Of a stretch of 64,000 nucleotides of DNA, positions 1 to 64,000 are shown in pieces; the first letter of the stretch is position 1; each line of letters starts with the position of its first letter. Below the pieces are notes generated by a model that saw only the letters and a program-made list of their open reading frames with translations, searched no databases and was not told the origin of the DNA. Source of the stretch: Muricea muricata (Eukaryota; Cnidaria; Anthozoa; Malacalcyonacea; Plexauridae); NCBI GenBank assembly GCA_963855995.1, contig OY979717.1, positions 35,350,997 through 35,414,996 on the forward strand, in the 5' to 3' direction. A program made the translations under genes and the position numbers.

Positions 1-508
1 GAGCAACATGTTATTTGAGTCAATGGTTTTGCACTTACCCAGAAAGAAGCTTCAAAAATTTTTTGCTTCCTGAGATTTTGGAACTGTTAAAAAGTCCATG
101 TTTCCATAGTGTAGCGGTCATCAAAAGTGGTTAACAAAGAGAAGGACTCGAGTTTGATCCTTGGTAGAGCCAGTCTAAATTGAAAAACTTTTTTCTTTAG
201 TACATTCATCATGTTCAGTTATGCTTTTAATTGGCCCATTTCTCCCAGCTCGATCCCGACAAAAAAGTTTAAGCTAAAAATTGTGCTTTCGATTTTTAAA
301 ACAGTATGTTTAAAACAATGTTAATCTTACTGAATATTTTGGCTAAGACTAGGATGTTTTTCAAGTCAATGGTTTTGCACCTACGACGGCGCTATAAAAT
401 TCCTCGCATTCTTAATATTTGAAACATTTGGAAACGTTGGCTTGTATCGACTCAGAAACAATAATGTATATAAAAAACATTGAGAATTTTTTCCATAAAT
501 GAAGCCAT

Positions 509-581
509 GTTTCTGTAGTGTAGTAGTTATCACGTGCGCTTAACACGCACAAGGTCCCCAGTTCAATCCTGGGCATAAACA
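509..581 (+). tRNA. tRNA-Val(AAC)-like, VA3 (U1)
   Basis: G57 to A, acceptor C5-T68 mismatch (cataaac), anticodon stem C29-A41 mismatch (gcgc/gcac). Confidence 0.5.
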
Positions 582-816
582 ATGGGAAAATTTTCCACTG
601 TAAAGAAAAAATATATTTTGAATCTTTTGACAAATACGTGGAAAAAACGAGGCGAGAATATTTCAAAGTGTAGCGCCCGTACAAAAAATAAAAATTGTGT
701 CCAATTATTTTAGGGTTAAAAACAGTGTGTTTCCTAGCTTTTCTTTCTCCGTGTATATTTTTTCTTCTCATTTCTCACTACCATTCCTAGGAAATGTTGT
801 GCAACAGATCAATCGC

Positions 817-889
817 GTTTCTGTAGTGTAGTGGTCATCACGTGCGCTTTACACGCGCAAGGTCCTCAGTTCGATCCTGAGCAGAAAAT
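817..889 (+). tRNA. tRNA-Val(TAC), VT of U1
   Basis: The 3' end reads cagaaaat: C72 to A breaks the G1-C72 pair and the discriminator is T. This 'aaaat' subtype is common in the homogeneous units and is probably poorly processed or charged. Confidence 0.68.
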
Positions 890-1130
890 TTCTAAACTTT
901 TTAGACTTCTTTGTATAATGTGGCGGTCATCAGGTGTACTTAATTCGCGTAAGGGCTAAAGCCCGTTCCTGGGCAGAAACAGTCTAATCTGAAAAACGTG
1001 TTTTAGGATAAAGACATAAAATTCGTGGCCTGCTTATCCTTTGAAACCGTTGGAAAAGTGTGCTTCTATCGACTCTCAGACAATAACGTATATGAGATAC
1101 GCTGAGATTTTTTCCAATAAAAGCAGCCAT

Positions 1131-1208
1131 GTTTCTGTAGTGTAGTGTAGTAGTTATCACGTGTGCTTAACACGCACAAGGTCCCCAGTTCGATCCTGGG
1201 CAGAAACA
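1131..1208 (+). tRNA. tRNA-Val(AAC), VA1 with insertion (U1)
   Basis: As the 8264 reference (insertion, A18). Confidence 0.72.
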
Positions 1209-1436
1209 ATGGGAAAATTTTTCACTGTAAAGAAAAAATATATTTTGATTTTTTGACAAATATCTCAAAACACTTAGGCGAGAAAATTTCATACTCTAGC
1301 ACGCGTACAAAAAAAATTGTGTTCAATTCTTTTCGGGTTTAAAACAGTGTGTTGCCTCAAATTTCATTCTTTTTGTATTTTTTTCAACGCATTCTCACAA
1401 AAATTGTTCAGAATTTTTTTGGAACACATCAAGCGT

Positions 1437-1474
1437 GTTTCTGTAATGTAGTGGTTCGATCCTGGGCAGAAACA
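1437..1474 (+). pseudogene. Deleted tRNA-Val(CAC), 38 nt (U1), class reference
   Basis: VC with a 35-bp internal deletion joining agtggt directly to tcgatcc. The acceptor stem (gtttctg/cagaaac) and the 3' part of the T arm remain. The 3' half of the D arm, the whole anticodon arm, the variable loop and the 5' half of the T stem are gone. It cannot be a translating tRNA. The B box core and the first half of the A box now sit only a few bases apart. All eight deleted copies share the same breakpoint, so one deletion spread through the array. Confidence 0.88.
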
Positions 1475-2122
1475 TTCTAAACTAATAAATTTCCGTCTTT
1501 ATTGTAGCGATCAACATGTGTACTTAATTCGTGTAAGAAGCGCAAAAATCGTGCTATTATCTCATTAAAAAGTATCTTTCAAATAATATTCATCTTAATA
1601 AAAATCTTCGCTTCGAGCAACATGTTATTTGAGTCAATGGTTTTGCACTTACCCAGAAAGAAGCTTCAAAAATTTTTTGCTTCCTGAGATTTTGGAACTG
1701 TTAAAAAGTCCATGTTTCCATAGTGTAGCGGTCATCAAAAGTGGTTAACAAAGAGAAGGACTCGAGTTTGATCCTTGGTAGAACCAGTCTAAATTGAAAA
1801 ACTTTTTTCTTTAGTACATTCATCATGTTCAGTTATGCTTTTAATTGGCCCATTTCTCCCAGCTCGATCCCGACAAAAAAGTTTAAGCTAAAAATTGTGC
1901 TTTCGATTTTTAAAACAGTATGTTTAAAACAATGTTAATCTTACTGAATATTTTGGCTAAGACTAGGATGTTTTTCAAGTCAATGGTTTTGCACCTACGA
2001 CGGCGCTATAAAATTCCTCGCATTCTTAATATTTGAAACATTTGGAAACGTTGGCTTGTATCGACTCAGAAACAATAATGTATATAAAAAACGCTGAGAA
2101 TTTTTTCCATAAATGAAACCAT

Positions 2123-2195
2123 GTTTCTGTAGTGTAGTAGTTACCACGTGTGCTTAACACGCACAAGGTCCCCAGTTCAATACAGGGCAAAAACA
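2123..2195 (+). pseudogene. tRNA-Val(AAC) pseudogene, VA2 (U2)
   Basis: As the 9291 reference. Confidence 0.6.
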
Positions 2196-2430
2196 ATCGA
2201 AAGTTTTTTCACTGCAAAGAAAAAAGATATTTTGAACTTTTTGACAAATACGTGGAAACAACAAGGCGAGATAATTTCATAGTGTAGCGCCCGTACATAA
2301 AATAAAAATTGTGCCCAATTCTTTTAGGGTTAAAAACAGTGTGTTTCTTAGCTTTTCTTTCTGCGTGTCAATTTTTTCTTCTCATTAATCACTATCATTC
2401 CCAGGAAATGTTGTGCAACAGTTCAATCGC

Positions 2431-2503
2431 AATTCTGTAGTGTAGTGGTCATCACATGCGCTTCATACGCGCAAGGTTCTCAGTTCGATCCTGAGCAGAA
2501 ACA
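2431..2503 (+). tRNA. tRNA-Val-type, CAT anticodon, VM (U2)
   Basis: As the 9599 reference. Confidence 0.58.
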
Positions 2504-2744
2504 TTCTAAACTTTTTAGCCTTCTTTGTATAATGTGGCGGTCATCAGGTGTACTTAATTCGCGTAAGGGCTAAAGCCCGTTCCTGGGCAGAAACAGTCTA
2601 ATCTGAAAAACGTGCTTTAGGATAAAGACATAAAATTCGTGGCCTGCTTATCCTTTGAAACCGTTGGAAAAGTTTGCTTCTATCGACTCTCAGACAATAA
2701 CGTATATGAGATACGCTGAGATTTTTTCCAATAAAAGCAGCCAT

Positions 2745-2822
2745 GTTTCTGTAGTGTAGTGTAGTAGTTATCACGTGTGCTTAACACGCACAAGGTCCCC
2801 AGTTCGATCCTGGGCAGAAACA
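2745..2822 (+). tRNA. tRNA-Val(AAC), VA1 with insertion (U2)
   Basis: As the 8264 reference (insertion, A18). Confidence 0.72.
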
Positions 2823-3050
2823 ATGGGAAAATTTTTCACTGTAAAGAAAAAATATATTTTGATTTTTTGACAAATATCTCAAAACACTTAGGCGAGAATA
2901 TTTCATACTCTAGCACGCGTACAAAAAAAATTGTGTTCAATTCTTTTCGGGTTTAAAACAGTGTGTTGCCTCAAATTTCATTCTTTTTGTATTTTTTTCA
3001 ACGCATTCTCACAAAAATTGTTCAGAATTTTTTTGGAACACATCAAGCGT

Positions 3051-3088
3051 GTTTCTGTAATGTAGTGGTTCGATCCTGGGCAGAAACA
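3051..3088 (+). pseudogene. Deleted tRNA-Val(CAC) (U2)
   Basis: Same 35-bp deletion as at 1437. Confidence 0.88.
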
Positions 3089-3734
3089 TTCTAAACTAAT
3101 AAATTTCCGTCTTTATTGTAGCGATCAACATGTGTACTTAACTCGTGTAAGAAGCCTAAAAATCGTGCTATTATCTCATTAAAAAGTATCTTTCAAACAA
3201 TATTCATCTTAATAAAAATCTTCGCTTCGAGCAGCATGTTATTTGAGTCAATGGTTTTGCACTTACCCAGAAAGAAGCTTGAAAATTTTTGCTTCCTGAG
3301 ATTTTGGAACAGTTGAAAAGTCCATGTTTCCGTAGTGTAGCGGTCATCAAGTGTTGTTCACGAACAGAAGAACTCGAGTTGGTTCCTTGGCAGAAGCGGT
3401 CTAAATTGAAAAGCTTTTTGCTTTAGTCTATTCCTCATCTTCAGTTATGCTTTTAATTGGCCAATTTCTCCCAGCTCGATCCCGACAAAAAAGTCTAAGC
3501 TAAAAATTGTGCTTTCGATTCCTAAAAAAGTATGTTTAAAACAATGTTAATCTTACTGAATATTTTGGCTAAGACTAGGATGTTTTTCAAGTCAATGGTT
3601 TTAAACCTACGACGGCGCTTTAAAAATCCTCGCATTCTTAGTGTTTGAAACATTTGGAAACGTTAGCTTGTATCGACTCAGAAACAATAATGTATATAAA
3701 AAACGCTGAGAATTTTTTCCATAAATGAAGCCAT

Positions 3735-3807
3735 GTTTCTGTAGTGTAGTAGTTATCACGTGTGCTTAACACGCACAAGGTCCCCAGTTCAATCCTGGGC
3801 AGAAACA
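3735..3807 (+). tRNA. tRNA-Val(AAC), class VA3 reference (U3)
   Basis: All stems pair (acceptor gtttctg/cagaaac, anticodon stem tgtgc/gcaca, T stem CCCAG/CTGGG) and the anticodon is AAC. Two weak points set the class apart: the T loop is TTCAATC (G57 to A, a conserved B-box base) and the D-loop GG is AG. A TATA-like element lies about 40 bp upstream. Most other VA3 copies carry further acceptor damage. Possibly transcribed at a low level. Confidence 0.65.
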
Positions 3808-4042
3808 ATGGGAAAATTATCCACTGTAAAGAAAAAATATATTTTGAATCTTTTGACAAATACGTGGAAAAAACAAGGCGAGAATATTTCAAAGTGTAGC
3901 GCCCGTACATAAAATAAAAATTGTGTCCAACTATTTTAGGGTTAAAAACAGTGTGTTTCCTAGCTTTTCTTTCTCCGTGTATATTTTTTCTTCTCATTTC
4001 TGACTACCATTCCTAGGAAATGTTGTGCAACAGATCAATCGC

Positions 4043-4115
4043 GTTTCTGTAGTGTAGTGGTCATCACGTGCGTTTTACACGCGCAAGGTCCTCTGTTCGA
4101 TCCTGAGCAGAAACA
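4043..4115 (+). tRNA. tRNA-Val(TAC), VT of U3
   Basis: C31 to T (T31-G39 wobble) and A52 to T (T52-T62 mismatch in the T stem, the 'ctctg' subtype). The 3' end cagaaac is intact. Confidence 0.68.
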
Positions 4116-4356
4116 TTCTAAACTTTTTAGCCTTCTTTCTATAATGTGGCGGTCATCAGGTGTACTTAATTCGCGTAAGGGCTAAAGCCCGTTCCTGGGC
4201 AGAAACAGTCTAGTCTGAAAAACGTGCTTTAGGATAAAGACATAAAATTCGTGGCCTGCTTATCCTTTGAAACCGTTGGAAAAGTTGGCTTCTATCGACT
4301 CTCAGACAATAATGTATATGAGACACGCTGAGATTTTTTCCAATACAAGCAGCCAT

Positions 4357-4429
4357 GTTTCTGTAGTGTAGTGGTTTTCACGTGTGCTTAACACGCACAA
4401 GGTTCCCAGTTCGATCCTAGGCAGAAACA
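4357..4429 (+). tRNA. tRNA-Val(AAC), VA1 without insertion (U3)
   Basis: A21 to T in the D loop and G63 to A (C51-A63 mismatch in the T stem). Shared with 23071 and 51099. Confidence 0.68.
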
Positions 4430-4658
4430 ATGGGAAAATTTTTCACTGTAAAGAAAAAATATATTTTGATTTTTTGACATATATCTCAAAACACCTAGGC
4501 GAGAATATTTCATACTTTAGCACGCGTACAAAAAAAAATTGTGTTCAATTCTTTTAGAGTTTAAAACAGTGTGTTGCCTCACATTTCATTCTCTTTGTAT
4601 TTTTTTCTACGCATTGTCACAAAAATGGTTCAGAATTTTTATGGAACACATCAAGCGT

Positions 4659-4731
4659 GTTTCTGTAATGTAGTGGTCATCTCGTGCGCCTCACACGCGC
4701 AAGGTCCTCAGTTCGATCCTGGGCAGAAACA
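4659..4731 (+). tRNA. tRNA-Val(CAC), VC of U3
   Basis: A24 to T, so the D stem is further weakened; shared with 23373 and 51401. Confidence 0.7.
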
Positions 4732-5378
4732 TTCTAAACTAATAAATTTCCGTCTTTATTGTAGCGATCAACACGTGTACTTAATTCCTGTAAGAAGCCT
4801 AAAAATCGTGCTATTATCTCATTAAAAAGTATCTTTCAAACAATATTCATCTTAATAAAAATCTTCGCTTCGAGCAGCATGTTATTTGAGTCAATGGTTT
4901 TGCACTTACCCAGAAAGAAGCTTGAAAATTTTTTGCTTCCTGAGATTTTTGAACTGTTGAAAAGTCCATGTTTCCATAGTGTAGCGGTCATCAAGTGTGG
5001 TTAACAAAGAGAAGGACTCGAGTTTGATCCTTGGCAGAAGCAGTCTAAATTGAAAAACTTTTTTCTTTAGTACATTCATCATGTTCAGTTATGCTTTTAA
5101 TTGGCCCATTTCTCCCAGCTCGATCCCGACAAAAAAGTTTAAGCTAAAAATTGTGCTTTCGATTTTTAAAACAGTATGTTTAAAACAATGTTAATCTTAC
5201 TGAATATTTTGGCTAAGACTAGGATGTTTTTCAAGTCAATGGTTTTGCACCTACGACGGCGCTATAAAATTCCTCGCATTCTTAATATTTGAAACATTTG
5301 GAAACGTTGGCTTGTATCGACTCAGAAACAATAATGTATATAAAAAACGCTGAGAATTTTTTCCATAAATGAAGCCAT

Positions 5379-5451
5379 GTTTCTGTAGTGTAGTAGTCAC
5401 CACGTGTGCTTAACACGCACAAGGTCCCCAGTTCAATCCTGGGCATAAAAA
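5379..5451 (+). tRNA. tRNA-Val(AAC)-like, VA3 (U4)
   Basis: G57 to A; 3' end cataaaa, losing the C5-G68 and G1-C72 pairs. Confidence 0.45.
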
Positions 5452-5685
5452 AGGGAAAATTATCCACTGTAAAGAAAAAATATATTTTGAATCTTTTGAC
5501 ATTTACGTGGAAAAAACAAGGCGAGAATATTTCAAAGTGTAGCGCCCGTACATAAAATAAAAATTGTGTCCAATTATTTTAGGGTTAAAAACAGTGTGTT
5601 TCCTAGCTTTTCTTTCTCCGTGTATATTTTTTCTTCTCATTTCTCACTACCATTCCTAGGAAATGTTGTGCAACAGATCAATCGC

Positions 5686-5758
5686 GTTTCTGTAGTGTAG
5701 TGGTCATCACGTGCGCTTTACACGCGCAAGGTCCTCTGTTCGATCCTGAGCAGAAACA
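5686..5758 (+). tRNA. tRNA-Val(TAC), VT of U4
   Basis: ctctg subtype (T52-T62 mismatch); otherwise as the VT reference. Confidence 0.74.
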
Positions 5759-5999
5759 TTCTAAACTTTTTAGCCTTCTTCCTATAATGTGGCGGTCATC
5801 AGGTGTACTTAATTCACGTAAGGGCTAAAGCCCGTTCCTGGGCAGAAACAGTCTAATCTGAAAAACGTGCTTTAGGATGAAGACATAAAATTCGTGGCCT
5901 GCTTATTGTTTGAAACAGTTGGAAAAGTTGGCTTCTATCGACTCTCAGACAATAATGTATATGAAACACGCTGAGACTTTTTCCACTAAAAGCAGCCAT

Positions 6000-6072
6000 G
6001 TTTCTGTAGTGTAGTGGTTATCACGTGTGCTTAACACGCACAAGGTCCCCAGTTCAATACAGGGCAGAAACA
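6000..6072 (+). pseudogene. tRNA-Val(AAC) pseudogene, VA2 (U4 extra slot)
   Basis: T arm as VA2, but the acceptor is intact (cagaaac), D-loop GG is kept, and the upstream flank is slot-4 type. Confidence 0.55.
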
Positions 6073-6307
6073 ATCGAAAGTTTTTTCACTGCAAAGAAAA
6101 AAGATATTTTGAACTTTTGGACAAATACGTGGAAACAACAAGGCGAGATAATTTCATAGAGTAGCGCCCGTACATAAAATAAAAATTGTGTCCAATTCTT
6201 TTAGGGTTAAAAACAGTGTGTTTCTTAGCTTTTCTTTCTCCGTGTCAATTTTTTCTTCTCATTAATCACTATCATTCCTAGGAAATGTTGTGCAACAGTT
6301 CAATCGC

Positions 6308-6380
6308 AATTCTGTAGTGTTGTGGTCATCACATGCGCTTCACACGCGCAAGGTTCTCAGTTCGATCCTGAGCAGAAACA
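6308..6380 (+). tRNA. tRNA-Val(CAC)-like, VM ancestor form (U4)
   Basis: Same damaged acceptor (aattctg) as VM, but the loop is TTCACAC (anticodon CAC). The A box reads tagtgttgtgg (A14 to T). This is the likely parent state of the CAT copies. Confidence 0.55.
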
Positions 6381-6621
6381 TTCTAAACTTTTTAGCCTTC
6401 TTTCTATAATGTGGCGGTCATCAGGTGTACTTAATTCGCGTAAGGGCTAAAGCCCGTTCCTGGGCAGAAACAGTCTAGTCTGAAAAACGTGCTTTAGGAT
6501 AAAGACATAAAATTCGTGGCCTGCTTATCCTTTGAAACCGTTGGAAAAGTTGGCTTCTATCGACTCTCAGACAATAATGTATATGAGACACGCTGAGATT
6601 TTTTCCAATAAAAGCAGCCAT

Positions 6622-6694
6622 GTTTCTGTAGTGTAGTGGTTATCACGTGTGCTTAACACGGACAAGGTCCCCACTTCGATCCTGGGCAGAAACA
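6622..6694 (+). tRNA. tRNA-Val(AAC)-like, VA1 without insertion (U4)
   Basis: C40 to G breaks the anticodon stem and G53 to C breaks the last T-stem pair and the first B-box base. The counterpart at 53364 is intact, so these are recent hits. Confidence 0.58.
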
Positions 6695-6922
6695 ATGGGA
6701 AAATTTTTCACTGTAAAGAAAAAATGTATTTTGATTTTTTGACAAATATCTCAAAACACTTAGGCGAGAATATTTCATACTCTAGCACGCGTACAGAAAA
6801 AATTGTGTTCAATTCTTTTCGAGTTTAAAACAGTGTGTTGCCTCACATTTCATTCTTTTTGTATTTTTTTCAAGGCATTCTCACAAAAATTGTTCAGAAT
6901 TTTTTTGGAACTAATCAAGCGT

Positions 6923-6995
6923 GTTTCTGTAATGTAGTGGTCATCACGTGCGCCTCACACGCGCAAGGTCCTCAGTTCGATCCTGGGCAGAAACA
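6923..6995 (+). tRNA. tRNA-Val(CAC), VC of U4
   Basis: Matches the VC reference. The upstream flank reads aactaatcaag rather than aacacatcaag. Confidence 0.8.
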
Positions 6996-7642
6996 TTCTA
7001 AACTAATAAATTTCCGTCTTTATTGTAGCGATCAACATGTGTACTTAATTCGTGTAAGAAGCGTAAAAATCGTGCTATTATCTCATTAAAAAGTATCTTT
7101 CAAACAATATTCATCTTAATAAAAATCTTCGCTTCGAGCAACATAATATTTGAGTCAATGGTTTTGCACTTACCCAGAAAGAAGCTTGAAAATTTTTTGC
7201 TTCCTGAGATTTTGGAACTGTTAAAAAGTCCATGTTTCCATAGTGTAGCGGTCATCAAGTGTGGTTAACAAAGAGAAGGACTCGAGTTTGATCCTTGGCA
7301 GAAGCAGTCTAGATTGAAAAACCTTTTTCTTTAGTACATTCATCATGTTCAGTTATGCTTTTAATTGGCCCATTTCTCCCAGCTCGATCCCGACAAAAAA
7401 GTTTAAGCTAAAAATTGTGCTTTCGATTTTTAAAACAGTATGTTTAAAACAATGTTAATCTTACTGAATATTTTGGCTAAGACTAGGATGTTTTTCAAGT
7501 CAATGGTTTTGCACCTACGACGGCGCTATAAAATTCCTCGCATTCTTAATATTTGAAACACTTGGAAACGTTAGCTTGTATCGACTCAGAAACAATAATG
7601 TATATAAAAAACGTTGAGAATTTTTTCCATAAATGAAGCCAT

Positions 7643-7715
7643 GTTTCTGTAGTGTAGTAGTCACCACGTGTGCTTAACACGCACAAGGTCCCCAGTTCAA
7701 TCCTGGGCATAAAAA
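7643..7715 (+). tRNA. tRNA-Val(AAC)-like, VA3 (U5)
   Basis: Same cataaaa 3' end as U4. Confidence 0.45.
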
Positions 7716-7949
7716 AGGGAAAATTATCCACTGTAAAGAAAAAATATATTTTGAATCTTTTTACATTTACGTGGAAAAAACAAGGCGAGAATATTTCAAA
7801 GTGTAGCGCCCGTACATAAAATAAAAATTGTGTCCAACTATTTTAGGGTTAAAAACAGTGTGTTTCCTAGCTTTTCTTTCTCCGTGTATATTTTTTCTTC
7901 TCATTTCTCACTACCATTCCTAGGAAATGTTGTGCAACAGATCAATCGC

Positions 7950-8022
7950 GTTTCTGTAGTGTAGTGGTCATCACGTGCGCTTTACACGCGCAAGGTCCTC
8001 TGTTCGATCCTGAGCAGAAACA
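7950..8022 (+). tRNA. tRNA-Val(TAC), VT of U5
   Basis: ctctg subtype; TTTTT terminator at 8031-8035. Confidence 0.74.
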
Positions 8023-8030
8023 TTCTAAAC

Positions 8031-8035
8031 TTTTT
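8031..8035 (+). terminator. Pol III terminator of VT (reference, U5)
   Basis: TTTTT 9 nt after VT (attctaaacttttt). Also follows VM. It lies just before D2, so D2 would be outside the VT transcript. Confidence 0.65.
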
Positions 8036-8039
8036 AGCC

Positions 8040-8114
8040 TTCTTCCTATAATGTGGCGGTCATCAGGTGTACTTAATTCACGTAAGGGCTAAAGCCCGTT
8101 CCTGGGCAGAAACA
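8040..8114 (+). pseudogene. D2: decayed tRNA-Val-like element with AAT loop (reference, U5)
   Basis: Aligns to tRNA-Val from the D arm (gtggcggtcatc) to the 3' acceptor strand (ctgggcagaaac). The anticodon loop reads ttaattc (AAT). The T arm has lost its TTCGA loop and instead carries a perfect 4-bp hairpin, gggctaaagccc (8086-8097), then cgttcctggg. It has no T-run terminator of its own. Other copies start at 907, 2521, 4133, 5776, 6398, 9689, 11337, 12986, 14634, 16283, 17932, 19580, 21233, 22847, 24490, 26133, 27741, 29384, 30011, 31620, 31934, 32556, 34205, 34519, 35141, 36790, 38439, 38753, 39375, 41024, 42673, 44322, 45969, 47617, 49264, 50875, 52518, 53140, 54782, 56430, 58038, 59682, 60309, 61917, 62231 and 62853, each 17-18 nt after a VT or VM. 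Confidence 0.65.
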
Positions 8115-8263
8115 GTCTAATCTGAAAAACGTGTTTTAGGATAAAGACATAAAATTCGTGGCCTGCTTATCCTTTGAAACCGTTGGAAAAGTTGGCTTCT
8201 ATCGACTCTCAGACAATAACGTATATGAGATACGCTGAGATTTTTTCCAATAAAAGCAGCCAT

Positions 8264-8341
8264 GTTTCTGTAGTGTAGTGTAGTAGTTATCACGTGTGCT
8301 TAACACGCACAAGGTCCCCAGTTCGATCCTGGGCAGAAACA
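8264..8341 (+). tRNA. tRNA-Val(AAC), class VA1 reference with D-arm insertion (U5)
   Basis: Same acceptor, anticodon and T arms as the VA1 reference, but the D region reads tagtg three times instead of the usual two-part tagtgtagtgg, adding 5 nt (78 nt in all). The second G of the D-loop GG pair is also changed (tagtag, G18 to A). The D loop would be about 5 nt longer than normal, and the A-to-B-box distance grows by 5 bp, which Pol III factors generally tolerate. TTTTT at 8351-8355. Transcription is plausible; proper folding is less certain. Confidence 0.72.
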
Positions 8342-8350
8342 ATGGGAAAA

Positions 8351-8355
8351 TTTTT
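8351..8355 (+). terminator. Pol III terminator of VA1 (reference, U5)
   Basis: TTTTT starting 10 nt after the end of VA1 (aatgggaaaattttt). Present after nearly all VA1 and VA3 copies; VA2 copies have TTTTTT in the same place. Confidence 0.65.
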
Positions 8356-8569
8356 CACTGTAAAGAAAAAATATATTTTGATTTTTTGACAAATATCTCA
8401 AAACACTTAGGCGAGAATATTTCATACTCTAGCACGCGTACAAAAAAAATTGTGTTCAATTCTTTTAGAGTTTAAAACAGTGTGTTTCCTCACATTTCAT
8501 TCTCTTTGTATTTTTTTCTACGCATTCTCACAAAAATTGTTCAGAATTTTTTTGGAACGCATCAAGCGT

Positions 8570-8642
8570 GTTTCTGTAATGTAGTGGTCATCACGTGCGC
8601 CTCACACGCGCAAGGTCCTCAGTTCGATCCTGGGCAGAAACA
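8570..8642 (+). tRNA. tRNA-Val(CAC), class VC reference (U5)
   Basis: A 73-nt cloverleaf. The acceptor stem gtttctg/cagaaac pairs 7 of 7 and the discriminator is A. The anticodon stem tgcgc/gcgca pairs 5 of 5 and the loop CTCACAC gives anticodon CAC, which decodes GUG. The T stem CTCAG/CTGGG pairs with one G-U, and the T loop TTCGATC carries an intact B box. The weak point is the D arm: G10 is replaced by A, giving A10-C25 and altering the A box (taatgtagtgg). No CCA is encoded, as in eukaryotes. No run of four T follows within 166 nt, unlike VT or VA1, so normal Pol III termination is doubtful. Either a real gene with a weakened A box or a recent pseudogene. Confidence 0.82.
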
Positions 8643-8668
8643 TTCTAAACTAATAAATTTCCGTCTTT

Positions 8669-8708
8669 ATTGTAGCGATCAACATGTGTACTTAATTCGT
8701 GTAAGAAG
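8669..8708 (+). pseudogene. D3: truncated tRNA-like remnant after VC (reference, U5)
   Basis: ttgtagcgatcaacatgtg-tacttaattcgtgtaagaag lines up with the D arm to variable loop of D2 (tgtggcggtcatcaggtgtacttaattcgcgtaagg) and has the same AAT loop. No T arm or 3' acceptor follows. One copy occurs about 100 nt after the start of every full-length VC, and after each deleted VC. It shows that the VC slot once had the same companion element as the VT slot. Confidence 0.55.
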
Positions 8709-8840
8709 CGTAAAAATCGTGCTATTATCTCATTAAAAAGTATCTTTCAAACAATATTCATCTTAATAAAAATCTTCGCTTCGAGCAACATGTTATTTGA
8801 GTCAATGGTTTTGCACTTACCCAGAAAGAAGCTTCAAAAA

Positions 8841-8846
8841 TTTTTT
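8841..8846 (+). terminator. First strong T-run after VC (reference, U5)
   Basis: After VC the usual actttttagc is replaced by actaataaattt. The first TTTT is at 8809-8812 and the first TTTTTT at 8841-8846, about 200 nt downstream. A Pol III transcript of VC would extend through D3 and across the unit boundary. Confidence 0.45.
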
Positions 8847-8881
8847 GCTTCCTGAGATTTTGGAACTGTTAAAAAGTCCAT

Positions 8882-8954
8882 GTTTCCATAGTGTAGCGGT
8901 CATCAAAAGTGGTTAACAAAGAGAAGGACTCGAGTTTGATCCTTGGTAGAACCA
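8882..8954 (+). pseudogene. D1: decayed tRNA-Val(AAC) in slot 1 (reference, U6)
   Basis: A box tagtgtagcgg and a loop with AAC (ggttaacaaag) survive, but the anticodon stem no longer pairs. The T arm (CGAG-TTTGATC-CTTGG) and acceptor (gtttcca against tagaacc) are mutated. B box gtttgatcc has C56 to T. Other copies start at 100, 1714, 3326, 4970, 7234, 10530, 12179, 13827, 15476, 17125, 18773, 20426, 22040, 23684, 25326, 26933, 28577, 30813, 33398, 35983, 37632, 40217, 41866, 43515, 45163, 46811, 48457, 50069, 51712, 53976, 55623, 57230, 58875, 61110 and 63695. The copies at 3326, 28577, 50069 and 58875 are a diverged subtype with a CAC-like loop (gttcacgaac). Confidence 0.7.
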
Positions 8955-9023
8955 GTCTAAATTGAAAAACTTTTTTCTTTAGTACATTCATCATGTTGAG
9001 TTATGCTTTTAATTGGCCCATTT

Positions 9024-9044
9024 CTCCCAGCTCGATCCCGACAA
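9024..9044 (+). pseudogene. D4: B-box remnant in the slot 1-2 spacer (reference, U6)
   Basis: ctcccagctcgatcccgac resembles a tRNA T arm with B-box core ctcgatcc. It is present in every unit about 140 nt after D1. The AT-rich DNA before it (ttctttagtacattcatcatg) can be aligned weakly with D2, so this may be the slot-1 companion element, worn down. Confidence 0.4.
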
Positions 9045-9248
9045 AAAAGTTTAAGCTAAAAATTGTGCTTTCGATTTTTAAAACAGTATGTTTAAAACAA
9101 TGTTAATCTTACTGAATATTTTGGCTAAGACTAGGATGTTTTTCAAGTCAATGGTTTTGCACCTACGACGGCGCTATAAAATTCCTCGCATTCTTAATAT
9201 TTGAAACATTTGGAAACGTTGGCTTGTATCGACTCAGAAACAATAATG

Positions 9249-9257
9249 TATATAAAA
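9249..9257 (+). promoter_or_regulatory. TATA-like element upstream of slot 2 (reference)
   Basis: tatataaaa begins 42 bp before VA2 and is preserved before all slot-2 genes. The matching position before VA1 reads tatatgaga or tatatgaaa, so it has decayed exactly where the internal promoter is intact. Upstream TATA-like boxes are known to help TFIIIB recruitment at some tRNA genes; a role here is inference. Confidence 0.4.
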
Positions 9258-9290
9258 AACGCTGAGAATTTTTTCCATAAATGAAACCAT

Positions 9291-9363
9291 GTTTCTGTAG
9301 TGTAGTAGTTACCACGTGTGCTTAACACGCACAAGGTCCCCAGTTCAATACAGGGCAAAAACA
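9291..9363 (+). pseudogene. tRNA-Val(AAC) pseudogene, class VA2 reference (U6)
   Basis: The anticodon stem (tgtgc/gcaca) and loop with AAC are kept. The T arm reads CCCAG-TTCAATA-CAGGG, with an A52-A62 mismatch and a damaged B box (G57 and C60 both changed). The acceptor has a C5-A68 mismatch (caaaaac). The D-loop GG is AG. TTTTTT at 9372-9377 would stop Pol III. A TATA-like element lies at 9249-9257. Probably a decaying gene; a Pol III transcript driven from upstream cannot be excluded. Confidence 0.6.
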
Positions 9364-9598
9364 ATCGAAAGTTTTTTCACTGCAAAGAAAAAAGATATTT
9401 TGAACTTTTTGACAAATACGTGGAAACAACAAGGCGAGATAATTTCATAGTGTAGCGCCCGTACATAAAATAAAAATTGTGCCCAATTCTTTTAGGGTTA
9501 AAAACAGTGTGTTTCTTAGCTTTTCTTTCTGCGTGTCAATTTTTTCTTCTCATTAATCACTATCATTCCCAGGAAATGTTGTGCAACAGTTCAATCGC
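9364..9598 (+). other. AT-rich slot 2-3 spacer (reference, U6)
   Basis: About 235 bp after VA2: terminator T-run, D5 remnant, then ttttagggttaaaaacagtgtg and a pyrimidine-rich stretch before slot 3. It aligns along its length with the slot 4-5 spacer (9991-10218), supporting an ancestral two-gene repeat (AAC gene plus CAC/TAC gene). Confidence 0.6.
9448..9472 (+). pseudogene. D5: A-box remnant after VA2/VA3 (reference, U6)
   Basis: catagtgtagcgcccgtac resembles the 5' part of D1 (ccatagtgtagcggtcatc), with tRNA similarity ending after the D arm. Present after each slot-2 gene; after VA1 the matching place reads ctctagcacgcgtac and is barely recognisable. A possible fourth companion remnant. 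Confidence 0.3.
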
Positions 9599-9671
9599 AA
9601 TTCTGTAGTGTAGTGGTCATCACATGCGCTTCATACGCGCAAGGTTCTCAGTTCGATCCTGAGCAGAAACA
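9599..9671 (+). tRNA. tRNA-Val-type body with CAT anticodon, class VM reference (U6)
   Basis: The body is of tRNA-Val type with intact A and B boxes, a fully paired T stem (CTCAG/CTGAG) and anticodon stem (tgcgc/gcgca). Loop TTCATAC gives anticodon CAT, the methionine anticodon. Sister copies at 6308, 29921, 53050 and 60219 read TTCACAC (CAC), so one C36-to-T change made it. The acceptor is damaged (aattctg against cagaaac: pairs 1 and 2 lost). TTTTT follows at 9680-9684, so a transcript is conceivable, but 5' processing and charging are doubtful. Known valine identity in model tRNAs depends on A35 and C36; C36 is lost here. Confidence 0.6.
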
Positions 9672-9912
9672 TTCTAAACTTTTTAGCCTTCTTTGTATAA
9701 TGTGGCGGTCATCAGGTGTACTTAATTCGCGTAAGGGCTAAAGCCCGTCCCTAGGCAGAAACAGTCTAATCTGAAAAACGTGCTTTAGGATAAAGACATA
9801 AAATTCGTGGCCTGCTTATCCTTTGAAACCGTTGGAAAAGTTGGCTTCTATCGACTCTCAGACAATAATGTATATGAGATACGCTGAGATTTTTTCTAAT
9901 ATAAGCAGCCAT

Positions 9913-9990
9913 GTTTCTGTAGTGTAGTGTAGTGGTTATCACGTGTGCTTAACACGCACAAGGTCCCCAGTTCGATCCTGGGCAGAAATA
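9913..9990 (+). tRNA. tRNA-Val(AAC), VA1 with insertion (U6)
   Basis: Insertion present, but the D-loop GG is retained. C72 to T gives a G1-T72 wobble (3' end cagaaata). Confidence 0.7.
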
Positions 9991-10218
9991 ATGGGAAAAT
10001 TTTTCACTGTAAAGAAAAAATATATTTTGATTTTTTGACAAATATCTCAAAACACTTAGGCGAGAGTATTTCATACTCTAGCACGCGTACAAAAAAAATT
10101 GTGTTCAATTCTTTTAGAGTTTAAAACAGTGTGTTTCCTCACATTTCATTCTCTTTGTATTTTTTTCTACGCATTCTCACAAAAATTGTTCAGAATTTTT
10201 TTGGAACACATCAAGCGT

Positions 10219-10291
10219 GTTTCTGTAATGTAGTGGTCATCACGTGCGCCTCACACGCGCAAGGTCCTCAGTTCGATCCTGGGCAGAAACA
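10219..10291 (+). tRNA. tRNA-Val(CAC), VC of U6
   Basis: Matches the VC reference. Confidence 0.8.
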
Positions 10292-10938
10292 TTCTAAACT
10301 AATAAATTTCCGTCTTTATTGTAGCGATCAACATGTGTACTTAATTCGTGTAAGAAGCGTAAAAATCGTGCTATTATCTCATTAAAAAGTATCTTTCAAA
10401 CAATATTCATCTTAATAAAAATCTTCGCTTCGAGCAACATGTTATTTGAGTCAATGGTTTTGCACTTACCCAGAAAGAAGCTTGAAAATTTTTTGCTTCC
10501 TGAGATTTTGGAACTGTTAAAAAGTCCATGTTTCCATAGTGTAGCGGTCATCAAGTGTGGTTAACAAAGAGAAGGACTCGAGTTTGATCCTTGGTAGAAC
10601 CAGTCTAAATTGAAAAACTTTTTTCTTTAGTACATTCATCATGTTCAGTTATGCTTTTAATTGGCCCATTTTTCCCAGCTCGATCCCGACAAAAAAGTTT
10701 AAGCTAAAAATTGTGCTTTCGATTTTTAAAACAGTATGTTTAAAACAATGTTAATCTTACTGAATATTTTGGCTAAGACTAGGATGTTTTTCAAGTCAAT
10801 GGTTTTGCACCTACGACGGCGCTATAAAATTGCTCGCATTCTTACTATTTGAAACATTTGGAAACGTTAGCTTGTATCGACTCAGAAACAATAATGTATA
10901 TAAAAAACATTGAGAATTTTTTCCATAAATGAAGCCAT

Positions 10939-11011
10939 GTTTCTGTAGTGTAGTAGTAATCACGTGCGCTTAACACGCACAAGGTCCCCAGTTCAATCCT
11001 GGGCATAAACA
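10939..11011 (+). tRNA. tRNA-Val(AAC)-like, VA3 (U7)
   Basis: cataaac and C29-A41 as at 509; D loop gtagtaatc. Confidence 0.5.
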
Positions 11012-11246
11012 ATGGGAAAATTTTCCACTGTAAAGAAAAAATATATTTTGAATCTTTTGACAAATACGTGGAAAAAACGAGGCGAGAATATTTCAAAGTG
11101 TAGCGCCCGTACATAAAATAAAAATTGTGTCCAATTATTTTAGGGTTAAAAACAGTGTGTTTCCTAGCTTTTCTTTCTCCGTGTATATTTTTTCTTCTCA
11201 TTTCTCACTACCATTCCTAGGAAATGTTGTGCAACAGATCAATCGC

Positions 11247-11319
11247 GTTTCTGTAGTGTAGTGGTCATCACGTGCGCTTTACACGCGCAAGGTCCTCAGT
11301 TCGATCCTGAGCAGAAAAT
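11247..11319 (+). tRNA. tRNA-Val(TAC), VT of U7
   Basis: aaaat subtype (A72, T73). Confidence 0.68.
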
Positions 11320-11560
11320 TTCTAAACTTTTTAGACTTCTTTGTATAATGTGGCGGTCATCAGGTGTACTTAATTCGCGTAAGGGCTAAAGCCCGTTCCT
11401 GGGCAGAAACAGTCTAATCTGAAAAACGTGTTTTAGGATAAAGACATAAAATTCGTGGCCTGCTTATCCTTTGAAACCGTTGGAAAAGTGTGCTTCTATC
11501 GACTCTCAGACAATAACGTATATGAGATACGCTGAGATTTTTTCCAATAAAAGCAGCCAT

Positions 11561-11638
11561 GTTTCTGTAGTGTAGTGTAGTAGTTATCACGTGTGCTTAA
11601 CACGCACAAGGTCCCCAGTTCGATCCTGGGCAGAAACA
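11561..11638 (+). tRNA. tRNA-Val(AAC), VA1 with insertion (U7)
   Basis: As the 8264 reference. Confidence 0.72.
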
Positions 11639-11866
11639 ATGGGAAAATTTTTCACTGTAAAGAAAAAATATATTTTGATTTTTTGACAAATATCTCAAAA
11701 CACTTAGGCGAGAATATTTCATACTCTAGCACGCGTACAAAAAAAATTGTGTTCAATTCTTTTAGAGTTTAAAACAGTGTGTTTCCTCACATTTCATTCT
11801 CTTTGTATTTTTTTCTACGCATTCTCACAAAAATTGTTCAGAATTTTTTTGGAACACATCAAGCGT

Positions 11867-11939
11867 GTTTCTGTAATGTAGTGGTCATCACGTGCGCCTC
11901 ACACGCGCAAGGTCCTCAGTTCGATCCTGGGCAGAAACA
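11867..11939 (+). tRNA. tRNA-Val(CAC), VC of U7
   Basis: Matches the VC reference. Confidence 0.8.
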
Positions 11940-12587
11940 TTCTAAACTAATAAATTTCCGTCTTTATTGTAGCGATCAACATGTGTACTTAATTCGTGTA
12001 AGAAGCGTAAAAATCGTGCTATTATCTCATTAAAAAGTATCTTTCAAACAATATTCATCTTAATAAAAATCTTCGCTTCGAGCAACATGTTATTTGAGTC
12101 AATGGTTTTGCACTTACCCAGAAAGAAGCTTCAAAAATTTTTTGCTTCCTGAGATTTTGGAACTGTTAAAAAGTCCATGTTTCCATAGTGTAGCGGTCAT
12201 CAAAAGTGGTTAACAAAGAGAAGGACTCGAGTTTGATCCTTGGTAGAACCAGTCTAAATTGAAAAACTTTTTTCTTTAGTACATTCATCATGTTCAGTTA
12301 TGCTTTTAATTGGCCCATTTCTCCCAGCTCGATCCCGACAAAAAAGTTTAAGCTAAAAATTGTGCTTTCGATTTTTAAAACAGTATGTTTAAAACAATGT
12401 TAATCTTACTGAATATTTTGGCTAAGACTAGGATGTTTTTCAAGTCAATGGTTTTGCACCTACGACGGCGCTATAAAATTCCTCGCATTCTTAATATTTG
12501 AAACATTTGGAAACGTTGGCTTGTATCGACTCAGAAACAATAATGTATATAAAAAACGCTGAGAATTTTTTCCATAAATGAAACCAT

Positions 12588-12660
12588 GTTTCTGTAGTGT
12601 AGTAGTTACCACGTGTGCTTAACACGCACAAGGTCCCCAGTTCAATACAGGGCAAAAACA
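12588..12660 (+). pseudogene. tRNA-Val(AAC) pseudogene, VA2 (U8)
   Basis: As the 9291 reference. Confidence 0.6.
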
Positions 12661-12895
12661 ATCGAAAGTTTTTTCACTGCAAAGAAAAAAGATATTTTGA
12701 ACTTTTTGACAAATACGTGGAAACAACAAGGCGAGATAATTTCATAGTGTAGCGCCCGTACATAAAATAAAAATTGTGCCCAATTCTTTTAGGGTTAAAA
12801 ACAGTGTGTTTCTTAGCTTTTCTTTCTGCGTGTCAATTTTTTCTTCTCATTAATCACTATCATTCCCAGGAAATGTTGTGCAACAGTTCAATCGC

Positions 12896-12968
12896 GTTTC
12901 TGTAGTGTAGTGGTCATCACGTGCGCTTTACACGCGCAAGGTCCTCAGTTCGATCCTGAGCAGAAAAT
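12896..12968 (+). tRNA. tRNA-Val(TAC), VT of U8
   Basis: aaaat subtype inside a VM-type upstream flank (cattcccagg, cagttcaatcgc): a VM gene overwritten by VT. Confidence 0.68.
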
Positions 12969-13209
12969 TTCTAAACTTTTTAGACTTCTTTGTATAATGT
13001 GGCGGTCATCAGGTGTACTTAATTCGCGTAAGGGCTAAAGCCCGTTCCTGGGCAGAAACAGTCTAATCTGAAAAACGTGTTTTAGGATAAAGACATAAAA
13101 TTCGTGGCCTGCTTATCCTTTGAAACCGTTGGAAAAGTTTGCTTCTATCGACTCTCAGACAATAACGTATATGAGATACGCTGAGATTTTTTCCAATAAA
13201 AGCAGCCAT

Positions 13210-13287
13210 GTTTCTGTAGTGTAGTGTAGTAGTTATCACGTGTGCTTAACACGCACAAGGTCCCCAGTTCGATCCTGGGCAGAAATA
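13210..13287 (+). tRNA. tRNA-Val(AAC), VA1 with insertion (U8)
   Basis: A18 as at 8264, plus T72 as at 9913: a mixture of the two subtypes. Confidence 0.68.
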
Positions 13288-13515
13288 ATGGGAAAATTTT
13301 TCACTGTAAAGAAAAAATATATTTTGATTTTTTGACAAATATCTCAAAACACTTAGGCGAGAGTATTTCATACTCTAGCACGCGTACAAAAAAAATTGTG
13401 TTCAATTCTTTTAGAGTTTAAAACAGTGTGTTTCCTCACATTTCATTCTCTTTGTATTTTTTTCTACGCATTCTCACAAAAATTGTTCAGAATTTTTTTG
13501 GAACACATCAAGCGT

Positions 13516-13588
13516 GTTTCTGTAATGTAGTGGTCATCACGTGCGCCTCACACGCGCAAGGTCCTCAGTTCGATCCTGGGCAGAAACA
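13516..13588 (+). tRNA. tRNA-Val(CAC), VC of U8
   Basis: Matches the VC reference. Confidence 0.8.
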
Positions 13589-14235
13589 TTCTAAACTAAT
13601 AAATTTCCGTCTTTATTGTAGCGATCAACATGTGTACTTAATTCGTGTAAGAAGCGTAAAAATCGTGCTATTATCTCATTAAAAAGTATCTTTCAAACAA
13701 TATTCATCTTAATAAAAATCTTCGCTTCGAGCAACATGTTATTTGAGTCAATGGTTTTGCACTTACCCAGAAAGAAGCTTGAAAATTTTTTGCTTCCTGA
13801 GATTTTGGAACTGTTAAAAAGTCCATGTTTCCATAGTGTAGCGGTCATCAAGTGTGGTTAACAAAGAGAAGGACTCGAGTTTGATCCTTGGTAGAACCAG
13901 TCTAAATTGAAAAACTTTTTTCTTTAGTACATTCATCATGTTCAGTTATGCTTTTAATTGGCCCATTTCTCCCAGCTCGATCCCGACAAAAAAGTTTAAG
14001 CTAAAAATTGTGCTTTCGATTTTTAAAACAGTATGTTTAAAACAATGTTAATCTTACTGAATATTTTGGCTAAGACTAGGATGTTTTTCAAGTCAGTGGT
14101 TTTGCACCTACGACGGCGCTATAAAATTGCTCGCATTCTTACTATTTGAAACATTTGGAAACGTTAGCTTGTATCGACTCAGAAACAATAATGTATATAA
14201 AAAACATTGAGAATTTTTTCCATAAATGAAGCCAT

Positions 14236-14308
14236 GTTTCTGTAGTGTAGTAGTAATCACGTGCGCTTAACACGCACAAGGTCCCCAGTTCAATCCTGGG
14301 CATAAACA
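14236..14308 (+). tRNA. tRNA-Val(AAC)-like, VA3 (U9)
   Basis: As 10939. Confidence 0.5.
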
Positions 14309-14543
14309 ATGGGAAAATTTTCCACTGTAAAGAAAAAATATATTTTGAATCTTTTGACAAATACGTGGAAAAAACGAGGCGAGAATATTTCAAAGTGTAG
14401 CGCCCGTACATAAAATAAAAATTGTGTCCAATTATTTTAGGGTTAAAAACAGTGTGTTTCCTAGCTTTTCTTTCTCCGTGTATATTTTTTCTTCTCATTT
14501 CTCACTACCATTCCTAGGAAATGTTGTGCAACAGATCAATCGC

Positions 14544-14616
14544 GTTTCTGTAGTGTAGTGGTCATCACGTGCGCTTTACACGCGCAAGGTCCTCAGTTCG
14601 ATCCTGAGCAGAAAAT
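14544..14616 (+). tRNA. tRNA-Val(TAC), VT of U9
   Basis: aaaat subtype. Confidence 0.68.
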
Positions 14617-14857
14617 TTCTAAACTTTTTAGACTTCTTTGTATAATGTGGCGGTCATCAGGTGTACTTAATTCGCGTAAGGGCTAAAGCCCGTTCCTGGG
14701 CAGAAACAGTCTAATCTGAAAAACGTGTTTTAGGATAAAGACATAAACTTCGTGGCCTGCTTATCCTTTGAAACCGTTGGAAAAGTGTGCTTCTATCGAC
14801 TCTCAGACAATAACGTATATGAGATACGCTGAGATTTTTTCCAATAAAAGCAGCCAT

Positions 14858-14935
14858 GTTTCTGTAGTGTAGTGTAGTAGTTATCACGTGTGCTTAACAC
14901 GCACAAGGTCCCCAGTTCGATCCTGGGCAGAAACA
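14858..14935 (+). tRNA. tRNA-Val(AAC), VA1 with insertion (U9)
   Basis: As the 8264 reference. Confidence 0.72.
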
Positions 14936-15163
14936 ATGGGAAAATTTTTCACTGTAAAGAAAAAATATATTTTGATTTTTTGACAAATATCTCAAAACAC
15001 TTAGGCGAGAATATTTCATACTCTAGCACGCGTACAAAAAAAATTGTGTTCAATTCTTTTAGAGTTTAAAACAGTGTGTTTCCTCACATTTCATTCTCTT
15101 TGTATTTTTTTCTACGCATTCTCACAAAAATTGTTCAGAATTTTTTTGGAACACATCAAGCGT

Positions 15164-15236
15164 GTTTCTGTAATGTAGTGGTCATCACGTGCGCCTCACA
15201 CGCGCAAGGTCCTCAGTTCGATCCTGGGCAGAAACA
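15164..15236 (+). tRNA. tRNA-Val(CAC), VC of U9
   Basis: Matches the VC reference. Confidence 0.8.
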
Positions 15237-15884
15237 TTCTAAACTAATAAATTTCCGTCTTTATTGTAGCGATCAACATGTGTACTTAATTCGTGTAAGA
15301 AGCGTAAAAATCGTGCTATTGTCTCATTAAAAAGTATCTTTCAAACAATATTCATCTTAATAAAAATCTTCGCTTCGAGCAACATGTTATTTGAGTCAAT
15401 GGTTTTGCACTTACCCAGAAAGAAGCTTCAAAAATTTTTTGCTTCCTGAGATTTTGGAACTGTTAAAAAGTCCATGTTTCCATAGTGTAGCGGTCATCAA
15501 AAGTGGTTAACAAAGAGAAGGACTCGAGTTTGATCCTTGGTAGAACCAGTCTAAATTGAAAAACTTTTTTCTTTAGTACATTCATCATGTTCAGTTATGC
15601 TTTTAATTGGCCCATTTCTCCCAGCTCGATCCCGACAAAAAAGTTTAAGCTAAAAATTGTGCTTTCGATTTTTAAAACAGTATGTTTAAAACAATGTTAA
15701 TCTTACTGAATATTTTGGCTAAGACTAGGATGTTTTTCAAGTCAATGGTTTTGCACCTACGACGGCGCTATAAAATTCCTCGCATTCTTAATATTTGAAA
15801 CATTTGGAAACGTTGGCTTGTATCGACTCAGAAACAATAATGTATATAAAAAACGCTGAGAATTTTTTCCATAAATGAAACCAT

Positions 15885-15957
15885 GTTTCTGTAGTGTAGT
15901 AGTTACCACGTGTGCTTAACACGCACAAGGTCCCCAGTTCAATACAGGGCAAAAACA
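15885..15957 (+). pseudogene. tRNA-Val(AAC) pseudogene, VA2 (U10)
   Basis: As the 9291 reference. Confidence 0.6.
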
Positions 15958-16192
15958 ATCGAAAGTTTTTTCACTGCAAAGAAAAACGATATTTTGAACT
16001 TTTTGACAAATACGTGGAAACAACAAGGCGAGATAATTTCATAGTGTAGCGCCCGTACATAAAATAAAAATTGTGCCCAATTCTTTTAGGGTTAAAAACA
16101 GTGTGTTTCTTAGCTTTTCTTTCTGCGTGTCAATTTTTTCTTCTCATTAATCACTATCATTCCCAGGAAATGTTGTGCAACAGTTCAATCGC

Positions 16193-16265
16193 GTTTCTGT
16201 AGTGTAGTGGTCATCACGTGCGCTTTACACGCGCAAGGTCCTCAGTTCGATCCTGAGCAGAAAAT
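16193..16265 (+). tRNA. tRNA-Val(TAC), VT of U10
   Basis: aaaat subtype with a VM-type upstream flank, as in U8. Confidence 0.68.
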
Positions 16266-16506
16266 TTCTAAACTTTTTAGACTTCTTTGTATAATGTGGC
16301 GGTCATCAGGTGTACTTAATTCGCGTAAGGGCTAAAGCCCGTTCCTGGGCAGAAACAGTCTAATCTGAAAAACGTGTTTTAGGATAAAGACATAAAATTC
16401 GTGGCCTGCTTATCCTTTGAAACCGTTGGAAAAGTTTGCTTCTATCGACTCTCAGACAATAACGTATATGAGATACGCTGAGATTTTTTCCAATAAAAGC
16501 AGCCAA

Positions 16507-16584
16507 GTTTCTGTAGTGTAGTGTAGTAGTTATCACGTGTGCTTAACACGCACAAGGTCCCCAGTTCGATCCTGGGCAGAAACA
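16507..16584 (+). tRNA. tRNA-Val(AAC), VA1 with insertion (U10)
   Basis: As the 8264 reference; the base two before the gene is A, not T. Confidence 0.72.
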
Positions 16585-16812
16585 ATGGGAAAATTTTTCA
16601 CTGTAAAGAAAAAATATATTTTGATTTGTTGACAAATATCTCAAAACACTTAGGCGAGAATATTTCATACTCTAGCACGCGTACAAAAAAAATTGTGTTC
16701 AATTCTTTTAGAGTTTAAAACAGTGTGTTTCCTCACATTTCATTCTCTTTGTATTTTTTTCTACGTATTCTCACAAAAATTGTTCAGAATTTTTTTGGAA
16801 CACATCAAGCGT

Positions 16813-16885
16813 GTTTCTGTAATGTAGTGGTCATCACGTGCGCCTCACACGCGCAAGGTCCTCAGTTCGATCCTGGGCAGAAACA
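16813..16885 (+). tRNA. tRNA-Val(CAC), VC of U10
   Basis: Matches the VC reference. Confidence 0.8.
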
Positions 16886-17533
16886 TTCTAAACTAATAAA
16901 TTTCCGTCTTTATTGTAGCGATCAACATGTGTACTTAATTCGTGTAAGAAGCGTAAAAATCGTGCTATTATCTCATTAAAAAGTATCTTTCAAACAATAT
17001 TCATCTTAATAAAAATCTTCGCTTCGAGCAACATGTTATTTGAGTCAATGGTTTTGCACTTACCCAGAAAGAAGCTTCAAAAATTTTTTGCTTCCTGAGA
17101 TTTTGGAACTGTTAAAAAGTCCATGTTTCCATAGTGTAGCGGTCATCAAAAGTGGTTAACAAAGAGAAGGACTCGAGTTTGATCCTTGGTAGAGCCAGTC
17201 TAAATTGAAAAACTTTTTTCTTTAGTACATTCATCATGTTCAGTTATGCTTTTAATTGGCCCATTTCTCCCAGCTCGATCCCGACAAAAAAGTTTAAGCT
17301 AAAAATTGTGCTTTCGATTTTTAAAACAGTATGTTTAAAACAATGTTAATCTTACTGAATATTTTGGCTAAGACTAGGATGTTTTTCAAGTCAATGGTTT
17401 TGCACCTACGACGGCGCTATAAAATTCCTCGCATTCTTAATATTTGAAACATTTGGAAACGTTGGCTTGTATCGACTCAGAAACAATAATGTATATAAAA
17501 AACGCTGAGAATTTTTTCCATAAATGAAACCAT

Positions 17534-17606
17534 GTTTCTGTAGTGTAGTAGTTACCACGTGTGCTTAACACGCACAAGGTCCCCAGTTCAATACAGGGCA
17601 AAAACA
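17534..17606 (+). pseudogene. tRNA-Val(AAC) pseudogene, VA2 (U11)
   Basis: As the 9291 reference. Confidence 0.6.
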
Positions 17607-17841
17607 ATCGAAAGTTTTTTCACTGCAAAGAAAAAAGATATTTTGAACTTTTTGACAAATACGTGGAAACAACAAGGCGAGATAATTTCATAGTGTAGCG
17701 CCCGTACATAAAATAAAAATTGTGCCCAATTCTTTTAGGGTTAAAAACAGTGTGTTTCTTAGCTTTTCTTTCTGCGTGTAAATTTTTTCTTCTCATTAAT
17801 CACTATCATTCCCAGGAAATGTTGTGCAACAGTTCAATCGC

Positions 17842-17914
17842 AATTCTGTAGTGTAGTGGTCATCACATGCGCTTCATACGCGCAAGGTTCTCAGTTCGAT
17901 CCTGAGCAGAAACA
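17842..17914 (+). tRNA. tRNA-Val-type, CAT anticodon, VM (U11)
   Basis: As the 9599 reference. Confidence 0.58.
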
Positions 17915-18155
17915 TTCTAAACTTTTTAGCCTTCTTTGTATAATGTGGCGGTCATCAGGTGTACTTAATTCGCGTAAGGGCTAAAGCCCGTCCCTGGGCA
18001 GAAACAGTCTAATCTGAAAAACGTGTTTTAGGATAAAGACATAAAATTCGTGGCCTGCTTATCCTTTGAAACCGTTGGAAAAGTTTGCTTCTATCGACTC
18101 TCAGACAATAACGTATATGAGATACGCTGAGATTTTTTCCAATAAAAGCAGCCAT

Positions 18156-18233
18156 GTTTCTGTAGTGTAGTGTAGTAGTTATCACGTGTGCTTAACACGC
18201 ACAAGGTCCCCAGTTCGATCCTGGGCAGAAACA
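18156..18233 (+). tRNA. tRNA-Val(AAC), VA1 with insertion (U11)
   Basis: As the 8264 reference. Confidence 0.72.
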
Positions 18234-18460
18234 ATGGGAAAATTTTTCACTGTAAAGAAAAAATATATTTTGATTTGTTGACAAATATCTCAAAACACTT
18301 AGGCGAGAATATTTCATACTCTAGCACGCGTACAAAAAAAATTGTGTTCAATTCTTTTAGAGTTTAAAACAGTGTGTTTCCTCACATTTCATTCTCTTTG
18401 TATTTTTTCTACGCATTCTCACAAAAATTGTTCAGAATTTTTTTGGAACACATCAAGCGT

Positions 18461-18533
18461 GTTTCTGTAATGTAGTGGTCATCACGTGCGCCTCACACGC
18501 GCAAGGTCCTCAGTTCGATCCTGGGCAGAAACA
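18461..18533 (+). tRNA. tRNA-Val(CAC), VC of U11
   Basis: Matches the VC reference. Confidence 0.8.
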
Positions 18534-19181
18534 TTCTAAACTAATAAATTTCCGTCTTTATTGTAGCGATCAACATGTGTACTTAATTCGTGTAAGAAGC
18601 GTAAAAATCGTGCTATTATCTCATTAAAAAGTATCTTTCAAACAATATTCATCTTAATAAAAATCTTCGCTTCGAGCAACATGTTATTTGAGTCAATGGT
18701 TTTGCACTTACCCAGAAAGAAGCTTCAAAAATTTTTTGCTTCCTGAGATTTTGGAACTGTTAAAAAGTCCATGTTTCCATAGTGTAGCGGTCATCAAAAG
18801 TGGTTAACAAAGAGAAGGACTCGAGTTTGATCCTTGGTAGAGCCAGTCTAAATTGAAAAACTTTTTTCTTTAGTACATTCATCATGTTCAGTTATGCTTT
18901 TAATTGGCCCATTTCTCCCAGCTCGATCCCGACAAAAAAGTTTAAGCTAAAAATTGTGCTTTCGATTTTTAAAACAGTATGTTTAAAACAATGTTAATCT
19001 TACTGAATATTTTGGCTAAGACTAGGATGTTTTTCAAGTCAATGGTTTTGCACCTACGACGGCGCTATAAAATTCCTCGCATTCTTAATATTTGAAACAT
19101 TTGGAAACGTTGGCTTGTATCGACTCAGAAACAATAATGTATATAAAAAACGCTGAGAATTTTTTCCATAAATGAAACCAT

Positions 19182-19254
19182 GTTTCTGTAGTGTAGTAGT
19201 TACCACGTGTGCTTAACACGCACAAGGTCCCCAGTTCAATACAGGGCAAAAACA
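19182..19254 (+). pseudogene. tRNA-Val(AAC) pseudogene, VA2 (U12)
   Basis: As the 9291 reference. Confidence 0.6.
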
Positions 19255-19489
19255 ATCGAAAGTTTTTTCACTGCAAAGAAAAAAGATATTTTGAACTTTT
19301 TGACAAATACGTGGAAACAACAAGGCGAGATAATTTCATAGTGTAGCGCCCGTACATAAAATAAAAATTGTGCCCAATTCTTTTAGGGTTAAAAACAGTG
19401 TGTTTCTTAGCTTTTCTTTCTGCGTGTAAATTTTTTCTTCTCATTAATCACTATCATTCCCAGGAAATGTTGTGCAACAGTTCAATCGC

Positions 19490-19562
19490 AATTCTGTAGT
19501 GTAGTGGTCATCACATGCGCTTCATACGCGCAAGGTTCTCAGTTCGATCCTGAGCAGAAACA
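19490..19562 (+). tRNA. tRNA-Val-type, CAT anticodon, VM (U12)
   Basis: As the 9599 reference. Confidence 0.58.
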
Positions 19563-19803
19563 TTCTAAACTTTTTAGCCTTCTTTGTATAATGTGGCGGT
19601 CATCAGGTGTACTTAATTCGCGTAAGGGCTAAAGCCCGTCCCTGGGCAGAAACAGTCTAATCTGAAAAACGTGCTTTAGGATAAAGACATAAAATTCGTG
19701 GCCTGCTTATCCTTTGAAACCGTTGGAAAAGTTGGCTTCTATCGACTCTCAGACAATAATGTATATGAGATACGCTGAGATTTTTTCTAATATAAGCAGC
19801 CAT

Positions 19804-19886
19804 GTTTCTGTAGTGTAGTGTAGTGTAGTGGTTATCACGTGTGCTTAACACGCACAAGGTCCCCAGTTCGATCCTGGGCAGAAATA
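19804..19886 (+). tRNA. tRNA-Val(AAC), VA1 with double D-arm insertion (U12)
   Basis: Two extra tagtg copies make an 83-nt gene with a D loop about 10 nt longer than normal. GG retained, T72. The only double insertion in the window. Confidence 0.65.
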
Positions 19887-20114
19887 ATGGGAAAATTTTT
19901 CACTGTAAAGAAAAAATATATTTTGATTTTTTGACAAATATCTCAAAACACTTAGGCGAGAGTATTTCATACTCTAGCACGCGTACAAAAAAAATTGTGT
20001 TCAATTCTTTTAGAGTTTAAAACAGTGTGTTTCCTCACATTTCATTCTCTTTGTATTTTTTTCTACGCATTCTCACAAAAATTGTTCAGAATTTTTTTGG
20101 AACACATCAAGCGT

Positions 20115-20187
20115 GTTTCTGTAATGTAGTGGTCATCACGTGCGCCTCACACGCGCAAGGTCCTCAGTTCGATCCTGGGCAGAAACA
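20115..20187 (+). tRNA. tRNA-Val(CAC), VC of U12
   Basis: Matches the VC reference. Confidence 0.8.
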
Positions 20188-20834
20188 TTCTAAACTAATA
20201 AATTTCCGTCTTTATTGTAGCGATCAACATGTGTACTTAATTCGTGTAAGAAGCGTAAAAATCGTGCTATTATCTCATTAAAAAGTATCTTTCAAACAAT
20301 ATTCATCTTAATAAAAATCTTCGCTTCGAGCAACATGTTATTTGAGTCAATGGTTTTGCACTTACCCAGAAAGAAGCTTGAAAATTTTTTGCTTCCTGAG
20401 ATTTTGGAACTGTTAAAAAGTCCATGTTTCCATAGTGTAGCGGTCATCAAGTGTGGTTAACAAAGAGAAGGACTCGAGTTTGATCCTTGGTAGAACCAGT
20501 CTAAATTGAAAAACTTTTTTCTTTAGTACATTCATCATGTTCAGTTATGCTTTTAATTGGCCCATTTCTCCCAGCTCGATCCCGACAAAAAAGTTTAAGC
20601 TAAAAATTGTGCTTTCGATTTTTAAAACAGTATGTTTAAAACAATGTTAATCTTACTGAATATTTTGGCTAAGACTAGGATGTTTTTCAAGTCAATGGTT
20701 TTGCACCTACGACGGCGCTATTAAATTGCTCGCATTCTTACTATTTGAAACATTTGGAAACGTTAGCTTGTATCGACTCAGAAACAATAATGTATATAAA
20801 AAACATTGAGAATTTTTTCCATAAATGAAGCCAT

Positions 20835-20907
20835 GTTTCTGTAGTGTAGTAGTTATCACGTGCGCTTAACACGCACAAGGTCCCCAGTTCAATCCTGGGC
20901 ATAAACA
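20835..20907 (+). tRNA. tRNA-Val(AAC)-like, VA3 (U13)
   Basis: As 509. Confidence 0.5.
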
Positions 20908-21142
20908 ATGGGAAAATTTTCCACTGTAAAGAAAAAATATATTTTGAATCTTTTGACAAATACGTGGAAAAAACGAGGCGAGAATATTTCAAAGTGTAGC
21001 GCCCGTACATAAAATAAAAATTGTGTCCAATTATTTTAGGGTTAAAAACAGTGTGTTTCCTAGCTTTTCTTTCTCCGTGTATATTTTTTCTTCTCATTTC
21101 TCACTACCATTCCTAGGAAATGTTGTGCAACAGATCAATCGC

Positions 21143-21215
21143 GTTTCTGTAGTGTAGTGGTCATCACGTGCGCTTTACACGCGCAAGGTCCTCAGTTCGA
21201 TCCTGAGCAGAAAAT
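21143..21215 (+). tRNA. tRNA-Val(TAC), VT of U13
   Basis: aaaat subtype. Confidence 0.68.
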
Positions 21216-21456
21216 TTCTAAACTTTTTAGACTTCTTTGTATAATGTGGCGGTCATCAGGTGTACTTAATTCGCGTAAGGGCTAAAGCCCGTTCCTGGGC
21301 AGAAACAGTCTAATCTGAAAAACGTGTTTTAGGATAAAGACATAAAATTCGTGGCCTGCTTATCCTTTGAAACCGTTGGAAAAGTGTGCTTCTATCGACT
21401 CTCAGACAATAACGTATATGAGATACGCTGAGATTTTTTCCAATAAAAGCAGCCAT

Positions 21457-21534
21457 GTTTCTGTAGTGTAGTGTAGTAGTTATCACGTGTGCTTAACACG
21501 CACAAGGTCCCCAGTTCGATCCTGGGCAGAAACA
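21457..21534 (+). tRNA. tRNA-Val(AAC), VA1 with insertion (U13)
   Basis: As the 8264 reference. Confidence 0.72.
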
Positions 21535-21762
21535 ATGGGAAAATTTTTCACTGTAAAGAAAAAATATATTTTGATTTTTTGACAAATATCTCAAAACACT
21601 TAGGCGAGAATATTTCATACTCTAGCACGCGTACAAAAAAAATTGTGTTCAATTCTTTTAGAGTTTAAAACAGTGTGTTTCCTCACATTTCATTCTCTTT
21701 GTATTTTTTTCTACGCATTCTCACAAAAATTGTTCAGAATTTTTTTGGAACACATCAAGCGT

Positions 21763-21800
21763 GTTTCTGTAATGTAGTGGTTCGATCCTGGGCAGAAACA
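21763..21800 (+). pseudogene. Deleted tRNA-Val(CAC) (U13)
   Basis: Same 35-bp deletion as at 1437. The upstream spacer is of the ttttagagttt type, so the deletion lies in a different spacer background from U1. Confidence 0.88.
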
Positions 21801-22448
21801 TTCTAAACTAATAAATTTCCGTCTTTATTGTAGCGATCAACATGTGTACTTAATTCGTGTAAGAAGCGCAAAAATCGTGCTATTATCTCATTAAAAAGTA
21901 TCTTTCAAACAATATTCATCTTAATAAAAATCTTCGCTTCGAGCAACATGTTATTTGAGTCAATGGTTTTGCACTTACCCAGAAAGAAGCTTCAAAAATT
22001 TTTTGCTTCCTGAGATTTTGGAACTGTTAAAAAGTCCATGTTTCCATAGTGTAGCGGTCATCAAAAGTGGTTAACAAAGAGAAGGACTCGAGTTTGATCC
22101 TTGGTAGAACCAGTCTAAATTGAAAAACTTTTTTCTTTAGTACATTCATCATGTTCAGTTATGCTTTTAATTGGCCCATTTCTCCCAGCTCGATCCCGAC
22201 AAAAAAGTTTAAGCTAAAAATTGTGCTTTCGATTTTTAAAACAGTATGTTTAAAACAATGTTAATCTTACTGAATATTTTGGCTAAGACTAGGATGTTTT
22301 TCAAGTCAATGGTTTTAAACCTACGACGGCGCTTTAAAAATCCTCGCATTCTTAGTGTTTGAAACATTTGGAAACGTTAGCTTGTATCGACTCAGAAACA
22401 ATAATGTATATAAAAAACGCTGAGAATTTTTTCCATAAATGAAGCCAT

Positions 22449-22521
22449 GTTTCTGTAGTGTAGTAGTTATCACGTGTGCTTAACACGCACAAGGTCCCCA
22501 GTTCAATCCTGGGCAGAAACA
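22449..22521 (+). tRNA. tRNA-Val(AAC), VA3 (U14)
   Basis: Intact acceptor, as the 3735 reference. Confidence 0.65.
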
Positions 22522-22756
22522 ATGGGAAAATTATCCACTGTAAAGGAAAAATATATTTTGAATCTTTTGACAAATACGTGGAAAAAACAAGGCGAGAATA
22601 TTTCAAAGTGTAGCGCCCGTACATAAAATAAAAATTGTGTCCAACTATTTTAGGGTTAAAAACAGTGTGTTTCCTAGCTTTTCTTTCTCCGTGTATATTT
22701 TTTCTTCTCATTTCTGACTACCATTCCTAGGAAATGTTGTGCAACAGATCAATCGC

Positions 22757-22829
22757 GTTTCTGTAGTGTAGTGGTCATCACGTGCGTTTTACACGCGCAA
22801 GGTCCTCTGTTCGATCCTGAGCAGAAACA
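22757..22829 (+). tRNA. tRNA-Val(TAC), VT of U14
   Basis: Same C31-to-T and ctctg changes as U3. Confidence 0.68.
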
Positions 22830-23070
22830 TTCTAAACTTTTTAGCCTTCTTTCTATAATGTGGCGGTCATCAGGTGTACTTAATTCGCGTAAGGGCTAAA
22901 GCCCGTTCCTGGGCAGAAACAGTCTAGTCTGAAAAACGTGCTTTAGGATAAAGACATAAAATTCGTGGCCTGCTTATCCTTTGAAACCGTTGGAAAAGTT
23001 GGCTTCTATCGACTCTCAGACAATAATGTATATGAGACACGCTGAGATTTTTTCCAATAAAAGCAGCCAT

Positions 23071-23143
23071 GTTTCTGTACTGTAGTGGTTTTCACGTGTG
23101 CTTAACACGCACAAGGTTCCCAGTTCGATCCTAGGCAGAAACA
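23071..23143 (+). tRNA. tRNA-Val(AAC)-like, VA1 without insertion (U14)
   Basis: As 4357, plus G10 to C (tactgtag), which breaks the D stem and A box. Confidence 0.6.
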
Positions 23144-23372
23144 ATGGGAAAATTTTTCACTGTAAAGAAAAAATATATTTTGATTTTTTGACATATATCT
23201 CAAAACACCTAGGCGAGAATATTTCATACTCTAGCACGCGTACAAAAAAAAATTGTGTTCAATTCTTTTAGAGTTTAAAACAGTGTGTTGCCTCACATTT
23301 CATTCTCTTTGTATTTTTTTCTACGCATTGTCACAAAAATGGTTCAGAATTTTTATGGAACACATCAAGCGT

Positions 23373-23445
23373 GTTTCTGTAATGTAGTGGTCATCTCGTG
23401 CGCCTCACACGCGCAAGGTCCTCAGTTCGATCCTGGGCAGAAACA
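23373..23445 (+). tRNA. tRNA-Val(CAC), VC of U14
   Basis: A24 to T, as in U3 and U29. Confidence 0.7.
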
Positions 23446-24092
23446 TTCTAAACTAATAAATTTCCGTCTTTATTGTAGCGATCAACACGTGTACTTAATT
23501 CCTGTAAGAAGCCTAAAAATCGTGCTATTATCTCATTAAAAAGTATCTTTCAAACAATATTCATCTTAATAAAAATCTTCGCTTCGAGCAGCATGTTATT
23601 TGAGTCAATGGTTTTGCACTTACCCAGAAAGAAGCTTGAAAATTTTTTGCTTCCTGAGATTTTGGAACTGTTGAAAAGTCCATGTTTCCATAGTGTAGCG
23701 GTCATCAAGTGTGGTTAACAAAGAGAAGGACTCGAGTTTGATCCTTGGCAGAAGCAGTCTAAATTGAAAAACTTTTTTCTTTAGTACATTCATCATGTTC
23801 AGTTATGCTTTTAATTGGCCCATTTCTCCCAGCTCGATCCCGACAAAAAAGTTTAAGCTAAAAATTGTGCTTTCGATTTTTAAAACAGTATGTTTAAAAC
23901 AATGTTAATCTTACTGAATATTTTGGCTAAGACTAGGATGTTTTTCAAGTCAATGGTTTTGCACCTACGACGGCGCTATAAAATTCCTCGCATTCTTAAT
24001 ATTTGAAACATTTGGAAACGTTGGCTTGTATCGACTCAGAAACAATAATGTATATAAAAAACGCTGAGAATTTTTTCCATAAATGAAGCCAT

Positions 24093-24165
24093 GTTTCTGT
24101 AGTGTAGTAGTCACCACGTGTGCTTAACACGCACAAGGTCCCCAGTTCAATCCTGGGCATAAAAA
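24093..24165 (+). tRNA. tRNA-Val(AAC)-like, VA3 (U15)
   Basis: cataaaa 3' end as in U4. Confidence 0.45.
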
Positions 24166-24399
24166 AGGGAAAATTATCCACTGTAAAGAAAAAATATATT
24201 TTGAATCTTTTGACATTTACGTGGAAAAAACAAGGCGAGAATATTTCAAAGTGTAGCGCCCGTACATAAAATAAAAATTGTGTCCAATTATTTTAGGGTT
24301 AAAAACAGTGTGTTTCCTAGCTTTTCTTTCTCCGTGTATATTTTTTCTTCTCATTTCTCACTACCATTCCTAGGAAATGTTGTGCAACAGATCAATCGC

Positions 24400-24472
24400 G
24401 TTTCTGTAGTGTAGTGGTCATCACGTGCGCTTTACACGCGCAAGGTCCTCTGTTCGATCCTGAGCAGAAACA
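24400..24472 (+). tRNA. tRNA-Val(TAC), VT of U15
   Basis: ctctg subtype. Confidence 0.74.
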
Positions 24473-24713
24473 TTCTAAACTTTTTAGCCTTCTTCCTATA
24501 ATGTGGCGGTCATCAGGTGTACTTAATTCACGTAAGGGCTAAAGCCCGTTCCTGGGCAGAAACAGTCTAATCTGAAAAACGTGCTTTAGGATGAAGACAT
24601 AAAATTCGTGGCCTGCTTATTGTTTGAAACAGTTGGAAAAGTTGGCTTCTATCGACTCTCAGACAATAATGTATATGAAACACGCTGAGACTTTTTCCAC
24701 TAAAAGCAGCCAT

Positions 24714-24786
24714 GTTTCTGTAGTGTAGTGGTTATCACGTGTGCTTAACACGCACAAGGTCCCCAGTTCAATACAGGGCAGAAACA
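24714..24786 (+). pseudogene. tRNA-Val(AAC) pseudogene, VA2 at the U15 fusion point
   Basis: VA2-type T arm with an intact acceptor, followed at once by VA1-type spacer (aatgggaaaattttt). It sits in slot 4, where VA1 is expected, and marks the join between U4/U30-like and U31-like DNA. Confidence 0.58.
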
Positions 24787-25014
24787 ATGGGAAAATTTTT
24801 CACTGTAAAGAAAAAATATATTTTGATTTTTTGACAAATATCTCAAAACACTTAGGCTAGAGTATTTCATACTCTAGCACGCGTACAAAAAAAATTGTGT
24901 TCAATTCTTTTAGAGTTTAAAACAGTGTGTTGCCTCACATTTCATTCTCTTGGTATTTTTTTCTACGCATTCTCACAAAAAATGTTCAGAATTTTTTTAT
25001 AACACATCAAGCGT

Positions 25015-25087
25015 GTTTCTGTAATGTAGTGGTCTTCACGTGCGCCTCACACGCGCAAGGTCCTCAGTTCGATCCTGGGCAGAAACA
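25015..25087 (+). tRNA. tRNA-Val(CAC), VC of U15
   Basis: A21 to T in the D loop, shared only with U31 (55312). Confidence 0.75.
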
Positions 25088-25734
25088 TTCTAAACTAATA
25101 AATTTCCGTCTTTATTGTAGCGATAAACATGTGTACTTAATTCGTGTAAGAAGCGTAAAAATCGTGCTATTATCTCATTAAAAAGTATCTTTCAAACAAT
25201 ATTCATCTTAATAAAAATCTTCGCTTCAAGCAACATGTTATTTGAGTCAATGGTTTTGCACTTACCCAGAAAGAAGCTTGAAAATTTTTTGCTTCCTGAG
25301 ATTTTGGAACAGTTAAAAAGTCCATGTTTCCATAGTGTAGCGGTCATCAAGTGTGGTTAACAAAGAGAAGGACTCGAGTTTGATCCTTGGCAGAAGCAGT
25401 CTAAATTGAAAAACTTTTTTCTTTAGTACATTCATCATGTTCAGTTATGCTTTTAATTGGCCCATTTCTCCCAGCTCGATCCCGACAAAAAAGTTTAAGC
25501 TAAAAATTGTGCTTTCGATTTTTAAAACAGTATGTTTAAAACAATGTTAATCTTATTAAATATTTTGGCTAAGACTAGGATGTTTTTCAAGTCAATGGTT
25601 TTGCACCTACGACGGCGCTATAAAATTCCTCGCATTCTTAATATTTGAAACATTTGGAAACGTTGGCTTGTATTGACTCAGAAACAATAATGTATATAAA
25701 AAACGCTGAGAATTTTTTCCATAAATGAAACCAT

Positions 25735-25807
25735 GTTTCTGTAGTGTAGTAGTTACCACGTGTGCTTAACACGCACAAGGTCCCCAGTTCAATACAGGGC
25801 AAAAACA
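25735..25807 (+). pseudogene. tRNA-Val(AAC) pseudogene, VA2 (U16)
   Basis: As the 9291 reference. Confidence 0.6.
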
Positions 25808-26042
25808 ATCGAAAGTTTTTTCACTGCAAAGAAAAAAGATATTTTGAACTTTTTGACAAATACGTGGAAACAACAAGGCGAGATAATTTCATAGTGTAGC
25901 GCCCGTACATAAAATAAAAATTGTGTCCAATTCTTTTAGGGTTAAAAACAGTGTGTTTCTTAGCTTTTCTTTCTGCGTGTCAATTTTTTCTTCTCATTAA
26001 TCACTATCATTCCTAGGAAATGTTGTGCAACAGTTCAATCGC

Positions 26043-26115
26043 AATTCTGTAGTGTAGTGGTCATCACATGCGCTTCATACGCGCAAGATTCTCAGTTCGA
26101 TCCTGAGCAGAAACA
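26043..26115 (+). tRNA. tRNA-Val-type, CAT anticodon, VM (U16)
   Basis: G46 to A in the variable loop (caagattc); otherwise as 9599. Confidence 0.56.
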
Positions 26116-26356
26116 TTCTAAACTTTTTAGCCTTCTTTCTATAATGTGGTGGTCATCAGGTGTACTTAATTCGCGTAAGGGCTAAAGCCCGTTCCTGGGC
26201 AGAAACAGTCTAGTCTGAAAAACGTGCTTTAGGATAAAGACATAAAAATCGTGGCCTGTTTATCCTTTGAAACCGTTGGAAAAGTTTGCTTCTATCGACT
26301 CTCAGACAATAATGTATATGAGGCACGCTGAGATTTTTTCCAATAAAAGCAGCCAT

Positions 26357-26429
26357 GTTTCTGTAGTGTAGTGGTTATCACGTGTGCTTAACACGCACAA
26401 GGTCCCCAGTTCGATCCTGGGCAGAAACA
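26357..26429 (+). tRNA. tRNA-Val(AAC), class VA1 reference without insertion (U16)
   Basis: A 73-nt cloverleaf with all stems paired: acceptor gtttctg/cagaaac with A73, D stem gtg/cac, anticodon stem tgtgc/gcaca (all Watson-Crick), T stem CCCAG/CTGGG. Loop TTAACAC gives anticodon AAC; in eukaryotes A34 is normally converted to inosine and reads GUU, GUC and GUA. The A box tagtgtagtgg and B box gttcgatcc are intact, and TTTTT follows about 14 nt downstream. Copies at 30235, 53364 and 60533 share this form. Together with the VT reference these are the most convincing tRNA genes in the window. Confidence 0.9.
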
Positions 26430-26657
26430 ATGGGAAAATTTTTCACTGTAAAGAAAAAATGTATTTTGATTTTTTGGCAAATATCTCAAAACACTTAGGC
26501 GAGAATATTTCATACTCTAGCACGCGTACAAAAAAAATTGTGTTCAATTCTTTTCGAGTTTAAAACAGTGTGTTGCCTCACATTTCATTCTTTTTGTATT
26601 TTTTTCAACGCATTCTCACAAAAATTGTTCAGAATTTTTTTGGAACACATCAAGCGT

Positions 26658-26695
26658 GTTTCTGTAATGTAGTGGTTCGATCCTGGGCAGAAACA
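26658..26695 (+). pseudogene. Deleted tRNA-Val(CAC) (U16)
   Basis: Same 35-bp deletion as at 1437. Confidence 0.88.
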
Positions 26696-27342
26696 TTCTA
26701 AACTAATAAATTTCCGTCTTTATTTTAGCGATCAACACGTGTACTTAATTCGTGTAAGAAGCCTAAAAATCGTGCTATTATCTCATTAAAAAGTATCTTT
26801 CAAACAATTTTCATCTTAATAAAATCTTCGCTTCGAGCAGCATGTTATTTGAGTCAATGGTTTTGCACTTACCCAGAAAGAAGCTTGAAAATTTTTTGCT
26901 TTTTGAGATTTTGGAACTGTTAAAAAGTCCATGTTTCCATAGTTTAGCGGTCATCAAGTGTGGTTAACAAAGAGAAAAGCTCGAGTTTGATCCTTGGCAG
27001 AAGCATTCTAAATTGAAAAACTTTTTTTCTTAAGTATATTCATCATCTTCAGTTATGCTTTTAATTGGCCCATTTCTCCCAGCTCGATCCCGACAAAAAA
27101 GTCTAAGCTAAAAATTGTGCTTTCGATTTTTAAAACAGTATGTTTAAAACAATGTTAATCTTACTGAATATTTTGGCTAAGACTAGGATGTTTTTCAAGT
27201 CAATGGTTTTGCACCTACGACGGCGCTATAAAATTCCTCGCATTCTTCCTATTTGAAACATTTGGAAACGTTAGCTTGTATCGACTCAGAAACAATAATG
27301 TATATAAAAAACGCTGAGAATTTTTTCCATAAATGAAGCCAT

Positions 27343-27415
27343 GTTTCTGTAGTGTAGTAGTCACCAGGTGTGCTTAACACGCACAAGGTCCCCAGTTCAA
27401 TCCTGGGCAGAAAAA
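27343..27415 (+). tRNA. tRNA-Val(AAC)-like, VA3 (U17)
   Basis: C25 to A and 3' end cagaaaa (C72 lost); C68 pairing is intact. Confidence 0.48.
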
Positions 27416-27650
27416 AAGGGAAAATTTTCCACTGTAAAGAAAAAATATATTTTGAATCTTTTGACAAATACGTGGAAAAAACAAGGCGACAATATTTCAA
27501 AGTGTAGCGCCCGTACATAAAATAAAAATTGTGTCCAATTATTTTAGGGTTAAAAACAGTGTGTTTCCTAGCTTTTCTTTCTCCGTGTATATTTTTTCTT
27601 CTCATTTCTCACTAGCATTCCTAGGAAATGTTGTGCAACAGATCAATCGC

Positions 27651-27723
27651 GTTTCTGTAGTGTAGTGGTCATCACGTGCGCTTTACACGCGCAAGGTCCT
27701 CAGTTCGATCCTGAGCAGAAACA
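27651..27723 (+). tRNA. tRNA-Val(TAC), class VT reference (U17)
   Basis: A 73-nt cloverleaf with every stem paired. Acceptor gtttctg/cagaaac with A73; D stem gtg/cac; anticodon stem tgcgc/gcgca; T stem CTCAG/CTGAG. Loop TTTACAC gives anticodon TAC, which reads GUA and, depending on U34 modification, GUG. The A box (tagtgtagtgg) and B box (gttcgatcc) are intact. A T-run (TTTTTT) follows about 10 nt after the discriminator, a good Pol III stop. Relative to VC, position 64 is A instead of G, turning T50-G64 into a Watson-Crick T50-A64 pair. With its three identical-class siblings (29294, 57948, 59592) this is among the best functional candidates in the window. Confidence 0.88.
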
Positions 27724-27963
27724 TTCTAAATTTTTTAGCCTTCTTTGTATAATGTGGCGGTCATCAGGTGTACTTAATTCGCGTAAGGGCTAAAGCCCGT
27801 TCCTGGGCAGAAACAGTCTAATCTGAAAAACGTGCTTTAGGATAAAGACATAAAATTCGTGGCCTGCTTATTGTTTGAAACAGTTGGAAAAGTTTGCTTC
27901 TATCGACTCTCAGACAATAATGTATATGAGATACGCTGAGATTTTTCCAATAAAAGCAGCCAT

Positions 27964-28036
27964 GTTGCTGTAGTGTAGTGGTTATCACGTGTGCTTAACA
28001 CGCACAAGGTCCACAGTTCAATCCTGGGCAGAAATA
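27964..28036 (+). tRNA. tRNA-Val(AAC)-like, VA1 of U17
   Basis: T4 to G (gttgctg) breaks an acceptor pair, G57 to A damages the B box (ttcaatc), C50 to A breaks the T stem, and T72 is present. Likely inactive. Confidence 0.5.
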
Positions 28037-28264
28037 ATGGGAAAATTTTTCACTGTAAAGAAAAAATATATTTTGATTTTTTGACAAATATCTCAAAACA
28101 CTTAGGCGAGAATATTTCATACTCTAGCACGCGTACAAAAAAAATTGTGTTCAATTCTTTTAGAGTTTAAAACAATGTGTTGCCTCACATTTCATTCTCT
28201 TTGTATTTTTTTCTACGCATTCTCACAAAAATTGTTCAGAATTTTTTTGGAACACATCAAGCGT

Positions 28265-28337
28265 GTTTCTGTAATGTAGTGGTCATCACGTGCGCCTCAC
28301 ACGCGCAAGGTGCTCAGTTCGATCCTGGGCAGAAACA
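28265..28337 (+). tRNA. tRNA-Val(CAC), VC of U17
   Basis: C48 to G just before the T stem; stems otherwise as in the reference. Confidence 0.77.
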
Positions 28338-28985
28338 TTCTAAACTAATTATTGTAGCGATTGTCTTTATTGTAGCGATCAACATGTGTACTTAATTCGT
28401 GTAAGAAGCCTAAAAATCGTGCTATTATCTCATTAAAAAGTATCTTTCAAACAATATTCATCTTAATAAAAATTTTCGCTTCGAGCAGCATGTTATTTGA
28501 GTCAATAGTTTTGCACTTACCCAGAAGCTCTATAATTTTTTGCTTGCTGACATTTTGGAACAGTTGAAAAGTCCATGTTTCCGTAGTGTAGCGGTCATCA
28601 AGTGTTGTTCACGAACAGAAGAACTCGAGTTGGTTCCTTGGCAGAAGCGGTCTAAATTGAAAAGCTTTTTGCTTTAGTCTATTCCTCATCTTCAGTTATG
28701 CTTTTAATTGGCCCATTTCTCCCAGCTCGATCCCGACAAAAAAGTCTAAGCTAAAAATTGTGCTTTCGATTTTTAAAACAGTATGTTTAAAACAATGTTA
28801 ATCTTACTGAATATTTTAACTAAGACTAGGATGTTTTTCAAGTCAATGGTTTTGCACCTACGACGGCGCTATAAAATTCCTCGCATTCTTACTATTTGAA
28901 ACATTTGGAAACGTTAGCTTGTATCGACTCAGAAACAATAATGTATATAAAAAACGTTGAGAATTTTTTCCATAAATGAAGCCAT

Positions 28986-29058
28986 GTATCTGTAGTGTAG
29001 TAGTTATCACATGCGCTTAACACGCACAAGATCCCCAGTTCAATCCTGGGCATAAACA
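28986..29058 (+). tRNA. tRNA-Val(AAC)-like, VA3 (U18)
   Basis: T3 to A (gtatctg), C29-A41, G46 to A, cataaac. Confidence 0.42.
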
Positions 29059-29293
29059 ATGGGAAAATTTTCCACTGTAAAGAAAAAATATATTTTGAAT
29101 CTTTTGACAAATACGTGGAAAAAACCAGGCGAGAATATTTTAAAGTGTAGCGCCCGTACATAAAATAAAAATTGTGTCCAATTATTTTAGGGTTAAAAAC
29201 AGTGTGTTTCCTAGCTTTTCTTTCTCCGTGTATATTTTTTCTTCTCATTTCTCACTAGCATTTCTAGAAAATTTTGTGTAACAGATCAATCGC

Positions 29294-29366
29294 GTTTCTG
29301 TAGTGTAGTGGTCATCACGTGCGCTTTACACGCGCAAGGTCCTCAGTTCGATCCTGAGCAGAAACA
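29294..29366 (+). tRNA. tRNA-Val(TAC), VT of U18
   Basis: Intact, as the VT reference; TTTTTT follows at about +10. Confidence 0.87.
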
Positions 29367-29607
29367 TTCTAAATTTTTTAGCCTTCTTTGTATAATGTGG
29401 CGGTCATCAGGTGTACTTAATTCGCGTAAGGGCTAAAGCCCGTTCCTGGGCAGAAACAGTCTAATCTGAAAAACGTGCTTTAGGATAAAGACATAAAAAT
29501 CGTGGCCTTCTTATTGTTTGAAACAGTTGGAAAAGTTTGCTTCTATCGACTCTCAGACAATAATGTACATGAGATACGCTGAGATTTTTTCCAGTAAAAG
29601 CAGCCAT

Positions 29608-29685
29608 GTTTCTGTAGTGTAGTGTAGTGGTTACCACGTGTGCTTAACACGCACAAGGTCCCCAGTTCAATACAGGGCAGAAACA
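29608..29685 (+). pseudogene. tRNA-Val(AAC) pseudogene, VA2 with D-arm insertion (U18)
   Basis: VA2 T arm combined with the 5-nt tagtg insertion typical of VA1; intact acceptor. A mosaic of the two classes. Confidence 0.55.
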
Positions 29686-29920
29686 ATCGAAAGTTTTTTC
29701 ACTGCAAAGAAAAAAGATATTTTGAACTTTTGGACAAATACGTGGAAACAACAAGGCGAGATAATTTCATAGAGTAGCGCCCGTACATAAAATAAAAATT
29801 GTGTCCAATTCTTTTAGGGTTAAAAACAGTGTGTTTCTTAGCTTTTCTTTCTCCGTGTCAATTTTTTCTTCTCATTAATCACTATCATTCCTAGGAAATG
29901 TCGTGCAACAGTTCAATCGC

Positions 29921-29993
29921 AATTCTGTAGTGTTGTGGTCATCACATGCGCTTCACACGCGCAAGGTTCTCAGTTCGATCCTGAGCAGAAACA
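29921..29993 (+). tRNA. tRNA-Val(CAC)-like, VM ancestor form (U18)
   Basis: As 6308. Confidence 0.55.
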
Positions 29994-30234
29994 TTCTAAA
30001 CTTTTTAGCCTTCTTTCTATAATGTGGCGGTCATCAGGTGTACTTAATTCGCGTAAGGGCTAAAGCCCGTTCCTGGGCAGAAACAGTCTAGTCTGAAAAA
30101 CGTGCTTTAGGATAAAGACATAAAATTCGTGGCCTGCTTATCCTTTGAAACCGTTGGAAAAGTTGGCTTCTTTCGACTCTCAGACAATAATGTATATGAG
30201 ACACCCTGAGATTTTTTCCAATAAAAGCAGCCAT

Positions 30235-30307
30235 GTTTCTGTAGTGTAGTGGTTATCACGTGTGCTTAACACGCACAAGGTCCCCAGTTCGATCCTGGGC
30301 AGAAACA
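30235..30307 (+). tRNA. tRNA-Val(AAC), VA1 without insertion (U18)
   Basis: Intact, as the 26357 reference. Confidence 0.89.
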
Positions 30308-30535
30308 ATGGGAAAATTTTTCACTGTAAAGAAAAAATGTATTTTGATTTTTTGACAAATATCTCAAAACACTTAGGCGAGAATATTTCATACTCTAGCA
30401 CGCGTGCAGAAAAAATTGTGTTCAATTCTTTTCCAGTTTAAAACAGTGTGTTGCCTCACATTTCATTCTTTTTGTATTTTTTTCAACGCATTCTCACAAA
30501 AATTGCTCAGAATTTTTTTGGAACACATCAAGCGT

Positions 30536-30573
30536 GTTTCTGTAATGTAGTGGTTCGATCCTGGGCAGAAACA
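30536..30573 (+). pseudogene. Deleted tRNA-Val(CAC) (U18)
   Basis: Same 35-bp deletion as at 1437. Confidence 0.88.
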
Positions 30574-31221
30574 TTCTAAACTAATAGATTTCCGTCTTTA
30601 TTGTAGCGATCAACATGTGTACTTAGTTCGTGTAAGAAGCGTAAAAATCGTGCTATTATCTCATTAAAAAGTATCTTTCAAACAATATTCATCTTAATAA
30701 AAATCTTCGCTTCGAGCAACATGTTATTTGAGTCAATGGTTTTGCACTTACCCAGAAAGAAGCTTCAAAAATTTTTTGCTTCCTGAGATTTTGGAACTGT
30801 TAAAAAGTCCATGTTTCCATAGTGTAGTTGTCATCAAGTGTGGTTAACAAAGAGAACGACTCGAGTTTGATCCTTGGTAGAACCAGTCTAAATTGAAAAA
30901 CTTTTTTCTTTAGTACATTCATCATGTTCAGTTATGCTTTTAATTGGCCCATTTCTCCCAGCTCGATCCCGACAAAAAAGTTTAAGCTAAAAATTGTGCT
31001 TTCGATTTTTAAAACAGTATGTTTAAAACAATGTTAATCTTACTGAATATTTTGGCTAAGACTAGGATGTTTTTCAAGTGAATGGTTTTGCACCTACGAC
31101 GGCGCTATAAAATTCCTCGCATTCTTAATATTTGAAACATTTGGAAACGTTGGCTTGTATCGACTCAGAAACAATAATGTATATAAAAAACGCTGAGAAT
31201 TTTTTCCGTAAATGAAACTAT

Positions 31222-31294
31222 GTTTCTGTAGTGTAGTAGTTACCACGTGTGCTTAACACGCACAAGGTCCCCAGTTCAATACAGGGCAAAAACA
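31222..31294 (+). pseudogene. tRNA-Val(AAC) pseudogene, VA2 (U19 slot 2)
   Basis: As the 9291 reference. Confidence 0.6.
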
Positions 31295-31529
31295 ATCGAA
31301 AGTTTTTTCACTGCAAAGAAAAAAGATATTTTGAACTTTTTGACAAATACGTGGAAACAACAAGGCGAGATAATTTCATAGTGTAGCGCCTGTACATAAA
31401 ATAAAAATTGTGTCCAATTCTTTTAGGGTTAAAAACAGTGTGTTTCTTAGCTTTTCTTTCTGCGTGTAAATTTTTTCTTCTCATTAATCACTATCATTCC
31501 TAGGAAATGTTGTGCAACAGTTCAATCGC

Positions 31530-31602
31530 AATTCTGTAGTGTAGTGGTCATCACATGCGCTTCATACGCGCAAGATTCTCAGTTCGATCCTGAGCAGAAA
31601 CA
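31530..31602 (+). tRNA. tRNA-Val-type, CAT anticodon, VM (U19)
   Basis: G46 to A, as in U16. Confidence 0.56.
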
Positions 31603-31843
31603 TTCTAAACTTTTTAGCCTTCTTTGTATAATGTGGTGGTCATCAGGTGTACTTAATTCGCGTAAGGGCTAAAGCCCATTCCTGGGCAGAAACAGTCTAG
31701 TCTGAAAAACGTGCTTTAGGATAAAGACATAAAATTGGTGGCCTGTTTATCCTTTGAAACCGTTGGAAAACTTGGCTTCTATCGACTCTCAGACAATAAT
31801 GTATATGAGACACGCTGAGATTTTTTCCAATAAAAGCAGCCAT

Positions 31844-31916
31844 GTTTCTGTAGTGTAGTGGTCATCACGTGCGCTTTACACGCGCAAGGTCCTCTGTTCG
31901 ATCCTGAGCAGAAACA
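31844..31916 (+). tRNA. tRNA-Val(TAC), VT of U19 (extra slot)
   Basis: ctctg subtype, preceded by the AAC-type flank (ccaataaaagcagcc) that normally sits before VA1. The junction lies within or at the edge of the tRNA. Confidence 0.74.
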
Positions 31917-32157
31917 TTCTAAACTTTTTAGCCTTCTTCCTATAATGTGGCGGTCAACAGGTGTACTTAATTCACGTAAGGGCTAAAGCCCGTTCCTGGG
32001 CAGAAACAGTCTAATCTGAAAAACTTGCTTTAGGATGAAGACATAAAATTCGTGGCCTGCTTATTGTTTGAAACAGTTGGAAAAGTTGGCTTCTATCGAC
32101 TCTCAGACAATAATGTATATGAAACACGCTGAGATTTTTTCCACTAAAAGCATTACT

Positions 32158-32230
32158 GTTTCTGTAGTGTAGTGGTTATCACGTGTCCTTAACACGCACA
32201 AGGTCCCCAGTTCAATACAGGGCAGAAACA
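32158..32230 (+). pseudogene. tRNA-Val(AAC) pseudogene, VA2 (U19 extra slot)
   Basis: G30 to C (gtcc/gcac) adds an anticodon-stem mismatch, shared by the expanded units U20, U22 and U35; acceptor intact. Confidence 0.58.
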
Positions 32231-32465
32231 ATCGAAAGTTTTTTCACTGCAAAGAAAAAAGATATTTTGAACTTTTGGACAAATACGTGGAAACAACAAG
32301 GCGAGATAATTTCATAGAGAAGCGCCCGTACATAAAATAAAAATTGTGTCCAATTATTTTAGGGTTAAAAACAGTGTGTTTCCTAGCTTTTCTTTCTCCG
32401 TGTATATTTTTTCTTCTCATTTCTCACTACCATTCCTAGGAAATGTTGTGCAACAGATCAATCGC

Positions 32466-32538
32466 GTTTCTGTAGTGTAGTGGTCGTCACGTGCGCTTTA
32501 CACGCGCAAGGTCCTCAGTTCGATCCTGAGCAGAAAAT
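32466..32538 (+). tRNA. tRNA-Val(TAC), second VT of U19
   Basis: aaaat subtype; A21 to G in the D loop (gtcgtcac). Confidence 0.66.
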
Positions 32539-32779
32539 TTCTAAACTTTTTAGACTTCTTTGTATAATGTGGCGGTCATCAGGTGTACTTAATTCGCGTA
32601 AGGGCTAAAGCCCGTTCCTGGGCAGAAACAGTCTAATCTGAAAAACGTGTTTTAGGATAAAGACATAAAATTCGTGGCCTGCTTATCCTTTGAAACCGTT
32701 GGAAAAGTTTGCTTCTATCGACTCTCAGACAATAACGTATATGAGATACGCTGAGATTTTTTCCAATAAAAGCAGCCAT

Positions 32780-32857
32780 GTTTCTGTAGTGTAGTGTAGT
32801 GGTTATCACGTGTGCTTAACACGCACAAGGTCCCCAGTTCGACCCTGGGCAGAAATA
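32780..32857 (+). tRNA. tRNA-Val(AAC), VA1 with insertion (U19)
   Basis: Insertion, GG retained, T59 to C in the T loop, T72. Confidence 0.68.
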
Positions 32858-33085
32858 ATGGGAAAATTTTTCACTGTAAAGAAAAAATATATTTTGATTT
32901 TTTGACAAATATCTCAAAACACTTAGGCGAGAATATTTCATACTCTAGCACGCGTACAAAAAAAATTGTGTTCAATTCTTTTAGAGTTTAAAACAGTGTG
33001 TTTCCTCACATTTCATTCTCTTTGTATTTTTTTCTACGCATTCTCACAAAAATTGTTCAGAATTTTTTTGGAACACATGAAGCGT

Positions 33086-33158
33086 GTTTCTGTAATGTAG
33101 TGGTCATCACGTGCGCCTCACACGCGCAAGGTCCTCAGTTCGATCCTGGGCAGAAACA
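33086..33158 (+). tRNA. tRNA-Val(CAC), VC of U19
   Basis: Matches the VC reference; one flank change (acatgaagcg). Confidence 0.8.
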
Positions 33159-33806
33159 TTCTAAACTAATAAATTTCCGTCTTTATTGTAGCGATCAACA
33201 TGTGTACTTAATTCGTGTAAGAAGCGTAAAAATCGTGCTATTATCTCATTAAAAAGTATCTTTCAAACAATATTCATCTTAATAAAAATCTTCGCTTCGA
33301 GCAACATGTTATTTGAGTCAATGGTTTTGCACTTACCCAGAAAGAAGCTTCAAAAATTTTTTGCTTCCTGAGATTTTGGAACTGTTAAAAAGTCCATGTT
33401 TCCATAGTGTAGCGGTCATCAAGTGTGGTTAACAAAGAGAAGGACTCGAGTTTGATCCTTGGTAGAACCAGTCTAAATTGAAAAACTTTTTTCTTTAGTA
33501 CATTCATCATGTTCAGTTATGCTTTTAATTGGCCCATTTCTCCCAGCTCGATCCCGACAAAAAAGTTTAAGCTAAAAATTGTGCTTTCGATTTTTAAAAC
33601 AGTATGTTTAAAACAATATTAATCTTACTGAATATTTTGGCTAAGACTAGGATGTTTTTCAAGTCAATGGTTTTGCACCTACGACGGCGCTATAAAATTC
33701 CTCGCATTCTTACTATTTGAAACATTTGGAAACGTTAGCTTGTATCGACTCAGAAACAATAATGTATATAAAAAACGCTGAGAATTTTTTCCATAAATGA
33801 AACCAT

Positions 33807-33879
33807 GTTTCTGTAGTGTAGTAGTTACCACGTGCGCTTAACACGCACAAGGTCCCCAGTTCAATCCTGGGCATAAACA
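33807..33879 (+). tRNA. tRNA-Val(AAC)-like, VA3 (U20)
   Basis: VA2-like 5' part (gaaacc flank, ttaccac) with the VA3 3' part; C29-A41 and cataaac. Confidence 0.48.
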
Positions 33880-34114
33880 ATGGGAAAATTTTCCACTGTA
33901 AAGAAAAAATATATTTTGAATCTTTTGACAAATACGTGGAAAAAACGAGGCGAGAATATTTCAAAGTGTAGCGCCCGTACATAAAATAAAAATTGTGTCC
34001 AATTATTTTAGGGTTAAAAACAGTGTGTTTCCTAGCTTTTCTTTCTTCGTGTATATTTTTTCTTCTCATTTCTCACTACCATTCCTAGGAAATGTTGTGC
34101 AACAGATCAATCGC

Positions 34115-34187
34115 GTTTCTGTAGTGTAGTGGTCATCACGTGCGCTTTACACGCGCAAGGTCCTCAGTTCGATCCTGAGAAGAAACA
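34115..34187 (+). tRNA. tRNA-Val(TAC), VT of U20
   Basis: C66 to A breaks the G7-C66 pair (gagaagaaac). The same change occurs at 38349 and 61827. Confidence 0.7.
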
Positions 34188-34428
34188 TTCTAAACTTTTT
34201 AGCCTTCTTTCTATAATGTGGCGGCCATCAGGTGTACTTAATTCCCGTAAAAGCTAAAGCTCGTTCCTGGGCAGAAACAGTCTAATCTGAAAAACGTGCT
34301 TTAGGATAAAGACATAAAATTCTTGGCCTGCTTATCCTTTGAAACCGTTGGAAAAGTTTGCTTCTATCGACTCTCAGACAATAATGTATATGAGACACGC
34401 TGAGATTTTTTCCAATAAAAGCAGCCAT

Positions 34429-34501
34429 GTTTCTGTAGTGTAGTGGTCATCACGTGCGCTTTACACGCGCAAGGTCCTCTGTTCGATCCTGAGCAGAAAC
34501 A
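34429..34501 (+). tRNA. tRNA-Val(TAC), VT of U20 (extra slot)
   Basis: ctctg subtype with an AAC-type upstream flank, as at 31844. Confidence 0.74.
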
Positions 34502-34742
34502 TTCTAAACTTTTTAGCCTTCTTCCTATAATGTGGCGGTCATCAGGTGTACTTAATTCACGTAAGGGCTAAAGCCCGTTCCTGGGCAGAAACAGTCTAAT
34601 CTGAAAAACGTGCTTTAGGATGAAGACATAAAATTCGTGGCCTGCTTATTGTTTGAAACAGTTGGAAAAGTTGGCTTCTATCGACTCTCAGACAATAATG
34701 TATATGAAACACGCTGAGATTTTTTCCACTAAAAGCATTCAT

Positions 34743-34815
34743 GTTTCTGTAGTGTAGTGGTTATCACGTGTCCTTAACACGCACAAGGTCCCCAGTTCAA
34801 TACAGGGCAGAAACA
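34743..34815 (+). pseudogene. tRNA-Val(AAC) pseudogene, VA2 (U20 extra slot)
   Basis: As 32158. Confidence 0.58.
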
Positions 34816-35050
34816 ATCGAAAGTTTTTTCACTGCAAAGAAAAAAGATATTTTGAACTTTTGGACAAATACGTGGAAACAACAAGGCGAGATAATTTCAT
34901 AGAGTAGCGCCCGTACATAAAATAAAAATTGTGTCCAATTATTTTAGGGTTAAAAACAGTGTGTTTCCTAGCTTTTCTTTCTCCGTGTATATTTTTTCTT
35001 CTCATTTCTCACTACCATTCCTAGGAAATGTTGTGCAACAGATCAATCGC

Positions 35051-35123
35051 GTTTCTGTAGTGTAGTGGTCATCACTTGCGCTTTACACGCGCAAGGTCCT
35101 CAGTTGGATCCTGAGCAGAAAAT
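35051..35123 (+). tRNA. tRNA-Val(TAC)-like, third VT of U20
   Basis: aaaat subtype with G26 to T and C56 to G (ttggatc). C56 is a core B-box base, so transcription is doubtful. Confidence 0.55.
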
Positions 35124-35364
35124 TTCTAAACTTTTTAGACTTCTTTGTATAATGTGGCGGTCATCAGGTGTACTTAATTCGCGTAAGGGCTAAAGCCCGT
35201 TCCTGGGCAGAAACAGTCTAATCTGAAAAACGTGTTTTAGGATAAAGACATAAAATTCGTGGCCTGCTTATCCTTTGAAACCGTTGGAAAAGTTTGGTTC
35301 TATCGACTCTCAGACAATAACGTATATGAGATACGCTGAGATTTTTTCCAATAAAAGCAGCCAT

Positions 35365-35442
35365 GTTTCTGTAGTGTAGTGTAGTAGTTATCACGTGTGC
35401 TTAACACGCACAAGGTCCCCAGTTCGATCCTGGGCAGAAACA
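35365..35442 (+). tRNA. tRNA-Val(AAC), VA1 with insertion (U20)
   Basis: As the 8264 reference. Confidence 0.72.
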
Positions 35443-35670
35443 ATGGGAAAATTTTTCACTGTAAAGAAAAAATATATTTTGATTTTTTGACAAATATCTC
35501 AAAACACTTAGGCGAGAATATTTCATACTCTAGCACGCGTACAAAAAAAATTGTGTTCAATTCTTTTAGAGTTTAAAACAGTGTGTTTCCTCACATTTCA
35601 TTCTCTTTGTATTTTTTTCTACGCATTCTCACAAAAATTGTTCAGAATTTTTTTGGAACACATCAAGCGT

Positions 35671-35743
35671 GTTTCTGTAATGTAGTGGTCATCACGTGCG
35701 CCTCACACGCGCAAGGTCCTCAGTTCGATCCTGGGCAGAAACA
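35671..35743 (+). tRNA. tRNA-Val(CAC), VC of U20
   Basis: Matches the VC reference. Confidence 0.8.
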
Positions 35744-36391
35744 TTCTAAACTAATAAATTTCCGTCTTTATTGTAGCGATCAACATGTGTACTTAATTCG
35801 TGTAAGAAGCGTAAAAATCGTGCTATTATCTCATTAAAAAGTATCTTTCAAACAATATTCATCTTAATAAAAATCTTCGCTTCGAGCAAAATGTTATTTG
35901 AGTCAATGGTTTTGCACTTACCCAGAAAGAAGCTTCAAAAATTTTTTGCTTCCTGAGATTTTGGAACTGTTAAAAAGTCCATGTTTCCATAGTGTAGCGG
36001 TCATCAAAAGTGGTTAACAAAGAGAAGGACTCGAGTTTGATCCTTGGTAGAACCAGTCTAAATTGAAAAACTTTTTTCTTTAGTACATTCATCATGTTCA
36101 GTTATGCTTTTAATTGGCCCATTTCTCCCAGCTCGATCCCGACAAAAAAGTTTAAGCTAAAAATTGTGCTTTCGATTTTTAAAACAGTATGTTTAAAACA
36201 ATGTTAATCTTACTGAATATTTTGGCTAAGACTAGGATGTTTTTCAAGTCAATGGTTTTGCACCTACGACGGCGCTATAAAATTCCTCGCATTCTTACTA
36301 TTTGAAACATTTGGAAACGTTAGCTTGTATCGACTCGGAAACAATAATGTATATAAAAAACATTGAGAATTTTTTCCATAAATGAAGCCAT

Positions 36392-36464
36392 GTTTCTGTA
36401 GTGTAGTAGTTATCACGTGCGCTTAACACGCACAAGGTCCCCAGTTCAATCCTGGGCATAAACA
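36392..36464 (+). tRNA. tRNA-Val(AAC)-like, VA3 (U21)
   Basis: As 509. Confidence 0.5.
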
Positions 36465-36699
36465 ATGGGAAAATTTTCCACTGTGTAGAAAAAATATATT
36501 TTGAATCTTTGGACAAATACGTGGAAAAAACGAGGCGAGAATATTTCAAAGTGTAGCGCCCGTACATAAAATAAAAATTGTGTCCAATTATTTTAGGGTT
36601 AAAAACAGTGTGTTTCCTAGCTTTTCTTTCTCCGTGTATATTTTTTCTTCTCATTTCTCACTACCATTCCTAGGAAATGTTGTGCAACAGTTCAATCGC

Positions 36700-36772
36700 G
36701 TTTCTGTAGTGTAGTGGCCATCACGTGCGCCTTACACGCGCAAGGTCCTCAGTTCGATCCTGAGCAGAAAAT
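36700..36772 (+). tRNA. tRNA-Val(TAC), VT of U21
   Basis: aaaat subtype; T32 to C and T20 to C. The upstream flank switches to VM type in its last bases. Confidence 0.66.
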
Positions 36773-37013
36773 TTCTAAACTTTTTAGACTTCTTTGTATA
36801 ATGTGGCGGTCATCAGGTGTACTTAATTCGCGTAAGGGCTAAAGCCCGTTCCTGGGCAGAAACAGTCTAATCTGAAAAACGTGTTTTAGGATAAAGACAT
36901 AAAATTCGTGGCCTGCTTATCCTTTGAAACCGTTGGAAAAGTTTGCTTCTATCGACTCTCAGACAATAACGTATATGAGATACGCTGAGATTTTTTCCAG
37001 TAAAAGCAGCCAT

Positions 37014-37091
37014 GTTTCTGTAGTGTAGTGTAGTGGTTATCACGTGTGCTTAACACGCACAAGGTCCCCAGTTCGACCCTGGGCAGAAACA
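37014..37091 (+). tRNA. tRNA-Val(AAC), VA1 with insertion (U21)
   Basis: GG retained, T59 to C, C72 intact. Confidence 0.72.
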
Positions 37092-37319
37092 ATGGGAAAA
37101 TTTTTCACTGTAAAGAAAAAATATATTTTGATTTTTTGACAAATATCTCAAAACACTTAGGCGAGAATATTTCATACTCTAGCACGCGTACAAAAAAAAT
37201 TGTGTTCAATTCTTTTAGAGTTTAAAACAGTGTGTTTCCTCACATTTCATTCTCTTTGTATTTTTTTCTACGCATTCTCACAAAAATTGTTCAGAATTTT
37301 TTTGGAACACATCAAGCGT

Positions 37320-37392
37320 GTTTCTGTAATGTAGTGGTCATCACGTGCGCCTCACACGCGCAAGGTCCTCAGTTCGATCCTGGGCAGAAACA
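37320..37392 (+). tRNA. tRNA-Val(CAC), VC of U21
   Basis: Matches the VC reference. Confidence 0.8.
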
Positions 37393-38040
37393 TTCTAAAC
37401 TAATAAATTTCCGTCTTTATTGTAGCGATCAACATGTGTACTTAATTCGTGTAAGAAGCGTAAAAATCGTGCTATTATCTCATTAAAAAGTATCTTTCAA
37501 ACAATATTCATCTTAATAAAAATCTTCGCTTCGAGCAACATGTTATTTGAGTCAATGGTTTTGCACTTACCCAGAAAGAAGCTTCAAAAATTTTTTGCTT
37601 CCTGAGATTTTGGAACTGTTAAAAAGTCCATGTTTCCATAGTGTAGCGGTCATCAAGTGTGGTTAACAAAGAGAAGGACTCGAGTTTGATCCTTGGTAGA
37701 ACCAGTCTAAATTGAAAAACTTTTTTCTTTAGTACATTCATCATGTTCAGTTATGCTTTTAATTGGCCCATTTCTCCCAGCTCGATCCCGACAAAAAAGT
37801 TTAAGCTAAAAATTGTGCTTTCGATTTTTAAAACAGTATGTTTAAAACAATGTTAATCTTACTGAATATTTTGGCTAAGACTAGGATGTTTTTCAAGTCA
37901 ATGGTTTTGCACCTACGACGGCGCTATAAAATTCCTCGCATTCTTACTATTTGAAACATTTGGAAACGTTAGCTTGTATCGACTCAGAAACAATAATGTA
38001 TATAAAAAACGCTGAGAATTTTTTCTATAAATGAAACCAT

Positions 38041-38113
38041 GTTTCTGTAGTGTAGTAGTTACCACGTGCGCTTAACACGCACAAAGTCCCCAGTTCAATC
38101 CTGGGCATAAACA
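38041..38113 (+). tRNA. tRNA-Val(AAC)-like, VA3 (U22)
   Basis: As 33807, plus G45 to A (acaaagtcc). Confidence 0.46.
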
Positions 38114-38348
38114 ATGGGAAAATTTTCCACTGTAAAGAAAAAATATATTTTGAATCTTTTGGCAAATACGTGGAAAAAACGAGGCGAGAATATTTCAAAG
38201 TGTAGCGCCCGTACATAAAATAAAAATTGTGTCCAATTATTTTAGGGTTAAAAACAGTGTGTTTCCTAGCTTTTCTTTCTCCGTGTATATTTTTTCTTCT
38301 CATTTCTCACTACCATTCCTAGGAAATGTTGTGCAACAGATCAATCGC

Positions 38349-38421
38349 GTTTCTGTAGTGTAGTGGTCATCACGTGCGCTTTACACGCGCAAGGTCCTCA
38401 GTTCGATCCTGAGAAGAAACA
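38349..38421 (+). tRNA. tRNA-Val(TAC), VT of U22
   Basis: C66 to A, as at 34115. Confidence 0.7.
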
Positions 38422-38662
38422 TTCTTAACTTTTTAGCCTTCTTTCTATAATGTGGCGGCCATCAGGTGTACTTAATTCCCGTAAAAGCTAAAGCTCGTTC
38501 CTGGGCAGAAACAGTCTAATCTGAAAAACGTGCTTTAGGATAAAGACATAAAATTTTTGGCCTGCTTATCCTTTGAAACCGTTGGAAAAGTTTGCTTCTA
38601 TCGACTCTCAGACAATAATGTATATGAGACACGCTGAGATTTTTTCCAATAAAAGCAGCCAT

Positions 38663-38735
38663 GTTTCTGTAGTGTAGTGGTCATCACGTGCGCTTTACAC
38701 GCGCAAGGTCCTCTGTTCGATCCTGAGCAGAAACA
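38663..38735 (+). tRNA. tRNA-Val(TAC), VT of U22 (extra slot)
   Basis: ctctg subtype with an AAC-type upstream flank. Confidence 0.74.
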
Positions 38736-38976
38736 TTCTAAACTTTTTAGCCTTCTTCCTATAATGTGGCGGTCATCAGGTGTACTTAATTCACGTAAGG
38801 GCTAAAGCCCGTTCCTGGGCAGAAACAGTCTAATCTGAAAAACGTGCTTTAGGATTAAGACATAAAATTCGTGGCCTGCTTATTGTTTGAAACAGTTGGA
38901 AAAGTTGGCTTCTATCGACTCTCAGACAATAATGTATATGAAACACGCTGAGATTTTTTCCAGTAAAAGCATTCAT

Positions 38977-39049
38977 GTTTCTGTAGTGTAGTGGTTATCA
39001 CGTGTCCTTAACACGCACAAGGTCCCCAGTTCAATACAGGGCAAAAACA
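38977..39049 (+). pseudogene. tRNA-Val(AAC) pseudogene, VA2 (U22 extra slot)
   Basis: As 32158, but with the caaaaac 3' end. Confidence 0.58.
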
Positions 39050-39284
39050 ATCGAAAGTTTTTTCACTGCAAAGAAAAAAGATATTTTGAACTTTTTGACA
39101 AATACGTGGAAACAACAAGGCGAGATAATTTCATAGAGTAGCGCCCGTACATAAAATAAAAATTGTGTCCAATTATTTTAGGGTTAAAAACAGTGTGTTT
39201 CCTAGCTTTTCTTTCTCCGTGTATATTTTTTCTTCTCATTTCTCACTACCATTCCTAGGAAATGTTGTGCAACAGATCAATCGC

Positions 39285-39357
39285 GTTTCTGTAGTGTAGT
39301 GGTCATCACGTGCGCTTTACACGCGCAAGATCCTCAGTTCGATCCTGAGCAGAAAAT
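39285..39357 (+). tRNA. tRNA-Val(TAC), third VT of U22
   Basis: aaaat subtype; G46 to A in the variable loop. Confidence 0.66.
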
Positions 39358-39598
39358 TTCTAAACTTTTTAGACTTCTTTGTATAATGTGGCGGTCATCA
39401 GGTGTACTTAATTCGCGTAAGGGCTAAAGCTTGTTCCTGGGCAGAAACAGTCTAATCTGAAAAACGTGTTTTAGGATAAAGAGATAAAATTCGTGGCCTG
39501 CTTATCCTTTGAAACCGTTGGAAAAGTTTGCTTCTATCGACTCTCAGACAATAACGTATATGAGATACGCTGAGATTTTTTCCAATAAAAGCAGCCAT

Positions 39599-39676
39599 GT
39601 TTCTGTAGTGTAGTGTAGTAGTTATCACGTGTGCTTAACACGCACAAGGTCCCCAGTTCGATCCTGGGCAGAAACA
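39599..39676 (+). tRNA. tRNA-Val(AAC), VA1 with insertion (U22)
   Basis: As the 8264 reference. Confidence 0.72.
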
Positions 39677-39904
39677 ATGGGAAAATTTTTCACTGTAAAG
39701 AAAAAATATATTTTGATTTTTTGACAAATATCTCAAAACACTTAGGCGAGAATATTTCATACTCTAGCACGCGTACAAAAAAAATTGTGTTCAATTCTTT
39801 TAGAGTTTAAAACAGTGTGTTTCCTCACATTTCATTCTCTTTGTATTTTTTTCTACGCATTCTCACAAAAATTGTTCAGAATTTTTTTGGAACACATCAA
39901 GCGT

Positions 39905-39977
39905 GTTTCTGTAATGTAGTGGTCATCACGTGCGCCTCACAAGCGCAAGGTCCTCAGTTCGATCCTGGGCAGAAACA
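39905..39977 (+). tRNA. tRNA-Val(CAC), VC of U22
   Basis: C38 to A in the anticodon loop; anticodon CAC unchanged. Confidence 0.76.
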
Positions 39978-40625
39978 TTCTAAACTAATAAATTTCCGTC
40001 TTTATTGTAGCGATCAACATGTGTACTTAATTCGTGTAAGAAGCGTAAAAATCGTGCTATTATCTCATTAAAAAGTATCTTTCAAACAATATTCATCTTA
40101 ATAAAAATCTTCGCTTCGAGCAACATGTTATTTGAGTCAATGGTTTTGCACTTACCCAGAAAGAAGCTTCAAAAATTTTTTGCTTCCTGAGATTTTTGAA
40201 CTGTTAAAAAGTCCATGTTTCCATAGTGTAGCGGTCATCAAAAGTGGTTAACAAAGAGAAGGACTCGAGTTTGATCCTTGGTAGAACCAGTCTAAATTGA
40301 AAAACTTTTTTCTTTAGTACATTCATCATGTTCAGTTATGCTTTTAATTGGCCCATTTCTCCCAGCTCGATCCCGACAAAAAAGTTTAAGCTAAAAATTG
40401 TGCTTTCGATTTTTAAAATAGTATGTTTAAAACAATGTTAATCTTACTGAATATTTTGGCTAAGACTAGGATGTTTTTCAAGTCAATGGTTTTGCACCTA
40501 CGACGGCGCTATAAAATTCCTCGCATTCTTAATATTTGAAACATTTGGAAACGTTAGCTTGTATCGACTCAGAAACAATAATGTATATAAAAAACATTGA
40601 GAATTTTTTCCATAAATGAAGCCAT

Positions 40626-40698
40626 GTTTCTGTAGTGTAGTAGTTATCACGTGCGCTTAACACGCACAAGGTCCCCAGTTCAATACAGGGCAAAAACA
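40626..40698 (+). pseudogene. tRNA-Val(AAC) pseudogene, VA3/VA2 conversion mosaic (U23)
   Basis: VA3-type 5' flank and anticodon stem (C29-A41), VA2-type T arm, acceptor and first 70-odd bp of spacer, then back to VA3-type spacer (aaaaaacgaggcgag). Confidence 0.62.
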
Positions 40699-40933
40699 AT
40701 CGAAAGTTTTTTCACTGCAAAGAAAAAAGATATTTTGAACTTTTTGACAAATACGTGGAAAAAACGAGGCGAGAATATTTCAAAGTGTAGCGCCCGTACA
40801 TAAAATAAAAATTGTGTCCAATTATTTTAGGGTTAAAAACAGTGTGTTTCCTAGCTTTTCTTTCTCCGTGTATATTTTTTCTTCTCATTTCTCACTACCA
40901 TTCCTAGGAAATGTTGTGCAACAGTTCAATCGC

Positions 40934-41006
40934 GTTTCTGTAGTGTAGTGGTCATCACGTGCGCTTTACACGCGCAAGGTCCTCAGTTCGATCCTGAGCA
41001 GAAAAT
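40934..41006 (+). tRNA. tRNA-Val(TAC), VT of U23
   Basis: aaaat subtype; the last upstream bases (cagttcaatcgc) are VM type. Confidence 0.68.
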
Positions 41007-41247
41007 TTCTAAACTTTTTAGACTTCTTTGTATAATGTGGCGGTCATCAGGTGTACTTAATTCGCGTAAGGGCTAAAGCCCGTTCCTGGGCAGAAACAGT
41101 CTAATCTGAAAAACGTGTTTTAGGATAAAGAGATAAAATTCGTGGCCTGCTTATCCTTTGAAACCGTTGGAAAAGTTTGCTTCTATCGACTCTCAGACAA
41201 TAATGTATATGAGATACGCTGAGATTTTTTCCAATAAAAGCAGCCAT

Positions 41248-41325
41248 GTTTCTGTAGTGTAGTGTAGTAGTTATCACGTGTGCTTAACACGCACAAGGTC
41301 CCCAGTTCGATCCTGGGCAGAAATA
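41248..41325 (+). tRNA. tRNA-Val(AAC), VA1 with insertion (U23)
   Basis: A18 and T72. Confidence 0.68.
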
Positions 41326-41553
41326 ATGGGAAAATTTTTCACTGTAAAGAAAAAATATATTTTGATTTTTTGACAAATATCTCAACACACTTAGGCGAGA
41401 GTATTTCATACTCTAGCACGCGTACAAAAAAAATTGTGTTCAATTCTTTTAGAGTTTAAAACAGTGTGTTTCCTCACATTTCATTCTCTTTGTATTTTTT
41501 TCTACGCATTCTCACAAAAATTGTTCAGAATTTTTTTGGAACACATCAAGCGT

Positions 41554-41626
41554 GTTTCTGTAATGTAGTGGTCATCACGTGCGCCTCACACGCGCAAGGT
41601 CCTCAGTTCGATCCTGGGCAGAAACA
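41554..41626 (+). tRNA. tRNA-Val(CAC), VC of U23
   Basis: Matches the VC reference. Confidence 0.8.
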
Positions 41627-42274
41627 TTCTAAACTAATAAATTTCCGTCTTTATTGTAGCGATCAACATGTGTACTTAATTCGTGTAAGAAGCGTAAAAA
41701 TCGTGCTATTATCTCATTAAAAAGTATCTTTCAAACAATATTCATCTTAATAAAAATCTTCGCTTCGAGCAACATGTTATTTGAGTCAATGGTTTTGCAC
41801 TTACCCAGAAAGAAGCTTCAAAAATTTTTTGCTTCCTGAGATTTTGGAACTGTTAAAAAGTCCATGTTTCCATAGTGTAGCGGTCATCAAAAGTGGTTAA
41901 CAAAGAGAAGGACTCGAGTTTGATCCTTGGTAGAACCAGTCTAAATTGAAAAACTTTTTTCTTTAGTACATTCATCATGTTCAGTTATGCTTTTAATTGG
42001 CCCATTTCTCCCAGCTCGATCCCGACAAAAAAGTTTAAGCTAAAAATTGTGCTTTCGATTTTTAAAACAGTATGTTTAAAACAATGTTAATTTTACTGAA
42101 TATTTTGGCTAAGACTAGGATATTTTTCAAGTCAATGGTTTTGCACTTACGACGGCGCTATAAAATTCCTCGCATTCTTAATATTTGAAACATTTGGAAA
42201 CGTTGGCTTGTATCGACTCAGAAACAATAATGTATATAAAAAACGCTGAGAATTTTTTCCATAAATGAAACCAT

Positions 42275-42347
42275 GTTTCTGTAGTGTAGTAGTTACCACG
42301 TGTGCTTAACACGCACAAGGTCCCCAGTTCAATACAGGGCAAAAACA
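42275..42347 (+). pseudogene. tRNA-Val(AAC) pseudogene, VA2 (U24)
   Basis: As the 9291 reference. Confidence 0.6.
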
Positions 42348-42582
42348 ATCGAAAGTTTTTTCACTGCAAAGAAAAAAGATATTTTGAACTTTTTGACAAA
42401 TACGTGGAAACAACAAGGCGAGATAATTTCATAGTGTAGCGCCCGTACATAAAATAAAAATTGTGCCCAATTCTTTTAGGGTTAAAAACAGTGTGTTTCT
42501 TAGCTTTTCTTTCTGCGTGTCAATTTTTTCTTCTCATTAATCACTATCATTCCCAGGAAATGTTGTGCAACAGTTCAATCGC

Positions 42583-42655
42583 GTTTCTGTAGTGTAGTGG
42601 TCATCACGTGCGCTTTACACGCGCAAGGTCCTCAGTTCGATCCTGAGCAGAAAAT
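42583..42655 (+). tRNA. tRNA-Val(TAC), VT of U24
   Basis: aaaat subtype with a full VM-type upstream flank (cattcccagg). Confidence 0.68.
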
Positions 42656-42896
42656 TTCTAAACTTTTTAGACTTCTTTGTATAATGTGGCGGTCATCAGG
42701 TGTACTTAATTCGCGTAAGGGCTAAAGCCCGTTCCTGGGCAGAAACAGTCTAATCTGAAAAACGTGTTTTAGGATAAAGACATAAAATTCGTGGCCTGCT
42801 TATCCTTTGAAACCGTTGGAAAAGTTTGCTTCTATCGACTCTCAGACAATAACGTATATGAGATACGCTGAGATTTTTTCCAATAAAAGCAGCCAT

Positions 42897-42974
42897 GTTT
42901 CTGTAGTGTAGTGTAGTAGTTATCACGTGTGCTTAACACGCACAAGGTCCCCAGTTCGATCCTTGGCAGAAACA
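42897..42974 (+). tRNA. tRNA-Val(AAC), VA1 with insertion (U24)
   Basis: A18; G63 to T makes a C51-T63 mismatch in the T stem. Confidence 0.66.
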
Positions 42975-43202
42975 ATGGGAAAATTTTTCACTGTAAAGAA
43001 AAAATATATTTTGATTTTTTGACAAATATCTCAAAACACTTAGGCGAGAATATTTCATACTCTAGCACGCGTACAAAAAAAATTGTGTTCAATTCTTTTA
43101 GAGTTTAAAACAGTGTGTTTCCTCACATTTCATTCTCTTTGTATTTTTTTCTACGTATTCTCACAAAAATTGTTCAGAATTTTTTTAGAACACATCAAGC
43201 GT

Positions 43203-43275
43203 GTTTCTGTAATGTAGTGGTCATCACGTGCGCCTCACACGCGCAAGGTCCTCAGTTCGATCCCGGGCAGAAACA
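43203..43275 (+). tRNA. tRNA-Val(CAC), VC of U24
   Basis: T62 to C makes an A52-C62 mismatch in the T stem. Confidence 0.72.
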
Positions 43276-43923
43276 TTCTAAACTAATAAATTTCCGTCTT
43301 TATTGTAGCGATCAACATGTGTACTTAATTCGTGTAAGAAGCGTAAAAATCGTGCTATTATCTCATTAAAAAGTATCTTTCAAACAATATTCATCTTAAT
43401 AAAAATCTTCGCTTCGAGCAACATGTTATTTGAGTCAATGGTTTTGCACTTAGCCAGAAAGAAGCTTCAAAAATTTTTTGCTTCCTGAGATTTTGGAACT
43501 GTTAAAAAGTCTATGTTTCCATAGTGTAGCGGTCATCAAAAGTGGTTAACAAAGAGAAGGACTCGAGTTTGATCCTTGGTAGAACCACTCTAAATTGAAA
43601 AACTTTTTTCTTTAGTACATTCATCATGTTCAGTTATGCTTTTAATTGGCCCATTTCTCCCAGCTCGATCCCTACAAAAAAGTTTAAGCTAAAAATTGTG
43701 CTTTCGATTTTTAAAACAGTATGTTTAAAACAATGTTAATCTTACTGAATATTTTGGCTAAGACTAGGATGTTTTTAAAGTCAATGGTTTTGCACCTACG
43801 ACGGCGCTATAAAATTCCTTGCATTCTTAATATTTGAAACATTTGGAAACGTTGGCTTGTATCGACTCAGAAACAATAATGTATATAAAAAACGCTGAGA
43901 ATTTTTTCCATAAATGAAACCAT

Positions 43924-43996
43924 GTTTCTGTAGTGTAGTAGTTACCACGTGTGCTTAACACGCACAAGGTCCCCAGTTCAATACAGGGCAAAAACA
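43924..43996 (+). pseudogene. tRNA-Val(AAC) pseudogene, VA2 (U25)
   Basis: As the 9291 reference. Confidence 0.6.
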
Positions 43997-44231
43997 ATCG
44001 AAACTTTTTTCACTGCAAAGAAAAAAGATATTTTGAACTTTTTGACAAATACGTGGAAACAACAAGGCGAGATAATTTCATAGTGTAGCGCCCGTACATA
44101 AAATAAAAATTGTGCCCAATTCTTTTAGGGTTAAAAACAGTGTGTTTCTTAGCTTTTCTTTCTGCGTGTCAATTTTTTCTTCTCATTAATCACTATCATT
44201 CCCAGGAAATGTTGTGCAACAGTTCAATCGC

Positions 44232-44304
44232 AATTCTGTAGTGTAGTGGTCATCACATGCGCTTCATACGCGTAAGGTTCTCAGTTCGATCCTGAGCAGA
44301 AACA
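44232..44304 (+). tRNA. tRNA-Val-type, CAT anticodon, VM (U25)
   Basis: C42 to T (cgcgtaagg) turns the G28-C42 pair into a wobble. Confidence 0.56.
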
Positions 44305-44545
44305 TTCTAAACTTTTTAGCCTTCTTTCTATAATGTGGCGGTCATCAGGTGTACTTAATTCGCGTAAGGGCTAAAGCCCGTCCCTGGGCAGAAACAGTCT
44401 AATCTGAAAAACGTGCTTTAGGATAAAGACATAAAATTCGTGGCCTGCTTATCCTTTGAAACCGTTGGAAAAGTTGGCTTCTATCGACTCTCAGACAATA
44501 ATGTATATGAGATACGCTGAGATTTTTTCTAATAAAAGCAGCCAT

Positions 44546-44623
44546 GTTTCTGTAGTGTAGTGTAGTGGTTATCACGTGTGCTTAACACGCACAAGGTCCC
44601 CAGTTCGATCCTGGGCAGAAATA
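44546..44623 (+). tRNA. tRNA-Val(AAC), VA1 with insertion (U25)
   Basis: GG retained, T72. Confidence 0.7.
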
Positions 44624-44851
44624 ATGGGAAAATTTTTCACTGTAAAGAAAAAATATATTTTGACTTTTTGACAAATATCTCAACACACTTAGGCGAGAAT
44701 ATTTCATACTCTAGCACGCGTACAAAAAAAATTGTGTTCAATTCTTTTAGAGTTTAAAACAGTGTGTTTCCTCACATTTCATTCTCTTTGTATTTTTTTC
44801 TACGCATTCTCACAAAAATTGTTCAGAATTTTTTTGGAACACATCAAGCGT

Positions 44852-44924
44852 GTTTCTGTAATGTAGTGGTCATCACGTGCGCCTCACACGCGCAAGGTCC
44901 TCAGTTCGATCCTGGGCAGAAACA
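44852..44924 (+). tRNA. tRNA-Val(CAC), VC of U25
   Basis: Matches the VC reference. Confidence 0.8.
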
Positions 44925-45570
44925 TTCTAAACTAATAAATTTCCGTCTTTATTGTAGCGATCAACATGTGTACTTAATTCGTGTAAGAAGCGTAAAAATC
45001 GTGCTATTATCTCATTAAAAAGTATCTTTCAAACAATATTCATCTTAATAAAAATCTTCGCTTCGAGCAACATGTTATTTGAGTCAATGGTTTTGCACTT
45101 ACCCAGAAAGAAGCTTGAAAATTTTTTGCTTCCTGAGATTTTGGAACTGTTAAAAAGTCCATGTTTCCGTAGTGTAGCGGTCATCAAGTGTGGTTAACAA
45201 AGAGAAGGACTCGAGTTTGATCCTTGGTAGAACCAGTCTAAATTGAAAAACTTTTTTCTTTAGTACATTCATCATGTTCAGTTATGCTTTTAATTGGCCC
45301 ATTTCTCCCAGCTCGATCCCGACAAAAAAGTTTAAGCTAAAAATTGTGCTTTCGATTTTTAAAACAGTATGTTTAAAACAATGTTAATCTTACTGAATAT
45401 TTTGGCAAGACTAGGATGTTTTTCAAGTCAATGGTTTTGCACCTACGACGGCGCTATAAAATTGCTCGCATTCTTACTATTTGAAACATTTGGAAACGTT
45501 AGCTTGTATCGACTCAGAAACAATAATGTATATAAAAAACATTGAGAATTTTTTCCATAAATGAAGCCAT

Positions 45571-45643
45571 GTTTCTGTAGTGTAGTAGTTATCACGTGCG
45601 CTTAACACGCACAAGGTCCCCAGTTCAATCCTGGGCATAAACA
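45571..45643 (+). tRNA. tRNA-Val(AAC)-like, VA3 (U26)
   Basis: As 509. Confidence 0.5.
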
Positions 45644-45878
45644 ATGGGAAAATTTTCCACTGTAAAGAAAAAATATATTTTGAATCTTTTGACAAATACG
45701 TGGAAAAAACGAGGCGAGAATATTTCAAAGTGTAGCGCCCGTACATAAAATAAAAATTGTGTCCAATTATTTTAGGGTTAAAAACAGTGTGTTTCCTAGC
45801 TTTTCTTTCTCCGTGTATATTTTTTCTTCTCATTTCTCACTACCATTCCTAGGAAATGTTGTGCAACAGATCAATCGC

Positions 45879-45951
45879 GTTTCTGTAGTGTAGTGGTCAT
45901 CACGTGCGCTTTACACGCGCAAGGTCCTCAGTTCGATCCTGAGCAGAAAAT
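45879..45951 (+). tRNA. tRNA-Val(TAC), VT of U26
   Basis: aaaat subtype. Confidence 0.68.
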
Positions 45952-46192
45952 TTCTAAACTTTTTAGACTTCTTTGTATAATGTGGCGGTCATCAGGTGTA
46001 CTTAATTCGCGTAAGGGCTAAAGCCCGTTCCTGGGCAGAAACAGTCTAATCTGAAAAACGTGTTTTAGGATAAAGACATAAAATTCGTGGCCTGCTTATC
46101 CTTTGAAACCGTTGGAAAAGTTTGCTTCTATCGACTCTCAGACAATAACGTATATGAGATACGCTGAGATTTTTTCCAATAAAAGCAGCCAT

Positions 46193-46270
46193 GTTTCTGT
46201 AGTGTAGTGTAGTAGTTATCACGTGTGCTTAACACGCACAAGGTCCCCAGTTCGATCCTGGGCAGAAACA
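46193..46270 (+). tRNA. tRNA-Val(AAC), VA1 with insertion (U26)
   Basis: As the 8264 reference. Confidence 0.72.
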
Positions 46271-46498
46271 ATGGGAAAATTTTTCACTGTAAAGAAAAAA
46301 TATATTTTGATTTTTTGACAAATATCTCAAAACACTTAGGCGAGAATATTTCATACTCTAGCACGCGTACAAAAAAAATTGTGTTCAATTCTTTTAGAGT
46401 TTAAAACAGTGTGTTTCCTCACATTTCATTCTCTTTGTATTTTTTTCTACGCATTCTCACAAAAATTGTTCAGAATTTTTTTGGAACACATCAAGCGT

Positions 46499-46571
46499 GT
46501 TTCTGTAATGTAGTGGTCATCACGTGCGCCTCACACGCGCAAGGTCCTCAGTTCGATCCTGGGCAGAAACA
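46499..46571 (+). tRNA. tRNA-Val(CAC), VC of U26
   Basis: Matches the VC reference. Confidence 0.8.
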
Positions 46572-47218
46572 TTCTAAACTAATAAATTTCCGTCTTTATT
46601 GTAGCGATCAACATGTGTACTTAATTCGTGTAAGAAGCGCAAAAATCGTGCTATTATCTCATTAAAAAGTATCTTTCAAACAATATTCATCTTAATAAAA
46701 ATCTTCGCTTCGAGCAACATGTTATTTGAGTCAATGGTTTTGCACTTACCCAGAAAGAAGCTTCAAAAATTTTTTGCTTCCTGAGATTTTGGAACTGTTA
46801 AAAAGTCCATGTTTCCATAGTGTAGCGGTCATCAAAAGTGGTTAACAAAGAGAAGGACTCGAGTTTGATCCTTGGTAGAACCAGTCTAAATTGAAAAACT
46901 TTTTCTTTAGTACATTCATCATGTTCAGTTATGCTTTTAATTGGCCCATTTCTCCCAGCTCGATCCCGACAAAAAAGTTTAAGCTAAAAATTGTGCTTTC
47001 GATTTTTAAAACAGTATGTTTAAAACAATGTTAATCTTACTGAATATTTTGGCTAAGACTAGGATGTTTTTCAAGTCAATGGTTTTGCACCTACGACGGC
47101 GCTATAAAATTCCTCGCATTCTTAATATTTGAAACATTTGGAAACGTTGGCTTGTATCGACTCAGAAACAATAATGTATATAAAAAACGCTGAGAATTTT
47201 TTCCATAAATGAAACCAT

Positions 47219-47291
47219 GTTTCTGTAGTGTAGTAGTTACCACGTGTGCTTAACACGCACAAGGTCCCCAGTTCAATACAGGGCAAAAACA
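47219..47291 (+). pseudogene. tRNA-Val(AAC) pseudogene, VA2 (U27)
   Basis: As the 9291 reference. Confidence 0.6.
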
Positions 47292-47526
47292 ATCGAAAGT
47301 TTTTTCACGGCAAAGAAAAAAGATATTTTGAACTTTTTGACAAATACGTGGAAACAACAAGGCGAGATAATTTCATAGTGTAGCGCCCGTACATAAAATA
47401 AAAATTGTGCCCAATTCTTTTAGGGTTAAAAACAGTGTGTTTCTTAGCTTTTCTTTCTGCGTGTCAATTTTTTCTTCTCATTAATCACTATCATTCCCAG
47501 GAAATGTTGTGCAACAGTTCAATCGC

Positions 47527-47599
47527 AATTCTGTAGTGTAGTGGTCATCACATGCGCTTCATACGCGCAAGGTTCTCAGTTCGATCCTGAGCAGAAACA
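47527..47599 (+). tRNA. tRNA-Val-type, CAT anticodon, VM (U27)
   Basis: As the 9599 reference. Confidence 0.58.
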
Positions 47600-47840
47600 T
47601 TCTAAACTTTTTAGCCTTCTTTGTATAATGTGGCGGTCATCAGGTGTACTTAATTCGCGTAAGGGCTAAAGCCCGTTCCTGGGCAGAAACAGTCTAATCT
47701 GAAAAACGTGCTTTAGGATAAAGACATAAAATTCGTGGCCTGCTTATCCTTTGAAACCGTTGGAAAAGTTGGCTTCTATCGACTCTCAGACAATAATGTA
47801 TATGAGATACGCTGAGATTTTTTCCAATAAAAGCAGCCAT

Positions 47841-47918
47841 GTTTCTGTAGTGTAGTGTAGTGGTTATCACGTGTGCTTAACACGCACAAGGTCCCCAGTT
47901 CGATCCTGGGCAGAAATA
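47841..47918 (+). tRNA. tRNA-Val(AAC), VA1 with insertion (U27)
   Basis: GG retained, T72. Confidence 0.7.
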
Positions 47919-48145
47919 ATGGGAAAATTTTTCACTGTAAAGAAAAAATATATTTTGATTTTTTGACAAATATCTCAACACACTTAGGCGAGAGTATTTC
48001 ATACTCTAGCACGCGTACAAAAAAAATTGTGTTCAATTCTTTTAGAGTTTAAAACAGTGTGTTTCCTCACATTTCATTCTCTTTGTATTTTTTCTACGCA
48101 TTCTCACAAAAATTGTTCAGAATTTTTTTGGAACACATCAAGCGT

Positions 48146-48218
48146 GTTTCTGTAATGTAGTGGTCATCACGTGCGCCTCACACGCGCAAGGTCCTCAGTT
48201 CGATCCTGGGCAGAAACA
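48146..48218 (+). tRNA. tRNA-Val(CAC), VC of U27
   Basis: Matches the VC reference. Confidence 0.8.
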
Positions 48219-48865
48219 TTCTAAACTAATAAATTTCCGTCTTTATTGTAGCGATCAACATGTGTACTTAATTCGTGTAAGAAGCGTAAAAATCGTGCTA
48301 TTATCTCATTAAAAAGTATCTTTCAAACAATATTCATCTTAATAAAAATCTTCGCTTCGAGCAACATGTTATTTGAGTCAATGGTTTTGCACTTACCCAG
48401 AAAGAAGCTTGAAAATTTTTTGCTTCCTGAGATTTTGGAACTGTTAAAAAGTCCATGTTTCCATAGTGTAGCGGTCATCAAGTGTGGTTAACAAAGAGAA
48501 GGACTCGAGTTTGATCCTTGGTAGAACCAGTCTAAATTGAAAAACTTTTTTCTTTAGTACATTCATCATGTTCAGTTATGCTTTTAATTGGCCCATTTCT
48601 CCCAGCTCGATCCCGACAAAAAAGTTTAAGCTAAAAATTGTGCTTTCGATTTTTAAAACAGTATGTTTAACACAATGTTAATCTTACTGAATATTTTGGC
48701 TAAGACTAGGATGTTTTTCAAGTCAATGGTTTTGCACCTACGACGGCGCTATAAAATTGCTCGCATTCTTACTATTTGAAACATTTGGAAACGTTAGCTT
48801 GTATCGACTCAGAAACAATAATGTATATAAAAAACATTGAGAATTTTTTCCATAAATGAAGCCAT

Positions 48866-48938
48866 GTTTCTGTAGTGTAGTAGTTATCACGTGCGCTTAA
48901 CACGCACAAGGTCCCCAGTTCAATCCTGGGCATAAACA
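48866..48938 (+). tRNA. tRNA-Val(AAC)-like, VA3 (U28)
   Basis: As 509. Confidence 0.5.
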
Positions 48939-49173
48939 ATGGGAAAATTTTTAACTGTAAAGAAAAAATATATTTTGAATCTTTTGACAAATACGTGGAA
49001 AAAACGAGGCGAGAATATTTCAAAGTGTAGCGCCCGTACATAAAATAAAAATTGTGTCCAATTATTTTAGGGTTAAAAACAGTGTGTTTCCTAGCTTTTC
49101 TTTCTCCGTGTATATTTTTTCTTCTCATTTCTCACTACCATTCCTAGGAAATGTTGTGCAACAGATCAATCGC

Positions 49174-49246
49174 GTTTCTGTAGTGTAGTGGTCATCACGT
49201 GCGCTTTACACGCGCAAGGTCCTCAGTTCGATCCTGAGCAGAAAAT
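49174..49246 (+). tRNA. tRNA-Val(TAC), VT of U28
   Basis: aaaat subtype. Confidence 0.68.
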
Positions 49247-49487
49247 TTCTAAACTTTTTAGACTTCTTTGTATAATGTGGCGGTCATCAGGTGTACTTAA
49301 TTCGCGTAAGGGCTAAAGCCCGTTCCTGGGCAGAAACAGTCTAATCTGAAAAACGTGTTTTAGGATAAAGACATAAAATTCGTGGCCTGCTTATCCTTTG
49401 AAACCGTTGGAAAAGTTGGCTTCTATCGACTCTCAGACAATAACGTATATGAGATACGCTGAGATTTTTTCCAATAAAAGCAGCCAT

Positions 49488-49565
49488 GTTTCTGTAGTGT
49501 AGTGTAGTAGTTATCACGTGTGCTTAACACGCACAAGGTCCCCAGTTCGATCCTGGGCAGAAACA
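49488..49565 (+). tRNA. tRNA-Val(AAC), VA1 with insertion (U28)
   Basis: As the 8264 reference. Confidence 0.72.
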
Positions 49566-49793
49566 ATGGGAAAATTTTTCACTGTAAAGAAAAAATATAT
49601 TTTGATTTTTTGACAAATATCTCAAAACACTTAGGCGAGAATATTTCATACTCTAGCACGCGTACAAAAAAAATTGTGTTCAATTCTTTTCGGGTTTAAA
49701 ACAGTGTGTTGCCTCAAATTTCATTCTTTTTGTATTTTTTTCAACGCATTCTCACAAAAATTGTTCAGAATTTTTTTGGAACACATCAAGCGT

Positions 49794-49831
49794 GTTTCTG
49801 TAATGTAGTGGTTCTATCCTGGGCAGAAACA
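49794..49831 (+). pseudogene. Deleted tRNA-Val(CAC) (U28)
   Basis: Same deletion; B-box core altered to ttctatcc (G57 to T). Confidence 0.88.
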
Positions 49832-50477
49832 TTCTAAACTAATAAATTTCCGTCTTTATTGTAGCGATCAACATGTGTACTTAATTCGTGTAAGAAGCCT
49901 AAAAATCGTGCTACTATCTCATTAAAAAGTATCTTTCAAACAATATTCATCTTAATAAAAATCTTCGCTTCGAGCAGCATGTTATTTGAGTCAATGGTTT
50001 TGCACTTACCCAGAAAGAAGCTTGAAAATTTTTGCTTCCTGAGATTTTGGAACACTTGAAAAGTCCATGTTTCCGTAGTGTAGCGGTCATCAAGTGTTGT
50101 TCACGAACAGAAGAACTCGAGTTGGTTCCTTGGCAGAAGCGGTCTAAATTGAAAAGCTTTTTGCTTTAGTCTATTCCTCATCTTCAGTTATGCTTTTAAT
50201 TGGCCAATTTCTCCCAGCTCGATCCCGACAAAAAAGTCTAAGCTAAAAATTGTGCTTTCGATTCCTAAAAAAGTATGTTTAAAACAATGTTAATCTTACT
50301 GAATATTTTGGCTAAGACTAGGATGTTTTTCAAGTCAATGGTTTTAAACCTACGACGGCGCTTTAAAAATCCTCGCATTCTTAGTGTTTGAAACATTTGG
50401 AAACGTTAGCTTGTATCGACTCAGAAACAATAATGTATATAAAAAACGCTGAGAATTTTTTCCATAAATGAAGCCAT

Positions 50478-50550
50478 GTTTCAATAGTGTAGTAGTTATC
50501 ACGTGTGCTTAACACGCACAAGGTCCCCAGTTCAATCCTGGGCAGAAACA
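50478..50550 (+). tRNA. tRNA-Val(AAC)-like, VA3 (U29)
   Basis: Acceptor 5' strand changed to gtttcaa, losing pairs 6 and 7; otherwise as 3735. Confidence 0.48.
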
Positions 50551-50784
50551 ATGGGAAAATTATCCACTGTAAAAAAAAATATATTTTGAATCTTTTGACA
50601 AATACGTGGAAAAAACAAGGCGAGAATATTTCAAAGTGTAGCGCCCGTACATAAAATAAAAATTGTGTCCAACTATTTTAGGGTTAAAAACAGTGTGTTT
50701 CCTAGCTTTTCTTTCTCCGTGTATATTTTTTCTTCTCATTTCTGACTACCATTCCTAGGAAATGTTGTGCAACAGATCAATCGC

Positions 50785-50857
50785 GTTTCTGTAGTGTAGT
50801 GGTCATCACGTACGTTTTACACGCGCAAGGTCTTCTGTTCGATCCTGAGCAGAAACA
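50785..50857 (+). tRNA. tRNA-Val(TAC)-like, VT of U29
   Basis: C31 to T as in U3, plus G28 to A and C49 to T, so both the anticodon stem and T stem are weakened. Confidence 0.58.
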
Positions 50858-51098
50858 TTCTAAACTTTTTAGCCTTCTTTCTATAATGTGGCGGTCATCA
50901 GGTGTACTTAATTCGCGTAAGGGCTAAAGCCCGTTCCTGGGCAGAAACAGTCTAGTCTGAAAAACGTGCTTTAGGATAAAGACATAAAATTCGTGGCCTG
51001 CTTATCCTTTGAAACCGTTGGAAAAGTTGGCTTCTATCGACTCTCAGACAATAATGTATATGAGACACGCTGAGATTTTTTCCAATAAAAGCAGCCAT

Positions 51099-51171
51099 GT
51101 TTCTGTAGTGTAGTGGTTTTCACGTGTGCTTAACACGCACAAGGTTCCCAGTTCGATCCTAGGCAGAAACA
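51099..51171 (+). tRNA. tRNA-Val(AAC), VA1 without insertion (U29)
   Basis: A21 to T and C51-A63 mismatch, as at 4357. Confidence 0.68.
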
Positions 51172-51400
51172 ATGGGAAAATTTTTCACTGTAAAGAAAAA
51201 ATATATTTTGATTTTTTGACATATATCTCAAAACACCTAGGCGAGAATATTTCATACTCTAGCACGCGTACAAAAAAAAATTGTGTTCAATTCTTTTAGA
51301 GTTTAAAACAGTGTGTTGCCTCACATTTCATTCTCTTTGTATTTTTTTCTACGCATTGTCACAAAAATGGTTCAGAATTTTTATGGAACACATCAAGCGT

Positions 51401-51473
51401 GTTTCTGTAATGTAGTGGTCATCTCGTGCGCCTCACACGCGCAAGGTCCTCAGTTCGATCCTGGGCAGAAACA
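51401..51473 (+). tRNA. tRNA-Val(CAC), VC of U29
   Basis: A24 to T, as in U3 and U14. Confidence 0.7.
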
Positions 51474-52120
51474 TTCTAAACTAATAAATTTCCGTCTTTA
51501 TTGTAGCGATCAACACGTGTACTTAATTCCTGTAAGAAGCCTAAAAATCGTGCTATTATCTCATTAAAAAGTATCTTTCAAACAATATTCATCTTAATAA
51601 AAATCTTCGCTTCGAGCAGCATGTTATTTGAGTCAATGGTTTTGCACTTACCCAGAAAGAAGCTTGAAAATTTTTTGCTTCCTGAGATTTTGGAACTGTT
51701 GAAAAGTCCATGTTTCCATAGTGTAGCGGTCATCAAGTGTGGTTAACAAAGAGAAGGACTCGAGTTTGATCCTTGGCAGAAGCAGTCTAAATTGAAAAAC
51801 TTTTTTCTTTAGTACATTCATCATGTTCAGTTATGCTTTTAATTGGCCCATTTCTCCCAGCTCGATCCCGACAAAAAAGTTTAAGCTAAAAATTGTGCTT
51901 TCGATTTTTAAAACAGTATGTTTAAAACAATGTTAATCTTACTGAATATTTTGGCTAAGACTAGGATGTTTTTCAAGTCAATGGTTTTGCACCTACGACG
52001 GCGCTATAAAATTCCTCGCATTCTTAATATTTGAAACATTTGGAAACGTTGGCTTGTATCGACTCAGAAACAATAATGTATATAAAAAACGCTGAGAATT
52101 TTTTCCATAAATGAAGCCAT

Positions 52121-52193
52121 GTTTCTGTAGTGTAGTAGTCACCACGTGTGCTTAACACGCACAAGGTCACCAGTTCAATCCTGGGCATAAAAA
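52121..52193 (+). tRNA. tRNA-Val(AAC)-like, VA3 (U30)
   Basis: cataaaa 3' end; an extra change at the variable loop/T stem border (ggtcaccag). Confidence 0.43.
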
Positions 52194-52427
52194 AGGGAAA
52201 ATTATCCACTGTAAAGAAAAAATATATTTTGAATCTTTTGACATTTACGTGGAAAAAACAAGGCGAGAATATTTCAAAGTGTAGCGCCCGTACATAAAAT
52301 AAAAATTGTGTCCAATTATTTTAGGGTTAAAAACAGTGTGTTTCCTAGCTTTTCTTTCTCCGTGTATATTTTTTCTTCTCATTTCTCACTACCATTCCTA
52401 GGAAATGTTGTGCAACAGATCAATCGC

Positions 52428-52500
52428 GTTTCTGTAGTGTAGTGGTCATCACGTGCGCTTTACACGCGCAAGGTCCTCTGTTCGATCCTGAGCAGAAACA
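52428..52500 (+). tRNA. tRNA-Val(TAC), VT of U30
   Basis: ctctg subtype. Confidence 0.74.
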
Positions 52501-52741
52501 TTCTAAACTTTTTAGCCTTCTTCCTATAATGTGGCGGTCATCAGGTGTACTTAATTCACGTAAGGGCTAAAGCCCGTTCCTGGGCAGAAACAGTCTAATC
52601 TGAAAAACGTGCTTTAGGATGAAGACATAAAATTCGTGGCCTGCTTATTGTTTGAAACAGTTGGAAAAGTTGGCTTCTATCGACTCTCAGACAATAATGT
52701 ATATGAAACACGCTGAGACTTTTTCCACTAAAAGCAGCCAT

Positions 52742-52814
52742 GTTTCTGTAGTGTAGTGGTTATCACGTGTGCTTAACACGCACAAGGTCCCAAGTTCAAT
52801 ACAGGGCAGAAACA
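52742..52814 (+). pseudogene. tRNA-Val(AAC) pseudogene, VA2 (U30 extra slot)
   Basis: As 6000, plus a T-stem change (gtcccaag, C51 to A). Confidence 0.57.
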
Positions 52815-53049
52815 ATCGAAAGTTTTTTCACTGCAAAGAAAAAAGATATTTTGAACTTTTGGACAAATACGTGGAAACAACAAGGCGAGATAATTTCATA
52901 GAGTAGCGCCCGTACATAAAATAAAAATTGTGTCCAATTCTTTTAGGGTTAAAAACAGTGTGTTTCTTAGCTTTTCTTTCTCCGTGTCAATTTTTTCTTC
53001 TCATTAATCACTATCATTCCTAGGAAATGTTGTGCAACAGTTCAATCGC

Positions 53050-53122
53050 AATTCTGTAGTGTTGTGGTCATCACATGCGCTTCACACGCGCAAGGTTCTC
53101 AGTTCGATCCTGAGCAGAAACA
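53050..53122 (+). tRNA. tRNA-Val(CAC)-like, VM ancestor form (U30)
   Basis: As 6308. Confidence 0.55.
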
Positions 53123-53363
53123 TTCTAAACTTTTTAGCCTTCTTTCTATAATGTGGCGGTCATCAGGTGTACTTAATTCGCGTAAGGGCTAAAGCCCGTT
53201 CCTGGGCAGAAACAGTCTAGTCTGAAAAACGTGCTTTAGGATAAAGACATAAAATTCGTGGCCTGCTTATCCTTTGAAACCGTTGGAAAAGTTGGCTTCT
53301 ATCGACTCTCAGACAATAATGTATATGAGACACGCTGAGATTTTTTCCAATAAAAGCAGCCAT

Positions 53364-53436
53364 GTTTCTGTAGTGTAGTGGTTATCACGTGTGCTTAACA
53401 CGCACAAGGTCCCCAGTTCGATCCTGGGCAGAAACA
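53364..53436 (+). tRNA. tRNA-Val(AAC), VA1 without insertion (U30)
   Basis: Intact, as the 26357 reference. Confidence 0.89.
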
Positions 53437-53664
53437 ATGGGAAAATTTTTCACTGTAAAGAAAAAATGTATTTTGATTTTTTGACAAATATCTCAAAACA
53501 CTTAGGCGAGAATATTTCATACTCTAGCACGCGTACAGAAAAAATTGTGTTCAATTCTTTTCGAGTTTAAAACAGTGTGTTGCCTCACATTTCATTCTTT
53601 TTGTATTTTTTTCAAGGCATTCTCACAAAAATTGTTCAGAATTTTTTTGGAACTAATCAAGCGT

Positions 53665-53737
53665 GTTTCTGTAATGTAGTGGTCATCACGTGCGCCTCAC
53701 ACGCGCAAGGTCCTCAGTTCGATCCTTGGCAGAAACA
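53665..53737 (+). tRNA. tRNA-Val(CAC), VC of U30
   Basis: G63 to T makes a C51-T63 mismatch in the T stem. Confidence 0.72.
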
Positions 53738-54384
53738 TTCTAAACTAATAAATTTCCGTCTTTATTGTAGCGATCAACATGTGTACTTAATTCGTGTAAG
53801 AAGCGTAAAAATCGTGCTATTATCTCATTAAAAAGTATCTTTCAAACAATATTCATCTTAATAAAAATCTTCGCTTCGAGCAACATAATATTTGAGTCAA
53901 TGGTTTTGCACTTACCCAGAAAGAAGCTTGAAAATTTTTTGCTTCCTGAGATTTTGGAACTGTTAAAAAGTCCATGTTTCCATAGTGTAGCGGTCATCAA
54001 GTGTGGTTAACAAAGAGAAGGACTCGAGTTTGATCCTTGGCAGAAGCAGTCTAAATTGAAAAACTTTTTTCTTTAGTACATTCATCATGTTCAGTTATGC
54101 TTTTAATTGGCCCATTTCTCCCAGCTCGATCCCGACAAAAAAGTTTAAGCTAAAAATTGTGCTTTCGATTTTTAAAACAGTATGTTTAAAACAATGTTAA
54201 TCTTACTGAATATTTTGGCTAAGACTAGGATGTTTTTCAAGTCAATGGTTTTGCACCTACGACGGCGCTATAAAATTCCTCGCATTCTTAATATTTGAAA
54301 CACTTGGAAACGTTAGCTTGTATCGACTCAGAAACAATAATGTATATAAAAAACGTTGAGAATTTTTTCCATAAATGAAGCCAT

Positions 54385-54457
54385 GTTTCTGTAGTGTAGT
54401 AGTCACCACGTGTGCTTAACACGCACAAGGTCCCCAGTTCAATCCTGGGCATAAAAA
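54385..54457 (+). tRNA. tRNA-Val(AAC)-like, VA3 (U31)
   Basis: cataaaa 3' end as in U4. Confidence 0.45.
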
Positions 54458-54691
54458 AGGGAAAATTATCCACTGTAAAGAAAAAATATATTTTGAATCT
54501 TTTTACATTTACGTGGAAAAAACAAGGCGAGAATATTTCAAAGTGTAGCGCCCGTACATAAAATAAAAATTGTGTCCAACTATTTTAGGGTTAAAAACAG
54601 TGTGTTTCCTAGCTTTTCTTTCTCCGTGTATATTTTTTCTTCTCATTTCTCACTATTCTTCCTAGGAAATGTTGTGCAACAGATCAATCGC

Positions 54692-54764
54692 GTTTCTGTA
54701 GTGTAGTGGTCATCACGTGCGCTTTACACGCGCAAGGTCCTCTGTTCGATCCTGAGCAGAAACA
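54692..54764 (+). tRNA. tRNA-Val(TAC), VT of U31
   Basis: ctctg subtype. Confidence 0.74.
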
Positions 54765-55005
54765 TTCTAAACTTTTTAGCCTTCTTCCTATAATGTGGCG
54801 GTCATCAGGTGTACTTAATTCACGTAAGGGCTAAAGCCCGTTCCTGGGCAGAAACAGTCTAATCTGAAAAACGTGCTTTAGGATGAAGACATAAAATTCG
54901 TGGCCTGCTTATTGTTTGAAACAGTTGGAAAAGTTGGCTTCTATCGACTCTCAGACAATAATGTATATGAAACACGCTGAGACTTTTTCCACTAAAAGCA
55001 GCCAT

Positions 55006-55083
55006 GTTTCTGTAGTGTAGTGTAGTGGTTATCACGTGTGCTTAACACGCACAAGGTCCCCAGTTCGATCCTGGGCAGAAACA
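55006..55083 (+). tRNA. tRNA-Val(AAC), VA1 with insertion (U31)
   Basis: Insertion with GG retained and C72 intact: the best-preserved inserted copy. Confidence 0.76.
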
Positions 55084-55311
55084 ATGGGAAAATTTTTCAC
55101 TGTAAAGAAAAAATATATTTTGATTTTTTGACAAATATCTCAAAACACTTAGGCTAGAGTATTTCATACTCTAGCACGCGTACAAAAAAAATTGTGTTCA
55201 ATTCTTTTAGAGTTTAAAACAGTGTGTTGCCTCACATTTCATTCTCTTGGTATTTTTTTCTACGCATTCTCACAAAAAATGTTCAGAATTTTTTTATAAC
55301 ACATCAAGCGT

Positions 55312-55384
55312 GTTTCTGTAATGTAGTGGTCTTCACGTGCGCCTCACACGCGCAAGGTCCTCAGTTCGATCCTGGGCAGAAACA
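55312..55384 (+). tRNA. tRNA-Val(CAC), VC of U31
   Basis: A21 to T, shared with U15. Confidence 0.75.
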
Positions 55385-56031
55385 TTCTAAACTAATAAAT
55401 TTCCGTCTTTATTGTAGCGATAAACATGTGTACTTAATTCGTGTAAGAAGCGTAAAAATCGTGCTATTATCTCATTAAAAAGTATCTTTCAAACAATATT
55501 CATCTTAATAAAAATCTTCGCTTCGAGCAACATGTTATTTGAGTCAATGGTTTTGCACTTACCCAGAAAGAAGCTTGAAAATTTTTTGCTTCCTGAGATT
55601 TTGGAACAGTTAAAAAGTCCATGTTTCCATAGTGTAGCGGTCATCAAGTGTGGTTAACAAAGAGAAGGACTCGAGTTTGATCCTTGGCAGAAGCAGTCTA
55701 AATTGAAAAACTTTTTTCTTTAGTACATTCATCATGTTCAGTTATGCTTTTAATTGGCCCATTTCTCCCAGCTCGATCCCGACAAAAAAGTTTAAGCTAA
55801 AAATTGTGCTTTCGATTTTTAAAACAGTATGTTTAAAACAATGTTAATCTTATTGAATATTTTGGCTAAGACTAGGATGTTTTTCAAGTCAATGGTTTTG
55901 CACCTACGACGGCGCTATAAAATTCCTCGCATTCTTAATATTTGAAACATTTGGAAACGTTGGCTTGTATTGACTCAGAAACAATAATGTATATAAAAAA
56001 CGCTGAGAATTTTTTCCATAAATGAAACCAT

Positions 56032-56104
56032 GTTTCTGTAGTGTAGTAGTTACCACGTGTGCTTAACACGCACAAGGTCCCCAGTTCAATACAGGGCAAA
56101 AACA
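56032..56104 (+). pseudogene. tRNA-Val(AAC) pseudogene, VA2 (U32)
   Basis: As the 9291 reference. Confidence 0.6.
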
Positions 56105-56339
56105 ATCGAAAGTTTTTTCACTGCAAAGAAAAAAGATATTTTGAACTTTTTGACAAATACGTGGAAACAACAAGGCGAGATAATTTCATAGTGTAGCGCC
56201 CGTACATAAAATAAAAATTGTGTCGAATTCTTTTAGGGTTAAAAACAGTGTGTTTCTTAGCTTTTCTTTCTGCGTGTCAATTTTTTCTTCTCATTAATCA
56301 CTATCATTCCTAGGAAATGTTGTGCAACAGTTCAATCGC

Positions 56340-56412
56340 AATTCTGTAGTGTAGTGGTCATCACATGCGCTTCATACGCGCAAGATTCTCAGTTCGATTT
56401 TGAGCAGAAACA
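56340..56412 (+). tRNA. tRNA-Val-type, CAT anticodon, VM (U32)
   Basis: G46 to A as in U16, and C60/C61 to T (ttcgattttgag), which damages the B box. Confidence 0.48.
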
Positions 56413-56653
56413 TTCTAAACTTTTTAGCCTTCTTTCTATAATGTGGTGGTCATCAGGTGTACTTAATTCGCGTAAGGGCTAAAGCCCGTTCCTGGGCAGA
56501 AACAGTCTAGTCTGAAAAACGTGCTTTAGGATAAAGACATAAAAATCGTGGCCTGTTTATCCTTTGAAACCGTTGGAAAAGTTTGCTTCTATCGACTCTC
56601 AGACAATAATGTATATGAGGCACGCTGAGATTTTTTCCAATAAAAGCAGCCAT

Positions 56654-56726
56654 CTTTCTGTAGTGTAGTGGTTATCACGTGTGCTTAACACGCACAAGGT
56701 CCCCAGTTCGATCCTGGGCAGAAACA
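56654..56726 (+). tRNA. tRNA-Val(AAC), VA1 without insertion (U32)
   Basis: G1 to C breaks the first acceptor pair; otherwise as the 26357 reference. Confidence 0.74.
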
Positions 56727-56954
56727 ATGGGAAAATTTTTCACTGTAAAGAAAAAATGTATTTTGATTTTTTGGCAAATATCTCAAAACACTTAGGCGAG
56801 AATATTTCATACTCTAGCACGCGTACAAAAAAAATTGTGTTCAATTCTTTTCGAGTTTAAAACAGTGTGTTGCCTCACATTTCATTCTTTTTGTATTTTT
56901 TTCAACGCATTCTCACAAAAATTGTTCAGAATTTTTTTGGAACACATCAAGCGT

Positions 56955-56992
56955 GTTTCTGTAATGTAGTGGTTCGATCCTGGGCAGAAACA
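56955..56992 (+). pseudogene. Deleted tRNA-Val(CAC) (U32)
   Basis: Same 35-bp deletion as at 1437. Confidence 0.88.
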
Positions 56993-57639
56993 TTCTAAAC
57001 TAATAAATTTCCGTCTTTATTTTAGCGATCAACACGTGTACTTAATTCGTGTAAGAAGCCTAAAAATCGTGCTATTATCTCATTAAAAAGTATCTTTCAA
57101 ACAATTTTCATCTTAATAAAATCTTCGCTTCGAGCAGCATGTTATTTGAGTCAATGGTTTTGCACTTACCCAGAAAGAAGCTTGAAAATTTTTTGCTTTT
57201 TGAGATTTTGGAACTGTTAAAAAGTCCATGTTTCCATAGTTTAGCGGTCATCAAGTGTGATTAACAAAGAGAAGGGCTCGAGTTTGATCCTTGGCAGAAG
57301 CATTCTAAATTGAAAAACTTTTTTTCTTAAGTATATTCATCATCTTCAGTTATGCTTTTAATTGGCCCGTTTCTCCCAGCTCGATCCCGACAAAAAAGTC
57401 TAAGCTAAAAATTGTGCTTTCGATTTTTAAAACAGTATGTTTAAAACAATGTTAATCTTACTGAATATTTTGGCTAAGACTAGGATGTTTTTCAAGTCAA
57501 TGGTTTTGCACCTACGACGGCGCTATAAAATTCCTCGCATTCTTCCTATTTGAAACATTTGGAAACGTTAGCTTGTATCGACTCAGAAACAATAATGTAT
57601 ATAAAAAACGCTGAGAATTTTTTCCATAAATGAAGCCAT

Positions 57640-57712
57640 GTTTCTGTAGTGTAGTAGTCACCAGGTGTGCTTAACACGCACAAGGTCCCCAGTTCAATCC
57701 TGGGCAGAAAAA
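57640..57712 (+). tRNA. tRNA-Val(AAC)-like, VA3 (U33)
   Basis: As 27343. Confidence 0.48.
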
Positions 57713-57947
57713 AAGGGAAAATTTCCCACTGTAAAGAAAAAATATGTTTTGAATCTTTTGACAAATACGTGGAAAAAACAAGGCGACAATATTTCAAAGT
57801 GTAGCGCCCGTACATAAAATAAAAATTGTGTCCAATTATTTTAGGGTTAAAAACAGTGTGTTTCCTAGCTTTTCTTTCTCCGTGTATATTTTTTCTTCTC
57901 ATTTCTCACTAGCATTCCTAGGAAATGTTGTGCAACAGATCAATCGC

Positions 57948-58020
57948 GTTTCTGTAGTGTAGTGGTCATCACGTGCGCTTTACACGCGCAAGGTCCTCAG
58001 TTCGATCCTGAGCAGAAACA
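57948..58020 (+). tRNA. tRNA-Val(TAC), VT of U33
   Basis: Intact, as the VT reference. Confidence 0.87.
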
Positions 58021-58261
58021 TTCTAAATTTTTTAGCCTTCTTTGTATAATGTGGCGGTCATCAGGTGTACTTAATTCGCGTAAGGGCTAAAGCCCGTTCC
58101 TGGGCAGAAACAGTCTAATGTGAAAAACGTGCTTTAGGATAAAGACATAAAATTCGTGGCCTGCTTATTGTTTGAAACAGTTGGAAAAGTTTGCTTCTAT
58201 CGACTCTCAGACAATAATGTATATGAGATACGCTGAGATTTTTTCCAATAAAAGCAGCCAT

Positions 58262-58334
58262 GTTGCTGTAGTGTAGTGGTTATCACGTGTGCTTAACACG
58301 CACAAGGTCCCCAGTTCAATCCTGGGCAGAAATA
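58262..58334 (+). tRNA. tRNA-Val(AAC)-like, VA1 of U33
   Basis: T4 to G, G57 to A and T72 as in U17, but without the C50 change. Confidence 0.53.
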
Positions 58335-58562
58335 ATGGGAAAATTTTTCACTGTAAAGAAAAAATATATTTTGATTTTTTGACAAATATCTCAAAACACT
58401 TAGGCGAGAATATTTCATACTCTAGCACGCGTACAAAAAAAATTGTGTTCAATTCTTTTAGAGTTTAAAACAATGTGTTGCCTCACATTTCATTCTCTTT
58501 GTATTTTTTTCTACGCATTCTCACAAAAATTGTTCAGAATTTTTTTGGAACACATCAAGCGT

Positions 58563-58635
58563 GTTTCTGTAATGTAGTGGTCATCACGTGCGCCTCACAC
58601 GCGCAAGGTCCTCAGTTCGATCCTGGGCAGAAACA
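58563..58635 (+). tRNA. tRNA-Val(CAC), VC of U33
   Basis: Matches the VC reference; lacks the C48 change of its partner U17. Confidence 0.8.
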
Positions 58636-59283
58636 TTCTAAACTAATTATTGTAGCGATTGTCTTTATTGTAGCGATCAACATGTGTACTTAATTCGGGT
58701 AAGAAGCCTAAAAATCGTGCTATTATCTCATTAAAAAGTATCTTTCAAACAATATTCATCTTAATAAAAATCTTCTCTTCGAGCAGCATGTTATTTGAGT
58801 CAATGGTTTTGCACTTACCCAGAAGCTCTATAATTTTTTGCTTGCTGACATTTTGGAACAGTTGAAAAGTCCATGTATCCGTAGTGTAGCGGTCATCAAG
58901 TGTTGTTCACGAACAGAAGAACTCGAGTTGGTTCCTTGGCAGAAGCGGTCTAAATTGAAAAGCTTTTTGCTTTAGTCTATTCCTCATCTTCAGTTATGCT
59001 TTTAATTGGCCCATTTCTCCCAGCTCGATCCCGACAAAAAAGTCTAAGCTAAAAATTGTGCTTTCGATTTTTAAAACAGTATGTTTAAAACAATGTTAAT
59101 CTTACTGAATATTTTAACTAAGACTAGGATGTTTTTCAAGTCAATGGTTTTGCACCTACGACGGCGCTATAAAATTCCTCGCATTCTTACTATTTGAAAC
59201 ATTTGGAAACGTTAGCTTGTATCGACTCAGAAACAATAATGTATATAAAAAACGTTGTGAATTTTTTCCATAAATGAAGCCAT

Positions 59284-59356
59284 GTATCTGTAGTGTAGTA
59301 GTTATCACATGCGCTTAACACGCAGAAGATCCCCAGTTCAATCCTGGGCATAAACA
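59284..59356 (+). tRNA. tRNA-Val(AAC)-like, VA3 (U34)
   Basis: As 28986, plus a change after the anticodon arm (cgcagaag). Confidence 0.4.
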
Positions 59357-59591
59357 ATGGGAAAATTTTCCACTGTAAAGAAAAAATATATTTTGAATCT
59401 TTTGACAAATACGTGGAAAAAACCAGGCGAGAATATTTTAAAGTGTAGCGCCCGTACATAAAATAAAAATCGTGTCCAATTATTTTAGGGTTAAGAACAG
59501 TGTGTTTCCTAGCTTTTCTTTCTCCGTGTATATTTTTTCTTCTCATTTCTCACTAGCATTTCTAGAAAATTTTGTGTAACAGATCAATCGC

Positions 59592-59664
59592 GTTTCTGTA
59601 GTGTAGTGGTCATCACGTGCGCTTTACACGCGCAAGGTCCTCAGTTCGATCCTGAGCAGAAACA
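59592..59664 (+). tRNA. tRNA-Val(TAC), VT of U34
   Basis: Intact, as the VT reference. Confidence 0.87.
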
Positions 59665-59905
59665 TTCTAAATTTTTTAGCCTTCTTTGTATAATGTGGCG
59701 GTCATCAGGTGTACTTAATTCGCGTAAGGGCTAAAGCCCGTTCCTGGGCAGAAACAGTCAAATCTGAAAAACGTGCTTTAGGATAAAGACATAAAAATCG
59801 TGGCCTTCTTATTGTTTGAAACAGTTGGAAAAGTTTGCTTCTATCGACTCTCAGACAATAATGTATATGAGATACGCTGAGATTTTTTCCAATAAAAGCA
59901 GCCAT

Positions 59906-59983
59906 GTTTCTGTAGTGTAGTGTAGTGGTTATCACGTGTGCTTAACACGCACAAGGTCCCCAGTTCAATACAGGGCAGAAACA
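59906..59983 (+). pseudogene. tRNA-Val(AAC) pseudogene, VA2 with D-arm insertion (U34)
   Basis: As 29608; D loop gttatc rather than gttacc. Confidence 0.55.
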
Positions 59984-60218
59984 ATCGAAAGTTTTTTCAC
60001 TGCAAAGAAAAAAGATATTTTGAACTTTTGGACAAATACGTGGAAACAACAAGGCGAGATAATTTCATAGAGTAGCGCCCGTACATAAAATAAAAATTGT
60101 GTCCAATTCTTTTAGGGTTAAAAACAGTGTGTTTCTTAGCTTTTCTTTCTCCGTGTCAATTTTTTCTTCTCATTAATCACTATCATTCCTAGGAAATGTT
60201 GTGCAACAGTTCAATCGC

Positions 60219-60291
60219 AATTCTGTAGTGTTGTGGTCATCACATGCGCTTCACACGCGCAAGGTTCTCAGTTCGATCCTGAGCAGAAACA
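60219..60291 (+). tRNA. tRNA-Val(CAC)-like, VM ancestor form (U34)
   Basis: As 6308. Confidence 0.55.
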
Positions 60292-60532
60292 TTCTAAACT
60301 TTTTAGCCTTCTTTCTATAATGTGGCGGTCATCAGGTGTACTTAATTCGCGTAAGGGCTAAAGCCCGTTCCTGGGCAGAAACAGTCTAGTCTGAAAAACG
60401 TGCTTTAGGATAAAGACATAAAATTCGTGGCCTGCTTATCCTTTGAAACCGTTGGAAAAGTTGGCTTCTATCGACTCTCAGACAATAATGTATATGAGAC
60501 ACCCTGAGATTTTTTCCAATAAAAGCAGCCAT

Positions 60533-60605
60533 GTTTCTGTAGTGTAGTGGTTATCACGTGTGCTTAACACGCACAAGGTCCCCAGTTCGATCCTGGGCAG
60601 AAACA
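60533..60605 (+). tRNA. tRNA-Val(AAC), VA1 without insertion (U34)
   Basis: Intact, as the 26357 reference. Confidence 0.89.
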
Positions 60606-60833
60606 ATGGGAAAATTTTTCACTGTAAAGAAAAAATGTATTTTGATTTTTTGACAAATATCTCAAAACACTTAGGCGAGAATATTTCATACTCTAGCACG
60701 CGTACAGAAAAAATTGTGTTCAATTCTTTTCGAGTTTAAAACAGTGTGTTTCCTCACATTTCATTCTTTTTGTATTTTTTTCAACGCATTCTCACAAAAA
60801 TTGTTCAGAATTTTTTTGGAACACATCAAGCGT

Positions 60834-60871
60834 GTTTCTGTAATGTAGTGGTTCGATCCTGGGCAGAAACA
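60834..60871 (+). pseudogene. Deleted tRNA-Val(CAC) (U34)
   Basis: Same 35-bp deletion as at 1437. Confidence 0.88.
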
Positions 60872-61518
60872 TTCTAAACTAATAGATTTCCGTCTTTATT
60901 GTAGCGATCAACATGTGTACTTAGTTCGTGTAAGAAGCGTAAAAATCGTGCTATTATCTCATTAAAAAGTATCTTTCAAACAATATTCATCTTAATAAAA
61001 ATCTTCGCTTCGAGCAACATGTTATTTGAGTCAATGGTTTTGCACTTACCCAGAAAGAAGCTTGAAAATTTTTTGCTTCCTGAGATTTTGGAACTGTTAA
61101 AAAGTCCATGTTTCCATAGTGTAGTTGTCATCAAGTGTGGTTAACAAAGAGAAGGACTCGAGTTTGATCCTTGGTAGAACCAGTCTAAACTGAAAAACTT
61201 TTTTCTTTAGTACATTCATCATGTTCAGTTATGCTTTTAATTGGCCCATTTCTCCCAGCTCGATCCCGACAAAAAAGTTTAAGCTAAAAATTGTGCTTTC
61301 GATTTTTAAAACAGTATGTTTAAAACAATGTTAATCTTACTGAATATTTTGGCTAAGACTAGGATGTTTTTCAAGTCAATGGTTTTGCACCTACGACGGC
61401 GCTATAAAATTCCTCGCATTCTTAATATTTGAAACATTTGGAAACGTTGGCTTGTATCGACTCAGAAACAATAATGTATATAAAAAACGCTGAGAATTTT
61501 TTCCGTAAATGAAACTAT

Positions 61519-61591
61519 GTTTCTGTAGTGTAGTAGTTACCACGTGTGCTTAACACGCACAAGGTCCCCAGTTCAATCCTGGGCATAAACA
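61519..61591 (+). tRNA. tRNA-Val(AAC)-like, VA3 (U35)
   Basis: Intact anticodon stem (gtgc/gcac) but cataaac at the 3' end: VA2-type 5' half, VA3-type 3' half. Confidence 0.5.
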
Positions 61592-61826
61592 ATGGGAAAA
61601 TTTTCCACTGTAAAGAAAAAATATATTTTGAATCTTTTGACAAATACGTGGAAAAAACGAGGCGAGAATATTTCAAAGTGTAGCGCCCGTACATAAAATA
61701 AAAATTGTGTCCAATTATTTTAGGGTTAAAAACAGTGTGTTTCCTAGCTTTTCTTTCTCCGTGTATATTTTTTCTTCTCATTTCTCACTACCATTCCTAG
61801 GAAATCTTGTGCAACAGATCAATCGC

Positions 61827-61899
61827 GTTTCTGTAGTGTAGTGGTCATCACGTGCGCTTTACACGCGCAAGGTCCTCAGTTCGATCCTGAGAAGAAACA
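61827..61899 (+). tRNA. tRNA-Val(TAC), VT of U35
   Basis: C66 to A, as at 34115. Confidence 0.7.
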
Positions 61900-62140
61900 T
61901 TCTAAACTTTTTAGCCTTCTTTCTATAATGTGGCGGCCATCAGGTGTACTTAATTCCCGTAAAAGCTAAAGCTCGTTCCTGGGCAGAAACAGTCTAATCT
62001 GAAAAACGTGCTTTAGGATAAAGACATAAAATTCTTGGCCTGCTTATCCTTTGAAACCGTTGGAAAAGTTGGCTTCTATCGACTCTCAGACACTAATGTA
62101 TATGAGACACGCTGAGATTTTTTCCAATAAAAGCAGCCAT

Positions 62141-62213
62141 GTTTCTGTAGTGTAGTGGTTTTCACGTGTGCTTTACACGCGCAAGGTCCTCTGTTCGATC
62201 CTGAGCAGAAACA
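62141..62213 (+). tRNA. tRNA-Val(TAC), VA1/VT chimera (U35 extra slot)
   Basis: The 5' half (ggttttcacgtgtgctt) is of the U3/U29 VA1 type and the 3' half (tacacgcgcaagg, ctctg) is VT. The anticodon stem still pairs with one T29-G41 wobble, and the anticodon is TAC. The crossover therefore lies in the anticodon arm. Confidence 0.7.
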
Positions 62214-62454
62214 TTCTAAACTTTTTAGCCTTCTTCCTATAATGTGGCGGTCATCAGGTGTACTTAATTCACGTAAGGGCTAAAGCCCGTTCCTGGGCAG
62301 AAACAGTCTAATCTGAAAAACGTGCTTTAGGATAAAGACATAAAATTCGTGGCCTGCTTATTGTTTGAAACAGTTGGAAAAGTTGGCTTCTATCGACTCT
62401 CAGACAATAATGTATATGAAACACGCTGAGATTTTTTCCACTAAAAGCATTCAT

Positions 62455-62527
62455 GTTTCTGTAGTGTAGTGGTTATCACGTGTCCTTAACACGCACAAGG
62501 TCCCCAGTTCAATACAGGGCAGAAACA
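62455..62527 (+). pseudogene. tRNA-Val(AAC) pseudogene, VA2 (U35 extra slot)
   Basis: As 32158. Confidence 0.58.
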
Positions 62528-62762
62528 ATCGAAAGTTTTTTCACTGCAAAGAAAAAAGATATTTTGAACTTTTGGACAAATACGTGGAAACAACAAGGCG
62601 AGATAATTTCATAGAGTAGCGCCCGTACATAAAATAAAAATTGTGTCCAATTATTTTAGGGTTAAAAACAGTGTGTTTCCTAGCTTTTCTTTCTCCGTGT
62701 ATATTTTTTCTTCTCATTTCTCACTACCATTCCTAGGAAATGTTGTGCAACAGATCAATCGC

Positions 62763-62835
62763 GTTTCTGTAGTGTAGTGGTCATCACGTGCGCTTTACAC
62801 GCGCAAGGTCCTCAGTTGGATCCTGAGCAGAAAAT
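62763..62835 (+). tRNA. tRNA-Val(TAC)-like, third VT of U35
   Basis: aaaat subtype with C56 to G, shared with 35051. Confidence 0.56.
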
Positions 62836-63076
62836 TTCTAAACTTTTTAGACTTCTTTGTATAATGTGGCGGTCATCAGGTGTACTTAATTCGCGTAAGG
62901 GCTAAAGCCCGTTCCTGGGCAGAAACAGTCTAATCTGAAAAACGTGTTTTAGGATAAAGAGATAAAATTCGTGGCCTGCTTATCCTTTGAAACCGTTGGA
63001 AAAGTTTGCTTCTATCGACTCTCAGACAATAACGTATATGAGATACGCTGAGATTTTTTCCAATAAAAGCAGCCAT

Positions 63077-63154
63077 GTTTCTGTAGTGTAGTGTAGTAGT
63101 TATCACGTGTGCTTAACACGCACAAGGTCCCCAGTTCGATCTTGGGCAGAAACA
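63077..63154 (+). tRNA. tRNA-Val(AAC), VA1 with insertion (U35)
   Basis: A18; C61 to T gives a G53-T61 wobble next to the T loop. Confidence 0.68.
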
Positions 63155-63382
63155 ATGGGAAAATTTTTCACTGTAAAGAAAAAATATATTTTGATTTTTT
63201 GACAAATATCTCAAAACACTTAGGCGAGAATATTTCATACTCTAGCACGCGTACAAAAAAAATTGTGTTCAATTCTTTTAGAGTTTAAAACAGTGTGTTT
63301 CCTCACATTTCATTCTCTTTGTATTTTTTTCTACGCATTCTCACAAAAATTGTTCAGAATTTTTTTGGAACACATCAAGCGT

Positions 63383-63455
63383 GTTTCTGTAATGTAGTGG
63401 TCATCACGTGCGCCTCACACGCGCAAGGTCCTCAGTTCGATCCTGGGCAGAAACA
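63383..63455 (+). tRNA. tRNA-Val(CAC), VC of U35
   Basis: Matches the VC reference. Confidence 0.8.
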
Positions 63456-63595
63456 TTCTAAACTAATAAATTTCCGTCTTTATTGTAGCGATCAACATGT
63501 GTACTTAATTCGTGTAAGAAGCGTAAAAATCGTGCTATTATCTCATTAAAAAGTATCTTTCAAACAATATTCATCTTAATAAAAATCTTCGCTTC

Positions 63596-64000
63596 GAGCA
63601 ACATGTTATTTGAGTCAATGGTTTTGCACTTACCCAGAAAGAAGCTTCAAAAATTTTTTGCTTCCTGAGATTTTGGAACTGTTAAAAAGTCCATGTTTCC
63701 ATAGTTTAGCGGTCATCAAAAGTGGTTAACAAAGAGAAGGACTCGAGTTTGATCCTTGGTAGAACCAGTCTAAATTGAAAAACTTTTTTCTTTAGTACAT
63801 TCATCATGTTCAGTTATGCTTTTAATTGGCCCATTTCTCCCAGCTCGATCCCGACAAAAAAGTTTAAGCTAAAAATTGTGCTTTCGATTTTTAAAACAGT
63901 ATGTTTAAAACAATGTTAATCTTACTGAATATTTTGGCTAAGACTAGGATGTTTTTCAAGTCAATGGTTTTGCACCTACGACGGCGCTATAAAATTCCTC
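63596..64000 (+). repeat. Unit U36 (partial)
   Basis: First 405 bp of a standard unit, holding D1 (63695) and the D4 remnant. The array runs past the window edge. Confidence 0.9.

Follow-up and report, generated by a model that had tools for sequence, protein, structure and literature searches.

In Phytophthora infestans, 7,519 chromosomal tRNA genes have been reported, largely in tandem arrays, together with 1,292 predicted tRNA pseudogenes, the di- and trimeric arrays being the more diverse ones (PMC9584435). Large tDNA clusters of fifty and more tDNAs have been found in Nematostella and in teleosts, and Nematostella is reported to have more than 17,000 tRNA genes and pseudogenes, with 89% of its tDNAs clustered (PMC2888827). 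In plants, Arabidopsis has 27 Ser-Tyr-Tyr units that cover nearly 40 kb and a pseudogene that precedes its Cys cluster, and in a survey of 50 species the clusters included as many as 110 tRNA genes (PMC10701932; PMC12652284).

Here, we analysed a 64,000-nucleotide stretch of contig OY979717.1 (C2) of Muricea muricata, hereafter the window, which a preliminary description had taken to be a 64-kb array consisting only of tRNA-Val genes and their relics. The array proved to be much longer than the window: it spans 266 kb (C2:35,212,532-35,478,574) and holds 618 tRNA-Val copies. The copies in the window all lie on one strand, as had been described, but this does not hold for the whole array, which runs in the orientation plus, minus, plus with an inverted block of 143 copies.

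tRNA-Val copies and repeat unit of the window

Using an nhmmer model made from four tRNAs of the window, 152 full-length tRNA-Val copies (>55 bits) were detected, all on the plus strand, and no match above 8 bits was found on the minus strand of the window; chance scores in 10 dinucleotide-shuffled versions of the entire window did not exceed 6.9 bits. The anticodons of the 152 aligned copies were AAC in 78, TAC in 34, CAC in 31 and CAT in 9. These counts reproduce those of the preliminary description, in which 34, 22 and 22 copies of the VA types and 34 of the VT type correspond to AAC and TAC, and 27 VC and 13 VM copies correspond to CAC and CAT, the VM type comprising the 9 CAT copies and 4 CAC copies of the same lineage. 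In addition, there were approximately 122 relics above 9 bits (43 of r1, 34 of r3, 29 of r2, 7 of c3 and 9 others); the preliminary description had given more than 110 decayed copies. The 35 pieces designated r4 were excluded from this count and rejected as proven tRNA relics because their scores, approximately 3–5 bits among the matches listed, were no better than those of shuffles. The full copies make up 17.5% of the bases and the remainder is mostly AT-rich spacer of the same repeat unit, so that a stretch made only of tRNA genes was an overstatement.

ARAGORN called 145 tRNAs in the window, and the Rfam model RF00005 gave 74 matches over its gathering threshold and 98 at E<=10. Both RF00005 totals are undercounts, because one CAC copy that was missing from both lists reached 53 bits when its 201 bases were scored alone. 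Rejection by covariance models, which had been raised as an outcome that would count against tRNA identity, was not borne out, as RF00005 accepts many of the copies. The ARAGORN calls of tRNA-Leu(TAA) were rejected as a second isotype, since they seem to be Val(AAC) copies, mismatched in a stem, whose anticodon stem was placed one base off. Protein coding was also rejected, as the open frames that reach 80 aa do not go beyond 121 aa and recur with the unit, as was a SINE origin within the array, given that the copies in the window and the array sit in tandem register with homologous spacers and are not dispersed. Neither a phage collection, searched with 1.7 kb of the window, nor viral contigs, scanned for an exact 46-base sequence, gave a match.

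The copies are arranged in a head-to-tail higher-order unit of approximately 1,649 bp that contains four tRNA-Val copies and decayed ones (Table 1), and this repeat structure and the anticodon counts agree with the proposal that this is a tandem array, nested in structure and built from a single tRNA family in which several anticodons occur. Among the 35 units in the window, 27 were 1590–1665 bp long and, when aligned, diverged by 3.5% on average (range 0.2–6%, minimum 0.19%); the 8 units of unusual length were left out of the alignment and hence of all tests that used it. The sub-units were more diverged than the units, as expected of a higher-order repeat, with 74 of 347 spacer sites differing between sub-unit consensuses compared with the 3.5% between the 27 units. 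The sub-unit alignment also indicated that r2 and r1 correspond in position, and the unit order recurs across the duplicated block.

To classify the copies, we called strictly intact those that retain every one of the 20 stem pairs and 15 invariant bases that were checked, which is a rule of our own and not an assay. Only 8 of the 152 copies in the window were strictly intact, and 25 combined a full set of invariants with no more than a single stem mismatch and had no insertion. Most copies of a class had the same lesions, as is expected if copies were amplified after breaking. A1 was intact in none of the 25 standard window units and in none of the 104 examined across the whole array. In the TAC class, 4 of 34 copies were strictly intact, the 1:72 pair and A73 were lost in 15, and 52:62 was mismatched in 12. 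The A2-type insertion was found in 25 AAC copies of the window by string match, of which the alignment showed 16 as insertions, the others most likely having been aligned as acceptor mismatches instead. The lesion set of C (G10A, with the 40 nt downstream lacking a T4 run) was present in 27 of the 31 CAC copies, and the 1:72 and 2:71 pairs were mismatched in all nine CAT copies.

Table 1. Coordinates of the features in the window.
Feature	Position	Strand	Basis or remark
Window, part of the right-hand (degenerate) domain of the array	1..64000	+	C2:35350997-35414996; placement, array extent and domains
Val-bodied copy with CAT (Met) anticodon, example of 9	2431..2503	+	ARAGORN, alignment
Representative unit (r3, (r4), A1, T, r1, A2, C, r2)	12160..13807	+	Feature order and spacing
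r3, decayed tRNA at A position of third, truncated sub-unit	12179..12250	+	nhmmer 27.9 bits; sub-unit alignment
A1, tRNA-Val(AAC) pseudogene	12588..12660	+	G18A in 25/25, 5:68 mismatch in 20/25 standard window units
T, tRNA-Val(TAC), subtype without 1:72 pair and A73	12896..12968	+	TTTTT ~8 nt downstream
r1, decayed tRNA 94 bp after T	12990..13060	+	nhmmer 38.6 bits vs shuffle maximum 6.9
A2, tRNA-Val(AAC), 5-bp insertion after acceptor stem	13209..13288	+	ARAGORN, nhmmer
C, tRNA-Val(CAC), G10A giving A10:C25 mismatch, A box broken	13516..13588	+	No T4 run <=40 nt downstream
r2, decayed truncated tRNA 94 bp after C	13610..13651	+	9.6 bits alone, little above shuffles
Duplicated block of several units	22335..33703, repeated at 52,628-64,000	+	98.1% over 11.4 kb, lag ~30.3 kb, self BLAST
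Intact tRNA-Val(AAC)	26357..26429	+	Rfam 63.1 bits
Intact tRNA-Val(TAC)	27651..27723	+	Rfam 64.6 bits
Intact tRNA-Val(TAC)	29294..29366	+	Rfam 64.6 bits
Intact tRNA-Val(AAC)	30235..30307	+	Rfam 63.1 bits
Intact tRNA-Val(AAC)	53364..53436	+	Rfam 63.1 bits
Intact tRNA-Val(TAC)	57948..58020	+	Rfam 64.6 bits
Intact tRNA-Val(TAC)	59592..59664	+	Rfam 64.6 bits
Intact tRNA-Val(AAC)	60533..60605	+	Rfam 63.1 bits

Left and right sides of the array

Across the array, 129 of the 618 copies were strictly intact. These were unevenly distributed, with 109 of 292 on the left, where all three valine anticodons were represented, and 20 of 326 on the right, which includes the window (Fisher p = 2e-22, for a split that had first been noticed by eye in these same counts). 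Judged by sequence, apparently intact copies are common on the left of this tandem array and seldom found on the right. The two sides were also compared at the level of the unit, using 104 units of standard spacing (52 from each side) and dropping the others. Intact T, A2 and C numbered 19, 33 and 31 on the left and 8, 0 and 0 on the right, and all three were intact in 12 left units. Each of the 104 units had its nearest neighbour on its own side, and the tree required one left/right change; when the tree was rooted at the midpoint, the right side was not one clade, with 11 right units branching first. A split-point scan placed the best boundary between 35,335,530 and 35,341,063. Fixed differences between the sides were limited to 6 of 1,243 alignment columns, and divergence was weakly correlated with distance along the array among left units (rho 0.22), with no correlation detectable among right units (0.04, p = 0.13).

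The same division was seen in searches of the genome. The signature of the dead tRNA-Val(CAC) occurred 55 times genome-wide, 54 times in the right domain and once on the left. A canonical CAC 49-mer, which on C1 tests 49 of the 73 bases, occurred 156 times, with 42 matches on the left side of C2, none on the right side, 14 unplaced and the 100 places of the match list all on contig C1. For the canonical Val(AAC) 73-mer, the 40 scored of 1,508 candidates were all on C1, indicating a second tRNA-Val array, known from the matches and their spacing, in which 40 or more copies match the canonical Val(AAC) sequence exactly. The canonical CAC signature is found both on the left side of C2 and in this separate array on another contig. 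When 1-kb unit stretches were searched against the genome, right-type sequence led to 11 places on the right of C2 and left-type sequence to 4 on the left, 2 of 45 and 2 of 36 candidates having been scored, and these searches are silent on the relation of the C1 units to either side. Runs of tRNA genes are present at further places in the genome, and those of one isotype, valine in two places and lysine in one, suggest that such arrays recur in one cnidarian genome. One transposon had 2,167 relatives, and among the 120 listed the 9 with an organism name all belong to cnidarians, in keeping with a cnidarian host, although such elements may pass from one species to another.

As for constraint, the tRNA bodies of the T and C sub-unit consensuses differed at 9 of 146 sites, compared with 74 of 347 in the spacer (p = 1.8e-5), whereas no conservation of the tRNA bodies was detected in the T-M comparison (12/146 vs 26/355, p = 0.71). 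The signal of deep conservation could come from conversion between tRNA bodies. Among the 27 window units, polymorphic sites were as frequent in tRNAs as in the spacer (46/297 vs 166/1128, p = 0.72), and C showed low pi in the window (bottom 2.4%). In class-wise alignments, in which the AAC rows pool two positions, tRNA pi was lower than that of the flanks on both sides, the window included, with ratios of 0.37–0.63 for TAC and CAC. The unit-level pi of A1, T, A2 and C was 0.033, 0.040, 0.022 and 0.025 on the left (spacer 0.035) and 0.055, 0.056, 0.041 and 0.048 on the right (spacer 0.065). Because these tRNA-to-spacer ratios are similar, present constraint is not clearly different between the sides. 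Compared with a neutral simulation of the left side, intact copies were more numerous than expected for A2 (33 vs 23.3, P = 0.0045), as they were for C (31 vs 23.4, P = 0.018), with no excess for T (19 vs 23.3). Given this result and the similar pi ratios, the left side could for the most part be a younger expansion that began from an intact unit. CpG decay was rejected as a clue to methylation, the observed/expected ratio being 1.02.

Origin of the decayed side and alternative explanations

The window is most probably the degenerate side of a tandem tRNA-Val array that was made by unequal exchange and decayed under relaxed selection. A unit with several valine tRNA genes would have expanded through tandem duplication and unequal exchange, presumably accompanied by conversion; other copies would have continued the supply of valine tRNA, leaving those on the right side free to break, and the broken versions would then themselves have been duplicated along that side. 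The supply itself is likely to come from the left side and the C1 array, where many copies are identical to the canonical bodies and, by this criterion of sequence, would be the ones transcribed and used. Tentatively, the boundary near 35.336–35.341 Mb might further separate two domains of one array between which little sequence is exchanged, the left one homogenising intact alleles and the right one having spread null alleles to a common form. If so, concerted evolution would be compartmentalised within one array, with broken tRNA genes fixed by the dozen and the adjoining domain alive. The locus offers a readable case of birth and death, the same tRNA unit being found largely intact and decayed side by side, and it cautions that tRNA supply can hardly be judged from a raw tally of tRNA-like copies, of which this one locus has 618.

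The preliminary description had proposed a tRNA supply locus, which may hold for the left half, where the intact copies are frequent. That the window itself is such a locus, with most of its copies transcribed into usable valine tRNA, is very improbable, although the ARAGORN calls, RF00005 scores of 30–65 bits for the 74 to 98 matched stretches and the low class-wise pi are in its favour, and although an A-box pattern is present in 120 of the 152 copies and a T4 run within 20 nt downstream in 116. None of the 31 CAC copies has the A-box pattern and most of this class (27/31) lack a terminator; few of the window's copies are strictly intact, their lesions are shared within classes, polymorphism is not reduced in the tRNA bodies of the 27 units, and intact copies are present elsewhere.

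It is likewise very improbable that the array is a TFIIIC-binding chromatin domain, a boundary or a centromere-like satellite retained because of its A and B boxes and not as a source of tRNA. The frequency of the A-box pattern, a B box with 1–3 mismatches in all 152 copies, the position of the array near the middle of the 71.7-Mb contig and the binding of CTCF by a human tRNA tandem repeat (PMC4041453) would fit such a role, but, with the exception of C, the tRNA bodies show no excess conservation among the window units, the CAC class has lost its A box and this lost form is now the common one on the right side, and further tRNA runs are found elsewhere in the genome. An assembly artefact with collapsed or falsely joined repeats, which had been named as a possible refutation and is conceivable because long tandem repeats are hard to assemble, can be given very little credence, since the standard window units differ by up to several percent, the internal 11.4-kb duplication is not perfectly identical, the window and the fetched array stretches contain no N, and left and right are in an ordered division, all of which argues against misassembly.

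Comparison with known tandem tRNA systems

In higher-order-repeat satellites, such as alpha satellite, diverged monomers are joined into a homogenised larger unit. The array resembles them in this respect but differs in that its monomers are recognisable tRNA genes. As in the array described here, some units of P. infestans mix anticodons of one amino acid and unequal crossing-over has been proposed, but these units are shorter (513 and 850 nt vs approximately 1,649 bp), and neither a unit of four valine copies with relics nor a split into intact and decayed domains is described in the accessible part of that report (PMC9584435). In Nematostella, also a cnidarian, tDNA pairs are mostly heterogeneous according to the portion of the report available, whereas the present array is of a single isotype (PMC2888827). 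The tandem units of Entamoeba contain as many as five tRNA genes, as far as the available text goes, and their copies are mostly uniform within an isolate, whereas the copies here have diverged and most of those in the window are broken (PMC2652664). The plant clusters likewise carry tRNA genes in repeated units but are smaller, and a decayed half is not described in the accessible text of those reports (PMC10701932; PMC12652284). The human tRNA VNTR at 1q23.3 is, in the available text, also a tRNA-bearing tandem repeat with an unstable copy number, but it differs in its 7.3-kb GC-rich, CTCF-binding unit, of which tRNA genes make up less than 6% (PMC4041453). The CAT copies recall alloacceptor remolding, in which young copies with an anticodon change are mostly taken as pseudogenes; the accessible part of that study reports it for primates and fruit flies, not for a large array (PMC4981973). 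In the open-access literature on tandem tRNA arrays, in so far as its text was available, no array is reported to have one intact and one decayed half. Tandem tRNA arrays are already known, and the unusual part of this one is its partition into a live and a dead side.

The repeat unit and its tRNA copies

The window consisted of a single nested repeat over 64 kb, free of N, and held 152 full tRNA-Val copies, all on the plus strand, as detected by nhmmer with a model built from four window tRNAs; the best score in 10 shuffles of the window was 6.9 bits. The anticodon was AAC in 78 copies, TAC in 34, CAC in 31 and CAT in 9. The usual unit, with a length of about 1,649 bp, contains the copies A1 and A2 (AAC), T (TAC) and C (CAC) and the decayed pieces r1 to r4 (r4 being within shuffle noise), arranged as r3-143-r4-266-A1-308-T-94-r1-221-A2-305-C-94-r2-218 (start-to-start distances in bp), and some variants have gained or lost sub-units. 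There was an 80% alignment between the sub-units A1-T-r1 and A2-C-r2, and r3 starts a third, shortened sub-unit. When the 27 units of standard length among the 35 cut from the window were compared, their mean divergence was 3.5% (minimum, 0.19%; maximum, 6.4%). A large block was also found to be duplicated within the window (see the table).

Many window copies scored well with the RF00005 covariance model. As checked at 20 stem pairs and 15 positions that are invariant in tRNAs generally, 8 of the 152 copies were free of lesions, and 25 had at most one stem mismatch, all invariant positions and no insertion. The lesions tracked the copy class: A1 in standard units carried G18A (25/25) and a 5:68 mismatch (20/25); TAC copies had lost the 1:72 pair and A73 (15/34) or had a 52:62 mismatch (12/34); 27 of the 31 CAC copies had neither G10 nor a T4 run within 40 nt; a 5-bp insertion was present in 25 AAC copies by string match; and two acceptor mismatches were present in all nine CAT copies. 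The A-box pattern was kept in 120 of the 152 copies and in 0 of the 31 CAC copies. Judging from these class-specific lesions and A-box counts, binding of Pol III factors may persist at some window copies, and few look capable of making normal tRNA. The Val-bodied copies with the CAT (Met) anticodon, together with four related CAC forms, represent an altered apparent tRNA identity in predicted pseudogenes.

The left and right sides of the array on contig C2

The window occupies C2:35,350,997-35,414,996. Neighbouring stretches were fetched from the assembly (453 Mb, 74 contigs), and the array was found to comprise 618 full copies, of which 15 on the plus strand are followed by 143 on the minus strand and then by 460 on the plus strand. 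Strictly intact copies, which by our own rule keep all 20 stem pairs and all 15 invariant positions, numbered 109 of 292 to the left of 35.34 Mb and 20 of 326 to the right, where the window lies; with one stem mismatch tolerated, the numbers were 160 and 55, respectively. Among 52 standard left units, A1 was intact in 0, T in 19, A2 in 33 and C in 31, with T, A2 and C all intact in 12 units, and among 52 standard right units, only T was found intact (8 units). Rfam matches of at least 60 bits pointed in the same direction, with 33 in five left stretches and 10 in five right ones; these ten were drawn from the 22 stretches of 10 kb that had been fetched, and the filters used undercount. Exact canonical bodies were present on both sides (AAC, 29 left and 11 right; TAC, 13 left and 7 right), indicating that the right side is not empty of intact genes.

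The mean divergence between units was 3.4% within the left side, 6.0% within the right side and 6.7% between them. For every one of the 104 standard units, the nearest neighbour came from the same side, and the unit tree needed one change of side, although under midpoint rooting 11 right units branched first. In a scan of splits leaving at least eight units per side, the best split was equalled by 0 of 2,000 label permutations. Fixed left/right differences were found at 6 of 1,243 alignment columns. The orientation changes, at about 35.219 and 35.284 Mb, lie away from the left/right boundary. A 23-base signature of the dead CAC copy occurred 55 times in the genome, all on C2 (54 right, 1 left), and the canonical CAC signature (49 bases), with 156 genome occurrences, was found on C2 at 42 left and 0 right places.

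Features and their locations (C1, C2 and C74, contigs; L numbers, fetched loci)
Feature	Location	Strand	Remark
tRNA-Val array	C2:35,212,532-35,478,574
Best left/right split	C2:35,335,530-35,341,063
Duplicated block	window 22,335-33,703 and 52,628-64,000		98.1% identity
CAT copy (example)	window 2431-2503	+
Val-bodied tRNA with CTC (Glu) anticodon	C2:35,338,706		near boundary; otherwise lesion-free; sole CTC among 618
LINE-like open frame	L035:493-3645	-	1,051 aa; endonuclease and reverse transcriptase domains; inserted in left domain
Transposon frames	L029:2333-3836		THAP and DDE_Tnp_4 domains; adjoin left end of array
All-N stretch (L026)	C2:36,162,000-36,164,999		may be an assembly gap
Canonical CAC signature, 100 listed places	C1:43,314,664-43,703,193	50 -, then 50 +
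Identical AAC copies	C1:43,315,284-43,486,636
Further tRNA run	C1:68,263,855-68,744,526	one strand	62 of 63 scored matches
Loci L001-L008 of this run	C1:68.627-68.686 Mb		tRNA-Lys(TTT)
COX1 match	C74:4213-5553		without stops
COX1 match	C1:38,414,782-38,416,095		internal TAA

Constraint and the proposed origin

Between the T and C sub-unit consensuses, differing sites were fewer in tRNA bodies (9/146) than in spacer (74/347; p = 1.8e-5), as they were between M, the lineage of the CAT copies, and C (14/146 and 85/347; p = 1.2e-4); between T and M, they were not (12/146 and 26/355; p = 0.71). These differences suggest that, before the present units spread, the tRNA bodies were conserved or were kept alike by conversion. 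When the 27 window units were compared with one another, tRNA bodies (46/297 sites polymorphic) showed no reduction in polymorphism relative to spacer (166/1,128; p = 0.72), and low diversity was found in C alone. In class-wise alignments of TAC and CAC copies, tRNA pi was lower than flank pi on both sides (ratios, 0.37-0.63); we interpret these alignments as reaching further back, since they include more diverged copies. The tRNA-to-spacer pi ratios were similar on the left and right, and, therefore, present-day constraint is weak on both sides.

It is likely that the array arose by tandem duplication and unequal exchange and that its right side decayed under relaxed selection. Tandem duplication with unequal exchange would have formed the unit and then the array, and exchange would keep neighbouring units alike; with hundreds of copies, there would be hardly any selection on single ones, so that broken alleles could spread to become the common form on the right, as intact alleles could on the left. 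A more tentative extension, which we consider rather doubtful, is that there are two domains with little exchange between them, with intact alleles homogenised on the left and null alleles spread on the right. On the left, A2 and C were intact more often than predicted by neutral simulation (P = 0.0045 for A2 and 0.018 for C), and T was not. Our confidence in both the decay and the two-domain readings is lowered slightly by the resemblance of the pi ratios between sides, the small number of fixed differences and a weak distance effect; the readings of the window as a working tRNA supply locus and of the array as an assembly artefact become marginally less improbable. The left side may merely be a younger expansion of an intact unit.

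Other arrays in this genome and elsewhere

The listed places of the canonical CAC signature were all on C1 (a further 14 of the 156 were not placed), where all 40 scored of 1,508 candidates for the AAC body also lay, each an identical copy, many of them spaced by about 1,642 bp or multiples. These matches and their spacing, by which this array is known, indicate that C1 very probably holds a sister tRNA-Val array of about 389 kb or more. The eight loci read in the further C1 run have a period of about 346 bp and gave 69 tRNA calls with 36 distinct bodies, both clean and decayed. The genome search with RF00005 returned 55,957 candidates, of which 63 were scored, and tRNA-like sequences may be numerous. 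Among 120 listed of 2,167 relatives of the THAP/DDE_Tnp_4 transposon, nine were named by organism, all cnidarian, which points to a probable cnidarian host. The two COX1 matches are possibly the mitochondrial gene and a nuclear copy.

In the parts consulted of the open-access literature on tandem tRNA arrays, we found no description of one array divided into intact and degenerate domains. Tandem arrays or clusters of tRNA genes that are likewise large have been described from Entamoeba (PMC2652664), Phytophthora infestans (PMC9584435), Arabidopsis and other plants (PMC10701932, PMC12652284), Nematostella and teleosts (PMC2888827) and human (PMC4041453), and some units in P. infestans also combine different anticodons of one amino acid (PMC9584435). 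Thus, a large tandem tRNA array such as that of Muricea muricata is an already known kind of structure.
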